From positions 1 to 50,779 of the forward strand of contig NZ_NHSJ01000112.1 in assembly GCF_002937075.1 (NCBI RefSeq): a stretch of DNA of 50,779 bases, written 5' to 3'. Within the stretch, counting starts at the first letter, position 1, and each line of letters starts with the position of its first letter. Shown here one piece after another: positions 1 through 50,779 of this stretch. The position numbers and the translations under genes are program-made. This stretch comes from Rhodoblastus sphagnicola. Lineage in GTDB: Bacteria > Pseudomonadota > Alphaproteobacteria > Rhizobiales > Beijerinckiaceae. The notes beneath the pieces were generated by a model. It was not told where the DNA came from and did no database searches. It was given only the letters and a program-made list of their open reading frames with translations.

Positions 1-129
1 TGTGGTGTCGTAGTCAATGGTGGACGGCGTGGTTCCCGAGGCTTGAGACATCTTCCTTCTCCTTGAGGTCATTCGACGGCCCAAGGATACTCGACCTTGG
101 CCACCTTTGGCCCTCATAGGATCTTCACG
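1..129 (-). mobile_element. IS110-family element, left end only (second copy)
   Basis: These 129 bases are, by direct comparison, the reverse complement of 34925-35053, which is the left end and first transposase codons of the complete IS110-family element further on. The identity stops at the same base in both places, fixing the left end at about position 129. The transposase would read leftwards out of the window, so only its first 17 codons or so are present. The two copies point away from each other and enclose 130-34924. Confidence 0.9.
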
Positions 130-277
130 AGAGCAGCCCTGTTTTATCTAACAGATCCACTACTTAACCGTGACAATTCGGCGTGTTGGCGCAGGACTGC
201 AAGCGCTTGCGGTGCTTGCGGAGGGATCGGACAGCGCGCGCTCGTGAGCGTCGAGCGGCGCGCTAGGCGTCAAACGC

Positions 278-309
278 AAAAAGACCGGCGTCCCACTGGG
301 ATACCGGTC
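278..309 (-). terminator. Rho-independent terminator of pucBA
   Basis: Read on the minus strand, a hairpin with arms GACCGG/CCGGTC and TCCC/GGGA (three-base loop, a small mismatch between the two stem blocks) is followed directly by TTTTT. It lies about 60 bases after the pucA stop codon, where the antenna transcript would end. Confidence 0.8.
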
Positions 310-367
310 GCAAAGGCTTGCTTCACATGCTGCGCAGAGGCGTCACATGCTCAAGCGATGTCGGGCA

Positions 368-553
368 TTAGCCGACGATCGAGGTCTCGATCGCAGCGGC
401 CTTCTTCAGGCCACCCTGCCAGTAGCCCGGGAACCACGTGGTGTGCGACAGGATCGCAACGTGGACCAGGATGGCGATGACAGTGACGGAGCCCAGCAGC
501 AGCGGGAGGCCGACGCTCGGGGACACAACGGTCCAGATCTTGCCTTGGTTCAT
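368..553 (-). CDS. pucA: LH2 antenna alpha polypeptide
   Basis: A 61-residue alpha subunit of the peripheral light-harvesting complex LH2, a single-span membrane protein of photosynthetic membranes. It starts MNQGKIW, has one hydrophobic helix (about residues 14-36), and carries His31, the ligand of a B850 bacteriochlorophyll in this family. Residues 44-45 are Tyr-Trp. In the Rhodoblastus acidophilus literature this pair gives B800-850 absorption and Phe-Leu gives B800-820, so a normal B850 complex is predicted. The start follows pucB by 12 bases, with a GAGGAGCTTCTGAT leader as ribosome site. The tail beyond the conserved GGLKKAA is slightly extended. Confidence 0.95.
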
Positions 554-565
554 ATCAGAAGCTCC

Positions 566-691
566 TCAATGCAGCCAGGGAGAGAAAGCGAACGCGAGAA
601 CGTGCGCGAAGATCGCGAGCACGAAGAACACGCGGGTGCCGTCGATGACGTGCTTGTGAAGTTCTTCAGATTCGGCAACGGTCAAAGCCAT
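566..691 (-). CDS. pucB: LH2 antenna beta polypeptide
   Basis: A 41-residue LH2 beta subunit. It shows the family landmarks: [15 protein letters not shown] near the N-terminus, a transmembrane helix, His30 in FAHVLAF as ligand of the second B850 bacteriochlorophyll, and the terminal PWLH. It pairs with the alpha subunit encoded 12 bases downstream to form the alpha-beta repeat of the ring. The leader is about 115 bases from the promoter at 815-842. No pucC or other photosynthesis gene accompanies the pair in the window. Confidence 0.95.
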
Positions 692-814
692 TGTACACCT
701 CTCAAAGTGAACCACGTTTTATTCGTGCTATACCCGCACGCGGGTCGCCCGTGGCATGGCGTCGTTTGCTTATGGTGAGACCGAATGCGATCTCGCCGCT
801 GCAGCGCTGAAGCC

Positions 815-842
815 AATATACATGGACAAATTGTAATGTCAA
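815..842 (-). promoter_or_regulatory. pucBA promoter with partial PpsR-type dyad
   Basis: On the minus strand, TTGACA (837-842) and TATATT (815-820) are separated by 16 bases, a strong sigma70-type promoter whose start would be near 808. Overlapping the -35 box is CGT-N12-ACA, one base from the TGT-N12-ACA palindrome bound by PpsR/CrtJ repressors of photosynthesis genes. The promoter is seen directly; PpsR control is inference because only one imperfect half-matched site was found. Confidence 0.75.
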
Positions 843-912
843 ATTAACTTGACGGGTTCGCCTGATCCGACGGCCGCGCGCCGCCGCTCTCTGCCGATAG
901 GCGCGCATATTT

Positions 913-1617
913 CTATGCCGCCTCCTGATTTTCCAGGGCATTGCCGATTTCGGCGCCGCGCCGGCGCGCGACAACGCGGTCGGCGCGGTCAGCTTGGGCG
1001 AGGCGCTCAATCAGGGTGAGTTCGTGGTCGGAACAGGGGCCGGTGACTTCAAGATCGACGAAGTTGGCTGGATCGGGCGTCGCGCGCAGAAACAGGATGC
1101 CCGAGCCGAGATTGCCGCAATAGATCGTGGTGAGCCTTGGGGCGGTCGGAGAGGCCGGCGGTTTGCCGATTTGCTTGAAGGCCTCCGCGAATTTCGCCGG
1201 GTTGGGCGTTGTGCGCGCACGTATGGCGGGATGGAAAACCCAAGACGGGCGGTAGGGATCTTCTTTGCCGATTTGGATCTGCCGCAAGAGGTCAGAAAAA
1301 TAGGCGTGATCCGGGGGATAGGGACAGTCGCGCCAAATCCGTCTGATTTGAAGCCGCACGGGCTCTGGAAACGAGAACAATCGTGCGCGCGTCTCCCGCC
1401 ATTTCAAGGCATGATAATCGCGTTTGCTCTGTTCAACGCGATCCCAGGTGACGGCGCGCCGATCCATTTCTTCATCCGCGCTGTGTTGGTTTTCGGCGAT
1501 TTCGTTCGCGTAAAGCGGCAGGGCTTCGCGTTCGAGGCGCTGTTTGCGGGTGAAGGCCGCGCGTTTGCGTGGCGTGTCTTCGTAAGGCGTAGGGCGGGGC
1601 CAACGGCGGAAACGCAT
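913..1617 (-). CDS. Plasmid hypothetical protein, 234 aa
   Basis: An Arg-rich, probably soluble protein I do not recognise. The start is taken as the ATG at 1617 because it overlaps the TGA of the preceding gene (TGATG), the usual sign of translational coupling; a longer reading frame upstream is only the shadow of that gene. It is the last gene of the operon headed by ardC and the large methylase-helicase. No signal peptide, membrane segment or catalytic motif is evident. A central stretch is rich in Trp/Tyr/Pro (RRIWRDCPYPPDHAYF). Confidence 0.7.
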   Translation of the reverse strand: MRFRRWPRPTPYEDTPRKRAAFTRKQRLEREALPLYANEIAENQHSADEEMDRRAVTWDRVEQSKRDYHALKWRETRARLFSFPEPVRLQIRRIWRDCPYPPDHAYFSDLLRQIQIGKEDPYRPSWVFHPAIRARTTPNPAKFAEAFKQIGKPPASPTAPRLTTIYCGNLGSGILFLRATPDPANFVDLEVTGPCSDHELTLIERLAQADRADRVVARRRGAEIGNALENQEAA

Positions 1618-2141
1618 CACTGGCCTCCTTCCAGCAGCGAGAAAAGGGAAGGTGAGGGCGTCGAAGACGTCGCCACCGGCTCGTGCCGCGCTTTGAGCTT
1701 GGCGAACAAGGCGAGATCGGTCTGGCGCTGTTCGATTGTCGTCTGCGATTGCAGCAGCGTGAGGACGTTGGAGGTCCTGAGACGTCCGATCACCGCGCGC
1801 TCGACGTCGCAATAGGTGTAGGTTGGATCGCCGAAACAGGGCCAGTTCACGCATTGTTCCAGAAACGCGATCTTGCCTTTCGCGGTCAAAAAGAAGGTCT
1901 CGTAGAAGCCTGTCCGATCGCAGTGCGCTATGTGGCCGAATGTGCTGGAAAGCCGGTTGTACATGGCGTTGTGGAATTTCGTGCGGGGAAAGTCCTGCGC
2001 GATGAATTTCAGCAAGGCATTGGCGAAGTCCGCCTTATCCTTGGCGGAATCCCATTTGGTCGGCGTGAAATCGCCAGCGGTGAAAGCTGGCGTGGTCAAG
2101 GCGCGCGTGAGGGCTGCGGAAAGCATCGCGATGTTCCTCAT
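1617..2141 (-). CDS. Plasmid hypothetical protein, 174 aa
   Basis: An unrecognised soluble protein between the methylase-helicase and the 234-residue protein. The ATG at 2141 is chosen; a TTG at 2162 overlaps the upstream TGA and could add seven residues, and neither has a clear Shine-Dalgarno sequence, so coupling to the upstream gene is likely. The middle contains four cysteines (HCDRTG, EQCVNWPCFG, YCDVER), which could bind metal but match no motif I know. The position suggests a role alongside the anti-restriction proteins; this is inference from context only. Confidence 0.65.
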   Translation of the reverse strand: MRNIAMLSAALTRALTTPAFTAGDFTPTKWDSAKDKADFANALLKFIAQDFPRTKFHNAMYNRLSSTFGHIAHCDRTGFYETFFLTAKGKIAFLEQCVNWPCFGDPTYTYCDVERAVIGRLRTSNVLTLLQSQTTIEQRQTDLALFAKLKARHEPVATSSTPSPSLFSLLEGGQ

Positions 2142-2158
2142 TTTAGAGTGGAAAGAAT

Positions 2159-5100
2159 TCAAGCCGCCTCGGCGGCGGGCTCGATCGCGTCGGTCTCGGC
2201 GGTCGTGGCGGCGAGCGAAGCGTTCAATTCGCTCAGTTCGGCCCGCTTGTCGGCCAGCTCGTCGTTGAACTGGAACCGGGCGCCGATGCGCGAAACCAGC
2301 GAGGGCAGCCAGGCGTCGGCCTGGGCGATGGTCGCGTTCTCGTCCCGCAGATCGGTTTCAAACCGCGAGAGCACATGCTCGATGCGCGAAACCAGGCCGA
2401 GCGGCGTGAGGTCGCCGTCGGTCTCGATCGTTTCGTTCAATCCGGTGCGCGCGAGGACGAGGATCGGATAGCCGAACAGGCCCTTGGTGAACCGCAGGTC
2501 GAAGCCGCCGATGGCTCCGATCCGGTGCGGGCTGAAGCCTTTGGCGGCGCGGTTCTTGAGGACGTGCTTCAGCAGCAGCGATCCGGCGTCCTTGCGGTCG
2601 GTGAAGTTCCGCTCGTCGATGGTCATCGCGAAGGCCTCTCCGCGCGTCGAGCGGCGTTTGGCGATGTCGGCTTCAATCTGGGTGATGCGCAGCCGCGCGC
2701 GCTCGGCGTTGTTGCGCATGCGATCGATCTTGCCGCGCAGCATGATCTGCTCGTCGAAATGGTTGTCGCGCAGGCGCTCCAGACGGGCGATCTCCGCCTC
2801 GACACCGGCCTTGCGCATCAGCCGCTCGTCGCCGGATGCGATCGCCTTGGCGAGGCCGAACTGATTGGCCTGGGCGCCGACATCCTCGATGCGGCGGATC
2901 GAACGGTCGCCGGACATGGCCATTTCGATGAACCGGGCCTTGCGTTCGAGCGTTTGCCAGCCGGTGGCGTCGACGCTGCCCCTGGTCGCATAGGCGTAGA
3001 GTTCGATCTCGTCATTCTGGTTGCCCTGGCGCTCGATGCGGCCTTCGCGCTGTTCGACCTGAGAGGGGAGCCAGGGGACGTCCAGATGGTGCAGCGCGAC
3101 GAGGCGCTGCTGAGCGTTGACGCCGGTGCCCATGGTTTCCGACGAGCCGATCAGGATGCGCTTTCTGCCGCTGTTCATGTCGTTGAACAGCCGCTGCTTG
3201 GCCGCCGAGCGCTTGAAGTCCTGCATGAAGGCGATTTCGGACGCCGGAACGCCGCGCGCGATCAGGGATTCCCTGATCCACAAATAGGCGGAAAACCCGC
3301 GCGATTCCGCGACGGACGGCGTGCCGAGGTCGGAGAAGATCATCTGGGTCGCGCCGGGGATCGGGTCGGATGTTCCGTCTGGCCGGAGATAGCGCCGCTC
3401 CGAGGAGTCGCGCCAGATCGCAAAGACCTTGTCGATCATCGAATTGAGCTTGTTTTCCGGCTCGTTGGGATGATCGGGGTCGGTGAAGCGCAGGTCGATC
3501 GCGGCGTGGCGGCCATCGGTGATGACCGACAGAAGGATGTCGTCGCCCTTCTTCGGGCGGCCGGTGCGGCCTTCGATCGCCTTGATGCGCTTGGCCAGCA
3601 CCTTCTGATAGGTCTTGAACGAAGTTGTCGCCGGCGCGGTGATGATCTGGCGCTGGCCGGTGGCGATGCGCGGCAGTTTCAGGTTTTCACGCAGGTCGGA
3701 TTTGAGCACGACATCGGCAAAGTCGCGGAACATCGAGATCAGTTCGGGAATGTTCACGAATTCCGCAAAGCGCGTGACCGGCTTGTAGAGACCGGACGGC
3801 TGCAATTCGAGGTCGGTTGTCGTTTCGCCGAAGGACGCAGCCCAGGCGTCGAATTCCTGAATGGAGCGTTCCTCGAGCATGTCCGGTTGGAAGAAGCGCT
3901 GGATCGTGTACATCTCGCCGAGCGTGTTGGTGATCGGCGTGCCCGACGCCGCGATCAACGCACGTTCGGTGCGGCGGTTCAGCGCCAGGAAGCGGGTTTT
4001 CACATAGAGGTCCCAGGCGCGCTGCGATCCGTCCGGGTCGATGCCTTTCAGCGTGCTCTGGTTGGTGGTGAACGTGAGTTTGCGAAACTCCTGCATCTCG
4101 TCGACAAGAATTTGATCGACGCCGAGTTCGGCGATGGTCAGCATGTCGTCCTTGCGGCTCTTGAGGGCTTCGAGCTTGGCCTCGATGCCCTCCTTCATGC
4201 GCTCCAGCCGCTTGATCGAAATCCGGTCTTCCTTGTCGATGCGGCTGATGAGCTCGGCGTAGGAGGCGAGCTGGTCGGCGATCAAGCCCTCCTCGAATTT
4301 CGCGGGGGTGGCGATGAACTTGAACGCCGAATGGGTGATTATGATGCAGTCCCAATTCGCCGTCGCGGCGCGGGCCAGGAAGCGCTGGCGCTTGTCCTTG
4401 GCGAAATTGGTCTCGTCCGCCACCAGGATGCGGGCGGTCGGGTAGAGCTGCAGGAATTCGCGCGCCGCCTGCGCCAGGCAATGGCCGGGCACGGTCAGCA
4501 TCGGCTTGGTGATCAGGCCGAGCCGCTTCTGCTCCATCACGGCGGCGGCGAGCGTGAAGGTTTTGCCAGCGCCAACAGCATGGGCGAGATAAGTCGATCC
4601 GGCGGATAGAATGCGCCAGATGCCGCGTTTCTGGTGCCGGTAGAATTTGATCACGCTGGAGGCGCCGGGGATCGTCAAATGCGATCCGTCGAAGCAGCGC
4701 GGCACGAGATTGTTGAAGCGCTCGTTGTAAAGCTTCGCCAAGGTTTCCGCGCGCTCGGCATCGGTCCAGATCCAGTTCTCGAACGCCTGCTTGATTTTGG
4801 TGAGCTTGTCCTTGGCGGCCTCGGTGTCGGCGGCGTTGAGGACGCGCTTCTTGACGCCGTCTTCCTCGAATTCGTCGTAAATCTGGGGGATGCGGGAATT
4901 GAGCGCGTCGGTGACGAGTTCGCCGGCGTGGCGGCGCAGTGTGCCCCAATCGGACGTCGAGGCCGGGTTTTGCTGGAAGGCGCTGGCGGTGATGGTCCAG
5001 CAGGCGATTTCGACCGTGTGATACACCTGCGTTTTGACGCCGAGGATTTCCTCGCAGAATTTGGCGATGACGTCGGCGGGGATCCACGGCGCGCCGAGGC

Positions 5101-7249
5101 GGGCGGTGATCTCGGAGGGCTTGAGGTCCTCCGGCAGCGCTTCCTTCAAAGCCTCGACGTTGCGCTGAAAGCGGGGATGCTCAATCGCGGCTTCGGTGGC
5201 GATCGCCAGGCGTTTGCGGATGTCGCCGGACAGATAGGCGTCGGCGGTGCGCCAAAGTTCTTTTTTTGTTCCGCTCGCAGCAGGATCGAGGAAAATGCGG
5301 TCGCCCAGGTCGGCGATTGCCGTCTCGCGGGTGACGCCCAAGAGTTCGGCGATCCGGTCGACGTCGACCATGCCGGTTTCGTGCAGCACGACGGCGAGCG
5401 CGTCGGCCGCGCTGGTGATTTCCGGCGTGGTCGGCGGATGCAGCACGCGCTGGCTGAAGATCGGACCTTGGCTGGCGTGGCCGCTTTCCACGTCATAGTC
5501 TTCGATCGAGGCGACCAGCCAGACGTCGGGATCGTCGAGGAAAGGCTGGAGATTGGGGCGGCGCACGGTTTCCCGGACCTCGCCCTCGGCGGTGGTGGTC
5601 TCGGAAATCGTCGTCAGGTTGATCGGCCCGAAGTCGCGCTTGAAATGGGCATAGGCGGAGCGCAGCCGCACCTGGGCGACGCCCCAGGGCAGATCGGCGG
5701 CCTGCGCGCGCAAAACCTCGCGCACGGCGTCACGGACCTGGATCAGGCCGCGAATGATGCGGGCGTGTTTGGCCGGAATGCCTTCCGTGCCCTTGCCCTG
5801 GCGAATCGCGATCGGGACCGGCCTGCCATTGACGATCTGCGCCAGACTGTTCTTGACGACGAGATAGCTGCCCTCCTTGATCGTGGCGCCCTCGGCGGCG
5901 GTTCCGACGTCGACCGTTTCGCTGTCCAGGTCGAGCAGGTCGTTCAGCTCTTTCGGGAGCTGCGGCCGTGGCGCGTAGATTGCGGGCGGAACAATGTAGA
6001 GCGCCTCGATCAGGCGGCGGAACAGCGCCGGTTCGTTGGCATGGGTGGGCAGACAGGTGTAGGTCGGGCCATAGGCGCTGGTGGTGCGCGCATGCTTGCC
6101 GAGCGCCATGGCGGGATGCGCCACGAAATATTGGTTGATGCGCAACTCGTTCTCGCCGTCCTCGGCCGGCAGGACCGCATCGAGTTCGATCCAATTCTCG
6201 GCTTTGGCCGGCTGGTCCGCCTCGCGCTTCTGGAAGATCAGCACGTCTACCACGACATCGGTCCCCGCGCCGGCGCGCATGGCGCCTTCCGGCAGGCGGA
6301 CGGCGCACAGCAGGTCGGCCATGGAGGCGATGAAGGACCGCGCCGTGGCGTCGGTCTTGTCCATGGTCCAGCGGCTCGTGACGAAGGCCGCGACGCCGCC
6401 GGGGCGCAGGCGTTCGATCGACCGCGCGATGAAGTAGTCGTGCAGCGACAGATTGAGCGCGCCGACGGGGTCGCTGCCCCGCACGGTGCGGGTGCTGAAC
6501 GGGGGATTGCCGATCACCAGGTCATAGGCGTCGGGAAGGCGCGCCTTGGTGAAATCCTCGTTGCGGATTTGGGCGTTCGGAAAGAGGAGTTTCGTGATCC
6601 GCGCCGTGATTGGATCGAGTTCGACGCCGGTCAGGGTGGTCTTGTCGGCGAGCGCCTCGGGCAGGAGGGAGAAGAACAGTCCGGAGCCGCAACCGGGCTC
6701 GAGCACGCGGCCTTCGGAAAAGCCCATGCGGCGCAGCGCCTTCCACATGGCGCGAACGATGAATTCCGGCGTGAAATGCGCGTATTGGGTGACGCGCGCG
6801 AGGCTCGCGAGTTCCGCCGGCGAAACCAGTTGCTCGAGCTCCTGGCCGATAGTCTCCCAGCCTTTCGGCAGGGCATCGTCGGCCGAACGGCGGAAAAGAT
6901 TGTTCGCGAGATCGCCGGCGCCGAACGAAATGAACCGCGCCAACTGGCTTTGTTCGTCGGGCGTCGCGTTCCGCGCTTCCCCCTCGATCTGCTGCATCAG
7001 GCGGATGGCCGCGAGATTGTCGGCGGCGCGGGACTTCCAGTCGGAGGCGAGAGGCCGCAGGCCACGCAGCCGGAAGTTTCGCGCGCGCGTGGTCACTGGC
7101 GCGGGGCTGGTGGCTTCATCTTCTGCTTCGGGCTCGGCGACGTCGGTGGCTTCGCCGAGCGACAGGCCGGAATAGAGGCCGAACGCGCCGGTGCTGAGCG
7201 AAGTGGTGTCGAACAGTGGCAGGGTCATTTGATCAATGGATTTTTTCAT
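2159..7249 (-). CDS. DarB-like N6-adenine methylase/SNF2 helicase fusion
   Basis: A 1696-residue protein joining two enzymes. The N-terminal part has a SAM-binding region (VLEPGCGSGLF, about 199-209) and the amino-methylase motif NPPF (about 248). The C-terminal part is a superfamily 2 ATPase: Walker A in VGAGKT (about 888), LVDEMQEF as motif II (about 1045), SGTPITN as motif III, and QREGRIERQGNQNDE as motif VI, followed by a probable coiled coil near 1530-1590. This arrangement is that of phage P1 DarB and the 'N12 class' plasmid and ICE methylases, which protect incoming DNA from host restriction. It lies 111 bases after ardC, consistent with that job. The ATG at 7249 follows a weak AAGG site. 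Confidence 0.85.
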   Translation of the reverse strand: MKKSIDQMTLPLFDTTSLSTGAFGLYSGLSLGEATDVAEPEAEDEATSPAPVTTRARNFRLRGLRPLASDWKSRAADNLAAIRLMQQIEGEARNATPDEQSQLARFISFGAGDLANNLFRRSADDALPKGWETIGQELEQLVSPAELASLARVTQYAHFTPEFIVRAMWKALRRMGFSEGRVLEPGCGSGLFFSLLPEALADKTTLTGVELDPITARITKLLFPNAQIRNEDFTKARLPDAYDLVIGNPPFSTRTVRGSDPVGALNLSLHDYFIARSIERLRPGGVAAFVTSRWTMDKTDATARSFIASMADLLCAVRLPEGAMRAGAGTDVVVDVLIFQKREADQPAKAENWIELDAVLPAEDGENELRINQYFVAHPAMALGKHARTTSAYGPTYTCLPTHANEPALFRRLIEALYIVPPAIYAPRPQLPKELNDLLDLDSETVDVGTAAEGATIKEGSYLVVKNSLAQIVNGRPVPIAIRQGKGTEGIPAKHARIIRGLIQVRDAVREVLRAQAADLPWGVAQVRLRSAYAHFKRDFGPINLTTISETTTAEGEVRETVRRPNLQPFLDDPDVWLVASIEDYDVESGHASQGPIFSQRVLHPPTTPEITSAADALAVVLHETGMVDVDRIAELLGVTRETAIADLGDRIFLDPAASGTKKELWRTADAYLSGDIRKRLAIATEAAIEHPRFQRNVEALKEALPEDLKPSEITARLGAPWIPADVIAKFCEEILGVKTQVYHTVEIACWTITASAFQQNPASTSDWGTLRRHAGELVTDALNSRIPQIYDEFEEDGVKKRVLNAADTEAAKDKLTKIKQAFENWIWTDAERAETLAKLYNERFNNLVPRCFDGSHLTIPGASSVIKFYRHQKRGIWRILSAGSTYLAHAVGAGKTFTLAAAVMEQKRLGLITKPMLTVPGHCLAQAAREFLQLYPTARILVADETNFAKDKRQRFLARAATANWDCIIITHSAFKFIATPAKFEEGLIADQLASYAELISRIDKEDRISIKRLERMKEGIEAKLEALKSRKDDMLTIAELGVDQILVDEMQEFRKLTFTTNQSTLKGIDPDGSQRAWDLYVKTRFLALNRRTERALIAASGTPITNTLGEMYTIQRFFQPDMLEERSIQEFDAWAASFGETTTDLELQPSGLYKPVTRFAEFVNIPELISMFRDFADVVLKSDLRENLKLPRIATGQRQIITAPATTSFKTYQKVLAKRIKAIEGRTGRPKKGDDILLSVITDGRHAAIDLRFTDPDHPNEPENKLNSMIDKVFAIWRDSSERRYLRPDGTSDPIPGATQMIFSDLGTPSVAESRGFSAYLWIRESLIARGVPASEIAFMQDFKRSAAKQRLFNDMNSGRKRILIGSSETMGTGVNAQQRLVALHHLDVPWLPSQVEQREGRIERQGNQNDEIELYAYATRGSVDATGWQTLERKARFIEMAMSGDRSIRRIEDVGAQANQFGLAKAIASGDERLMRKAGVEAEIARLERLRDNHFDEQIMLRGKIDRMRNNAERARLRITQIEADIAKRRSTRGEAFAMTIDERNFTDRKDAGSLLLKHVLKNRAAKGFSPHRIGAIGGFDLRFTKGLFGYPILVLARTGLNETIETDGDLTPLGLVSRIEHVLSRFETDLRDENATIAQADAWLPSLVSRIGARFQFNDELADKRAELSELNASLAATTAETDAIEPAAEAA

Positions 7250-7360
7250 CGGTCCGAGGCCTTTCGAATGCGTGTGATCGCGCGGCGCCGCTGGGCGCCG
7301 TCGCGATGTGTCTGGGTTGGGGGGGTGAGCTTGAGGGCCGGCGCGGTCTGCTTGGCGCGA

Positions 7361-8314
7361 TCAGGCGGCCAGAGCCTCATCGGAGGCTTGGGCTGGCAGG
7401 GCGTCGTCCGTCGCATTCTGGTCGTCGTCGCCGGCGGCGTGGTCAGGATGGTGCGACAGCATCCATTCGGCGATGCGGTTGGCGTCTGCGGCGGCGCGGA
7501 AAATCTCGCGCTTGTCGTCCTTCAGCACTTTGACCCAGGACTCGATGTAGCTGGCGTGATTGGGCACGTCGCAGGGCAAGTCGAGAGTGTTGCCGACGAA
7601 AAGGCTTGCCAATTCCGCGCGCAATTCCTCGCGCGAGTAGGCCGAACTGCCGAACCGGCCGGTGAGGTCGCGGTCGAGCCGATGTTTTGCGCCCGAAGCA
7701 TGAGCGAGCTCATGGATCACGGTAGCCGCCCAGGCCGGCATGTCTTCAAAGGCCTGTTCCGGGGGCATTTGGATATGGTCGGTTGATGGACGATAGAACG
7801 CCCGGTCGCCGCCGATCTCAATGCGGACGCCGCTGTCCCTGAGGATCGTATCGACGTCGGTGATGCGTTCGATGACGGGCTTGGCCGCTTCGGGTAAAAC
7901 GAAGTCGGGGATGCCGTCGATCTGCGAGGCGTGGAATACGGTGTAGGCGCGCAGCAATGGAATCGTGCGGTCTTCCTCGTTTTCTCCTTTGATGTTCAGC
8001 TTCTTGTAGAAGAAGACGATCGTGCCCTTTTCGCCCTTGCGCACCTGCCAGCCGCGTCCCTCAGCTTGCTTATAGGAGCACCAGCGCGGATCGCCGGATG
8101 TGAAGGTGTGCGGCGATATGGCGAGCGCCAGGGCGTTGATGCCGCGATAGGAGCGCCCCGTCGTCGGGTTCATGGGGCTGTTGGCTGAAGCGCATTTCGA
8201 CGCGTCCCACGGCTTGCGCCACGGCAGGACGCCGCTCTCCAGCTTCGCGATGATGGTCTGGGTGAGTTCTTCGTAATGGTCGCGGCGAACGCTCGCGCTC
8301 CTGAACTTGCTCAT
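7361..8314 (-). CDS. ardC: ArdC-type anti-restriction protein
   Basis: A 317-residue ArdC homologue. The N-terminal half (about 10-130) is the ArdC single-stranded-DNA-binding domain (LPWRKPW, GRSYRGINAL, KGTIVFFYKK). The C-terminal half is a zinc metallopeptidase-like domain with HELAH at 201-205 and a downstream Glu region (SREELRAELAS). ArdC proteins coat entering plasmid DNA and block type I/II restriction. The ATG at 8314 is chosen because it directly follows the shared leader and its GGAAAGGA ribosome site; an upstream in-frame start would run into the leader hairpin. First gene of the first leader-controlled operon. Confidence 0.92.
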   Translation of the reverse strand: MSKFRSASVRRDHYEELTQTIIAKLESGVLPWRKPWDASKCASANSPMNPTTGRSYRGINALALAISPHTFTSGDPRWCSYKQAEGRGWQVRKGEKGTIVFFYKKLNIKGENEEDRTIPLLRAYTVFHASQIDGIPDFVLPEAAKPVIERITDVDTILRDSGVRIEIGGDRAFYRPSTDHIQMPPEQAFEDMPAWAATVIHELAHASGAKHRLDRDLTGRFGSSAYSREELRAELASLFVGNTLDLPCDVPNHASYIESWVKVLKDDKREIFRAAADANRIAEWMLSHHPDHAAGDDDQNATDDALPAQASDEALAA

Positions 8315-8450
8315 CGGGCTGTCCTTTCCATATTCTGGTCCGAAAACAGCCTCTTGCGCCCCGCATCCCGGAGCCCGCCGCAAGGGCGCGAAGCGCCGGG
8401 CTTGACCCTTGCGACGGGCGACGGTGATGCGGTAGCGGGATTATTCTTCT
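8315..8450 (-). promoter_or_regulatory. Structured operon leader, copy 1 (ardC)
   Basis: A repeat-family leader between a purine-rich tract and the ardC start codon. Seen directly: arms CCCGCCGCAAGGG (8374-8386) and 8406-8418, an apical GGCGC-GAA-GCGCC hairpin, outer arms CCGCATC/GATGCGG (8361-8367, 8426-8432), and a second small inverted repeat GGCTGT/ACAGCC (8317-8322, 8346-8351) that brackets the GGAAAGGA ribosome site. The single change in the long stem is a G-U pair in RNA of the minus strand but a mismatch on the other strand, which favours a function as minus-strand RNA or DNA. Confidence 0.75.
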
Positions 8451-8846
8451 TCTTTTTTGTTCAATTTCCTTATTCCTTCGAATCGTTCCGACGGCTCATC
8501 ATTGCCCACGTCGTTCGCGCAGTGGTGGCGAAGTCGAGCTGGCAAAACACTGCCCTCAGCCGAAGGAATCAATACGCACCCGGGAAGCGGAAAAGGCGCT
8601 GGAGTCCCGGCGATATCATGAGAAACCCCGTTCACACTAAGTTGCTATTTCGCTTCGCGAGACTTTGATCGATTGACAGTTGGAACGCCGCCTCCTCGCT
8701 CGGTGACTGTCACCCGTTCAAAAACTCCTCCATTTGCTGCGAGGCTTTCGCTATATGATAATCCAGAAAACACTCATCAATTGAACATTCAACTATAAAA
8801 CGTTAATTGAGTTCTGATACATAAATGTGATTCGGAGGAATCCAAA
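8451..8846. other. Divergent intergenic region ardC/mucR
   Basis: About 400 bases between two divergent transcripts. The left part is a pyrimidine-rich plus strand (purine-rich on the ardC sense strand), as in front of most leaders of this family. The right part, from about 8755, is markedly AT-rich for this DNA and ends with GGAGGAATCC before the mucR start. MucR proteins bind AT-rich sites and repress their own genes, so an autoregulatory site is likely there. I see no convincing gene. Confidence 0.5.
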
Positions 8847-9326
8847 ATGGCCGAAAATGAGAATACGCCGCTGGTAGCGCAAATTATTTCGTCTTATCTA
8901 TCCAATAATACGGTCGCCCCGGCAGACCTCATGTCTGTGATCGAGACGGTCAAGAACGCCTTCGGTGTAGCCGGCGGAAAGGCAGTCGCGGCTGAGGCTG
9001 AAGAGCCGAAGAAAATGGAGCCGGCGGTTTCAGTCAAGAAGTCCATCAGCCCGGATGCGTTGACGTGCCTGTGTTGTGGTAAGCCGTTCAAATCCTTGAA
9101 ACGTCATCTCCAATCGGAACACAACCTGTCTCCAAACGAATATCGCGCGACCTTTGGCTTGAAGGCCGACTATCCGATCGTGGCGCCGAACTATTCCGCC
9201 CAGCGATCCTCTTTGGCCAAGAGCGCCGGGCTGGGACGCAAGGCTGCCGAGGTCGTGAAGGCGACGAAGGGCGTGGAAAAAAAGCCCGTCAGGAAAAAGG
9301 CCGCGGTCAAAGCGGCGGCGGAATAA
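8847..9326 (+). CDS. mucR: MucR/Ros family zinc-finger regulator
   Basis: A 159-residue transcription regulator of the MucR/Ros family. It has the family's prokaryotic zinc finger (Cys74, Cys77, His87, His92 in CLCCGKPFKSLKRHLQSEH) followed by LSPNEYRATFGL and the DYPIVAPNY box. The N-terminal part carries the usual oligomerisation sequence (PLVAQIISSYLSNN). The C-terminus is a Lys/Ala-rich tail of the kind that contacts AT-rich DNA. GGAGG lies eight bases before the ATG. MucR controls exopolysaccharide, motility and plasmid genes in rhizobia; the neighbouring c-di-GMP gene suggests a surface or biofilm role here, which is inference. Confidence 0.92.
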   Translation: MAENENTPLVAQIISSYLSNNTVAPADLMSVIETVKNAFGVAGGKAVAAEAEEPKKMEPAVSVKKSISPDALTCLCCGKPFKSLKRHLQSEHNLSPNEYRATFGLKADYPIVAPNYSAQRSSLAKSAGLGRKAAEVVKATKGVEKKPVRKKAAVKAAAE

Positions 9327-9759
9327 CAGGATTCGGCATTCCGGGCTGTTGCCTTGGCGGTCCCGGCGCCAAATTCGTCTGAAACCGCGGCCAAGGTTGG
9401 GCGCTACGAACCTGTCTGCGATGCTGGGCGCCGGCAGGTTCGTTGTTGGCTACCAATGTCAACCGACGATAGGAAACGGCTCATTGCGGTCCTGCGACAA
9501 GACGGTCCCGCGCGGCGCGCTTTCGCTCGCTTAATAGACGTTTCAATAGCGAAACAGACCAGCGCTTTTGATTTGAAGCCGCAATTGGCTCCATAATCTA
9601 GCTTTTTTATTGTTTTGGCACGGAGGAGTTTGGATTCCACCTGTCATAATCACGGTCTGAGAAGTCGCGGGTAATGACCTCAATTCGAGACTTCACCGTG
9701 CCGGAGCAATAGGCAAACGTGGCGCCTGGGCCAGAGCGCAACTCCAAGAAGGGGCGCGG
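9327..9759. other. Intergenic region between mucR and GGDEF/EAL gene
   Basis: Some 430 bases with no ORF I can support. The segment around 9560-9720 is less GC-rich and may hold the promoter of the following gene, but I find no well-spaced -35/-10 pair. No clear terminator hairpin follows mucR. Confidence 0.4.
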
Positions 9760-12700
9760 ATGTGTGGCGCCGTCACAAAAAAAGGAAAAAGTTCAGACCT
9801 TAAATTGGACAATGAAACGAATTTTTACCAAATTCAGCAACTTATGGTTGCAGCATCTCCCGGCGCCCCCATCCCGCATGGCGACCGAAAACACTCGGCT
9901 GGCGTCATGCACATTTTTGGCCATTTCCAATTTCCGAATCCATGGACCCTTTCACTCTTGCGCGCCGCGCGTGTGGAGCTGCGCCCTGGCGTTCGCGCTG
10001 GAATGTGGCGGTCGCTCGCTTCGGGCGCGGTGGGGATCGCTATCATTATGGGCGCGACGACCCATCTGCTGCAGCGGCGAGAGGCGGCGCTGCGCGACGC
10101 CGAGCGCGAGTTGCAGAACATGGCGCACGTGGTGAGCCATTGGGTGGAGAGCGATGTCCGCGCGATCGAACTGCTCGAATCCAGCGTGACGGAATGGCTG
10201 CGCGCCGAGGGCGTCGGCGCGCCGGAGGCGCTGCGCGAACGACTCGCCGGCCGCGAAGCGCACGCGTCGCTGAGCGCCCGCGTCGCCGCCTTGCCGCAGG
10301 TCCGGAAGCTGTCGGTGGTCGACGCGGAGGGTCAGGCAGCCGCCAGTTCGAGCGCCTGGCCCGCTGAACCCATTTCGGTGGCGGCGCGCGACTATTTTCA
10401 GGTCCTGCGCGACGACCCCCGACGCGAAACCGTTATCAGCGGCGCGCTGGCGAGCCTGATCGATGGGCGCTGGATCATCAATATCGCCCGCCCCATAAGG
10501 ACCGCCGATGGCGTTTTTCTCGGCGCCGTCGTCGCCAGCGTCGAACTGGCCTATTTCGAGGACGCCTTCAGCCGTGTCGAAATCGGCCCGCGCAGTTCGG
10601 TCACGCTGTACCGCAGCGACGGCTTGATGCTGGCTCGCCACCCGCGACTTGAAGGCCGCATCGGCGCGGTCGTTCCCGAGAATGAAGCATGGCGCCGGGC
10701 GCTGGGAACGGCCGATATCGTCCCCCTGCGCCACGTCAGTCCGCTGGACGGGGTCGACCGGATGTTGGGCGTCCGCGTGCTTGATGAATATCCCCTTTAC
10801 CTCATCGCGGCCCGAGCGGTCGATGACATCCTCGCGCCCTGGCGTCGGGACGTCACCCGCTGGGTGATTGGTGTGCTGCTGCTGGAGTGCCTGCTTGGCG
10901 CGGGAGTCGTGCTGACCGGCCGCCAAGCCGCATCCAGGGAGAGCGAACGCGCGGCGCGCATCCACGAGCACCAGATGGCGCTCAACGCCGTCTTCGACAA
11001 TGGCGCGACCGGACTGGTCGAGATCGAGGCGCCCTCGAGGAAACTCCTGCGCGCCAACGACCGCTTTTGCGAAATGACGGGACGAACGGCGGCCGAGTTG
11101 CTCCAGTTCACCCCCGGCGACATCGCCCATCCGGATGACCGGGATCAACTGGTCGAGTACTGGCGCAAAGCGGTCGAAGGCGCCGCCCGGGCCGATGTGG
11201 TGGTGCGCTGCGTCAAGCCCGATGGAACCGTGACCTGGTGCCGCGTCAGCATGGCCGTCTCCGCACGCGATGACCGGGGGCGCGCGACGCGCGGCCTGGC
11301 CATCGTGCAAGACGTCACCGAAACGCGGGAAGCGTTGGAGCGACTGCGCGCCAACGAAGCATTGCTGCGACTCGGCCTTCAAATCGGCCGCATCGGCGCC
11401 TTCCGGCACGACATGGTCACCGACCTGGTGGACTGCAGCGCCGAGGCCCGGGCCATGTATGGCATGCCCCCGGGCGAGGCGTTGCTCACGGCGGCGGAAT
11501 GGTGGGGGGCGATTCTGCCCGAGGACCTCCAACGCCTGCGCTCCAGGATTGAAGCCAACAGCGCCGTCAAGACAGCCGACGAAGTCGCCACGTTCCGGGT
11601 TCGCCACATGGCCACCGGCGCCCTGCGCCATTTCGAGTCGCGGGTGCGCCGCGAGTACGCCGCCGACGGACGTCCGCTCGGCGCGCTGGGGGTCATCATC
11701 GACGTCACCGACGCCCGCCAGGCCGACGCGCTGCGGCAAATGAGTCTGGAGGTCGGCCGCATCGGCACGTTCCGCCTCGATTTCGTCAGCGGGCTCGTGG
11801 ATTGCAGCCCGGAAACCCGCGCGATGTATGGTTTTCCCCAGGATGGCGAAAAGCTCGCGATCGAACAATGGTGGGCTCCCCTCCTGCGCGAGGATCGCGA
11901 GCGCCTCCACGCCAAAATCGAAGCCGGCGCGCTGGACCGCGGCGATGTTGGAACCGACACCTTCCGCATTCATCATCTCGAAGATGGCGGCCTGCGCCAT
12001 TTCGAAGCCCGCACGCGCCGGGAGTATGGCGCCGACGGACAACACCTGGCCTCGCTGGGGGTGGTGATCGACGTGACCGAACGCCACGAGGCCGAGGCGC
12101 GCATCGCGCATCTCGCCCACCACGACGGCCTGACGGGGCTGCCCAACCGGACCTTGTTCCGCGAACGACTGGAAGCGGAGCTGGCCCGGGCGCACCGCGG
12201 GCGCGGCTTCGCCGTGCTGCTGATCGACCTCGACCGCTTCAAGGACGTGAACGACACGCTCGGCCACCCGGTCGGCGATGCGCTTCTACGCGAAGTCGCC
12301 GCGCGGCTGAAGGCGGAACTGCGCGATACCGATACGCTCGCGCGCCTCGGCGGCGACGAATTCGTCATTGTCGAGGCCGACACCGACGAGCCTCACAACG
12401 CAACCGCGCTGGCGCAACGGATCATCGCCGCCATCGAAAGGCCATTCGATCTCGAGGGCCATCAGGTCTGCGTCGGCGCCAGCGTCGGCATTGCCGTCGC
12501 TCCGTCCGACGGCCTGGACCCGGACGCCCTTGTGAAGGCGGCCGACATGGCCCTCTACCGCGCCAAGGCCGACGGTCGCGGCTGCCTCCGCTTCTTCGAG
12601 CCGGAGATGGACGCGCGCATGCAATTGCGCCGCGCCCTGGAGTCCGACCTGCGCCGGGCCCTGGCTGCGCAGGAATTCGACGTCTTCTTCCAGCCGATCG

Positions 12701-13434
12701 TCTCGGTCAGTTCACGTCGGGTGTCGTGCCTGGAGGCGCTGGTGCGGTGGCGCCATCCCGAACGCGGCCTGATCCCGCCCGACGCCTTCATTCCCCTTGC
12801 GGAGGAGATCGGCCTGATCGTCCCGCTTGGCGAATGGGTCCTGAACCGGGCCTGCGCCGAAGCCATGACTTGGCCCAGCGGTCCCAGGGTCGCTGTGAAC
12901 CTGTCGCCTGTCCAGTTCGCCCACCGCGGCCTTGTCGACGGGGTCGCGGCGGCGCTGGCGAAGTCCGGACTTGAACCTGACCGACTTGAGTTGGAAATCA
13001 CCGAGACGGTGATGCTGCAGGACACCGAGGCGACGCTGGCGACACTGAGACAGTTGAAAGCGCTTGGCGTTCGGATCGCGATGGACGATTTCGGCACGGG
13101 GTATTCATCGCTGAGCTATCTGCAGAGCTTCCCGTTCGACAAGGTGAAAATCGACCGCGCCTTCACCATTGGGCTTGGCGAATTGCCCCAGAGCGAAGCC
13201 ATCATCCGCGCAGTGACGGCGATGTGTGCCGCGCTCGCGATGACTTCCACCGCCGAAGGCGTGGAAACGGAAGGGCAGTTCGCGGCGCTTTCCCGAGAAG
13301 GATGCGGCGAGGCTCAGGGTTACCTGTTCAGCAAGCCCCTCCCCGCCGCGGACATTCCGGCCTTGCTGGCGCGGTTGGAGCGCGGAGCTTCCGCCCAGTT
13401 GGAAGCCGCCATCGCCACCGCCATGGTCGCTTGA
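9760..13434 (+). CDS. Membrane sensor with PAS, GGDEF and EAL domains
   Basis: A c-di-GMP enzyme of about 1224 residues. Order: transmembrane helix (about 85-103), periplasmic Cache-like sensor domain, second helix (about 367-388), three PAS-like repeats (about 405-780, the second and third very similar to each other), diguanylate cyclase domain with intact GGDEF (about 864-868), and phosphodiesterase domain with EALVRW (about 992), DDFGTGYSS and EGVETE. An RxxD inhibitory site lies five residues before GGDEF, so product inhibition of the cyclase is expected. Both active sites look complete, hence synthesis and breakdown are possible. The ATG at 9760 has AAGGGG upstream; starts at 9907 or 10003 cannot be excluded. 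It reads opposite to the surrounding plasmid genes, like mucR before it. Confidence 0.88.
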   Translation: MCGAVTKKGKSSDLKLDNETNFYQIQQLMVAASPGAPIPHGDRKHSAGVMHIFGHFQFPNPWTLSLLRAARVELRPGVRAGMWRSLASGAVGIAIIMGATTHLLQRREAALRDAERELQNMAHVVSHWVESDVRAIELLESSVTEWLRAEGVGAPEALRERLAGREAHASLSARVAALPQVRKLSVVDAEGQAAASSSAWPAEPISVAARDYFQVLRDDPRRETVISGALASLIDGRWIINIARPIRTADGVFLGAVVASVELAYFEDAFSRVEIGPRSSVTLYRSDGLMLARHPRLEGRIGAVVPENEAWRRALGTADIVPLRHVSPLDGVDRMLGVRVLDEYPLYLIAARAVDDILAPWRRDVTRWVIGVLLLECLLGAGVVLTGRQAASRESERAARIHEHQMALNAVFDNGATGLVEIEAPSRKLLRANDRFCEMTGRTAAELLQFTPGDIAHPDDRDQLVEYWRKAVEGAARADVVVRCVKPDGTVTWCRVSMAVSARDDRGRATRGLAIVQDVTETREALERLRANEALLRLGLQIGRIGAFRHDMVTDLVDCSAEARAMYGMPPGEALLTAAEWWGAILPEDLQRLRSRIEANSAVKTADEVATFRVRHMATGALRHFESRVRREYAADGRPLGALGVIIDVTDARQADALRQMSLEVGRIGTFRLDFVSGLVDCSPETRAMYGFPQDGEKLAIEQWWAPLLREDRERLHAKIEAGALDRGDVGTDTFRIHHLEDGGLRHFEARTRREYGADGQHLASLGVVIDVTERHEAEARIAHLAHHDGLTGLPNRTLFRERLEAELARAHRGRGFAVLLIDLDRFKDVNDTLGHPVGDALLREVAARLKAELRDTDTLARLGGDEFVIVEADTDEPHNATALAQRIIAAIERPFDLEGHQVCVGASVGIAVAPSDGLDPDALVKAADMALYRAKADGRGCLRFFEPEMDARMQLRRALESDLRRALAAQEFDVFFQPIVSVSSRRVSCLEALVRWRHPERGLIPPDAFIPLAEEIGLIVPLGEWVLNRACAEAMTWPSGPRVAVNLSPVQFAHRGLVDGVAAALAKSGLEPDRLELEITETVMLQDTEATLATLRQLKALGVRIAMDDFGTGYSSLSYLQSFPFDKVKIDRAFTIGLGELPQSEAIIRAVTAMCAALAMTSTAEGVETEGQFAALSREGCGEAQGYLFSKPLPAADIPALLARLERGASAQLEAAIATAMVA

Positions 13435-13649
13435 TCCGGCTTGCGCTGGAAGTATCTGCGGGCGTGGAGCCTCCCCACGTTCCCGGCGGGAGGTGAACAC
13501 TTCCGAGGCAATCGGTGTCGCCCGCCAAGCGGGGCGCTTCTTTGTCAGGGAGCCATGCGCGAGGGTCGTGGCCACACCACGTGTGCGCCATCTCCCAAGC
13601 TCAACCGCCGGCCTTCGCGTTGGGCCAGCCAATTGGCAGACGGGAGAAA

Positions 13650-14234
13650 TCAGACTGCTTCTCGGGGACTGGGGTCCACGTAGGAGACGTCATCCCAAAG
13701 CGGCCTGGGACCGTCAAAATAAGGATATGTTCCGTTGGGAACGACGAAGCCGAACTGACCGGGCTTGTATTCCTCGCTGGGGATCAGGAATCGGCGTTCG
13801 GGACCGTGGCTTCCCTGGCCGCCCTTGATGGCGATGCAATCGACCATGCCGGGTCGGGTCTTCGATGATAGGGCGGCGACGACAACCCAATCGTCGGCGT
13901 GCTTTTTGGCGAAGAGTTGCCGCTGCAGGACGAAGGAGTCTTTCGGCTCAAGCGTTTCGCCGGTCACAGCCATGTAGGCGTGCGGATGCCACGCTTTGGC
14001 GGTGTTCCTGGCGCTCTCGACGTGCTCGGCGTCGAACAAGTCGGGAAACGTCATGGCGACGATCGCCCAATCGCAATCTTCTTCGTACCATCCGTCCTCA
14101 CGACGCCAGGCGGTATGGATTTTTGCATTCTGGTCGGGAAGCACATGAAAGCCGCCGTGGGACGGCGTCTGGTAGAATGTGATTCCTTTGGCATAGGTTT
14201 GCTGTTCTTCGGATTCTCCCCAGGGCGTGTGCAT
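13650..14234 (-). CDS. Plasmid protein, possibly DUF7007 family
   Basis: A 194-residue soluble protein starting MHTPWGESEEQQ and containing GITFYQTPSHGGFHVL. The combination of 'TPWG' start and 'TPSHGG' reminds me of the plasmid family annotated DUF7007; this is from memory and not certain. The rest is rich in Trp/Tyr/Asp with no catalytic motif I can name. The ATG at 14234 is preferred to an upstream TTG, with AAGAG nearby. It is the last gene of the ten-gene operon that begins at 17237. Confidence 0.65.
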   Translation of the reverse strand: MHTPWGESEEQQTYAKGITFYQTPSHGGFHVLPDQNAKIHTAWRREDGWYEEDCDWAIVAMTFPDLFDAEHVESARNTAKAWHPHAYMAVTGETLEPKDSFVLQRQLFAKKHADDWVVVAALSSKTRPGMVDCIAIKGGQGSHGPERRFLIPSEEYKPGQFGFVVPNGTYPYFDGPRPLWDDVSYVDPSPREAV

Positions 14235-14262
14235 CGGGGTCAACTCTTGTGCCTGGGTTTTG

Positions 14263-14487
14263 TTAATTCCGGTGGGTTTCGCAGGTGGATTCGAGGATTT
14301 CGAAGCCGGGGTGCGGCGGAACGCCGGGGTCGAGAAATTGGATGAGCGCCGCCTTGACGCCGTCGATCAGTTTGATGGCCTCTCTTGCGGTCATGGCGTT
14401 GGCGCGCATCGCATGGCGACGAGCGCCCTTGATGAGCGCGCGTTCGTCATTGATCCGGGCAAACAGCGAGAATTCGGCGGTGTGCAT
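14263..14487 (-). CDS. Small hypothetical protein, 74 aa
   Basis: An unrecognised small protein, largely alpha-helical in character, with one Cys near the C-terminus. It is accepted because it lies on the same strand in the tightly packed operon, between genes 30 bases apart on both sides, and its frame is open over the whole gap. The ribosome site is weak. Function unknown. Confidence 0.5.
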   Translation of the reverse strand: MHTAEFSLFARINDERALIKGARRHAMRANAMTAREAIKLIDGVKAALIQFLDPGVPPHPGFEILESTCETHRN

Positions 14488-14517
14488 GGTCAGGTGTCCA
14501 TCGTTCCAAATGGGTGA

Positions 14518-14769
14518 TTATTCTTCGACGTCGGCTTCTTGAATGGTGAAGTGTTCGAAGTCGCGCTCCTCCATGTGATCCCAGTAAGCGGCGGCCGCCT
14601 CATTCGGGTTGTCGGGCTTCGGCTTTATGCTGGAGAGTTCGTGCTCCCACCATTTGAGCGCGATGGCGGTGCGCCAACGATGAGCGCCGGCCTCGCTCGT
14701 GAACACGCGTGTGTCGGAGCCGTGTTTGTGCTCGTAGGTCGCGACGACAACTTTGTCTCCGGTTTGCAT
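14518..14769 (-). CDS. Small hypothetical protein, 83 aa
   Basis: Unrecognised. It starts MQTGDKVVVATYEHKHG, which looks like a small beta-barrel opening, followed by an amphipathic helical half (AGAHRWRTAIALKWWEHEL) and an acidic end. The ATG at 14769 has GAGGGAG about eight bases upstream, better than a GTG three codons earlier. The start codon lies six bases beyond the upstream gene's stop. Part of the ten-gene leader-headed operon. Confidence 0.6.
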   Translation of the reverse strand: MQTGDKVVVATYEHKHGSDTRVFTSEAGAHRWRTAIALKWWEHELSSIKPKPDNPNEAAAAYWDHMEERDFEHFTIQEADVEE

Positions 14770-14774
14770 GACCG

Positions 14775-15095
14775 TCACTCCCTCGAAAAACAGCGTTGGA
14801 ATTCGTCGAAGATTGCGGTCATCGCTGGATTGTCGGTGTGATCGCTGATCAGCTCGTCGGGCGCGTTGCCGAACACCAGATCAATCATGCCGGCCGTCGC
14901 TCCGTCGCCGCCGCGCAGGCGCAACAGCGCCTCGCTGACGGCGGACGCCGCCTCGCAAATCTCGGGGATGTCGGTCGATCGTTTCACCGGCCAATCGCCG
15001 CCGTCATTCACCGAGATGGAATAGTCCTGCGCGATGATGATCGTGACAAGCGCTTGAAGCGCCTCTTGGTCGTTGCTGGGTTTGGTCAGGCGCAT
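14775..15095 (-). CDS. Small hypothetical protein, 106 aa
   Basis: Unrecognised acidic protein (MRLTKPSNDQEALQALVTII) with a Ser/Gly/Asp-rich centre. GGAGG precedes the ATG by eight bases, and three bases separate it from the stop of the upstream gene, so co-translation within the operon is likely. No membrane or metal-binding motif. Function unknown. Confidence 0.65.
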   Translation of the reverse strand: MRLTKPSNDQEALQALVTIIIAQDYSISVNDGGDWPVKRSTDIPEICEAASAVSEALLRLRGGDGATAGMIDLVFGNAPDELISDHTDNPAMTAIFDEFQRCFSRE

Positions 15096-15098
15096 CGG

Positions 15099-15722
15099 TC
15101 AGGCCTCCACCGCGCTGGGCCAGCCGATCGGCAGGGCGGAAAGCTTGGAAAGCTCGGCGGCGACGGCTTCCGCCTCGGCCTTGGTCTTGCAATCGGTGAT
15201 CGCCTCGCCGCTGTCGGGCTCCTTGTGCCGGGCATAGACGGTCCAGAATTCCGCTTCCTCGTCGGAGCACAGCCCGAGCGTGTGGCCGGGATCGTCGGGG
15301 TCGTCCTTGCAGCCGCCGATGGTGATGAACGAGAACTGCGACCAATCGGGGGGCAGACAGTTCGTGCAGCAATTGAACAGGCGGTTGCGTCGGTCCATGA
15401 GACGTGTCTGCTCGACTTCGGCGTTTTCCTCGGCGATCAGCGGCCCGATCAGGCCGCCAGGGGCGTCGGCCGCACGCACCCACCATCCCGCTTCGAGATA
15501 GCCGTGACCGGAGGCGTCGAAGACGTAGATCGAGGGATCCTGGCCCCTCTTGATCCAATCGGGGGCGTCAAATTCGCTGCCACAATCGTCGCAGGTGGTG
15601 TTGTCGTGGGTGCTGGAAAGCTCCCATTCTTGCTTTTCGTCCGACCAGCGCGCGGCGGCGTCGAACACGATGTCGTGGCTTCCGCAATGCGGACAGATCG
15701 GCGTCTTTTGTTGCTCGGTCAT
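15099..15722 (-). CDS. Zinc-ribbon plasmid protein, 207 aa
   Basis: The N-terminus has two CxxC knuckles, CPHCGSHD at about 9-16 and CDDCGSEFD at about 42-50, forming a likely zinc ribbon, then a Trp-rich region (YLEAGWWVRAADAPGG). A third cysteine cluster (FNCCTNCLPPDW) follows, and the C-terminus is an Ala/Glu helix. I do not recognise the family beyond 'zinc-ribbon, plasmid'. The ATG at 15722 has GGGAGGAT just upstream; a longer frame before it is the shadow of the neighbouring gene. A nucleic-acid-binding role is plausible but not shown. Confidence 0.7.
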   Translation of the reverse strand: MTEQQKTPICPHCGSHDIVFDAAARWSDEKQEWELSSTHDNTTCDDCGSEFDAPDWIKRGQDPSIYVFDASGHGYLEAGWWVRAADAPGGLIGPLIAEENAEVEQTRLMDRRNRLFNCCTNCLPPDWSQFSFITIGGCKDDPDDPGHTLGLCSDEEAEFWTVYARHKEPDSGEAITDCKTKAEAEAVAAELSKLSALPIGWPSAVEA

Positions 15723-15724
15723 GG

Positions 15725-15937
15725 TCAATCCTCCCTGGGAGTGGAGCGCGGAACCGCGCGAACGGAAACCGCCTGAGTGAAGACCTCTTCGTAATTCGGG
15801 CCGTGGCAGAGGAAGCCGGATTGCTCGTTGATCAGCCACATCGGGCCGGCGTAGAGGTCGATCAGCGGCTTCTTGCCGCCGCCGGTCTTCACGCCGGAGC
15901 ACGAAATGAGGACGAGGACGTCGCAGGGGCGGATCAT
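15725..15937 (-). CDS. Small protein with DUF6884-like start, 70 aa
   Basis: It starts MIRPCDVLVLISCSGVK and continues with a conserved-looking DLYAGPMWLINEQSG. The 'LISCS..K' plus 'LY.GP.W' pattern resembles the start of the DUF6884 family of putative nucleotide-handling proteins, but the protein is much shorter, so it may be a truncated or minimal relative. Its ATG overlaps the preceding stop (TGATG). Medium confidence that it is a gene, low on the family. Confidence 0.55.
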   Translation of the reverse strand: MIRPCDVLVLISCSGVKTGGGKKPLIDLYAGPMWLINEQSGFLCHGPNYEEVFTQAVSVRAVPRSTPRED

Positions 15938-16173
15938 CGCCGGCCTCTGCTCACCAAAGGTGTGGCGGCCACGCGGGCGGCGCGAACCTTTGGCAGAATG
16001 TCCGTGGTGACGTGGGCGTAATCGTTGTCCGCGCCGTGAAATTTCGGGCTGGCGAGATAGACTTCGATCTCGATCAGGAGAGCGCGAACATCGTCCAATT
16101 GGTCGGCGTAGGTGTCGCGTTCGGCGGTCATGCGCGCGGCGAAAGTGACGCGGGGCGTTGGGCTGGCGTTCAT
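15934..16173 (-). CDS. Small hypothetical protein, 79 aa
   Basis: Unrecognised, mainly helical (MNASPTPRVTFAARMTAERD). The ATG at 16173 has GAGGGAG upstream and overlaps the previous gene's stop in an ATGA; its own stop overlaps the next start. Such tight packing supports a real coding sequence. Function unknown. Confidence 0.6.
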   Translation of the reverse strand: MNASPTPRVTFAARMTAERDTYADQLDDVRALLIEIEVYLASPKFHGADNDYAHVTTDILPKVRAARVAATPLVSRGRR

Positions 16174-16430
16174 GTCTCGACTCCCTCTTGGCAATGGGCA
16201 TAGAGCGCGCCGATCTCGGTATGGACGTTGGTGAGCGGGGCGACCCGCGTGCGGTGCTCGGCGAGCGCGGCGCGGAAGGCGTCATCGTCTTGCGGGTAAT
16301 AGTCGCTCCCATGCGGATGGGTGGCGGCCAGCGCCGTCAGCGCGGCGCCAAGCGCAGCATAAGCCGCGCGATATTCGTCTCGGAGCGCAGCGGCGGACGA
16401 GCCGTTCAGGTGGAAGGTCGGGAGCTTCAT
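16170..16430 (-). CDS. Small hypothetical protein, 86 aa
   Basis: Unrecognised Ala-rich helical protein starting MKLPTFHLNGSSAAALRDEY, with several His residues in its second half. Both ends overlap neighbours by four bases (ATGA), so it is embedded in a translationally coupled chain. Function unknown. Confidence 0.65.
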   Translation of the reverse strand: MKLPTFHLNGSSAAALRDEYRAAYAALGAALTALAATHPHGSDYYPQDDDAFRAALAEHRTRVAPLTNVHTEIGALYAHCQEGVET

Positions 16431-16699
16431 TCTCCGGCCCTCCGGAAGATTGGGCCGGACTGCCGGTCGAGCCAGTCGGCGGCGTCACGAGCCAGGCGCG
16501 CCATGTGTCCGGCGCGGGCGGCTTCGCGCTGCTTGGCTGCGGCGAATGCGCGGAGCGAGTTTTGCCCGCTCTGTCCGCCCTGAAGCAGGATGTCCACCTT
16601 TCGGCCGTCGCCGGTGGTGATGCAGGCATAGGCGCTGGCGCCGATCAGATACAGGACGTGCGTGATCTCGTCCTCGGGCTGTGGAGTTGCTGTGTTCAT
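16427..16699 (-). CDS. Small hypothetical protein, 90 aa
   Basis: Unrecognised. It starts MNTATPQPEDEITHVLYLIG, with a short apolar stretch (ASAYACITTG) too short for a membrane span, followed by a basic Ala-rich helix (AAAKQREAARAGHMARLARD). AAGGAA precedes the ATG. Second gene of the ten-gene operon. Function unknown. Confidence 0.65.
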   Translation of the reverse strand: MNTATPQPEDEITHVLYLIGASAYACITTGDGRKVDILLQGGQSGQNSLRAFAAAKQREAARAGHMARLARDAADWLDRQSGPIFRRAGE

Positions 16700-16805
16700 G
16701 ATTGGGTGTTCCTTCAGGCTTGCTGGCGAAGGGTCGAACGCGAGTGCGCCCTGGCGACGGGTCTGCGTCGGCCAGAGCGTGTCTTTGGCGCGTTGAAGGC
16801 TGGGG

Positions 16806-17237
16806 TTATCGCCCGTTGGCGGCGGCGGCCTTGGCGGCGATCGTTTCGGTGGGTGCGGATCTGCGGTCGACGAAGGTGAAGCACTTTTCGCCTATGGCGA
16901 CGTGCCACTGCACCAGGTCGTGCGAAAGCCCTTCGGAAATATGGAACATTTCGACGCCGCGATAGCGTTGCCAGCGGCACGGCGGCAGGCAGTCGAGCGC
17001 ATAGGTGAAGTCGGCCAGCGTCTCTTCGGTCGGCTCCGTGATCTGGCGCTCCGTCCAGGTCACGAGCATTGCGTCGAGTTCGGCGTCATTCACCACGCGA
17101 ATGGGGAAGCCGCGTTCGACGCCATATTGTTCGGGGGTCAGGTCGCCATCGGCATAGGCCACAAAGCCGTCGGGCCTGATGTAGGATTGCACGTGGCCGG
17201 CGAACGGCGTGTCGGTGCGGATGATGTATTGCATCAT
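16806..17237 (-). CDS. First gene of leader-2 operon, hypothetical, 143 aa
   Basis: Unrecognised soluble protein (MMQYIIRTDTPFAGHVQSYI) ending in an Ala-rich tail. The start is placed at the ATG pair 17237/17234 because the leader's GGAAGGA ribosome site lies just before it. Directly downstream of leader copy 2, it opens an operon of ten small genes reaching 13650. No catalytic motif is visible. Confidence 0.7.
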   Translation of the reverse strand: MMQYIIRTDTPFAGHVQSYIRPDGFVAYADGDLTPEQYGVERGFPIRVVNDAELDAMLVTWTERQITEPTEETLADFTYALDCLPPCRWQRYRGVEMFHISEGLSHDLVQWHVAIGEKCFTFVDRRSAPTETIAAKAAAANGR

Positions 17238-17380
17238 TGGGCTGTCCTTCCATTTTTTGGACCTTGAACAGCCACTTGCGTTGCGCATCCCGAGCCCGCC
17301 GCAAGGGCGCGAAGCGCCGGGCTTGACCCTTGCGGCGGGCGACGGCGATGCGGTAGCGAAATTTTATTTTCTTTTTTTGT
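17238..17380 (-). promoter_or_regulatory. Structured operon leader, copy 2
   Basis: Perfect 13-base arms CCCGCCGCAAGGG (17295-17307) and CCCTTGCGGCGGG (17327-17339), apical GGCGC-GAA-GCGCC hairpin, and outer arms CGCATC/GATGCG (17284-17289, 17347-17352). GGCTGT/ACAGCC (17240-17245, 17268-17273) flanks the ribosome site. Upstream on the sense strand is a purine tract (GAACAAAAAAAGAAAATAAA). Near-identical to copies 1 and 3 along about 130 bases. It heads the ten-gene operon 17237-13650. Confidence 0.78.
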
Positions 17381-17428
17381 TCTATTTCTTCCGTCGGCCC
17401 AGGCTGGGGCGTGGCCGTTGTCACCCGT

Positions 17429-17818
17429 TCAGTATTCGGCCACGGTGAATTGCGCGGCTTCGCCGAATTCCTCGGCGACACGCGTGTAAATGTCGCTCAA
17501 GTTGATGCTGAAACTCTCGCCATTCGCGTGAATGGCGATGGCCGATCCGGCAATGTACCGGGCGGCTTCCGCTCCCGAAGCCATGATGACACAGACCTGG
17601 TCGTCGGCGAGGTGCGCGGCGATTTCGCTGTCGATGTCGATGGCGTCATCATCGTCGCAGCGGTGAGGAACGCCACCGGATTCGTCGTCCGAGACGAAGC
17701 CGAAAAGGTTGCCGCGCGTGATCAGCGTCACCTCGTATTGGGCGATCCACGCTTTGAACGTATCCTCGTCCTTCACCGCGAAATAGTTTGAACGACAATT
17801 GCCGTAAAAATTGGCCAT
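17429..17818 (-). CDS. Hypothetical protein, 129 aa
   Basis: Unrecognised acidic protein starting MANFYGNCRSNYFAVKDEDT. The first 60 residues look like a small alpha/beta fold (TFKAWIAQYEVTLITR...GFVSDD) preceding an Asp-rich linker (RCDDDDAIDIDSE). It is the last gene of the operon headed by leader 3; leader 2 begins shortly after its stop. Function unknown. Confidence 0.65.
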   Translation of the reverse strand: MANFYGNCRSNYFAVKDEDTFKAWIAQYEVTLITRGNLFGFVSDDESGGVPHRCDDDDAIDIDSEIAAHLADDQVCVIMASGAEAARYIAGSAIAIHANGESFSINLSDIYTRVAEEFGEAAQFTVAEY

Positions 17819-17872
17819 TGTTTTTCTCCCGCGAAGCGCCGGCCGCCTGGGACGGCTCGGCGGTTGCTTGCT

Positions 17873-18100
17873 TTATTTCAGCAGGCCCATGAGCGCGATT
17901 TCCTCGGCGCCATAGACCGTGTCGTGTTCGCAGGACACGCAGCGATATTTCCGCGCGTCCGGCTCGCAGCACTCCCGCTCGGCTCCGCAGGCGAGGCAGA
18001 GGCCGTAATTGTTGGCGTTGGCCTCTTCGATCTCCTCGAGCGTGAACCGCTTGGCGATGATTTTGCCGGTGGTGGGGTTGTGTTCGATTTGGTGCATCAT
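17873..18100 (-). CDS. Small zinc-ribbon protein, 75 aa
   Basis: Four cysteines in two CxxC knuckles (CLACGAERECC and CVSCEHDTVYGAEE) make a zinc ribbon, a layout common in small alphaproteobacterial plasmid proteins. The N-terminal 30 residues (TTGKIIAKRFTLEEIEEAN) are helical. GAAGG lies before the paired ATG codons. DNA or RNA binding is possible; no specific function can be assigned. Confidence 0.7.
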   Translation of the reverse strand: MMHQIEHNPTTGKIIAKRFTLEEIEEANANNYGLCLACGAERECCEPDARKYRCVSCEHDTVYGAEEIALMGLLK

Positions 18101-18103
18101 GGC

Positions 18104-18346
18104 TCACGCCTTCAATGTGGTGGGGGGGCCGATCAGGTTGCGGGCTTCGGCGGGAATGTGGTCGCGCACGACGTCTGTTTTCGTCGCCTTGCGCTCCGCG
18201 AAATCCATGGTCTCGCGGTAGCGCACGAAATGTCGCCGGCGATGCTCGATGACATGCGCGAACCAGTGTGCGACGAACATGCGCGGCCCCATGGGGTCGC
18301 GCGGGTCGATTGAGCAGAACTCGACTGTGACTTCGCAGGCGGGCAT
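18104..18346 (-). CDS. Small hypothetical protein, 80 aa
   Basis: Unrecognised; starts MPACEVTVEFCSIDPRD and has a His/Arg-rich centre (HWFAHVIEHRRRHFVRYRE). Two bases separate its ATG from the upstream stop and three its stop from the next start, so it is translated as part of the chain. Function unknown. Confidence 0.6.
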   Translation of the reverse strand: MPACEVTVEFCSIDPRDPMGPRMFVAHWFAHVIEHRRRHFVRYRETMDFAERKATKTDVVRDHIPAEARNLIGPPTTLKA

Positions 18347-18348
18347 GG

Positions 18349-18717
18349 TCAGGCCACCGCCACTTCGCGGTAGCGGGCGACTTCCGCCAGCTTTTGCTTG
18401 ATCTGTCTGTTGATCTTGTCGGCGCCATGCTGGGCGATGAGCGCGTCGATCAGCCATTTGGCTGCGTCCCGGTCGGTCGGCGCGCCGCCGCCGCGCGAAC
18501 ACATCATGCGAACAGCGGCGTCGTTGACGTCGCCGACGATCAGGCCGGTTTCGACGTGAACGAGCGAGGTCTGGCTATTGTGGACCTGGATTGCGAAGCG
18601 ATGCTGGTAATTGCCGATGTAAAGCCTGATCGGCGTGCCCAGGCGGGGTTCGAACCTGATGACGCCGTTCTTGTCGGCGCAGGGGACGGAATAAGAGATG
18701 GGGCGCGCCATGGTCAC
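18349..18717 (-). CDS. Hypothetical protein, 122 aa
   Basis: Unrecognised. N-terminal half is beta-rich (YIGNYQHRFAIQVHNSQTSL), C-terminal half helical and basic (KINRQIKQKLAEVARYREVA). The GTG at 18717 overlaps the previous stop (GTGA) and has GAGGAG five bases upstream, so it is preferred; ATG at 18711 is the alternative. Third gene of the leader-3 operon. Confidence 0.6.
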   Translation of the reverse strand: MTMARPISYSVPCADKNGVIRFEPRLGTPIRLYIGNYQHRFAIQVHNSQTSLVHVETGLIVGDVNDAAVRMMCSRGGGAPTDRDAAKWLIDALIAQHGADKINRQIKQKLAEVARYREVAVA

Positions 18718-18908
18718 TCGTGCTCCTCGCTCGGCGTCGAGGTGACATCACGCCCGGTGCGCAGGTTAATGATACGCTCGCCGTCGTAGCGTTCGGCGTT
18801 TGCCGCTTTCGCCGTTGGATAATGCCGAGCGAGATCAAGCTCGCTGGAAAAGCGCCCCTCGGTGGTCTGGAACGTGAGGGTGTCGATGTTCCGGATCACG
18901 AAGGACAT
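18714..18908 (-). CDS. Small hypothetical protein, 64 aa
   Basis: Unrecognised; starts MSFVIRNIDTLTFQTTEGRF with a helical centre (LARHYPTAKAANAERYDGE). GGAGG precedes the ATG, which lies two bases past the upstream stop. Second gene of the leader-3 operon. Confidence 0.6.
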   Translation of the reverse strand: MSFVIRNIDTLTFQTTEGRFSSELDLARHYPTAKAANAERYDGERIINLRTGRDVTSTPSEEHE

Positions 18909-18910
18909 GG

Positions 18911-19147
18911 TCAGCCCTCCGGTGTGATGATGATGAAGGAGGCGCCGTTTTCAAACAGCAACGCGTGGATGGCGCGCTCCGGCGTCGGGAAGGACTTTCC
19001 GCACCCGAAGTTGGGCGCGCTGGCCGACCAACCGTCGAAGCGGTCGAAGTGCAGGCGATAATTGGTTTCGCAATTCTCGCGGAACGGCGCGTTTTTGAGT
19101 TGCCAGCGCTCATCGCGGTGCGAGCAGGAAACACTGAATTTGTTCAT
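18911..19147 (-). CDS. First gene of leader-3 operon, 78 aa
   Basis: Unrecognised. It starts MNKFSVSCSHRDERWQLKN and carries three cysteines (SC, NC, GCG) without a standard metal-binding spacing. The ATG at 19147 is fixed by the leader's GGAAAGGACAGCC ribosome segment immediately before it. It opens the six-gene operon that ends at 17429. Confidence 0.65.
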   Translation of the reverse strand: MNKFSVSCSHRDERWQLKNAPFRENCETNYRLHFDRFDGWSASAPNFGCGKSFPTPERAIHALLFENGASFIIITPEG

Positions 19148-19285
19148 CAGGCTGTCCTTTCCATTTTCTGGTCCGATAACAGCCACTTGCGCTTCGCATC
19201 CCGAGCCCGCCGCAAGGGCGCGAAGCGCCGGGCTTGACCCTTGCGGCGGGTGACGGCGATGCGGTGGCGAAAATCTCATTCTCTT
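19148..19285 (-). promoter_or_regulatory. Structured operon leader, copy 3
   Basis: Perfect arms CCCGCCGCAAGGG (19206-19218) and CCCTTGCGGCGGG (19238-19250), apical GGCGC-GAA-GCGCC, outer CGCATC/GATGCG (19195-19200, 19258-19263) and GGCTGT/ACAGCC (19150-19155, 19179-19184) around the ribosome site. A purine tract lies upstream on the sense strand. Closely similar to copies 1 and 2. Confidence 0.78.
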
Positions 19286-19359
19286 TTGTTCGTCTTTTGT
19301 TGTTTCGCGATGCCCTGATGAGGATCCGCCTCATCCGCACATTTAGCGTAAGTCGCGCA

Positions 19360-19390
19360 AGTTGCGTTTTTCACGCAACTCATGTATATT
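19360..19390 (+). promoter_or_regulatory. Promoter and operator of the Phd/PemK-like pair
   Basis: TTGCGT (19362-19367) and TATATT (19385-19390) are 17 bases apart, a good sigma70 promoter. An inverted repeat AGTTGCG/CGCAACT (19360-19366, 19374-19380) covers the -35 box and spacer. This is where an antitoxin-type repressor would bind to autoregulate the operon; binding is inferred. Confidence 0.65.
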
Positions 19391-19411
19391 TTTCTTTGAA
19401 AGGGAGACCTT

Positions 19412-19687
19412 ATGGCTAAGATCGAAGCCGTTCCCGCTGCGGAATTCACGCGCAATTTCGGCCGCTATCGAATGCAAGCGCAGCGGGCTGCTGTCCCGGT
19501 GTCGAGCCACGGTTCGATCACGGGCTATTTTGTCGGCCCAACCGAATATGAAGAATTCCAGCGCTTTAAACAGCTCCGCCGCAGCTTCGCGACTGCGGAG
19601 CTGCCTGATGACAAAGTTGCTGAAATCAGCCGGTCGCGCATGGATGAGCGCCATGCTCATCTCAATGCTCTGTTAGATCAGAAATAA
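19412..19687 (+). CDS. Probable Phd/YefM-type antitoxin
   Basis: A 91-residue protein whose first 50 residues follow the Phd/YefM pattern: a short strand, PAAEFTRNFGRY helix, basic turn, then GSITGYFVGPTEYEEF, equivalent to the usual 'RGRPVAVLVPPEEYE'. The charged C-terminal helix would wrap the toxin. AGGGAG precedes the ATG. The toxin gene follows after nine bases. It reads opposite to the flanking plasmid operons and has its own promoter with an operator-like dyad. Family assignment is by pattern, not by search. Confidence 0.6.
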   Translation: MAKIEAVPAAEFTRNFGRYRMQAQRAAVPVSSHGSITGYFVGPTEYEEFQRFKQLRRSFATAELPDDKVAEISRSRMDERHAHLNALLDQK

Positions 19688-19696
19688 CGGGGGCAC

Positions 19697-20131
19697 ATGC
19701 CCATCCCTTTGCCCGAGCCGGGCCTTGTAATCTCCTTTGCGTATCTCTGGCGCTACGAACATGAAAAAGGCCAAGACGAAGGGCGGAAAAACCGGCCCAG
19801 CGTGATCGTTTTGGCGGTCGAACGCGGAGAGAACGACGCAACCGAAGTTACAGTCCTCCCAATCACCCACACGCCTCCTGCCGACGAAGCCGGCGCCATT
19901 GAAATTCCACCGGCCTTGAAACGGCATCTGGGTCTTGATGATGAGCGCTCATGGGTTGTTGTCGTGGAAGGCAATCAGTTCGATTGGCCGGGCTACGACC
20001 TCAGAAAAGTGCCCGGCAAAAACGACCGTTACGACTACGGCTTCTTGCCTCCGGTCTTCTTTGAAAAAATCATAAAGGCATTCTCGGCGTGGCATGCGAC
20101 GCATAAATCAAGAATGGTTCTTCGCGATTGA
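19697..20131 (+). CDS. PemK/MazF-like putative toxin
   Basis: A 144-residue protein with the start of a PemK/MazF-like barrel (PEPGLVISFAYLWRYEHEKG...GRKNRPSVIVL) and a later TVLPITHTPP strand, where PemK proteins have 'RP.LVV...V.PITS'. Such toxins cut mRNA or inhibit translation. The second half (DDERSWVVVVEGNQFDWPGY, YDYGFLPPVFFEKI) is typical of the plasmid-borne branch I remember under this name. GGGGG lies before the ATG. The antitoxin-first order fits a type II pair. Toxicity is not proven by sequence. Confidence 0.6.
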   Translation: MPIPLPEPGLVISFAYLWRYEHEKGQDEGRKNRPSVIVLAVERGENDATEVTVLPITHTPPADEAGAIEIPPALKRHLGLDDERSWVVVVEGNQFDWPGYDLRKVPGKNDRYDYGFLPPVFFEKIIKAFSAWHATHKSRMVLRD

Positions 20132-20200
20132 TGGCGAGGCTGTCGCCGGTGAGCGCAGTCTCTTCGAGAGCCTCCATCACCGATCTGAATTGGGCGACTT

Positions 20201-21112
20201 TCATGCGTGGCGCCTGCTTTCGTGGATCAGATCCTCGCGGCGCTTCGCCGAAAGCACTGCGAGCTTCTCGATGGTCCACGGCAGAAGCGCGCCGGTTTCC
20301 GCGTCTCGGCCGATAAGGTCGCGCCAGGCGTCGCGGAACATTTCAGTCTCGATGGCGGCGGCTTGATTGTCATGGGCTTTTGGAAAGATGAGCGTGACGC
20401 CGTCCGACAGAACCACGGCGTCGTTGCGCGCGCCGGTCTCGATCCGCGCGTCGGCCATGCCGATCGCGCTTTCATTGTCCTGCTCGGTGAAGTCGATCAG
20501 GTTCGGCAGGATCTCTTCCACCTGGTCGAACAGGATGTAGTCGGCGCCTCTGCTTTTGGCGACGATGATGCAGGCCCAAAGATCGGCGGGAAGCTCGTGG
20601 ATCTCTTCCGGGCAATGGACGAAATAGCCGTATTCCGTCACGCCGCCGAGGATCGGCCAGTCGTCAGCCGGTCGATCGGACAACCATTCGCGCGTCTCTG
20701 CGCACAAATGGCCCGTCGAGAGCGGCATCAGCTTGTAGAAGAAGGGTTTGTTGCGCTTCGCCGTGAGGTATTCGGCTTTCGCCCGCGACCATGCCGCGTT
20801 CCAAATGGTCATTTGCTCTACCACGACCTCCTCGCTGGCGCCCTCGCAGATGAGCACCGGCGCTTCACCGAGATTGATCTTATGCCAATTGGCCGCGTCG
20901 GATTCCGCCTCGAGGCCGTGCCCCAAACGCCGGGCGCGCTCGCCCTTGAGGATGTTGAACGCCAAGCGCGCGATCGCCGCGATGCCGGCGCCGGCCGCGC
21001 GGGCGGCGGACTCGGCGAAGATGCTGGTGGGTTCGGAATTGCAGGTGACGCCGCTGGCGCGGTCGCCACAAATGAATGCGCCGTCCTCGGCGATGATCCA
21101 GGCGGGGACCAT
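20201..21112 (-). CDS. Hypothetical protein, 303 aa, two-part
   Basis: The N-terminal 80 residues (MVPAWIIAEDGAFICGDRAS...DAANWHKINLG) are paralogous to the whole 85-residue protein encoded just upstream at 21174-21431. The remainder begins PLSTGHLCAETREWLSDRPA and reads like a separate domain that occurs on its own in plasmids (possibly DUF5983, from memory), with an aspartate-rich centre (YILFDQVEEILPNL). GGGAGAG precedes the ATG. Last gene of the leader-4 operon. No enzymatic motif is clear. Confidence 0.7.
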   Translation of the reverse strand: MVPAWIIAEDGAFICGDRASGVTCNSEPTSIFAESAARAAGAGIAAIARLAFNILKGERARRLGHGLEAESDAANWHKINLGEAPVLICEGASEEVVVEQMTIWNAAWSRAKAEYLTAKRNKPFFYKLMPLSTGHLCAETREWLSDRPADDWPILGGVTEYGYFVHCPEEIHELPADLWACIIVAKSRGADYILFDQVEEILPNLIDFTEQDNESAIGMADARIETGARNDAVVLSDGVTLIFPKAHDNQAAAIETEMFRDAWRDLIGRDAETGALLPWTIEKLAVLSAKRREDLIHESRRHA

Positions 21113-21173
21113 GTCACTCTCCCGTTTTCGTAATGCAGGGGCGAAAGGGCGCGCGCTCGCGCGCCCTGGTCGG

Positions 21174-21431
21174 TTATTCGTGCGCGCCGGCGTTGATCCT
21201 GCGCCAGTTGCGGGCGTCGTATTCCGCCTCGCGCTCGCAGCCGACGCGCGACCTGGTCGCGGTGTCGATGACGCGGACGGCGAACTTCTTGACCGCCGGA
21301 ATGCCTCGCCGCGCGAGGCGCTTGGCCTTTTCCGCGTTCGGGCTGGTCGGGTAGCTGTAGGAGGTCACGCGGCTATCAAAATCGCCGCAGATGAACGCGC
21401 CGTCGTCGGTGATGGTCCAACACAGGTTCAT
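21174..21431 (-). CDS. Small paralogue of the 303-aa protein, 85 aa
   Basis: It aligns end to end with the first part of the next gene: both share '(I/T)DDGAFICGD', a Thr-Ser-containing strand, an Ala-rich helix, an Arg-rich segment, 'E.EYDARNW..IN' and a similar end. The two probably arose by tandem duplication. GGAAAGGAC lies before the ATG, the same ribosome segment as in leaders 1-3. Function unknown. Confidence 0.7.
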   Translation of the reverse strand: MNLCWTITDDGAFICGDFDSRVTSYSYPTSPNAEKAKRLARRGIPAVKKFAVRVIDTATRSRVGCEREAEYDARNWRRINAGAHE

Positions 21432-21496
21432 GATTGCGTCCTTTCCTGTTTGAGGGCGATTGCGAGCGCCCAAGCCTCTCGCTCGGGCGCGCGAAC

Positions 21497-21880
21497 TCAA
21501 ATTTTGGGGAGACCAGAGAGGCCGCAGTAGCCGCGCCGCTTGGCGTTGGTGGCTGCCTCGGGTTCGCGCCAGCAGGCGCTGGTGTCTTCAGCGGCTGGGC
21601 AGAATTCCCAATCGGCGGGAACATCGGGCGGGCGTCCGTCGGTATCGGCTTCGGTCTCGGCCCAGGGGTTGCCGAGCACGTTGCGGATCGCCGATTTGGT
21701 GATGAACTCGTCGAACCAGCGCCAGGCCATGCAGCGGGCGCCGATGCACTGGCAATGTTTGGGCGAAAGCTGTGTGGTGTTCACGCTGTCCCAACGATTT
21801 GCGGCGGAATCGTTATTGCCGAAGACAAATCTGGTGTGGGGACACCATTTTTCGGTGGCCTGGGTTTCAGTTAAAAGCAT
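21497..21880 (-). CDS. Cys-rich hypothetical protein, 127 aa
   Basis: Cysteines are spread through the protein (EKWCPHTRF, KHCQCIGARCMAWRW, EFCPAAE, SACWRE, GYCGLSG), suggesting metal or Fe-S binding without a pattern I can name. CPHTR...GARCMAWRW is a recognisable block of small phage and plasmid proteins of unknown role. Second gene of the leader-4 operon. Confidence 0.65.
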   Translation of the reverse strand: MLLTETQATEKWCPHTRFVFGNNDSAANRWDSVNTTQLSPKHCQCIGARCMAWRWFDEFITKSAIRNVLGNPWAETEADTDGRPPDVPADWEFCPAAEDTSACWREPEAATNAKRRGYCGLSGLPKI

Positions 21881-21985
21881 CTCTGTGGCCCTCGATTGAA
21901 AGGCGAACGGGCGCGTCCAGGCGGGAGACCAGCGCGCATGGTTTCTGGTGAAGAGGTATTCGGGAGTGGCTAGCGTGGTCGCGTC

Positions 21986-22537
21986 TCAGGCGGCGCCGGC
22001 GTGCGCCGGTTCGATCCAGACCTTGGTCGTTCCGCGCGCGGGGAGATGGCGCTTCTTCAACCGGCCCTGGACGAAAGCTTCCCGGAAGGTTTTCGCGGTG
22101 GCTTCAGCGGCCTCCCGCTTGGCGTTGGTATGGATGTCGAGGATCGACCACATCAGGCGAAAGCGCGTGTCGGAATCCATTTGCTCGAAGGCGTTGACCG
22201 TTCGGCGCGAATAGCCGAGATCGACGCGCTCAATGCCGCTGCCATGCTGGACGATCAGCGCGTAATTGCCGACGCGCGGCTTGACGATCTTGAAGCTGTG
22301 GCTGCGGCAGTCGGTTCCGCTGACACCCTCATGGACCGAAGGCAGGATGCGGCCGGGCTCGTGAAACAGAAGCTCGTCGTCATCGGCCATCGGCGGTTGA
22401 CGCCAGGCTTCGCGTCCATGATTGCTGGCATCGAAAACGGCGGGCGACCAACCAAATCCGGGGTCTTCCAGTTTGCCGTTGCGCGTGGCGGCGGACGGAG
22501 CGCCCGCGCAATCGGTCTTTGCCTCGATGGTCATCAT
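21986..22537 (-). CDS. First gene of leader-4 operon, 183 aa
   Basis: Unrecognised soluble protein starting MMTIEAKTDCAGAPSAATRN. The second half (QMDSDTRFRLMWSILDIHTN...AKTFREAFVQGRLKKRH) is helical and basic, compatible with nucleic-acid binding. The tandem ATG at 22537 follows GAGGAACTCCTGAG, which itself follows a perfect TTATCTC-GAA-GAGATAA hairpin. It heads a four-gene operon ending at 20201. Confidence 0.65.
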   Translation of the reverse strand: MMTIEAKTDCAGAPSAATRNGKLEDPGFGWSPAVFDASNHGREAWRQPPMADDDELLFHEPGRILPSVHEGVSGTDCRSHSFKIVKPRVGNYALIVQHGSGIERVDLGYSRRTVNAFEQMDSDTRFRLMWSILDIHTNAKREAAEATAKTFREAFVQGRLKKRHLPARGTTKVWIEPAHAGAA

Positions 22538-22660
22538 CTCAGGAGTTCCTCTTATCTCTTCGAGATAAATCCTGAGCCCGCCGACAGCGGCGGTCGGGGC
22601 AAGGGCGCGTCAGCGCACGGCCCGACCCTTGCGGCGACCGCCGCGCGTCGGCGAATCGTC
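22538..22660 (-). promoter_or_regulatory. Structured operon leader, copy 4 (diverged)
   Basis: The sequence has drifted but the fold is kept: outer CGCCGA/TCGGCG (22579-22584, 22648-22653), CGGCGGTCG/CGACCGCCG (22588-22596, 22635-22643), GCAAGGG/CCCTTGC core (22599-22605, 22626-22632) and an apical GCGC-loop-GCGC. In place of GGCTGT/ACAGCC there is another small hairpin next to the ribosome site, TTATCTC/GAGATAA (22552-22558, 22562-22568). A purine tract again lies upstream on the sense strand. Confidence 0.7.
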
Positions 22661-22905
22661 CCTTCTTTCTCTTTTCTTTCTTCCGTACCTAGCGCGCATA
22701 CAACCACTGCAATTAGAGCGGTCGCGCGCGCTTGGTGGACGTCGGCGGGATGAAGTGTGAGAGGACGCCCAACCGTCGGTCAAGGCGGCTGGGCGGTGCC
22801 CCGCACGGCTATTCCAGGTTCATCGTGGCCTGACGCACTGCGCCACGATGAAAGCCGGAGGACGTCACGGGCGACGCTCGATCTCGCTTCGCTCTCTAGG
22901 TTTGG

Positions 22906-23440
22906 TCAAGACCGCCAGGTCGCAAACATCAGGCCCACCGCGACCGTCATTGCGCCAGTGCACAGCCACCCCATGGCCCACAAAGCACGCGGAAGCACAA
23001 AGCGACCCATCACGTCGCGTCGCATCGCCATCAGCATGATGGTGACCATCAGCGGCGCCGCCACCACGCCGTTGATCACCGCCGACCAGAACAGCGCCTT
23101 GATCGGATCAAGTCCGACGAAATTGATGAGAACGCCGATCAGCGTGGACACCGCGATCGTGCCATAGAACGCCTTGGCGTCGAGCGGCTTGCGTCAAGGC
23201 CGGTCGTCCAGCCCAGCGCCTCGCCAAGGGCGTAGGCGCCGGAACCGGCGAGCACAGGCGCCGCAAGCAGCCCGATGCCGATGATGCCGACCGCGAAAAG
23301 CGCGAACGTCAACACGCCCGCGATCGGTCGCAGCGCCTCAGCCGCTTGAGCGGAGGTTTGAATATCGGTGACGCCGTGCGCATTCAAGGTGGCTGCGGTG
23401 CTGACGATGATGAACAGGCTGACGACGTTCGAGTAGTGCT
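22906..23440 (-). pseudogene. Nramp metal transporter, truncated and frameshifted
   Basis: C-terminal part of an Nramp (MntH-like) divalent-metal transporter. Two reading frames give consecutive Nramp segments: SLFIIVSTAATLNAHGVTDI... with ...GLLAAPVLAGSGAYALGEAL up to about 23195, then STLIGVLINFVGLDPIKALF to the stop at 22906. One missing base near 23190 breaks the frame. The N-terminal half, with the first metal-binding residues, is absent: the sequence begins abruptly at about 23440, where the GGDEF gene runs into it. It cannot make a working transporter. Confidence 0.85.
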
Positions 23441-24565
23441 GCTCGTCTCTGCAGTAAGGCGACAAGCAGCGCAGTCAGACGATGAGATAATCGGAATTTG
23501 CGAGCCCGCGTGCTGAGCAACTCGGGCTTTTCGGCACCCTGGCGCATCGTCATAGGCAGCTACGCGGTTCCGACCGGCCTCCTTGGCGCGATAAAGGGCG
23601 ATATCTGCAAAACAGACGAGTTTTTCGATGGGATGCGACGACAATGCCTCGATGGAGGTCACGCCAATGCTCGCAGTCACTTTTCCGAAGCCTTGGGGTG
23701 CAGGATTCGGCAGTCCCAGCTTTTCGATCGCCGTGCGAATGCGCTCCGCAACCTCGAAGGCCCCAATTGCATCAGTATCGGGAAGAATCACAGCAAATTC
23801 TTCACCGCCGTAGCGTGCGGCGACGTCGCCGGCGCGAAAAAGCTGGCCTACGATGGTGGCGGCGATAAGGCGCAAGCAGTCGTCGCCACGTTGATGACCG
23901 AAAGCATCATTATATTGTTTAAAGAAGTCGATATCGAGCAGCAACACCGACATCGAGGATCCATTGCGGCGCCCTCGTCGCCACTCGTCTTCAAGGCGAC
24001 TGTCGAAGAAGCGGCGGTTACCGATCGCAGTCAGCCCGTCGCTTGAGGCAAGGGCTTGAAGCTCGGCTTCGGCGACTTTTTGCGCGGTAATATCGCGCAA
24101 AGATTCGACCACGGCGATGATTTCGCCCGAGTCGTCGAAGATGAGCCCGGCGTCGATCGCCAGATAGAGCCGTCTCGCGGCCCCCGGCATAACGCACCAG
24201 TTTTCCGCCGATAGCCCATTGCGGGCGCCGACTACGTCGGAATGTGCGGCGTAAAGAGAGACGGCTTCCGCTTCCTGATTTCTAAGCAGCAGATCAACAA
24301 GGCAAGGCCGCTCCACGTCATAGAAAGCTCGCCAGTGCTCGCGCGTTCCCAATACATCTATTGCCAATACGCCCGTCAGGCGTTCGCAGGCTTTATTCCA
24401 GATGATGACCCGCCCGTCGCGGTCAATCACAAAGGTTGGTACGACTAGATGCTCCATCAAGCGGACAGCAAAGCTTCGATCACTGTTGGAGGTCGACGAT
24501 GCTTCGCCCGGTTGCGCCTCCAGAATTGCTACCATGTCCCGTCCCTGATGAGAGAGCGTCAACAT
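23384..24565 (-). CDS. PAS-GGDEF diguanylate cyclase with altered C-terminus
   Basis: A soluble protein of 393 residues: PAS domain (about 30-170, PTFVIDRDGRVIIWNKACER) and diguanylate cyclase domain (about 170-340) with GGEEF and the DIDFFKQYND and ADIALYRAKEAGRNR motifs, so probably active in making c-di-GMP. No RxxD inhibitory site is seen at the usual place. The last 40 or so residues are Ser/Thr-rich and are read from Nramp DNA in the wrong frame, so the natural stop was lost in a deletion. The ATG at 24565 has a weak ribosome site; ATG 24535 is an alternative. Confidence 0.8.
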   Translation of the reverse strand: MLTLSHQGRDMVAILEAQPGEASSTSNSDRSFAVRLMEHLVVPTFVIDRDGRVIIWNKACERLTGVLAIDVLGTREHWRAFYDVERPCLVDLLLRNQEAEAVSLYAAHSDVVGARNGLSAENWCVMPGAARRLYLAIDAGLIFDDSGEIIAVVESLRDITAQKVAEAELQALASSDGLTAIGNRRFFDSRLEDEWRRGRRNGSSMSVLLLDIDFFKQYNDAFGHQRGDDCLRLIAATIVGQLFRAGDVAARYGGEEFAVILPDTDAIGAFEVAERIRTAIEKLGLPNPAPQGFGKVTASIGVTSIEALSSHPIEKLVCFADIALYRAKEAGRNRVAAYDDAPGCRKARVAQHAGSQIPIISSSDCAACRLTAETSSTTRTSSACSSSSAPQPP

Positions 24566-24849
24566 TCCAAGTGCAGAGAATATTCTCCAAATAATTGAAG
24601 AAGCTATAATTTTTCAATCTAAGGTTGCGGCGCTGCCGGTCGTCGATTCTCACGCCCGTTTTTCAATAGTCACGAGCGCCGATTCATTTCGCTATCGGAA
24701 CGTCCGTTGAGCATGCGACTCCCGCCGGTGGACTTTCATGTCATAGGACCGCTTCGAGCCGGACCCGGTCGATCATGCCGCCTCAATCTGGCTCGCCGCC
24801 CCTCTACATGTAATGCATGCCTTGACCGGATAGGCACGCTTTCGTCTAC

Positions 24850-25311
24850 TCAAAGCGCTGACAGGTCCGCGTCGGACTTCAGGTCGTCGCGACCGAGATA
24901 GGAAATGGCGAGTTCGCGAAAGATGTAGTCGATGACCGAGGTGGCGCTGGTGATGGCGTCGTTGCCCTCGACGACGCCAGCCGGCTCGAAACGGGTCGAA
25001 ACGAACGCGTCGACGAATTCCTCCAACGGCACGCCAAATTGCAGGCCTATGGAAACCGCGATGGCGAAACTGTTCATCAGGCCGCGAAACGCCGAGCCTT
25101 CCTTGTGCATGTCGATGAAGATTTCGCCGAGGCGGCCGTCAGGATATTCTCCGACCTGCAGATAGAGCTTGTGCCCGGCGATCCGAGCTTTCTGGGTATA
25201 ATTTGTGCGGCGCGTGGGCAGGCCCTCGCGCAGGATCAGGCGTTCAACCTGGCGCGGCGCCGCGTCATCCGGCGCCGCGGCGATCTCCTGGATTTCTGGC
25301 AATCGTTCCAT
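24850..25311 (-). CDS. Standalone segment of B12-dependent ribonucleotide reductase
   Basis: A 153-residue protein matching only the late part of class II (adenosylcobalamin) ribonucleotide reductase Nrd[52 protein letters not shown] and the [11 protein letters not shown] end. The catalytic barrel and radical-site cysteines are absent, so it is not a reductase. Such proteins are annotated as 'TSCPD domain' proteins. It has its own start with GGAG and sits 28 bases after the helicase gene, so it looks like an expressed unit rather than debris. Role unknown; binding of a nucleotide or of the host reductase is conceivable. Confidence 0.8.
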
Positions 25312-25339
25312 TGCGGGCTCCTGTTCGAACGGATCGGGA

Positions 25340-27460
25340 TCAAAGGCTGCGCAGACGGGCGCCGAGCGCGCGCAACGCGTTGGCCCTTTGCGGCGAAAGG
25401 TGGGACCGTCCAGCTTGATCGGACGGACGCTTGGCGTGCGCCTTGGCGTTGGCGGGAATGTCCTCGATGAAGATCGACGGCTGGCTCGGACCGCGCCGGA
25501 ATTGCGCTGAGGAAATCGTCACATGGCGCTTGCCGCGCGTGAGCGCGACATAGGCGAGACGCCGTTCCTCGGCGGCGTCGCCATAGGTCGACGGGATAAT
25601 GCCGTTCTCGAAAGCGGGCAGGAACACCTGCTCGAATTCCAGGCCCTTGGCGCGGTGCATGGTCATCAAACGAACGGCGGGCGCCGCGCCTTCGCTGGCG
25701 CGGTTGGTGGCGAGCGCTGCGTGATCGAGGAGCTCGCGCGCGGAATGGAAGCTCGAAGCCAGCGAGACCAGTTCTTCCAGATTTTCCAGTCGGCCGGCGG
25801 CGTCTTCGGCCTTGCTGGCGCGCAACAACTGGCGATAGCCGCACGCGTCGAGCAATAGAGAAATCTGATCGGCGAGCGAATGGCTCCGGTGAGCGCCGAT
25901 GCGGCGGACCTGGTCGGCCATTTTCAGGCCTTCGCCGCGGGCTTTCGGAGGAAGAGTGGCCGTGTCGAGCGCGCAGAGCAGCGACACCTTGCGGAACGCG
26001 GCTTCCTCCTCAACGATCGCGAGGGTTTGCGGACCGAACCCCCGGCGCGGTTCGTTGATCACGCGACGGAACGCTTCGTCGGATTGGCGATCGTCGGGAT
26101 GGGTGGCGAGGCGTAGATAGGCGAGCGCGATCTTGATCTCCTGGCGCGCGTAAAAGCCGACGTCACCCACGATCTCGTAAGGGATTTTGGCGCGCATCAG
26201 CGCTTCCTCGAAAGCGCGCGACAGCACGTTGGTGCGATAGAGCACGGCCATATGGTCCCAGGGCAGGCCCTCGCCATGGCGCGCGTTGATGGCGGCCGCG
26301 AGATTGAGCGCCTCGGCCTCGGCGTCGCGATAGGTTGCGATCGTGATCGGCTGGCCGTCGCCCAGATTGGTGTAGAGCGTCTTGCCCAGGCGCTTCTTGT
26401 CGCCGGCGATAACGCCGTTGGCGGCGGCGAGGATATGGCCGGTCGAGCGGAAATTCTCTTCGAGGCGGAATTCGCCGGCGTCGGGAAAGTCGCGGGTGAA
26501 TCTGCGTATGAGTCCTACATCAGCCCCTCTCCAGCCGTAGATCGATTGGTCATCATCGCCCACGGCAAAGAGGCGATTGCAATGGCTCGCCATGGCCTTC
26601 AGCCAGGAGTGCTGTGCGTAATTGACGTCCTGAAATTCGTCCGCCAACACGGCGTCGAAGCGCTCGGCCCATTGCCGGCGATATTGCCTGTCGTTCATCA
26701 GCGCCAGGGTCGGCCAAAGCAGGAGATCGCCGAAATCGGCGGCGTTGGCCTCGCGCAGGCGCTGCTGGTAGAGCGCATAGATCTTGGCGGCGTTGCGGAA
26801 CGTCATGCTTTCGATCGGTTCGCCCTTTCTTTCGGCGGCGGCGATCATGGCCTCGATCCGGGACGAGGCCGTTTCCGGGGTGATCAACTGGTCCTTGAAC
26901 GACGAAATTTTGTTGGCGATCGTCTTGACCGGATCGCGACCTCCGGCGCTCTCCGGGTTATTGGCGATGTTCAGCGCCTTCATGATGCGCTTGATCAGGA
27001 GATGGGCGTCGCCGGCGTCCAGAATGTCGAAATCCTTGCGCAGGCCAGCAATCTCCGGGGAGGTGCGCAACTGTCTGGCGCCCAGGCCATGGAACGTTCC
27101 GAGCCAGTTGGGCGCGGCGTGTTCGCCCAGAGCGGCGCGGATGCGCTCGGCCATTTCGGCCGCCGCCTTGTTGGTGAAGGTGGACACGAGAATGCGGGAG
27201 GCCGGGATTTCCTCGATTTCGATCTTGTAAACCACCGAGGCGGTCAGCGTCGAAGTCTTGCCCGTGCCAGCGCCGGCGAGAACGAGCGTCGACCCTGGGT
27301 GCATTGCCGCCTCTCGTTGAACCGGCGTTAAGCGTGCGGCAAGCGTTTCCCAAGCGTCGGGCAGAGTTTCGCCGGGCTCGTTGGCCATCATGGATTGCCA
27401 GTCGTCCCAGATGTCGGGGCCGCTATCGAGTTCGGGCAGGTATTCATCGGGATCGGACAT
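25340..27460 (-). CDS. UvrD/Rep-family DNA helicase
   Basis: A 706-residue superfamily 1A helicase. Visible motifs: Q-motif region LTPVQREAA, Walker A AGAGTGKT (62-69), TFTNKAA (Ia), DEFQDVN (II, about 270), [14 protein letters not shown] (III), ENFRST (IV), [16 protein letters not shown] (V) and [11 protein letters not shown] (VI). All key residues are present, so a working 3'-5' helicase is expected. Start ATG 27460, with GGAG upstream, 14 bases after the HD protein gene. On a conjugative element it may aid replication or repair of incoming DNA; it differs from chromosomal UvrD by an extra acidic N-terminal stretch. Confidence 0.88.
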
Positions 27461-27474
27461 GATTGTGGCTCCGC

Positions 27475-28167
27475 TCAGGTGTGATGGGGCATCGACGCGC
27501 TTGCGTCGCAGGCGGCGTGAGCCTCCTCGCAACGGGCGGCGTCGAGCAGGCCGTAAAGGCGGTCCAGGAACATCGATTCCGCGACACTGGCGGGCCAAGG
27601 CTCCCAGGGCTCGAAGCTCGGATCGGGAGCGGTCAGCGGGTCAATCGACAACGGAGGAACGATGATGCCGAGGGTGTCGCGCAGTTCCTCGCGGCTCCAT
27701 CCGACGACGTGAAACGCCTCGGATGCCGCAGCCAGTTTGTCAGCCGCTTTGTGGAGCCGGTAGGTTTCCGTTGTCCATTTGGGCAGACGGTAGCGCACGT
27801 CGATCAAACCTTGCAGCTTCTCGTCGAGCGCGAGGAATGCGCCGCCGAGATGCGGCTTCAGCGGTCCGGTCGGGTCCCAACCCAAGAGCGCCTCAGACCC
27901 ATCGTGGCCCAACTCCCTGAGGGCTTCCCGGGCCGTCAGCTGTTGTTGCATCTCGACGATGCGCAGCACGAGCAGACTGTGTTGAGCGACGGAGAGCGGG
28001 CGCTTCCATTTGGTCGCGCCGGCCCATCGGGGGATGCGCGCGAGGTTGTATGCGAGGTCTTCGTCGGTCCAGCTGTCGGGGGTGGGATCGAGGAGATTGA
28101 ATTTGTGGCCGGATCGAAACAGGATGAAGGCGCGCTGTGGCGCCGTGTCGACGTGTTCATGTTTCAT
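27475..28167 (-). CDS. HD-domain phosphohydrolase
   Basis: A 230-residue HD-superfamily protein. NLARIPRWAG...RPLSVAQHSLLV (first metal His at about 63) and LGHDGSEALLGW (HD doublet at about 88-89) follow the layout of YfbR-like plasmid and phage nucleotidases. It would hydrolyse a nucleoside phosphate using a divalent metal. AAGGAGAT precedes the ATG, which overlaps the Toprim gene's stop by four bases. With the NrdJ segment and helicase in the same operon, a nucleotide-supply function is a fair guess. Confidence 0.75.
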   Translation of the reverse strand: MKHEHVDTAPQRAFILFRSGHKFNLLDPTPDSWTDEDLAYNLARIPRWAGATKWKRPLSVAQHSLLVLRIVEMQQQLTAREALRELGHDGSEALLGWDPTGPLKPHLGGAFLALDEKLQGLIDVRYRLPKWTTETYRLHKAADKLAAASEAFHVVGWSREELRDTLGIIVPPLSIDPLTAPDPSFEPWEPWPASVAESMFLDRLYGLLDAARCEEAHAACDASASMPHHT

Positions 28168-29102
28168 GGCGTATCTCCTTGGGATTTGAGGACGTCGTTC
28201 CAATCCTCGCCTTCAAGCGGCGGGCGGCGGCGCAGGAAGGGAACGCCCGCCTCCTTGGCGAGCGTCTCGTGGCGCGCCGCATAGCGATCGCCGGCGAGGT
28301 TGGCGTCGGTCGCGCTTTCGAACCGCGCGGCGGGCATGGCCGCGATCGAGAGCAAGAGGTTTCTGATGGCGGCGGTCGTTTCCGGACCCATGCCCCCGCC
28401 AGTCGCGGCATAAACCGTGTCGTCGCGCAGATTTTCGAGCGCGGCGCGGCTCAGCGCGTCGATCGCGGCCTCCGCCAGGACGAAACGGCTTCGAAGCGCG
28501 GCGTCGCGCGGGAACAAAAACAGCGACTTGCAGCCGCCGGTGAGCGAACCTTTGTAGGTCGGGCCTCGGACATCGACATGGGTGACAACGCCGGCGGTGC
28601 GATGGGCGAACCAGGCCGAGCCGTAGGGGCCGTCGCGAATGACGTCGCAGCGGGCGGCGGCAAGAAGCACGGTTTCCGGCAAACCGCGGCCCGCAAGATA
28701 GAGCCAGGTCTGCGAATGCTTGCGCAACCGGCGCTTTTGCGCCCATCGCTCGGCGATCGGGAGCGACGCGTTGGATCTGGTCCTGATTCGCTCCATGGGC
28801 GTGAAGTCCGGCTGGACGCCAGCGAGCGGCCGAAGCGCTTTGCGCACGTGGCCGAAATTCAGCCCAGGCTCCAAATGTTGGACGAGGCCGAACACATCGC
28901 CCTTGGCGTCGCTGTTGGGGTCCCACCAGCCGGCGCCATTATGCGTGACGATGACGATCTCGCCGGCGCCACGACGGTATTTCAGGCAATGACGGGTGCT
29001 CTCAGCGCGGTCGAGCCGCCAGGGCGGCGTCGCCTGTTCAAGAACGGTCGCGCAACTGACGGCGGCGCGCAGTTCGTCAAGTTCGGTTTGAGGATGTTTC
29101 AT
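28164..29102 (-). CDS. DUF3991/Toprim primase-like protein
   Basis: A 312-residue protein with an N-terminal DUF3991-type region (DRAESTRHCLKYRRGAGEIV, GWWDPNSDAKGDVFGLVQHL) and a C-terminal Toprim domain (VLAEAAIDALSRAALE with the acidic residue, then a DANLAGDRYA block equivalent to the DxD motif). These proteins are plasmid relatives of DnaG-type primases without the zinc finger. Start ATG 29102 is preceded by AGGAGAAGGAG. First gene of the leader-5 operon. Primase activity is not certain. Confidence 0.8.
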   Translation of the reverse strand: MKHPQTELDELRAAVSCATVLEQATPPWRLDRAESTRHCLKYRRGAGEIVIVTHNGAGWWDPNSDAKGDVFGLVQHLEPGLNFGHVRKALRPLAGVQPDFTPMERIRTRSNASLPIAERWAQKRRLRKHSQTWLYLAGRGLPETVLLAAARCDVIRDGPYGSAWFAHRTAGVVTHVDVRGPTYKGSLTGGCKSLFLFPRDAALRSRFVLAEAAIDALSRAALENLRDDTVYAATGGGMGPETTAAIRNLLLSIAAMPAARFESATDANLAGDRYAARHETLAKEAGVPFLRRRPPLEGEDWNDVLKSQGDTP

Positions 29103-29275
29103 CTCCTTCTCCTGGATTGTCGCCGGGAGGCTCGTTCCGGCTGGTTTTTTTGCGATTGAGGCCAACCCGATCGCGAGGCGGCGACGTGGCAAGGGCGCGC
29201 GGAATCGCGCGGGAGCGAGCGACGCACCCTTGCGGCGACAGACGGCGATAGCGGTAGGGATGAATGTGCGCTTTC
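29103..29275 (-). promoter_or_regulatory. Structured operon leader, copy 5 (diverged)
   Basis: It keeps the core GCAAGGG/CCCTTGC (29189-29195, 29227-29233) and an apical stem, but the apical pairs are now CGCGCG/CGCGCG around GGAAT instead of GGCGC/GCGCC: a changed sequence with pairing kept. On the sense strand it is preceded by 'CTACCGCTATCGCCGTC', almost the same as in copies 1-3. It lies 86 bases before the Toprim start, further than in the other copies. Confidence 0.6.
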
Positions 29276-29347
29276 CTTCCGGGCCTCTCGATGAGGCATC
29301 AAGGGAAGGATCGAATGGCGCGAAGTCGAAGCGGCCTTGTCGGCCTA

Positions 29348-29854
29348 TCAGCAGAAGGTGGTTTTGATGGCTTCCATGAAGGCGCGCAGATCGGCGTCCT
29401 GGATGGCCCGTTCTTCAACCCGACGAATGGCGTGAAGGACCGTGGTGTGGTCGCGGTTGAATCGGCGGCCGATGCGGGGCAACGACCAGTTAGTGATCTT
29501 CTTCACCGCCCACATGGCCTCTTGTCGCGCAGCGGCGATCGCTGCTGGCTTTTCGTCGCCAAGGATTTCCTTGATGGAGACGCCCGTTCGTTCGGAGACC
29601 AGCTTCAGGATCGGCCCGGATTTCTCGTTCGACAGGTCAATCGTCGAGACCAGGCGTGATAGAGTTGTAACGGGCGTCGGGATTGTTGTGGGAACCGTCG
29701 CCGGGTCCGTTCCGACCAGCTCGCGGATCGGTGTCTTCATTTTCGGGGTTGTGACGCCTGGTGAATAGAGCCGTTGTCGTGCGGCCCGGTATCTGGCGAT
29801 AAGCTCGGCGCTCGAATGCGGTTCGCAGGTGGTGGCGAGTTGAAGCGATCTCAT
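29348..29854 (-). CDS. DnaA C-terminal-like DNA-binding protein
   Basis: The last 70 residues (AARQEAMWAVKKITNWSLPRIGRRFNRDHTTVLHAIRRVEE) match the DnaA-box-binding domain of replication initiator DnaA, including the DHTTVLHA signature helix. The AAA+ ATPase part is absent; the N-terminal 90 residues are low-complexity Thr/Pro-rich. It could bind DnaA boxes and influence plasmid or host replication. ATG 29854 has AAGGAAG upstream; ATG 29890, five bases after the methylase stop, would add twelve residues. Second gene of the leader-6 operon. Confidence 0.8.
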   Translation of the reverse strand: MRSLQLATTCEPHSSAELIARYRAARQRLYSPGVTTPKMKTPIRELVGTDPATVPTTIPTPVTTLSRLVSTIDLSNEKSGPILKLVSERTGVSIKEILGDEKPAAIAAARQEAMWAVKKITNWSLPRIGRRFNRDHTTVLHAIRRVEERAIQDADLRAFMEAIKTTFC

Positions 29855-29894
29855 GATGTTGGCTTCCTTGAGTTGAGGGTTAGGGGTCATGTCC

Positions 29895-30599
29895 TCATTC
29901 GTCCGGATAATCGCCCGGGCGTTCGAGCCGGTCGCGGCAAGGCGGAATGAATCGGAAGCGCGGATCGCCCCAATCTGTTGGCGCACCGCGCCACCAGACC
30001 AGCCAGGAGTAGGACGTCGCGGTGCTTTGTCGCATTCCTCTGGGCGTCGTCGAGGTCGGCTTCCGCTTCCACTTGCGGACTCGGCTTTTGATGATCGGCA
30101 GCCGTTGCACGAACTGACATATGAACTGGGGCGGGCTGTCCGCGAAAAGCCCATGGTAGCGTGTCTCGCCCTCCACGAAGGATGAGCGGGTCAGCATCGC
30201 GACCAGGCGCCAATCGGGCAGGGCAAGCGCGCGGGTGATGAAGGCCTGGGCCGCCTTGAACGGCGGGTTGGAGATAATGATCTCGGCTGTTGTGGCGACC
30301 GTTTCGCCGGCGGCGAGGAAATCGCCCACATGATCTTGCGGGTCGATCGTCTCTGGATCGGGCCGATAGTCGAAAATGTCGGAGGTCGTGACATCAGGCC
30401 AATATTCTTTGAGGGGCCGGCTCATGTAGCCGCGGTTCGCGGTCGGCTCGAAAACCCGACCTTCGGGGACGCCGATATCGGTTTGCGCCAGGACTTCCTC
30501 GACCAGGGATCGCGTGCCCCAGCAGGGTGTGGGAAAATCATCGAGCGAGGTGCGAGGCTCAACGCGTTGAGCCCGAACCGCGTGGCTGGACATTTTCAT
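29895..30599 (-). CDS. DNA methylase-like protein
   Basis: A 234-residue protein with a SAM-pocket-like segment (VFEPTANRGYMSRPLKE, about 50-66), an Asp after the second strand (SDIFDYRPD) and the amino-methylase catalytic motif NPPF (111-114) followed by KAAQAFITRAL. No target-recognition domain is obvious. It belongs with small plasmid or phage adenine or cytosine N-methylases and might mark incoming DNA as self. The Arg/Lys-rich part at about 175-190 is unusual. First gene after leader 6. Confidence 0.75.
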   Translation of the reverse strand: MKMSSHAVRAQRVEPRTSLDDFPTPCWGTRSLVEEVLAQTDIGVPEGRVFEPTANRGYMSRPLKEYWPDVTTSDIFDYRPDPETIDPQDHVGDFLAAGETVATTAEIIISNPPFKAAQAFITRALALPDWRLVAMLTRSSFVEGETRYHGLFADSPPQFICQFVQRLPIIKSRVRKWKRKPTSTTPRGMRQSTATSYSWLVWWRGAPTDWGDPRFRFIPPCRDRLERPGDYPDE

Positions 30600-30725
30600 C
30601 GTCGCCTCTTTTCTTCTGCAGGAATTCTCGCTTTAAACACCAGCGGACATTCGCGGCCGCGCAGGGCAAGGGCGCGCCAGCGCCGGGCTTGACCCTTGCG
30701 CAGCGGGGCCGCGAATGGCATTCAT
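30600..30725 (-). promoter_or_regulatory. Structured operon leader, copy 6
   Basis: Outer perfect 11-base arms CATTCGCGGCC (30648-30658) and GGCCGCGAATG (30707-30717), inner GCAAGGG/CCCTTGC (30666-30672, 30693-30699) and the apical GGCGC-loop-GCGCC as in copies 1-3, with the same CCGGGCTTGA flank. The outer stem sequence is entirely different from the other copies but is again perfectly paired. It lies 48 bases before the methylase ATG. Confidence 0.72.
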
Positions 30726-30912
30726 TCGGCTCTACGAATGTTATTCTGGCGGCTTTTGGATAGTCTGAAATGTTACGTTCCGCTGTTACGTCTGCTTGCG
30801 TGTTTGAACCTTCGGAGTCACAAAGGAAGGTGATCACGAACCGGCGCGAATTCGTTGATAATTCTGTTTCTAGGCGTCTTCACTGGCGTCACGGCGAGGC
30901 GAGGACTGGAGA

Positions 30913-31707
30913 ATGACTCCCGAACAAATTATGAAAGAGCTTGCGAAGCGCCATGACGACCTGCCGGTCGACGCGCTGAATGCGGCTCTTGAGCAGCCCG
31001 ACGCGGTGGCGCCGCTGTTTGAGGCGGAGATCGATCGTCTTATTGGTCAATTCGAAGAGATACTCGAAAACGCCAAGTCCGATCGCCAGTATGCGTCGCT
31101 GTGTAAGAAGCTCCTGCGCAAGCCGTCGGCGTTGTTTTATGGATTTTTGCTTGCGGCCGAATGGCGGCGAACGGAGGCCTATCCGCGGTACGCCTCCCTG
31201 TTGCAGTGGTCCTGGGCGGGCGAGCCAAATTTGCTGTCGGAAACCGTGTTCAGCGATGTGGGGCCGCGGGTGATGGCGGAAATCTACGACGGAAATCCCG
31301 TCCCGTTATTCAATTTGCTGCTTGATCATACCGCGCACGACTCGATCCGCTTTTGGCAGTTCCGGACGCTGATCATCTTGGTGATCAAAGGCGAGCTCGA
31401 CATGCCGACCTTGAAAGCATTCCTCGTCCGCGCGTTCGACGAACTCGAACAAGAGCCGGAGCAGCATGTTTGGCGCGGCTGGGAGGAAGTGATCATTTAT
31501 TTCGGTCTGGAGGATCTGATCCCGCTCGTCGAACGCGCGCATAACGTTCAGAGAATCCTGGAAGGGACGATTGAAGAATTTCGCGCGAATTACGCCTACG
31601 CCAGGGCGCATCCGGACGAGCCGATCGAGAACGATCCCGTCGTGCCGTTTAAGGGGCTGCAGGAGGAGCTTAATTGGGCGTTTGCGAATCGCGCGAGCCT
31701 TGATTGA
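30913..31707 (+). CDS. DUF1186 family protein
   Basis: A 264-residue, all-helical protein with the look of DUF1186 (FYGFLLAAEWRRTEAYPRYA, VMAEIYDGNPVPLFNLLLD, SIRFWQFRTLIILVIKGELD), a HEAT-like repeat family of unknown function, sometimes found with SEC-C tails; none is visible here. It is transcribed opposite to the plasmid block and diverges from leader 6. GAGGCGAGGA lies before the ATG. Probably cargo. Confidence 0.75.
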   Translation: MTPEQIMKELAKRHDDLPVDALNAALEQPDAVAPLFEAEIDRLIGQFEEILENAKSDRQYASLCKKLLRKPSALFYGFLLAAEWRRTEAYPRYASLLQWSWAGEPNLLSETVFSDVGPRVMAEIYDGNPVPLFNLLLDHTAHDSIRFWQFRTLIILVIKGELDMPTLKAFLVRAFDELEQEPEQHVWRGWEEVIIYFGLEDLIPLVERAHNVQRILEGTIEEFRANYAYARAHPDEPIENDPVVPFKGLQEELNWAFANRASLD

Positions 31708-31792
31708 AGAGGCCGCCGGCGGTCGCCATCCTCGGGGCGCTGTGTGGCGCTTCGCCCTGGCCTCTCAGGCGCGGGCGAAGCGCTGACCGTTG

Positions 31793-32254
31793 TCAATTGT
31801 CGGTCGTCAGAATGCCGTCGAATTCTTTAAAGATGAAACTGCGCGGCTCGGAAGGGCAGCAGGGCTTGTCGTTTTCGCCAAACGTTTTGGCATCGATGTG
31901 AATCATGCTGTCGCGCACGCTGACGCTGTCGATCTGGCCGGGCGGCATCGGAAGCATCGGAATGTTTTTGATGCGGCCGTCCTCCATGGTGAGCACTTCG
32001 ATTTCGGAAGTCTTCGGCGGTTCCGAGGATCCACCGCGTGGATAATCGAGCGAATAGCTGATCACGACGACGTCCTTCAACGCGTTGAGTCCGCCTTCGT
32101 AGATTCGTTTATAGTCGATCACCTCGATGCTGGTGTACATCGACTTGAGATAGTCCAGGATGATTTCGTCAGACAGCGCCTGGGCGTGGGAGCCAGGCGC
32201 GATGATCGCAAGGCCAAGAGCGACGATTGCGGTTCGGGCGGTTTTGGTCAGCAT
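31793..32254 (-). CDS. Secreted hypothetical protein, 153 aa
   Basis: The N-terminus (MLTKTARTAIVALGLAIIAP then GSHA-Q) is a clear signal peptide, so the mature protein of about 130 residues is periplasmic. The body (EIILDYLKSMYTSIEVIDYK, DSVSVRDSMIHIDAKTFGEN) is not a family I know. GAGGTG precedes the ATG at 32254. It stands alone, convergent with the DUF1186 gene. Confidence 0.7.
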   Translation of the reverse strand: MLTKTARTAIVALGLAIIAPGSHAQALSDEIILDYLKSMYTSIEVIDYKRIYEGGLNALKDVVVISYSLDYPRGGSSEPPKTSEIEVLTMEDGRIKNIPMLPMPPGQIDSVSVRDSMIHIDAKTFGENDKPCCPSEPRSFIFKEFDGILTTDN

Positions 32255-32679
32255 GGTGTTCACCTCGGCGAATGTCGCGAGCGAGGTCGATCGCGACTTG
32301 GGCGCCTTCATGAGTGACACGCACTGGCGCGAATTCGCTCGAGGGCTGTCGCAGCTCGACCACGCGGCCCCCTGCCCCGCGTCCGATCGCCCAAATTTAG
32401 GCGCTCCAGGCGAGGCAATCCCTCTAGCCTGTCCGGTTTCCAATTAACAGCGCATCACCGTGAGCCAAGCGCCGTCGCTGGCGATAACCCGCCCCTTATC
32501 GATAGAGAAAGCCTGCCCGCAACGCGAGGAGAGCACCCCCGGCTGCCCAGTAACGGCGGCCGGCAGGCCGCTTGAAAACATCAGCGTCAGCGGACGGAAG
32601 CCCGAAAGGGCTGAAACCGCCTGCGGGTTCGGTTAACGACAGCCCGCTGGGTCACCGGGACGCCTGGAATTCAATTCCT
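32255..32679. other. Intergenic region with compact stem-loops
   Basis: About 425 bases without a supported gene. Between about 32500 and 32665 the sequence is full of short inverted repeats: a perfect AGCCC-GAAA-GGGCT GNRA-type hairpin at about 32607-32620, AACCG/CGGTT and CCCG/CGGG pairs after it. It could be a structured RNA, a residue of a mobile element, or chance in GC-rich DNA. Confidence 0.35.
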
Positions 32680-32709
32680 TTGACTTTTTACCACTCATTG
32701 AGCTATAGT
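32680..32709 (+). promoter_or_regulatory. Promoter of the RelE/HTH pair
   Basis: TTGACT (32680-32685) and TATAGT (32704-32709) are 18 bases apart, followed by the AGGGGGG ribosome site of the toxin gene. This AT-rich patch stands out in GC-rich DNA. Confidence 0.7.
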
Positions 32710-32726
32710 TTATTGTAGGGGGGCGC

Positions 32727-33110
32727 TTGACGCGGATATTTAAGTTGAAGGAATTTGCGCGGTTTCAGCGCAAGGAACGGCTCAGCGACGCGACGCTTTG
32801 CAAGGCGATCGGCAGCATTGAGGCGGGACTAATCGACGCTGATCTCGGCGGCGGTTTGGTCAAGCAACGTCTGCCGCGAGCGGGGCAGGGCAAGAGCGGC
32901 GGCTATCGGACGGTGATCGCGTTTCGGCGCGGCGATCGGGCAGTGTTTCTATATGGCTTCGGCAAGAACGAGCGCAGCAACATCGACGCCGACGAACTGG
33001 ATGAATTCAAGCACCTGGCGCGGGGATTCTTGGAGCTGACGGCGCAGCAAATCGCCAGGCTTATCGCGGACGAAGAATTGATGGAGGTGAAAGATGACGA
33101 AGGAGCTTGA
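32727..33110 (+). CDS. RelE/HigB-type toxin
   Basis: A 127-residue member of the RelE-like family that pairs with HTH antitoxins (KLKEFARFQRKERLSDATLC, RLPRAGQGKSGGYRTVIAFR, FLYGFGKNERSNIDADEL). Members are usually ribosome-dependent mRNA nucleases; the basic RAGQGKSGGYR block is where RNA contacts are expected. The start is TTG at 32727, the only start close to the AGGGGGG site. It overlaps the antitoxin by 17 bases in toxin-first order. Confidence 0.85.
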   Translation: MTRIFKLKEFARFQRKERLSDATLCKAIGSIEAGLIDADLGGGLVKQRLPRAGQGKSGGYRTVIAFRRGDRAVFLYGFGKNERSNIDADELDEFKHLARGFLELTAQQIARLIADEELMEVKDDEGA

Positions 33111-33444
33111 GACCAAGCCGCGCGGCAAGTCGCGGATGCGCAGCGAGATCGTCGAGGCCATGCGCGGCTTGCACAAGGTCGGCGCGGTGAGCGACGGCGC
33201 ACTGGAAAAGACGACGCTACGGATGCTCGGCAAAGACGCCTTGCCGAAGGTCGAGGCGATGTCACCGGCAGAAATCGCGGCTGTGCGTGAACGCACGGGG
33301 ATCAGTCAGGCGGTCCTCGCCGGATTCATGAACGTGGCGGTGAACACGGTGAGCCAATGGGAGCGCGGCGAGCGCCAGCCGACCGGCGCGGCGCTAAAGC
33401 TGTTGAACGTCGTCAAGCACAATGGCCTCGACGCGCTGCGGTAG
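33094..33444 (+). CDS. HTH-type antitoxin
   Basis: A 116-residue XRE-family protein. The helix-turn-helix is in ISQAVLAGFMNVAVNTVSQWERGERQPTGAALKLL at about 72-105; the N-terminal half contacts the toxin. It would neutralise the RelE-like partner and repress the promoter at 32680-32709. The start overlaps the toxin gene, and the operon ends with paired inverted repeats starting at its stop codon. Confidence 0.85.
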   Translation: MTKELETKPRGKSRMRSEIVEAMRGLHKVGAVSDGALEKTTLRMLGKDALPKVEAMSPAEIAAVRERTGISQAVLAGFMNVAVNTVSQWERGERQPTGAALKLLNVVKHNGLDALR

Positions 33445-33472
33445 GCCTTTGCAAAAGGTCTACCTTTTGCAA
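33440..33472 (+). terminator. Alternative hairpins after the antitoxin gene
   Basis: TTGCAAAAGGT (33449-33459) and ACCTTTTGCAA (33462-33472) are perfect complements. The same bases can instead pair upstream as GGTAG-CCTTT/AAAGG-CTACC, starting at the antitoxin stop codon. The two folds exclude each other. No T-run follows, so termination would be weak. Confidence 0.5.
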
Positions 33473-33561
33473 GCGGGCAGGATTCTCAGAACTCACGCAG
33501 ACCGTGTGAAAAGTTCGACTGACGGGATTCTGTTGGCGTCGGCATCCGGTTAGAATCCGGC

Positions 33562-34050
33562 ATGACGCAAATTTCCGGATTCGAACGCGCGCAACTTCTG
33601 CTTTTGCCGGAGGCGATCGACGATTATGCCGGCGCCGATAATCCCGTGCGGTTCATCGACGCCTTCGTCGACGGACGCGATTTGAAGTCCGCTGGCTTTG
33701 ATCGAGTCGAGGCGAAGGCGATGGGGCGTCCCGGCTACGCTCCTGGCGATCTGCTGAAGCTCTATATTTACGGCTATCTTAACCGGGTGCGGTCGAGCCG
33801 GCGGCTTGAGGCTGAGTGTCATCGCAACATAGAAGTCATCTGGCTGCTGCGCACCTTGAAGCCGGACTTCAAAACCATTGCCGACTTCCGGGCCGGCAAT
33901 CGCAAGGCGTTCCGCGCGGTGTTTCGTGAATTCGTCGTGCTGTGCCGCAAGCTCGACCTGTTCGGACGCGAGCTTTTGGCCGTTGACGGCACGCGCATCA
34001 AGGCGGTCAACAACACATGGCCCGCCGGGCATGCAAAAGGTGCAAAATAA
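33562..34050 (+). pseudogene. IS1182-type transposase, N-terminal fragment
   Basis: Residues 1-162 match the start of IS1182-family transposases: the SGFERAQLLLLPEAIDDY opening, PGYAPGDLLKLYIYGYLNR, and the first catalytic Asp in LLAVDGTRIKAVN. Full-length members are about 450-500 residues, so the rest of the DDE domain is missing. The frame ends just before the MNT/HEPN pair. It cannot be active. Confidence 0.85.
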
Positions 34051-34059
34051 CGTGGTCTG

Positions 34060-34068
34060 TGGTATGAT
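34060..34068 (+). promoter_or_regulatory. Extended -10 promoter for a leaderless MNT mRNA
   Basis: TGGTATGAT is an extended -10 box (TGN followed by TATGAT), ending seven bases before the ATG at 34075. Transcription would start at or beside the start codon. No Shine-Dalgarno sequence lies upstream, so a leaderless transcript is predicted. Confidence 0.55.
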
Positions 34069-34074
34069 TTCCGC

Positions 34075-34392
34075 ATGGGAACGATTGAAACTCCGATCCT
34101 GAGCCGGTTCAGGGCCGCGCTTGATGAAGTGTACGGCGAGCAAATCGAGCGCGTGGTGCTGTTCGGCTCACGCGCGCGCGGTGATGCGCGTCCGGATTCC
34201 GACTACGATGTCGCCGTGTTTCTCAAGGACCTGACCAGCTTCGACAGGGAAGCCGGGCGTATCGCGGAAATCGGGATCGATATTCTCAATGATACCGGCG
34301 CGGTCATCAACGCGATGCCATTCAGCGCCGGGGCTTATGAGCACCGCACGGGATTGATGCGCGAGCTGCGTCGGGAAGGCCTTGATCTGTGA
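34075..34392 (+). CDS. MNT nucleotidyltransferase, antitoxin of HEPN pair
   Basis: A 105-residue minimal nucleotidyltransferase with an intact active site: Gly31-Ser32, ten residues, then Asp43-Tyr-Asp45 (GSRARGDARPDSDYDVAVFL). In MNT/HEPN systems this enzyme AMPylates the HEPN toxin near its RNase site and so neutralises it. The gene overlaps the HEPN gene by four bases (GTGA type). Full length for the family. Confidence 0.88.
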   Translation: MGTIETPILSRFRAALDEVYGEQIERVVLFGSRARGDARPDSDYDVAVFLKDLTSFDREAGRIAEIGIDILNDTGAVINAMPFSAGAYEHRTGLMRELRREGLDL

Positions 34393-34775
34393 CCCCCGAA
34401 GCGGCAAATTATCTGTCTAAGGCTCGAAACGATCTCGAAGAGGCCCGCAAAATCGAGGCGATTGGCCTCGCGACGGTCGCGGCGCGCTCCGCCTATTACG
34501 CCGCGTTCCACGCGGCCGAAGCGTTCATCATGGAACGCACCGGAAAAATCGTGAAGACGCATTCGGGGGTGCGCACGGAATTCGCGCGGCTCGCGAAAGA
34601 CACGCCTGGCATCGATCGCAGGTTCACCAACTTTCTGGCGAAAGCCTATATGTACAAGGAAATCGGAGATTATGCCGTCGGCCCGGACGCGACCGTGACG
34701 CCCGACGCCGCAAAAGCGGCCATTGTCGTCGCTGAAGAATTCATCGATTGCATCGCGGCGGTGCTGACGAAATAA
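34389..34775 (+). CDS. HEPN-domain toxin
   Basis: A 128-residue HEPN protein. The RNase motif is ARSAYYAAFHAAEAF, with Arg33 and His41; the spacing of seven residues is one more than in the commonest RX4-6H form, but similar variants occur in this family. The tyrosine pair after the Arg is the likely AMPylation area. It starts with GTG at 34389, overlapping the MNT stop. As a metal-independent RNase it would act on the host's RNA when unmodified. Confidence 0.85.
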   Translation: MTPEAANYLSKARNDLEEARKIEAIGLATVAARSAYYAAFHAAEAFIMERTGKIVKTHSGVRTEFARLAKDTPGIDRRFTNFLAKAYMYKEIGDYAVGPDATVTPDAAKAAIVVAEEFIDCIAAVLTK

Positions 34776-35002
34776 GCCCCACTGAACAGACGCTTATGAG
34801 ATGATCGGCCATTCGCAAAATTCACGAATTTCGAGAAAAGCGACACTCGATTTTCAACAGGTCCGTTCGCCGGTTTTCGGGCTAAAATCGGCGGGGTTTA
34901 TAGAGACGCCGCTTCTACCGCGTCCGTGAAGATCCTATGAGGGCCAAAGGTGGCCAAGGTCGAGTATCCTTGGGCCGTCGAATGACCTCAAGGAGAAGGA
35001 AG

Positions 35003-36163
35003 ATGTCTCAAGCCTCGGGAACCACGCCGTCCACCATTGACTACGACACCACAATCATTGGCGCGTTGGAATTGAGCGAGAAGAAATGGGTCTTCGCTGT
35101 TCAATTGCCTGGCGTTAGCCGGCATTCGCGACATGTGCTGGAAACTTGCGGTGACGGGTTGGCGTCGTTCGTCGAGCGCTTAAAGGCCAAATGCGCGGCG
35201 GCGGGCCGCGCGATCACCCGGGTCATACTCACCCATGAAGCTGGGCGCGACGGTTTTTGGCTGGCGCGCTTCCTGACCCGCCGCGGCATCGAGGTCCACG
35301 TGATGCAGCCATCAAGCCTTCCGGTGGATCGGCGGGCACGTCGGGCAAAGACGGATATCATCGATGTCGAGATGTTGCTGCGCACTTTGATGGCTTGGCT
35401 ACGTGGCGAGCCACGGGTTTGTTCGATGGTGCCGATTCCGAGCGAAGCCGACGAGGAAGCGCGGCGTGCGTATCGGGAACGGGAGGATTTGACCGGGGAG
35501 CGGCGCTCGATCGTCAACAAGATCGACGGCATTTTGGCGACGCTGGGCATAAAGGGATACAAGGCGTTGCGGCGAGATCGTCGCGAGCAGTTGGATTCCC
35601 TGCGCCAGCCGGACGGCGATCCCGTTCCCCAAAAGGCGAAAGCGCGAATCGAACGTCTGCTCGATCGTCTTGATCTCGTTCTGAAGCTGATTGAACAGGT
35701 GGAGGCGGCGCGTGACGCCGTTCTCAAAAAGGACACGCCGGCAGATGAAGCGGAAAGGATGATCCGGTCGCTGACGGCATTGCGGTCCATCGGCGCGGAC
35801 TTCGCCACACTTCTTGTGCGTGAGGCATTCGTGCGGCAGTTTCGAAACCGACGCGCGCTTGGCGGATATGTTGGGCTTGGCGGAACGCCGTTCTCCAGCG
35901 GAGGCAGCGAGCGTGAGCAAGGGATCGGAAAAGACGGCAACCGAAGATTGCGCGCCGCGATGGTGGAACTCGCCTGGATGTGGTTGCGCTGGCAGCCGGA
36001 CAGCGCCTTGTCCATTTGGTTCCGTGCTCGCGTCGGCGCAACGGGAGGAGGACGGGTCAAGAAAATCATGGTCGTGGCGCTGGCTCGCAAGCTGCTCGTC
36101 GCATTGTGGCGCTACGTGAAGGATGGCGTCATTCCCGACGGAGCGACAATGAAACCGGCGTAA
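35003..36163 (+). CDS. IS110-family transposase
   Basis: A 386-residue transposase from the ATG at 35003 (AGGAGAAGG eight bases before). The N-terminal RuvC-like part contains the acidic landmarks ALELSEKKW, LTHEAGRDGFWLA and KTDIIDVEML. The C-terminal Tnp domain contains LRSIGADFATLLVREAF and GGTPFSSGGSEREQGIGKDG, where the family's catalytic Ser is expected. Both domains are complete and no stop interrupts them, so it may be active. These enzymes recombine DNA using an RNA guide encoded in the element's non-coding end. Confidence 0.92.
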   Translation: MSQASGTTPSTIDYDTTIIGALELSEKKWVFAVQLPGVSRHSRHVLETCGDGLASFVERLKAKCAAAGRAITRVILTHEAGRDGFWLARFLTRRGIEVHVMQPSSLPVDRRARRAKTDIIDVEMLLRTLMAWLRGEPRVCSMVPIPSEADEEARRAYREREDLTGERRSIVNKIDGILATLGIKGYKALRRDRREQLDSLRQPDGDPVPQKAKARIERLLDRLDLVLKLIEQVEAARDAVLKKDTPADEAERMIRSLTALRSIGADFATLLVREAFVRQFRNRRALGGYVGLGGTPFSSGGSEREQGIGKDGNRRLRAAMVELAWMWLRWQPDSALSIWFRARVGATGGGRVKKIMVVALARKLLVALWRYVKDGVIPDGATMKPA

Positions 36164-36399
36164 GATCAGCTTTCATTTTTTACGCCAAGAGAGGTCGATG
36201 GTTGGCGGTCGCCGCAGAAACCCGAGGGCCCGTCAGGGCGCCGATGTGAAGATTGGACCCGCCGCAAGCAACTCCTTCTCCCGGATGCTGGGATCGTGGT
36301 TAGGGATCAAACGATCCCACCGGATACGAGGTTGGCAGGAAGTTCACCCTGTCTCACAAATCGGAGTTCACCGAGACCAAAAATGGCGATTGACTCGCG
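36164..36399 (+). ncRNA. Candidate bridge RNA region of the IS110 element
   Basis: In IS1111-group elements the guide (bridge) RNA is encoded after the transposase. This right-end region of about 235 bases has no ORF but has a strong hairpin with arms GGGATCGT (36290-36297) and ACGATCCC (36311-36318) around a 13-base loop, the shape of a guide loop. Position and hairpin are seen; the RNA itself is inference. Confidence 0.5.
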
Positions 36400-36420
36400 G
36401 GCCCTCATACGAGGGTTTCG

Positions 36421-36773
36421 GTCGTCGGCCCCCACACGCGTGATGGGGTCGCCGCCGCGCGGGGCCGGCGCCCGAAAGCCTCCGTTGGAGGAAACCGCGG
36501 GACGGAAGGGCTCCGTTTTCCGCGGGGCTCGCTATGGGGATTTGAATACGGCGGTCAGCGCAGGCCGGCGCCTGTTTCGAGGGTCGGCGCCAGGATCGGA
36601 TGCTTCGGCTTTCGGCGAGGAGGCTGATCGGCTGAGTTGCGTGGGGATTTTTCCCAAGACCGGGAGGCCGGAACGGGTTCGGGCGGGCATTTTGGACGCG
36701 GCGGCCCGGCGCCAGGACGAAGTCGGCGGCGGAGACGAGCAGAACTTGGAAGTGGAAAACTGCGCCATGCTGG
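36421..36773. other. Spacer between IS110 and IS91-type elements
   Basis: About 350 very GC-rich bases with no supported gene. As it follows the 3' end of the IS91-type transposase (minus strand), it should include that element's origin-like end (oriIS), but I cannot place it. Repeated GCCGGCGCC-like inverted repeats at about 36467-36477 and 36566-36591 are the only visible structure. Confidence 0.4.
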
Positions 36774-37979
36774 TCATGAGGTGTCGATCCTGATCCGACG
36801 GGGCGACGGCGGTCGCGCTGGGCAGACGCCTTCGAACGTCTCGATGATGATCATCCGGCCGCCGCAACAGGGGCATTTCCGCGCTGCATCCATGGGATCA
36901 ACGCCATCATTCCTTTCGGGCTGTTGCTGCGGTGAGGCCTCGGCGGTCGGCAACAGCGCGCGGATGCGCTCGATGTTGCGGACGCGCGCCGCGCTGGCGA
37001 ACAGGCCGTAATGGCGGATGCGGTGGAAACCGCTTGGCAGCACGTGCATGAGGAACCGGCGGATGAACTCGGCGGCGTCGAGCGTCATGGTCTTGTATCG
37101 ATCGGGTCCGTCGATCCGATAATCTTTCCATTTGAAAGTGACGCCATCTTCGTCGAGCGCGACGAACCGGGAGTTCGAGATGGCGACGCGGTGGGTGTAG
37201 CGCGACAGATAGGCGAGCACAGCCTTCGGCCCGGCGAACGGGCGCTTGGCGTAGACGACCCACTCGGAGCGACGCAAAGGCGCGAGGGTGGCGGCGAAAG
37301 CCTCGTCGTCGGCGAGCGGCTCCAGATCACCGAAGAAGGCCAGGCGGTCGGCGGCCTTGAGCGCAAGGAGACCTTCGAGAAACAGCCTCCGGAACAGCCG
37401 CGACAGCACGCGCACCGACAGGAAGAAGCCTGGCTTGCAGGCGATCCAGCGCGATCCGTCCGGCGACAGGCCGCCGCCGGGAACGATGATGTGGACATGG
37501 GGATGATGGGTCAGCGCCGATCCCCAGGTGTGCAGCACGGCAGTCATGCCGATGCGGGCGCCGAGATGTTTGGGATCGGCGGCGATGGTCGTCAGCGTCT
37601 CGGCCGCCGCCTTGAACAGCAGGTCATAGACGGCGGTCTTGTTCTGGAATGCGATCGTCGCAATCGCCCCCGGGACGGTGAAGACAACGTGGAAGTAGGA
37701 GACCGGCAGCAAGTCAGCTTCGCGGTCCTCCAGCCATTTTCGCGCCGCGGCGGCCTGACACTTCGGGCAGTGCCGATTGCGGCAGGAGTTGTAGAAAATG
37801 CGCGTGTGCGCGCAGTCCTCGCAGCGCTCGACATGGCCGCCGAGCGCCGAGGTGCGGCAATGTTCGATCGCCGACATCACCTTCAACTGGGCGAGGCTGA
37901 CGTGGCCAGCGTTGGCCTTGCGCCAGTCCGCGCCATGGGCGTGAAAAATGTCGGCGACCTCGATGTGAGGCCGCGCCAT
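36774..37979 (-). CDS. IS91-family (Y2/HUH) transposase
   Basis: A 401-residue rolling-circle transposase. N-terminal zinc finger (HVERCEDCAHTR...CRNRHCPKCQ), the HUH metal motif HHPHVHIIVPGGG, and the catalytic tyrosine region AYLSRYTHRVAISNSRF are all present. A C-terminal CPCCGGRM knuckle follows. It looks complete. The tyrosine recombinase gene lies ten bases upstream, a pairing found in several IS91-type elements. Confidence 0.92.
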   Translation of the reverse strand: MARPHIEVADIFHAHGADWRKANAGHVSLAQLKVMSAIEHCRTSALGGHVERCEDCAHTRIFYNSCRNRHCPKCQAAAARKWLEDREADLLPVSYFHVVFTVPGAIATIAFQNKTAVYDLLFKAAAETLTTIAADPKHLGARIGMTAVLHTWGSALTHHPHVHIIVPGGGLSPDGSRWIACKPGFFLSVRVLSRLFRRLFLEGLLALKAADRLAFFGDLEPLADDEAFAATLAPLRRSEWVVYAKRPFAGPKAVLAYLSRYTHRVAISNSRFVALDEDGVTFKWKDYRIDGPDRYKTMTLDAAEFIRRFLMHVLPSGFHRIRHYGLFASAARVRNIERIRALLPTAEASPQQQPERNDGVDPMDAARKCPCCGGRMIIIETFEGVCPARPPSPRRIRIDTS

Positions 37980-37989
37980 GCGGCGCGCG

Positions 37990-38862
37990 TCAGACGGGCG
38001 GGCGCCCGGCGAGGTTGGCGGTGAGTTTTTCCAGCGGGCTGGTGACGTCGCGGATCGTGTTGACGGCGACTTGGGTGTAGAGCGCCGTCGTCTCCAGCTT
38101 CGCGTGGCCGAGCAGGACCTGGATCACGCGGATGTCGACGTTCTGTTCGAGCAGGTGCGTGGCGAAGCTGTGCCGCAGGGTGTGCGGCGACACGCGCTTG
38201 GCGATCCCAGCCGTCCGCGCCGTTTCGCGCACCACGCGGCTCAACTGCCGCGCCGACATCGGATTGACCGGGTTCTGTCCGGGAAACAGCCAGGCCTGCG
38301 GCCGCGCCGCCCGCCACCAGTCGCGCAGCCATTCCAGCAGTTGCGGCGACAGCATGACATAACGATCGCGCTGGCCCTTGCCTTGTTCGACCCGCAGCGT
38401 CATGCGCTTGCTGTCGATGTCCGAAACCTTCAGGGCGACGACCTCGGAGACGCGCAAGCCCGCGCCATAGGCGACGCCGAACGCGGCCTTGTACTTCAGA
38501 CCGGGCGCGGCTTCGAGCAGGCGCGCCATCTCCTCCTGGTTCAGCACCACCGGCGCCCTGCGCGGCTTGTGCAGGCTGGTGAGATGGCGCGCGAGTTCAG
38601 GCCGCTCCAGGGTGACATTGAAGAAGAAGCGCAGCGCGACCACGGCCACATTGACGGTCGGCGCGCCGAAGTGCTGCTTGGCCAGATGCAGTTGATAGAG
38701 CCTGACGTCCTCGACCGTGGCGGTGTCAGGCGAACGGCCAAGAAAGACGGCAAAACGCGAAATATGGAGGAGATAACTCTTCTGAACCTTCTCCGTGTAG
38801 CGGCGAGCCGTCATGTCTTCGATCATGCGCTGGCGCAACGGGCTGGTGGGCTTGTCGATCAT
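37990..38862 (-). CDS. Tyrosine recombinase associated with IS91 element
   Basis: A 290-residue XerC/D-like recombinase with an N-terminal SAM-like core-binding domain (about 8-90) and a catalytic domain with the full set: Arg in AGLRVSEV, Lys region GKGQRDR, HTLRHSFATHLLE, LLGHAKLETT and Tyr in TALYTQV. Same strand as the transposase and ten bases away, so co-transcribed. Its leader contains the long hairpin at 38873-38913. Probably accessory to transposition of the element. Confidence 0.9.
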   Translation of the reverse strand: MIDKPTSPLRQRMIEDMTARRYTEKVQKSYLLHISRFAVFLGRSPDTATVEDVRLYQLHLAKQHFGAPTVNVAVVALRFFFNVTLERPELARHLTSLHKPRRAPVVLNQEEMARLLEAAPGLKYKAAFGVAYGAGLRVSEVVALKVSDIDSKRMTLRVEQGKGQRDRYVMLSPQLLEWLRDWWRAARPQAWLFPGQNPVNPMSARQLSRVVRETARTAGIAKRVSPHTLRHSFATHLLEQNVDIRVIQVLLGHAKLETTALYTQVAVNTIRDVTSPLEKLTANLAGRPPV

Positions 38863-38872
38863 CGCGAAAGCT

Positions 38873-38913
38873 CCTGTCTCGCATGGGGTTGAACCCCATG
38901 ATTTTGAGACAGG
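38873..38913 (-). repeat. Nested inverted repeat in recombinase leader
   Basis: CCTGTCTC (38873-38880) pairs with GAGACAGG (38906-38913), and inside it CATGGGGTT pairs with AACCCCATG around a single base (38882-38900). On the sense strand the outer arm overlaps the ACAGGAG ribosome site, ten bases before the recombinase ATG. It may be an element end, a recombination site or a translation switch. Confidence 0.65.
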
Positions 38914-39466
38914 TCAGCCTCGGCGTATCTGGCCTTGCACGATCACGGATCGACCCGCTTCTCGCCGCAGATACCGCGTAGCGGTTTAGTCGTGTGCCGG
39001 GCATGTTCGGTAGCTTGGAGGTGAAAGTCCTCTACCCAACCTGATGGAGGTGAAGGGTTAGCAATGCGCAAGGGCTATCGCCGCGAGGCGGGGTCTGAAG
39101 GAAGCGCGGAGCAAAAGTGCGAGTTGATGGACAAAAACCGGATATGAGGCGCGAGCGTCGGACGAGCGGGCGACAAGCCGCGAAGTCCATATCCATCAAG
39201 GATGCGGAGCGTAGATCCGGCAACTGTGCACGGAAGGCGACTGAACTTACCCCGGGAGGTCTGCTCCGCGTTCCGAGTTCGGAACTGAGGGCGTCGTAAG
39301 GTGCCCCGACCGCGGTGCAGAAGTCAGCAGAGGGCGTAGTAGGCCAAGCAGTCGGCGAGGCTATTGAGGCACTCCAAGGCCGAAAGGCGGAGAAACAGAT
39401 AGGCTGAGCCGGGAACGAGGGTTGAAGGCCCGAACGATTGAGAGAGGCGAATAGGACTGGCGACTC

Positions 39467-40858
39467 ATGACTGGAACGCGGCAGAAAATTCCCGGCAAGC
39501 AATTGTCTCAGACCTTGACTGCGTCGGCTCGGGGTGAAGCCCTGAACGGCGCGTCCAAGGATGCCGAACCAGTGATGGCGAAGCCAGCGCCCGAAAGCCC
39601 GGCCTTGGCGGAAAAATTGATGGAGGAGGTGTGCGACCGAGAGAATCTCGAAATAGCGTGGAAGCGCGTTCGAGGCAATAAGGGCGGCCCTGGCGTGGAT
39701 GGGATGACCATCGACGCCGCCAAGGGCCACCTACGTGAGCACTGGCCAAACATTCGGGCTCAACTGCTGGAGGGAACCTACCAGCCGCAACCGGTCAAGC
39801 GGGTCGAAATACCCAAACCGGACGGCGGGGTCAGAAAACTCGGCGTTCCTTGCGTCGTCGACAGACTGATCCAGCAAGCGATGCTGCAAGTTCTCCAAGA
39901 GCGGTGGGACCCAACGTTCTCCGAGCACAGCTATGGATTCCGACCGGGGCGCTCCGCCCATCAAGCTGTAGCCCAAGCGCAAAAATACATTGCCGAGGGT
40001 TACGGCGTCGTCGTTGATCTTGATCTGGAAAAATTTTTCGATCGAGTCAATCATGACAGCCTGATGGCGCGCGTCGCCGCACGGGTGTCCGACAAGCGCG
40101 TGCTCAAACTCATCCGGGCCTTTCTCAACGCCGGGGTGATGGAAGACGGTTTGGTCTGTCCCGTGGATGAGGGCACGCCGCAGGGCGGCCCGCTTTCGCC
40201 AATCCTAAGCAACCTCGTGCTTGACGACCTCGACAAGGAACTGACTCGACGAGGACACCTCTTTTGCCGCTATGCCGACGACTGCAACATTTATGTCCGC
40301 AGCCGTCGTGCCGGCGAAAGGGTCATGGCCTCGGTGAGCCGATTCCTGACCAACAAGCTGCGGCTGAAGGTCAACGAGGCGAAAAGCGCGGTGGCGCGGC
40401 CGGAGGAGCGCAAGTTCCTGGGGTTCAGCATCTCGAATGACGGGAGCGAGCGGCGCATCGCGCCGAAAGCCCTCGACAAGTTCAGGGCGCGGCTTCGGGA
40501 CATGACATGCCGGACATCGGGGAAAAGTTTGGAACAGCTGATCAAGGCGCTGAAGCCATACATCGTTGGATGGCGCGGCTACTTTGGCTTCTGTCAAACC
40601 CCTCGGGTGCTCACAAACCTTGAAGCGTGGATTCGCCGAAGATTACGAATGTATCTTTGGCGGCAATGGCGAACCGGGCAAAACCGCTTCAAGGAACTGC
40701 GCCGACGCGGCGTATCAAAGTTCCCCGCTGCGGTCGCGGCCGGATCGCCGACGCGGTTATGGAGAATGTCGGGACATCCCGCCATTCAACAGGCGCTGCG
40801 CAACGCCTATTTCGACTCGCTTGGTCTTCCCCGAATCTATGTTCCCGCCGAAGCATAA
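39467..40858 (+). CDS. ltrA: Group II intron reverse transcriptase/maturase
   Basis: A 463-residue intron-encoded protein. Reverse transcriptase blocks run from RGNKGGPGVDGMTIDA through GVPCVVDRLIQQAM, YGFRPGRSAHQAV, DLDLEKFFDRVNHD, GTPQGGPLSPIL to the active site YADD (about 268-271). The maturase X domain follows (IVGWRGYFGFCQTP...NLEAWIRRRLRMYLWRQW). It ends soon after domain X, so no HNH endonuclease is present, as in RmInt1. Its role is intron splicing and retrohoming into DNA. Confidence 0.93.
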   Translation: MTGTRQKIPGKQLSQTLTASARGEALNGASKDAEPVMAKPAPESPALAEKLMEEVCDRENLEIAWKRVRGNKGGPGVDGMTIDAAKGHLREHWPNIRAQLLEGTYQPQPVKRVEIPKPDGGVRKLGVPCVVDRLIQQAMLQVLQERWDPTFSEHSYGFRPGRSAHQAVAQAQKYIAEGYGVVVDLDLEKFFDRVNHDSLMARVAARVSDKRVLKLIRAFLNAGVMEDGLVCPVDEGTPQGGPLSPILSNLVLDDLDKELTRRGHLFCRYADDCNIYVRSRRAGERVMASVSRFLTNKLRLKVNEAKSAVARPEERKFLGFSISNDGSERRIAPKALDKFRARLRDMTCRTSGKSLEQLIKALKPYIVGWRGYFGFCQTPRVLTNLEAWIRRRLRMYLWRQWRTGQNRFKELRRRGVSKFPAAVAAGSPTRLWRMSGHPAIQQALRNAYFDSLGLPRIYVPAEA

Positions 40859-40864
40859 CTTGGT

Positions 40865-40940
40865 CGAACCGCCGTGGTACGGACCCGTATGCCCGGTGGT
40901 GTGGGAGGGGCGGCGCTGCGAGGCGTCCCCCTATCCCGAT
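40865..40940 (+). ncRNA. Group II intron domains V and VI
   Basis: Domain V is the hairpin ACCGCC/GGTGGT with inner GTGGTAC/GTATGCC at about 40866-40902. Domain VI follows as GGGAGGGGC/GCGTCCCCCTATCCC with an unpaired A in CTATCCC as the probable branch point, eight bases before the 3' end. Confidence 0.75.
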
Positions 40941-41167
40941 CAGCGGCGGATTCCCGTCGTTCGCAGGCGGTGCCGGAAACGGCGGCTCAGCGCCATAAGT
41001 GGGAATTCATGATCGATATGCCATGTCGAACACACGCGTCCGTCATTGATCTGGCAGTCGATGGTGAGCGGTTCGATCCGCGCTTTGCTGCAAGCTGCTC
41101 GGACTGCCGTAGGAGGTCAGGCAAGCCAGCGCCCATGCTGCGAAACGCGCGTTTGCTAGAGGCGATT

Positions 41168-44100
41168 TCATGACGAACTTCGCTCGGTTGCAATTTCAAG
41201 CGCGGCCTTTTTCTTCGCCCGTTCCTCACCCCGAACATCTTCGCGCTCCCTCCCGCCGAAAAGCAGGTACAGCGCCGGCAGCACAAGCAGGGTCAGCAAG
41301 GTCGCGCTGATCAGGCCACCGATCACCACAATGGCGAGCGGCTTCTGCACTTCGGCGCCGGTCCCGGTCGCCAACGCCATGGGCACGAACCCCAGCGCCG
41401 CGACCAGAGCGGTCATCGCCACTGGACGCAGGCGTGTGAGCGCGCCTTGGCGGAGCGCTTGCCGAAGTGACATGCCTTCCGCCCGCAACTGCTTCACATA
41501 GGTGAGCAACACCAGGCCATTGAGGACGGCGATGCCGGACAAGGCGATAAAGCCGACTGCGGCCGAGACCGAAAAAGGCAGGCCCGCGCTCCATAGCGCC
41601 GCGATGCCGCCGGTCAGCGCGAGGGGAACGGCGCTGAACACCAGCAGCGCGTCGCGCATCCGACCGAGGGCCGCGAACAGCAGGAACAGGATCATCGCGA
41701 AACAGGCGGGCGTGACCACCATCAGGCGGGACTTGGCGGCGAGCAGGTTTTCGTATTGCCCGCCCCATTGCAGCCAGTAGCCCGGCGGAACGGTGACCTC
41801 GGCGCGCGTGCGATTCTGGATTTCGCTTACGACCGACGCCACGTCGCGGCCGCGCACGTTGGCGGTGACGACCACGCGCCGCTTGCCGTTCTCGCGCGAA
41901 ATCTGGTTGGGCCCGTCGCGCTCCTCGAAACGGGCGATCTGCTTCATCAGCACCACCGGGCTGTTCGCTCCCGCTCCGGGCAACGGCACGGGAAGGTTTT
42001 TGAGTGCGTCGATGTCCGAGCGTAGGTTTTCGCCGAGACGAATGGTGAGCGCGAAGCGCCGGTCGCCTTCGAACACATAACCGGCCTCGCGGCCGCCGAC
42101 AGCGGCGCCAATCACGTCCTGCACCGCCGCGACGTTGAGGCCGAACCGCGCCGCCGCCTCCTTGTCGATCGAGATTTCGAGGAAAGGCAGACCGTTGATC
42201 TGCTCGACCTTCACGTCCTGCGCGCCGTTGGTCGCGCGCACGACGCCCGCGATCTGGTTGGCGACGCGGAGCATCGGCTCGAACTCGTCGCCGAACACTT
42301 TTATCGCGACATCGCCGCGCACGCCGGCGAGCAGTTCGTTGAAGCGCATCTGGATCGGCTGCGAGAATTCGTAGACGTTGCCGGGCAGCGCCGCCACCGC
42401 CTCCGCCATCCGGCCTTGCAGCGACTCCTTGCTCTCGTTCGGGTCGGGCCATTCCGCTTGCGGCTTAAGGATAATGAACGTGTCGGAACTGTTGACGGGC
42501 ATGGGGTCGGAGGCGACCTCGGCCGTGCCCGTTTTGGAGAAGACCAGCTTGACCTCGGGAAAGGCGGCGATGGCCTTTTCGACCTGCGCCTGCATTGCCT
42601 GCGACTGGTTCAGCGAGGCGCTGGGGATGCGCAGCGCGTTCATGGCGATGTTCTTTTCGTCCAACGTGGGGATGAACTCCTGGCCAAGACGTCCGAACAG
42701 CACCAGCGCCAACAGGAATAGAACCGCTGCGCCCGCCACCATCCGCAGCGGCGCCTTCATGGCGAAGGCGAGCGTCGGCTCGTAGAGGCGACGCAACGCG
42801 CGAACAATCCAATTGTCCTCCTCGCTCTTGGGCGCGGGAACGGCGATGGCGATCAGCGCCGGAACCAGCGTCAGCGACAGAACGAAAGCCGCGACCAGCG
42901 CCATGATGACGGTGAGCGCCATCGGCTGGAACATTTTTCCTTCCACGCCGGTAAAACTGAGCAGCGGCACATAGACCAGCATAATGATCGCTTGGCCGAA
43001 CAGCGACGGGCGGATCATTTCCTGCGACGCGCCGATCACCACGCTCATACGCTCGGGCTGTCGCAGGGCGCGCCCCAGCGCGTGACGGCGTTCGGCGAGA
43101 CGGCGCAAGGCGTTCTCGGTGACGATCACCGCGCCATCGACGATCAGGCCAAAATCCAGCGCGCCCAAGCTCATTAGATTGGCGCTGACCCTGGTCTCGA
43201 CCATGCCGGTGAAGGTCATGAGCATGGCGAAGGGTATGACCAGCGCGCTGATCAGCGCCGCGCGCAGATTGCCGAGCAACAGGAACAGCACGGCGATCAC
43301 CAGCAACGCGCCCTCGGCGAGGTTCTTGGCCACGGTCTGCACGGTGGCGTCGACGAGTTGCATGCGGTTGAGCACCGGCGTCAGCGCGATATCCGGGGGC
43401 ATGTTGCGCGCGATCTCACCGATCTTGGCGTCGACTGCGGCGGCGGCGGTGCGGCTGTTGCCGCCGATCAGCATCAGCGCGGTGCCGACCACCACTTCGC
43501 GACCGTTGGCGCTGGCGCTGCCGGTGCGAAGGTCAGCGCCGACCGAAACCTGGGCCACGTTCTTGACGCGGATGGGAACTCCGCCGCGCGACGCGATCAC
43601 CACGTTCTCGATGTCCCCAAGCGATTCAAGTCGCCCGACCGCGCGCACGACATAGGCTTCGCCGTTTCTCTCGATGTAACCCGCGCCGCGGTTGGCGTTG
43701 TTGGCTTCGAGCGCGCCGGCGAGATCGGCGAAGGAAACGCCGGCGGCAATGAGCCGGTTGGGCTCAGGCTGCACCTGATAGAGTTTTTCGAAGCCGCCAA
43801 TCGAATCGACGCCGGCTATGCCAGGGACCATCTTGACCTGAGGCCGCACGATCCAGTTCTGCACCGTGCGGAGATAGGCGGCCTGTTCGATGTCCGTGCG
43901 CAGGCGCTGGCCTTCCGGCGTCAGATAGGCGCCGTCCCTCTGCCAGCCCGTCGGCGGATTGGTTTCAATCGCTTCCGGCCTCGGCTTGTAGGACAGCGTC
44001 CACATGTAGATTTCGCCCAAGCCCGTCGAGATCGGCCCCATGCGCGGCTCGACGCCGCCGGGCAGCGACGACTTGGCCTCGCGCAGTCTTTCGTTGACCT

Positions 44101-44425
44101 GCTGGCGCGCGAAGTAGATGTCGGTCTTCTCGGAAAAGACCGCCGTCACCTGCGAGAAACCGTTGCGCGACAGCGAGCGGGTGTATTCGAGGCCGGTCGC
44201 GCCGGCGAGCGCGGTCTCGACCTGGAACGTGACCTGTTTCTCGATGTCCTGAGGCGAGAGCCAGGTCGCGACCGTGTTGATCTGCACCTGGTTGTTGGTG
44301 ACGTCGGGAACGGCGTCGATCGGCAGCTTCTGCAAGGCGAACACGCCGAAAGCCGCCGCCATCAGGCTGAGGAAGACGACGACCCAGCGTTGATGCACGG
44401 AGAATTCGAGGATGCGCGAGATCAT
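41168..44425 (-). CDS. czcA: CzcA-family heavy-metal RND efflux pump
   Basis: A 1085-residue inner-membrane RND transporter of the heavy-metal group. It shows the opening MISRILEFSVHQRWVVVFLS, the conserved DFGLIVDGAVIVTENALRR in helix IV with the proton-relay Asp residues typical of Co/Zn/Cd pumps (HME1-like), and two large periplasmic loops. The length is normal. It exports metal by proton antiport, with the membrane-fusion partner seven bases upstream. No outer-membrane CzcC lies nearby. Confidence 0.93.
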   Translation of the reverse strand: MISRILEFSVHQRWVVVFLSLMAAAFGVFALQKLPIDAVPDVTNNQVQINTVATWLSPQDIEKQVTFQVETALAGATGLEYTRSLSRNGFSQVTAVFSEKTDIYFARQQVNERLREAKSSLPGGVEPRMGPISTGLGEIYMWTLSYKPRPEAIETNPPTGWQRDGAYLTPEGQRLRTDIEQAAYLRTVQNWIVRPQVKMVPGIAGVDSIGGFEKLYQVQPEPNRLIAAGVSFADLAGALEANNANRGAGYIERNGEAYVVRAVGRLESLGDIENVVIASRGGVPIRVKNVAQVSVGADLRTGSASANGREVVVGTALMLIGGNSRTAAAAVDAKIGEIARNMPPDIALTPVLNRMQLVDATVQTVAKNLAEGALLVIAVLFLLLGNLRAALISALVIPFAMLMTFTGMVETRVSANLMSLGALDFGLIVDGAVIVTENALRRLAERRHALGRALRQPERMSVVIGASQEMIRPSLFGQAIIMLVYVPLLSFTGVEGKMFQPMALTVIMALVAAFVLSLTLVPALIAIAVPAPKSEEDNWIVRALRRLYEPTLAFAMKAPLRMVAGAAVLFLLALVLFGRLGQEFIPTLDEKNIAMNALRIPSASLNQSQAMQAQVEKAIAAFPEVKLVFSKTGTAEVASDPMPVNSSDTFIILKPQAEWPDPNESKESLQGRMAEAVAALPGNVYEFSQPIQMRFNELLAGVRGDVAIKVFGDEFEPMLRVANQIAGVVRATNGAQDVKVEQINGLPFLEISIDKEAAARFGLNVAAVQDVIGAAVGGREAGYVFEGDRRFALTIRLGENLRSDIDALKNLPVPLPGAGANSPVVLMKQIARFEERDGPNQISRENGKRRVVVTANVRGRDVASVVSEIQNRTRAEVTVPPGYWLQWGGQYENLLAAKSRLMVVTPACFAMILFLLFAALGRMRDALLVFSAVPLALTGGIAALWSAGLPFSVSAAVGFIALSGIAVLNGLVLLTYVKQLRAEGMSLRQALRQGALTRLRPVAMTALVAALGFVPMALATGTGAEVQKPLAIVVIGGLISATLLTLLVLPALYLLFGGREREDVRGEERAKKKAALEIATERSSS

Positions 44426-44432
44426 GGTCGCC

Positions 44433-45611
44433 TCAATCGTCGTGGGCGGCTTCGGCCTTGCCGAGTTCCGCCTTGAGAATGAAGGAATTGGCGGCGGCGA
44501 TGGTCTCGCCAGCCATCAGGCCCTCGGTGATTTCGACAAATTGCGCATCCGAGCGGCCCAGCGCGACGTTGCGCGCGACGAATCCTTTGTCATTGCGCAC
44601 GAACAGACTGGTCTTGCCCTCGATGGTCTGGAGCGCCGCCTTTGGCGCTCGCAGCGCCACACGCGTTTCCCTGACGGCGATGGTGGCGGTGACGAAGCCG
44701 CCGGGCCGCAGCGCAAGCCCGGGATTGTCCAAGGCAGCCAGCACCCGCGCCGAGCGCGTCTCGGGATTAAGCACCGGCCCGATGAAGATGATTTGGCCGG
44801 AGAGGATTTCATCATTGGGCGCGCGAATAGTCACCTTCTGTCCTTCGCGGATCGCGTTCAATTCGCTGGCGGGGATGGACAGATCAATCCAGACCCGACT
44901 CAGGTCGGCGATGGCGTAGAGCTCCGATGGGTCATTGTTGCCGCCGACAGCGGCGCCGACATCGACCTTGCGTTCAATCACCCGTCCGGCAATCGGCGCA
45001 CGCACGGGATAAAGGCCGAGGTTGGCCGAATTGTCGTTGGAACGTAGGGCGTCGATCTCGCTGTCGCTGACGCCGAGCGCGCGCAGCTTTTGACGCGCGA
45101 GGTTCACGCGCAATTGCGCCATGGCCACCGTGGTCTTCGCCTGGAGATAGACCTGTTCGGCGCTGATGCGCTTGGCCCAGAGTTTTTCGGCGCGCTCGAA
45201 CAGGGTCTTCTGCAAGTCGTAATTGACCAGGGCCGCCTGCCATTCGCTCTTGGCGTCTGCGACCTCGCGGCTGTCGAGCATGGCGACGATTTCGCCCTTG
45301 GCGACGATTTCGCCGAGCCGCTTGCGCAATTCGGCCACGGAGCCGATGACCCTCGCCGGCACGCGGGCGATGTGATCCTGATCGGCGATGATGACGCCTG
45401 GCGCGGAAAATTGCTCCGCGATGACGCCGGGTTCGACCTGGGTCAGCACAACGCCAGCCTTGTCGATCTGCTCCGCGGCCAGTGAAATTTCGCCATGGGC
45501 AGAGCTTTCCTCATGAGCTTCCTGCGCTTCTCCCGGCTTGGCGAGGGAAATGGCAGGCGACAGGGAGATAGCCAGCGCCAGCAAGGCAGGCCGCAGTAAA
45601 GAGCTGGGCAT
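44433..45611 (-). CDS. czcB: CzcB-type membrane-fusion protein
   Basis: A 392-residue periplasmic adaptor of the RND efflux system. It has a signal peptide (MPSSLLRPALLALAISLSPA...AKP), a barrel-lipoyl part (GEIVAMLDSREVADAKSEWQ), a helical hairpin (about 120-190) and beta-barrel domains (WIDLSIPASELNAIREGQKV, GFVTATIAVRE). A short His-containing stretch, HEESSAHGE, follows the signal peptide but is less His-rich than many CzcB proteins. It precedes czcA by seven bases, forming an operon. Confidence 0.92.
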   Translation of the reverse strand: MPSSLLRPALLALAISLSPAISLAKPGEAQEAHEESSAHGEISLAAEQIDKAGVVLTQVEPGVIAEQFSAPGVIIADQDHIARVPARVIGSVAELRKRLGEIVAKGEIVAMLDSREVADAKSEWQAALVNYDLQKTLFERAEKLWAKRISAEQVYLQAKTTVAMAQLRVNLARQKLRALGVSDSEIDALRSNDNSANLGLYPVRAPIAGRVIERKVDVGAAVGGNNDPSELYAIADLSRVWIDLSIPASELNAIREGQKVTIRAPNDEILSGQIIFIGPVLNPETRSARVLAALDNPGLALRPGGFVTATIAVRETRVALRAPKAALQTIEGKTSLFVRNDKGFVARNVALGRSDAQFVEITEGLMAGETIAAANSFILKAELGKAEAAHDD

Positions 45612-45710
45612 TCATCGTCTCCGATCATTCAGTCGGCGCCGCGACGCCATGTGATGGTTGGATCGGGGTCGCAGGAGCCGCCCCGGAGGTTGCCGTAATG
45701 GTCGGGCGCC

Positions 45711-45971
45711 TCAGCGCACGGTGGACGCGGCTGTGCCGCGGCTCATGCATTGGCTATAAGTCGTGGCGCAGTGGGTAATTTCATGCGGCCGCCGGGGTGC
45801 GGGGCCGACATCCTGCAAACAGATCCATTTTCTCTTTTCGCAGCTCTGGACATGAGCCGCGCGGCTTGGGTGGTCGCACTCGTCGAGCAGGGAAATCCGT
45901 TGCGCGGCGCCCGCTTCGGAGGCGAGGACGGAGGTCAGAACGACTGACAAGGCAAGGGTAGTGCGGCACAT
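45711..45971 (-). CDS. Small secreted Cys protein A, 86 aa
   Basis: Signal peptide (MCRTTLALSVVLTSVLASEAGA) and a mature part of about 65 residues with five cysteines (32, 44, 51, 68, 75). It is a paralogue of the next gene at 46099-46359: both have C-x-HP-(T/S)R, HVQSCEK..W.C.Q, HC and QCMSRG in the same order and the same total length. GGGAG lies before the ATG. Upstream of czcBA on the same strand. Possibly a periplasmic metal-binding or stress protein; function unknown. Confidence 0.75.
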   Translation of the reverse strand: MCRTTLALSVVLTSVLASEAGAAQRISLLDECDHPSRAAHVQSCEKRKWICLQDVGPAPRRPHEITHCATTYSQCMSRGTAASTVR

Positions 45972-46098
45972 GATGAACTCCCGATACGACTCGCCATGCG
46001 CAAGTTTGCGCGGCGGCGTTGGCGCCTGAGGCGCTTGAGATCAATTTCAAGAGTGGATGCAAACCCAGCTGCGACTGCCGCCGGGCTTGCGGGCGACT

Positions 46099-46359
46099 TC
46101 AGCGCGAGACTGGAGCCTCATCGGCGCCGCGGCTCATGCATTGGTCAAAGCTGATGCGGCAATGGGTCAGCCCATGCTGCGCCTGGGAAGACGGGCCGAA
46201 TTTTTGCGAGCAGGCCCATCTGTTCTTCTCGCAGCTTTGAACGTGGCCTGAGCGGGTGGGATGGCCGCAATCGTCGGGTAGCGAAAAACGTGCGGCTCTC
46301 GCCTCCGAGGCGAGGACGACGGTCAGAACGGCAGCGAAGACAAGGGTAGAGCGGCTCAT
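46099..46359 (-). CDS. Small secreted Cys protein B, 86 aa
   Basis: Paralogue of the protein at 45711-45971, with a signal peptide (MSRSTLVFAAVLTVVLASEA) and cysteines at 31, 43, 50, 67 and 74. The ATG at 46359 is chosen from three nearby because it has GGAG nine bases upstream and gives the same length as the paralogue. The pattern is W-A-C-S-Q-K-F-G, then HC and QCMSRG. An odd Cys number would allow an intermolecular disulfide or a free thiol for metal. Confidence 0.75.
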   Translation of the reverse strand: MSRSTLVFAAVLTVVLASEARAARFSLPDDCGHPTRSGHVQSCEKNRWACSQKFGPSSQAQHGLTHCRISFDQCMSRGADEAPVSR

Positions 46360-46469
46360 GAACATGAACTCCAACGCCGCGCGATGCGCCTATGCGCAGC
46401 GACGTTCGCGCCAATGGCGCTTGAGGATCGAAGACATGGGAGATGCGGCGCGTTACGCCGCGCGCAGAT

Positions 46470-46889
46470 TCAGGTCGTGAGCCGAGGCGGCCTGAACAAC
46501 GAATCCGGGCGCAGACCCGAAAGCAAAGCATGCTGTGGTGTGAAGAGAGGTTCGGAAAAAATCGTCGGCGGAGGCGTGAAACCGTCGCTGTGACGCCAAA
46601 GCGCCGTCGAGCAGCAGCCGCAGCCGGAAAAACAGCAGCCGCAGCCTGTCTCGTCGTTCGCGCCGCCGGTCGGCAGGGACGCCGAGGGTGGGGAGAGTTT
46701 TGTCGGGTTGGAGATGGAAGCCGCGGCGATTTCCGCGTTGGGCTGCACCGTGCCTGTCCAGGCGAGGCTCAGCCCTGCTTGCCCATGGTCGTGGCGCGAC
46801 TTGCCATAGACATGCCCAAACGCCGCAAGCGCGACCAGAATGGAAGCGAGCGCAATACGGGCAAATCGGAACAAGGACGCACGAATCAT
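46470..46889 (-). CDS. Secreted protein with CGCC cluster, 139 aa
   Basis: Signal peptide (ARIALASILVALAAFGHVYG) and a mature protein whose centre is ETGCGCCFSGCGCCSTA: six cysteines in eleven residues, flanked by His (KSRHDHG upstream, WRHSDG after). The position before czcBA and next to a MerR regulator recalls small periplasmic metal sensors such as CzcI or CopL, but sequence similarity is not evident to me. Metal binding is likely by composition. Confidence 0.7.
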   Translation of the reverse strand: MIRASLFRFARIALASILVALAAFGHVYGKSRHDHGQAGLSLAWTGTVQPNAEIAAASISNPTKLSPPSASLPTGGANDETGCGCCFSGCGCCSTALWRHSDGFTPPPTIFSEPLFTPQHALLSGLRPDSLFRPPRLTT

Positions 46890-46991
46890 ACGTCGATTTT
46901 ACACCTGAATATTAACCAAAACTTTATCGCAAAAGAATGAGCCGGAATCTGGGCGAGCCTCCCATCGACGCTCTTTACGCGGCGTTCAACG

Positions 46992-47417
46992 CTAATGTTC
47001 GCTATGAGCGCACTTGCAGTGAGCGGCCAGCACTTCGATCACGCGGCAGCCGGCGACGCGCCCATGGCTGCATCCCTCGACCATCGCTTCCAGTTCAACC
47101 TTGAGGGCTTGCAGGCTGCGGATGCGCTGCTCCACCTCCGCCAACCTCGCCTTGGCGATGGCGTCGGCGGTCGCACATGGCTGGTCTGGATCGTCCTGCA
47201 AGGTGAGAAGCGCCCGGATCGCGTCAATCTCGAACCCCAGTTCGCGCGCGTGGCGGATGAACGCCAGGCGGCGCAGGTCGATGTCGCCATAGGAGCGACG
47301 GTTGCCCTCGCTGCGCGGCGGCGGCGGCAACAGGCCGATCTGCTCATAATAGCGGATCGTCGGGGCCTTGACACCGGTGCGGCGCGTGGCTTCGCCGATC
47401 GGAAAATATTCTGTCAT
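46992..47417 (-). CDS. MerR-family metal regulator (CadR/ZntR type)
   Basis: A 141-residue regulator: winged helix at the N-terminus (MTEYFPIGEATRRTGVKAPTIRYYEQIGLL), dimer helix, and metal-site cysteines 81, 116 and 124, plus Cys134/Cys136 with His in the tail (HCKCAHSEH). The Cys81/116/124 set is that of ZntR/CadR/PbrR proteins. The ATG at 47417 has GGAGC upstream. Divergent from the P-type ATPase gene, with a MerR-type operator between them; it should activate that gene when Zn, Cd or Pb is bound. Confidence 0.9.
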   Translation of the reverse strand: MTEYFPIGEATRRTGVKAPTIRYYEQIGLLPPPPRSEGNRRSYGDIDLRRLAFIRHARELGFEIDAIRALLTLQDDPDQPCATADAIAKARLAEVEQRIRSLQALKVELEAMVEGCSHGRVAGCRVIEVLAAHCKCAHSEH

Positions 47418-47422
47418 CCCGC

Positions 47423-47453
47423 TTGCTCCTCTAGTGACTAGAGGATGTAGCCT
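47423..47453 (+). promoter_or_regulatory. MerR-type promoter/operator of the ATPase gene
   Basis: A perfect nine-base dyad, TCCTCTAGT-G-ACTAGAGGA (47427-47445), lies between TTGCTC (-35, 47423-47428) and TAGCCT (-10, 47448-47453). The spacing is 19 bases, the long spacer typical of MerR-controlled promoters that need DNA distortion. The dyad resembles cad/pbr operators (CTATAGT..ACTA). Confidence 0.82.
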
Positions 47454-47477
47454 CGCTGGCAAGATGGCAAGGAATCG

Positions 47478-49715
47478 ATGATGACCGAGACGACACAAGC
47501 CCGCTACCGGGTTGAGGGCATGGATTGCCCAAGTTGCGCCCGCAAGATCGACACCGCTGTGCGGCGGATGCCGGGCGTCGCCGAGGTGTCCGTGTCGGCT
47601 ACCGCCGGAACCATGGTCGTCCACCACGATGGCGCATGCGACCTTGCCGCGATTGAAAAACAGGTGATTGGCCTTGGCTTCGGCGTCAATCCCATCGCCG
47701 GAAGCTCACCCGCATCCCGGAAAGACGCGTGTTGCGGGCATGACCATGGCGATCATGACCGTGACGGAAATCACACCCATGCCGACGACGGCGGCCCTGC
47801 CGCTAGCCCACATGGACATGAGCACGCCCCATCCAGCGGCCCGTGGTGGCGGAGCAGGAAGGGGCTGATGACGATCGCCTGCGGCGGCGCCCTGGTCGTC
47901 GCCTACGGCATCGGCAAGCTCGCGCCTGCTGTCGCCACCGGCGCCTTTGTCGCGGCCATGCTGGTCGGCTTGGCGCCGATCGCGCAGCGCGCCTTCATGG
48001 CGGCGCGCGCCGGAACACCGTTTTCGATTGAAACGCTGATGACCATCGCCGCCGTCGGCGCGGTGTTCATCGACGCCGCCGAAGAAGCGGCTGCGGTGGT
48101 GTTCCTGTTTCTGGTCGGGGAAATGCTGGAAGGCGTCGCGGCGGGCAAGGCCCGAGCAGGCATCCAGTCGCTGACAAAGCTCGTTCCCAAGACGGCATGG
48201 CTGGAACAAGACGGACAGACCCTCGAAATTCAAGCCGAACGTCTCGCAATAGGGTCGCTTATTTTGGTGCGGCCGGGAGACCGGATTCCGGCGGACGGGT
48301 TGATCGTCTCGGGTGAAAGCGCGATCGACGAAGCCCCGGTGACCGGCGAAAGCAAGGGGGTGCGCAAGGGCGTCGACGCCCAGGTGTTCGCGGGGACCAT
48401 CAACGGCGACGCCGCCTTGCGCGTCCGGGTCACGGCCAGCGCCGAAGACAACACCATCGCCCGCGTGGTGAAACTGGTCGAAGAGGCGCAGGATTCCAAG
48501 GCCCCGACCGAGCGGTTCATCGACCATTTCTCGCGCTATTACACGCCCGGCGTGCTGGGGGTGGCGACGCTGGTGGCGACCGTCCCGCCGCTGCTGTTCG
48601 GCGGCGCCTGGGGCGTATGGATCTACAAGGGTCTCGCTATCTTGCTGATCGGCTGCCCCTGCGCCCTGGTCATCTCGACGCCCGCCGCGATTGCGGCCTC
48701 GCTGTCGGCGGGGGCCCGGCGCGGCCTGCTGCTCAAGGGCGGCGCGGTGCTGGAAAACCTCGGCAAGGTGACGGCAGTGGCCTTTGACAAGACCGGCACG
48801 CTGACCGACGGCAAGCCCAAGGTCACGGATGTGATCGGCTTCGGCTTGAGCCAAGCGGACGTTCTGAAATTCGCGGCCGCGCTGGAAGTGGGGTCAAGTC
48901 ACCCTCTGGCGTCGGCGATCCTGGCCAAAGCCGATGCCGAGAAAATCGCTCCGCCCCACACGATTGACGTTTCGGCGCTCGGCGGCAAGGGCGTCGCAGC
49001 GACCGTCGACGGCAAGGCTGTGTTTCTCGGCTCATTGCAAGCGGCGCAGGACCGCGCGCCGCTCTCGGACGACCAGAAGGCCCGTGTGAGGGCCATGCAC
49101 GACGAGGGCAAGACGGTATCGTTGTTGATCATCGACGGAGCGTTGGCGGGGGCGCTGGCCATGCGGGACGAGCCGCGGCCCGACGCGCTCGCGGGCCTGA
49201 AGGCGCTTACAGACGCCGGCGTTAGGACTGTGATGCTCACCGGCGATAACCGGCGCACGGCAGCGGCGATTGGCCACAAGCTCGGCATAGAAGTGCGGGC
49301 CGAGTTGTTGCCGGAGGACAAGCAGGACATCATCCGCGAATTGCAGGGAATGGGGCTGAAAGTCGCCAAGGTCGGCGACGGCATCAATGACGCGCCCGCC
49401 CTCGCCTTGGCCGATGTCGGCATCGCCATGGGCGGCGGAACCGACGTGGCGCTCGAAACAGCCGATGCGGCGGTGCTGCATGGCCGCGTCGGCGACGTCG
49501 CCGAAATGATCGCCCTGTCGAAGCGCACCATGGGCAACATTCACCAGAACATCACGATCGCGCTCGGACTGAAGGGAGTGTTTCTGGTCACGACGCTTGT
49601 GGGGCTCACTGGCTTGTGGCCCGCCATTCTCGCCGATACCGGCGCCACCGTGCTGGTGACAGTCAACGCATTGCGGCTACTGTCGTCGCCAAAACAACGC
49701 GCCGACGTCCCGTGA
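47478..49715 (+). CDS. zntA: Zn/Cd/Pb-exporting P1B-type ATPase
   Basis: A 745-residue P-type ATPase. An N-terminal metal-binding domain (GMDCPSC at 14-20) and a His-rich linker (CCGHDHGDHDRDGNHTHAD) precede eight membrane helices. The transport motif CPC is in GCPCALVIS (about 394-396), the phosphorylated Asp in DKTGTLTDG (about 437), followed by the HP motif SSHPLA and GDGINDAPAL. CPC with a GMDC domain and His linker indicates a Zn/Cd/Pb rather than a Cu pump. AAGGAA precedes the tandem ATG. Expression is expected from the adjacent MerR operator. Confidence 0.92.
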   Translation: MMTETTQARYRVEGMDCPSCARKIDTAVRRMPGVAEVSVSATAGTMVVHHDGACDLAAIEKQVIGLGFGVNPIAGSSPASRKDACCGHDHGDHDRDGNHTHADDGGPAASPHGHEHAPSSGPWWRSRKGLMTIACGGALVVAYGIGKLAPAVATGAFVAAMLVGLAPIAQRAFMAARAGTPFSIETLMTIAAVGAVFIDAAEEAAAVVFLFLVGEMLEGVAAGKARAGIQSLTKLVPKTAWLEQDGQTLEIQAERLAIGSLILVRPGDRIPADGLIVSGESAIDEAPVTGESKGVRKGVDAQVFAGTINGDAALRVRVTASAEDNTIARVVKLVEEAQDSKAPTERFIDHFSRYYTPGVLGVATLVATVPPLLFGGAWGVWIYKGLAILLIGCPCALVISTPAAIAASLSAGARRGLLLKGGAVLENLGKVTAVAFDKTGTLTDGKPKVTDVIGFGLSQADVLKFAAALEVGSSHPLASAILAKADAEKIAPPHTIDVSALGGKGVAATVDGKAVFLGSLQAAQDRAPLSDDQKARVRAMHDEGKTVSLLIIDGALAGALAMRDEPRPDALAGLKALTDAGVRTVMLTGDNRRTAAAIGHKLGIEVRAELLPEDKQDIIRELQGMGLKVAKVGDGINDAPALALADVGIAMGGGTDVALETADAAVLHGRVGDVAEMIALSKRTMGNIHQNITIALGLKGVFLVTTLVGLTGLWPAILADTGATVLVTVNALRLLSSPKQRADVP

Positions 49716-49993
49716 GGCGCAGCTTGCCCGTGGCGACAGCCGACGGCAATCCGAATCGCCGTTCCGATGCGATCGACGTTCGTCCGTCGCAGGTGGCATG
49801 TTCAGTACTGCGTTGTTCGATTCTACCCGTGACGCCTGAGGCCGTAGCACAATCCGCCGCAACTCTCTTAAATTCGGCGAAATACAGATCGCTCGGTGAC
49901 TGACCGGTTCGGGTCAACACAAGACGGTCGCAGGCCTCGTCGGGAAGGTCGGGAATGAGCCGAGGGCCGTCGTTCCCGCCGCACACTCAAACC

Positions 49994-50560
49994 TCATGCC
50001 GTCGCTCGGTAAATCGCGGCGGCGCTGACGCCGTAGGAACGGGCAAGGTCGGCGACGGATTCGCCGTCTTTCCGTCTGCACCGCGCTTCTTGCTTCTGCG
50101 CTGCCGTCATTTTCGCCGGTCGCCCCATGTGCTGGCCGCGCGCCTTGGCGCGGGCGCGGCCTTCGCCGGTGCGCGTGCGGATTAAATCGCGCTCCACGTC
50201 CGCCAGGCCGCCAAGCACGGCAATCATGAGCCTGCCGGTGCTGGTCGATGTGTCCGCCCACGGCTCGGCAAGGCTGAGAAATTGCCCGCCCGCGTCGATG
50301 ATCTTTTTGACGATGGCGAAAAGCTCGAACACGGATCGCGCCAAGCGGTCGATGCGCGTGACCACCACTTGATCGCCCGCAGTGATCGCTTTCAGGAGCT
50401 TGCCAAGTTCCTTGCGATCGACCTTCGCGCCGGAAACCTTCTCGCGATAGACGCGCGAACAGCCAGCCTCCTTGAGCTGGTTGAGTTGCGCTTCAAGGGT
50501 TTGCCCGACGGTCGAGACGCGGGCGTAACCAAGGCGATTTGGGGCTGGGTTATCGGACAT
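49994..50560 (-). CDS. Serine resolvase/invertase
   Basis: A 188-residue small serine recombinase: catalytic Ser in LGYARVSTVGQTLEAQ, TRIDRLARSVFEL, the long helix region ADTSTSTGRLMIAVLGGLAD, GEGRARAKARG, and a C-terminal helix-turn-helix (GESVADLARSYGVSAAAIYR). It resembles Tn3-family resolvases or invertases. ATG 50560 is chosen as the start of the conserved protein. No Tn3-type transposase is in the window, though one could lie just beyond 50779. Confidence 0.9.
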   Translation of the reverse strand: MSDNPAPNRLGYARVSTVGQTLEAQLNQLKEAGCSRVYREKVSGAKVDRKELGKLLKAITAGDQVVVTRIDRLARSVFELFAIVKKIIDAGGQFLSLAEPWADTSTSTGRLMIAVLGGLADVERDLIRTRTGEGRARAKARGQHMGRPAKMTAAQKQEARCRRKDGESVADLARSYGVSAAAIYRATA

Positions 50561-50779
50561 ATCTTTCGAGAAGCGTAAGACCTTGCGGCACAAGGATCAA
50601 CGGAATTTCTCAAAAGTCTTGAGACCGACATACGCGACGCGACCGCCGTCCGGACTTTCCTCGATCTGGCTCCCGCAGACATCGCAGAGACGCTGGGCAT
50701 TCGGCGCTTTCGTTTGGATTTGTAACATATTTGAAGGATTTACCCAGATAATTGACGCAGCGGAAATTGAAAAGCGACT

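What the first reader, a model, noticed from the sequence alone, without database searches (positions are those of the whole stretch)
8315..30725. One structured leader family heads all six minus-strand plasmid operons
Copies with hairpin cores at 8374-8418, 17295-17339, 19206-19250, 22588-22643, 29189-29233 and 30666-30699 each lie 48-86 bases before the first gene of an operon and nowhere else in this block. All have the same sense orientation. Every copy keeps GCAAGGG/CCCTTGC with a GC apical hairpin, and most have a purine tract upstream. Together they control about 30 genes. I know no named RNA or DNA motif of this description.
Basis: partly seen in the sequence, partly recalled or inferred. 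Interest (0 to 1): 0.9.

Follow-up and report, generated by a model that had tools for sequence, protein, structure and literature searches.

The report
DNA hairpins heading plasmid entry operons
Six copies of a long hairpin stand just before the operons that this plasmid probably needs first in a new host, and sequence comparisons suggest that the hairpin works in the single DNA strand that enters during mating, where it could start those genes early; the start itself has not been tested.

Summary
Six GCAAGGG/CCCTTGC hairpins lie 61-86 nt before likely start codons of six minus-strand units, and the pattern occurs nowhere else in the 5.09 Mb assembly. They belong to a family: 83 copies in 40 sequence clusters from alphaproteobacterial plasmids and draft contigs, and 14 more in five of six plasmids fetched afterwards, before ArdC, ParB-like, toprim, SSB and unnamed genes. 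Stems covary. The strand evidence speaks against a sense-RNA leader: mismatches are A.C, C.C and C.T on the gene strand, so G.T, G.G and G.A on the template strand, and the apex forms a hyperstable DNA mini-hairpin (GNA loop) on the template strand in 31 of 40 clusters, on the gene strand in 2 of 40; shuffled apices give 6.7 and 3.2. In 3 of 4 Ti-type relatives a nic-like motif makes that template strand the one entering the recipient. I conclude: a T-strand hairpin, probably a single-stranded-DNA promoter for leading-region operons. It works like Frpo of F but lacks canonical -35/-10 boxes. Transcription from it is inferred, not shown.

The parts
8354..8438 (-). H1 hairpin, copy 1 (core 8380-8412), before the ArdC unit; proposed active form is the + (template) strand
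8318..8351 (-). H2: small hairpin bracketing the ribosome-binding site (GGCTGT...ACAGCC) between H1 and the start codon at 8314
   Evidence: read; H2 as a class:
7361..8314 (-). ArdC-like antirestriction protein (ArdcN + MPTase-PolyVal), first gene behind copy 1; helicase/methylase 2159-7249 follows
17276..17359 (-). H1 hairpin, copy 2 (core 17301-17333), before the unit starting at about 17237
19187..19270 (-). H1 hairpin, copy 3 (core 19212-19244), before the unit starting at about 19147
22573..22658 (-). H1 hairpin, copy 4 (core 22599-22632), before the unit starting at 22537
22538..22576 (-). H2 of copy 4 (CTCAGGA...TCCTGAG, ribosome-binding site inside)
29160..29262 (-). H1 hairpin, copy 5 (core 29189-29233, longer apex, weak lower stem; not found by model R1), before the DUF3991/toprim gene 28164-29102
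30640..30725 (-). H1 hairpin, copy 6 (core 30666-30699), before the unit starting at 30599
1617..30599 (-). Block of mostly minus-strand genes (28 ORFs picked by script), read as a conjugative leading region: ArdC, helicase/methylase, DUF7007, DUF5983, UvrD-like helicase, DUF3991-toprim; interrupted by plus-strand MucR and GGDEF/EAL genes
   Evidence: leading-region reading by comparison with relatives

Best explanation
Each copy (H1) is a DNA element that works when the transferred strand (T-strand) enters a recipient as single-stranded DNA. The T-strand is the template strand of the operons behind H1. It folds there into an imperfect hairpin, up to about 25-30 pairs, in most copies capped by a hyperstable GNA/GNNA mini-hairpin. 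The folded strand gives an RNA polymerase (or a primase-like starter) a place to begin, so that the anti-restriction and establishment operons are transcribed before the complementary strand exists. The start codon lies 44-105 nt beyond the core by a simple start finder (38 of 40 clusters), often behind a second small hairpin around the ribosome-binding site. Shown: the family, its place before genes, covariation, and the strand bias. Shown in relatives by motif or layout only: the block lies on the leading side of oriT. Inferred: that H1 starts transcription, and which polymerase is used.
For: Specificity: 102 hits (a palindromic core usually counts on both strands) at score 10 or more in 36 sources against 0 in the same sequences read backwards; at that score none in Methylocella p2 34.5-208.7 kb. 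Place: 26 of 30 copies in annotated plasmids are intergenic and at most 160 nt before a same-strand CDS. Covariation: 12 of 12 variable lower-stem pairs change on both sides, score 0.249 against 0.079 shuffled; core pairs also change, GCAAGAG/CTCTTGC, GCAAAGG/CCTTTGC, ACAACGG/CCGTTGT. Strand: isolated mismatches on the gene strand, one copy per cluster, A.C 35:G.T 8, C.C 24:G.G 3, C.T 23:A.G 5; later copies pooled 49:13, p=5e-6. Apex: GNA on the template strand in 31 of 40 clusters, gene strand 2 of 40, against 6.7 and 3.2 in shuffled apices; with GNNA 35 and 7 against 12.2 and 6.0; later plasmids 11 against 1 of 15 hits. GNA/GNNA mini-hairpin DNA is called extraordinarily stable in PMC4686876 (passages). 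Phage N4 promoters use a template-strand hairpin with a 5'G..A3' loop (PMC4496689, passages). Orientation: inverted repeat plus GCGC nic-like motif on the strand antisense to the block in 3 of 4 Ti-type plasmids; MOBF relaxase co-oriented and downstream of the block in 5 of 5 contigs holding both (one only if circular). ArdC must be made in the recipient in R388 (PMC7213743, passages).
Against: No canonical -35/-10 in the stem: 0 of 40 reach 9 of 12 matches, although the mean is a little above shuffles, 6.50 against 5.91. No transcript data. The window's contig has no relaxase match in the two families searched; the genome's TrwC relaxase is on another contig. For the window's six copies alone the folding energies of the two strands hardly differ except for 29189 and 30666. 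Apex letters alone favour GNA on the template strand about two to one, and GCTNCGC outnumbers GCGNAGC in the rest of the blocks too (337:245), though far less than inside H1 (40:3; Fisher p=1e-6). Clusters are related, so p-values are optimistic. In Rhizobium favelukesii a DUF3991 gene responds to a donor regulator mutant (PMC13055273, passages), so such genes may also have ordinary promoters.
Confidence: 0.61

Rival explanations
1. H1 is a sense-RNA leader: the transcript starts upstream and the RNA hairpin controls termination, decay or translation of each operon (for example through an RNA-binding or NusG-type protein).
For: Place in the 5' region of the units; covarying stem; a second hairpin around the ribosome-binding site (stem score 7 or more in 24% of 38 clusters against 1% of shuffles). 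A second NusG-family gene is present in 9 of 11 H1-bearing genomes against 1 of 5 same-genus genomes without a pattern match.
Against: On the gene strand A.C mismatches outnumber G.T 35:8, the reverse of an RNA helix kept by selection. Stable loops sit on the other strand. None of the NusG matches listed is on an H1 contig, and two H1-bearing genomes (G180, G144) have one NusG only. No conventional sigma-70 pattern upstream beyond shuffles.
Confidence: 0.13
2. H1 is a single-strand initiation (ssi-type) site: a T-strand hairpin where a primase or RNA polymerase makes primers for the complementary strand; the place before operons is secondary.
For: Same strand evidence as the best explanation; DUF3991-toprim (primase-like), helicase and SSB genes are in the blocks; Frpo itself was described as promoter and primer site (title of Masai and Arai 1997, seen in reference lists).
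Against: Priming would not need copies before successive units at a narrow distance from the start codon, nor explain none at score 10 in the other 174 kb of Methylocella p2.
Confidence: 0.13
3. The folded molecule is an antisense RNA (same letters as the T-strand), for example an antisense terminator or regulator.
For: Template-strand letters fold better with RNA parameters too (31 of 39); a pyrimidine-rich tract follows the hairpin on that strand.
Against: Needs an antisense promoter within each unit; by eye the tract is rarely a T run close to the stem; GNA/GNNA caps are described as a DNA feature.
Confidence: 0.06
4. H1 is a double-stranded operator for a plasmid master regulator.
For: Shared by all units of one element, as in regulons.
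Against: Arm spacing varies from 17 to 87 bases, lower-stem sequence is free as long as it pairs, and a duplex site should show no strand bias in mismatches or loops.
Confidence: 0.04

Closest known systems
Frpo / ssi single-stranded-DNA promoters of F, ColIb-P9 and related plasmids
   Same: Stem-loops in the leading region, before ssb, psi and anti-restriction operons; genes read from the T-strand; proposed to work before the complementary strand exists (PMC11541004 and PMC9849209, passages).
   Different: Those carry canonical -35/-10 boxes in the stem and were found by similarity to Frpo or by those boxes. H1 has no such boxes, a different conserved core (CAARGG...CCYTTG), a GNA/GNNA cap in most clusters, a purine tract on the gene strand, and lies in alphaproteobacterial plasmids.
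Phage N4 virion RNA polymerase promoters
   Same: Template-strand hairpin with a loop beginning G and ending A closed by G:C; SSB melts the other strand's hairpin (PMC4496689, passages).
   Different: A short stem read by a phage polymerase; H1 is far longer, and no RNA polymerase gene is listed for Methylocella p2 (that gene table may be incomplete).
Ti-type oriT (MOBQ) of the same plasmids
   Same: GCGCCCTTG letters also occur at the nic-like site of L200 and L220.
   Different: The oriT carries them on the T-strand after a short inverted repeat; H1 has them on the opposite strand inside a long stem and in several copies per element.

Membership tests
Frpo/ssi ssDNA promoters | Lies in the leading region, before early-entry genes, with the T-strand as template | tested here: met
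   In relatives only: nic-like motif on the antisense strand between traC and traA in L200, L202, L220, none found in L219; MOBF layout in 5 of 5 contigs. The nic arrangement is recalled, not from a call. Not testable in the window's own contig.
Frpo/ssi ssDNA promoters | T-strand folds into a stable stem-loop, favoured over the complementary strand | tested here: met
   Family. The window's six copies alone show little difference.
Frpo/ssi ssDNA promoters | Canonical -35 and -10 boxes formed in the stem | tested here: not met
   0 of 40 clusters reach 9 of 12 matches; mean 6.50 against 5.91 in shuffles
Frpo/ssi ssDNA promoters | Sequence similarity to known Frpo/ssi | not tested
   F plasmid record not held under the accession tried
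Frpo/ssi ssDNA promoters | RNA synthesis from the single-stranded form | not testable with these tools
   needs in vitro transcription or mating assays
cis-regulatory RNA leader (riboswitch, antiterminator, RNA-protein leader) | Gene-strand helix kept, with G.U tolerated over A.C | tested here: not met
   A.C 35 against G.T 8
cis-regulatory RNA leader (riboswitch, antiterminator, RNA-protein leader) | Match to a described Rfam family | tested here: not met
   no match at H1 in the window; in L159, L200, L202 two matches, neither at H1; gathering threshold only
duplex operator of a master repressor | Fixed spacing of half-sites and no strand bias | tested here: not met
N4-type hairpin promoters | Template-strand hairpin with GNA loop | tested here: met
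   31 of 40 clusters on the template strand, 2 of 40 on the gene strand
N4-type hairpin promoters | Cognate hairpin-specific RNA polymerase on the element | tested here: inconclusive
   none in the gene tables of Methylocella p2, which may be incomplete; no polymerase search was run

The most novel reading that the evidence does not exclude
H1 is a new class of single-stranded-DNA promoter, without sigma-70 boxes, that launches the leading-region operons of many alphaproteobacterial plasmids. A filamentous-phage-like clade carries a similar core hairpin, and in 13 of 13 contigs the T-strand-like form of it is on the strand with more long ORFs, the presumed virion strand, so the reader of the signal may be a host enzyme shared by plasmids and ssDNA phages.
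Probability: 0.35. Interest if true: 0.92.

Novelty: new variant of a known kind. Interest (0 to 1): 0.8.

Why it matters
Early gene expression from the entering strand is described for F-like plasmids, where Frpo carries ordinary promoter boxes. How other plasmids express anti-restriction genes in time is open. H1 offers a concrete signal in rhizobial, acetic-acid-bacterial and methanotroph plasmids, in several copies per element, and a strand-specific fingerprint (mismatch type, GNA cap) that can be sought in other leading regions without assuming promoter boxes. If right, it also marks which genes a plasmid needs first, many of them still unnamed.

Tried and rejected
NusG-paralogue antitermination: not pursued further. 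A second NusG-family gene does occur more often in H1-bearing genomes (9 of 11) than in the five same-genus genomes without a pattern match that I added (1 of 5), but none of the listed matches is on an H1 contig and two bearers lack it. On holding the report against the calls I mended an earlier wording that denied any association, and moved 0.01 from the best explanation to the RNA-leader rival.

First covariance model R1: useful near home, but in 347 genomes of the order (Infernal's stricter filters) it gave no convincing new member; the G505, G452 and G360 hits look like other palindromes. A strict core pattern found only the window's genome among 385 of the class; variable apices defeat both. 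R1 also misses the window's 29189 copy. Of 27 of 298 family genomes with the first pattern, I judged 11 (the window's own included) to carry the family and 16 to be chance, by eye.

A gap-tolerant hairpin search before annotated genes was too lenient and was discarded. Thirty ArdC loci with the best Pfam scores in the order mostly carry other leaders: 28 were scored, with 10 template-only and 1 gene-strand-only GNA/GNNA, mostly in unrelated hairpins. So H1 goes with certain plasmid lineages, not with every ardC. Methylocapsa (L164) and one Lichenicola plasmid (L168) show H1 by eye or as weak model hits, but contribute none to the 83.

For the first 39 copies the fold difference favoured the template strand in 31 (RNA parameters) or 33 (DNA parameters); these copies are related, so I rely on the clustered counts. 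No backwards control was run at the exact settings; at score 8 with a stricter core gave 146 against 0. From I left out one of 15 hits (L219:4726, odd core, 94-base loop, opposite to the gene it lies in) before counting. Score thresholds (10, 8, 6) were chosen by looking. The start finder picks some wrong starts. Gene tables were typed in part for L164, L199, L200, L201 and L202.

No title or abstract start listed names such hairpins in alphaproteobacterial leading regions; subscription papers and preprints are not in that library.
Full report
What is in the window. Six hairpins with the invariant stem GCAAGGG/CCCTTGC lie at the stated coordinates on the minus strand. The pattern with a 5-35 base loop occurs 6 times in the window (0.01 expected) and at 6 places in the whole 5.09 Mb assembly, all here (backwards control 1). 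Each lies 61-86 nt before a plausible start codon. The genes behind them include an ArdC antirestriction protein, a large helicase/methylase, DUF7007, DUF5983, a UvrD-like helicase and a DUF3991-toprim protein. Genus mates that carry copies match named Rhodoblastus records, and further relatives Roseiarcus, judged from equal contig lengths.

The family. A pattern search of 298 genomes of the family gave matches in 27; in 11 of them, the window's own included, I judge the copies to be family members, several per genome in Rhodoblastus and Roseiarcus and co-oriented within a contig. An alignment of 35 copies shows an invariant core GCAAGGGTC-NN-GCC-NN-GCGC-loop-GCGCCCTTGC and a changing but paired lower stem: 12 of 12 variable pairs have changes on both sides, covariation score 0.249 against 0.079 in shuffles; 88% of cells pair, against 76% in shuffles and 36-51% when the partner is slid. 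Weak model hits revealed copies with longer apices in further genera. A protein search with the window's ArdC then led to named plasmids. H1 stands before ArdC, toprim, ParB-like, SSB or unnamed genes in Methylocella, Methylosinus, Roseomonas and Lichenicola plasmids, and before a DUF1419 gene of Rhizobium and Roseibium plasmids; in Methylocapsa it is seen by eye only. The core itself covaries (GCAAGAG/CTCTTGC, GCAAAGG/CCTTTGC, ACAAGGG/CCCTTGT, ACAACGG/CCGTTGT).

A search by core plus paired arms, applied alike to both strands, gave 102 hits (a palindromic core usually counts on both strands) at score 10 or more in 36 sources and none in the same sequences reversed; none of the 102 fell in Methylocella p2 between 34.5 and 208.7 kb. 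With a looser core and score 8, 83 copies in gene orientation (32 of 34 sources) form 40 clusters; five of the window's six are among them, the 29189 copy scoring too low. In annotated plasmids 26 of 30 copies are intergenic and at most 160 nt before a same-strand gene; of the four others two are 707 and 1351 nt and one 256 nt before the next listed gene, and one overlaps the end of a gene, 116 nt before the next.

Which strand folds. An RNA helix tolerates G.U, whose complement is A.C; so the balance of A.C and G.T mismatches tells which strand is under selection. One copy per cluster, isolated mismatches on the gene strand: A.C 35, G.T 8 (p=4e-5); C.C 24, G.G 3; C.T 23, A.G 5; A.A 2, T.T 2. 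The three informative classes say that the template strand is the one kept foldable. Flanking composition does not obviously explain this: GC skew is +0.15 between H1 and the start codon, -0.05 in the sequence beyond, -0.13 in the 5' arm and -0.02 in the 3' arm; A exceeds T in the flanks and T exceeds A in the apex. The apex agrees. A GNA loop closed by two G-C pairs is on the template strand in 31 of 40 clusters and on the gene strand in 2 of 40; shuffling each apex gives means of 6.7 and 3.2 and maxima of 14 and 9 in 300 rounds, so letters alone give a two-to-one lean but not the counts seen. With GNNA loops: 35 and 7 against 12.2 and 6.0. PMC4686876 calls such GNA/GNNA mini-hairpin DNA extraordinarily stable (passages). 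Inside H1, gene-strand GCTNCGC against GCGNAGC is 40:3; in the rest of the blocks it is 337:245.

Check on later plasmids. Six more plasmids were chosen by a toprim search and fetched before looking at their hairpins: Geminicoccaceae, Rhizobium, Acetobacter, Rhodopseudomonas, Bradyrhizobium, Komagataeibacter. The scan, at a lowered score of 6, gave 15 hits and none in the reversed controls. I set one aside, the only one in the Geminicoccaceae plasmid. The 14 kept, in five plasmids, lie 48-164 nt before a listed gene; mismatches pooled are 49 against 13 in the same direction (p=5e-6; A.C 13:G.T 5 alone p=0.1). The GC-GNA-GC cap is on the template strand in 11 of the 15 and on the gene strand in 1.

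Is that strand the transferred strand? In three of four Ti-type plasmids a short inverted repeat followed by GCGC(C/T), the nic arrangement I recall for RSF1010 and pTiC58, lies between traC and traA on the strand antisense to the block, pointing into traC, traD, traG and then the block; none was found in the fourth (L219). In contigs with both H1 and a MOBF relaxase, the relaxase gene is co-oriented and downstream in 5 of 5 (G174 only if its contig is circular). If oriT lies just before the relaxase genes, as I recall for R388, the block is the leading region and its template is the T-strand. The window's contig has no match to the two relaxase families searched.

Mechanism. Leading-region genes of F-like plasmids are read from the T-strand, some from Frpo, a hairpin that restores -35 and -10 boxes (PMC11541004 and PMC9849209, passages). 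ArdC of R388 must be made in the recipient (PMC7213743, passages). Phage N4 promoters show that a template-strand hairpin with a sheared G:A loop can be a promoter and that SSB removes the other strand's hairpin (PMC4496689, passages). H1 fits this logic, but has no canonical boxes: 0 of 40 clusters reach 9 of 12 matches in Frpo geometry, although the mean exceeds shuffles (6.50 against 5.91, sd 0.11). The gene-strand region before H1 is purine-rich, hence pyrimidine-rich and probably open on the T-strand. H2, a small hairpin around the ribosome-binding site, is stronger than chance and would lie in the transcript if RNA starts between H1 and H2; I did not resolve its role.

Limits. No RNA evidence exists here. 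Clusters are related, so p-values are optimistic; the later plasmids are the better check. The six window copies alone would not have shown the strand bias. NusG paralogues are commoner in H1-bearing genomes but not on the H1 contigs. Genes of the block may also have ordinary promoters: a DUF3991 gene of a Rhizobium plasmid rises in a donor regulator mutant (PMC13055273, passages).

Noticed in passing
L067-L069, L071, L073-L075, L078-L080, L084-L086 (IMG/VR contigs of 7-11 kb): A filamentous-phage-like clade (Zot-like Walker-A ORF in 5 of 13 contigs by a simple motif) carries one hairpin with core GCAAGGGT...CGCGCCCTTGC; in 13 of 13 the complementary, T-strand-like form is on the strand with more long ORFs, the presumed virion strand. 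My search pattern fixed 19 of these bases, so likeness may be chance or convergence.
   Followed up: partly
window 39077-39381, + strand, maturase 39467-40858: Group II intron D1-D4 RNA matches in front of a reverse transcriptase/maturase ORF.
   Followed up: no
window 8847-13434, + strand: A MucR-type regulator and a GGDEF/EAL protein sit on the opposite strand inside the block; Methylosinus plasmids also have MucR just before ArdC.
   Followed up: no
33/34-base cores in the window and relatives (A2): On the template strand the invariant letters read GGC-N7-TTGC, the spacing I recall for sigma-54 promoters; by eye it is not kept in the longer-apex copies, and in duplex DNA it would point away from the gene.
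   Followed up: partly
A2 core, gene strand GTC-NN-GCC-NN: A ten-base one-sided bulge with conserved letters sits between the core stem and the apical stem; in many longer copies a C.C/C.C internal loop follows the core. Possible protein contacts, unexplained.
   Followed up: no
L127 and L130 (genome G505): Near-perfect palindromes of about 120 bases; the centre of L127 reads CAAGGGTCGAGCCAAGCGC..GCGCCCTTG, like H1, in an A+T-rich relative; possibly a mobile palindromic repeat.
   Followed up: no
L170, L175, L176, L178, L179, L182, L186, L187, L195, L197, L198: Another ardC lineage shares a different, conserved hairpin ending 2-4 bases before the start codon (GACGGGTTGAGG...GGCGCCCGTC), perhaps a separate leader family.
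   Followed up: no
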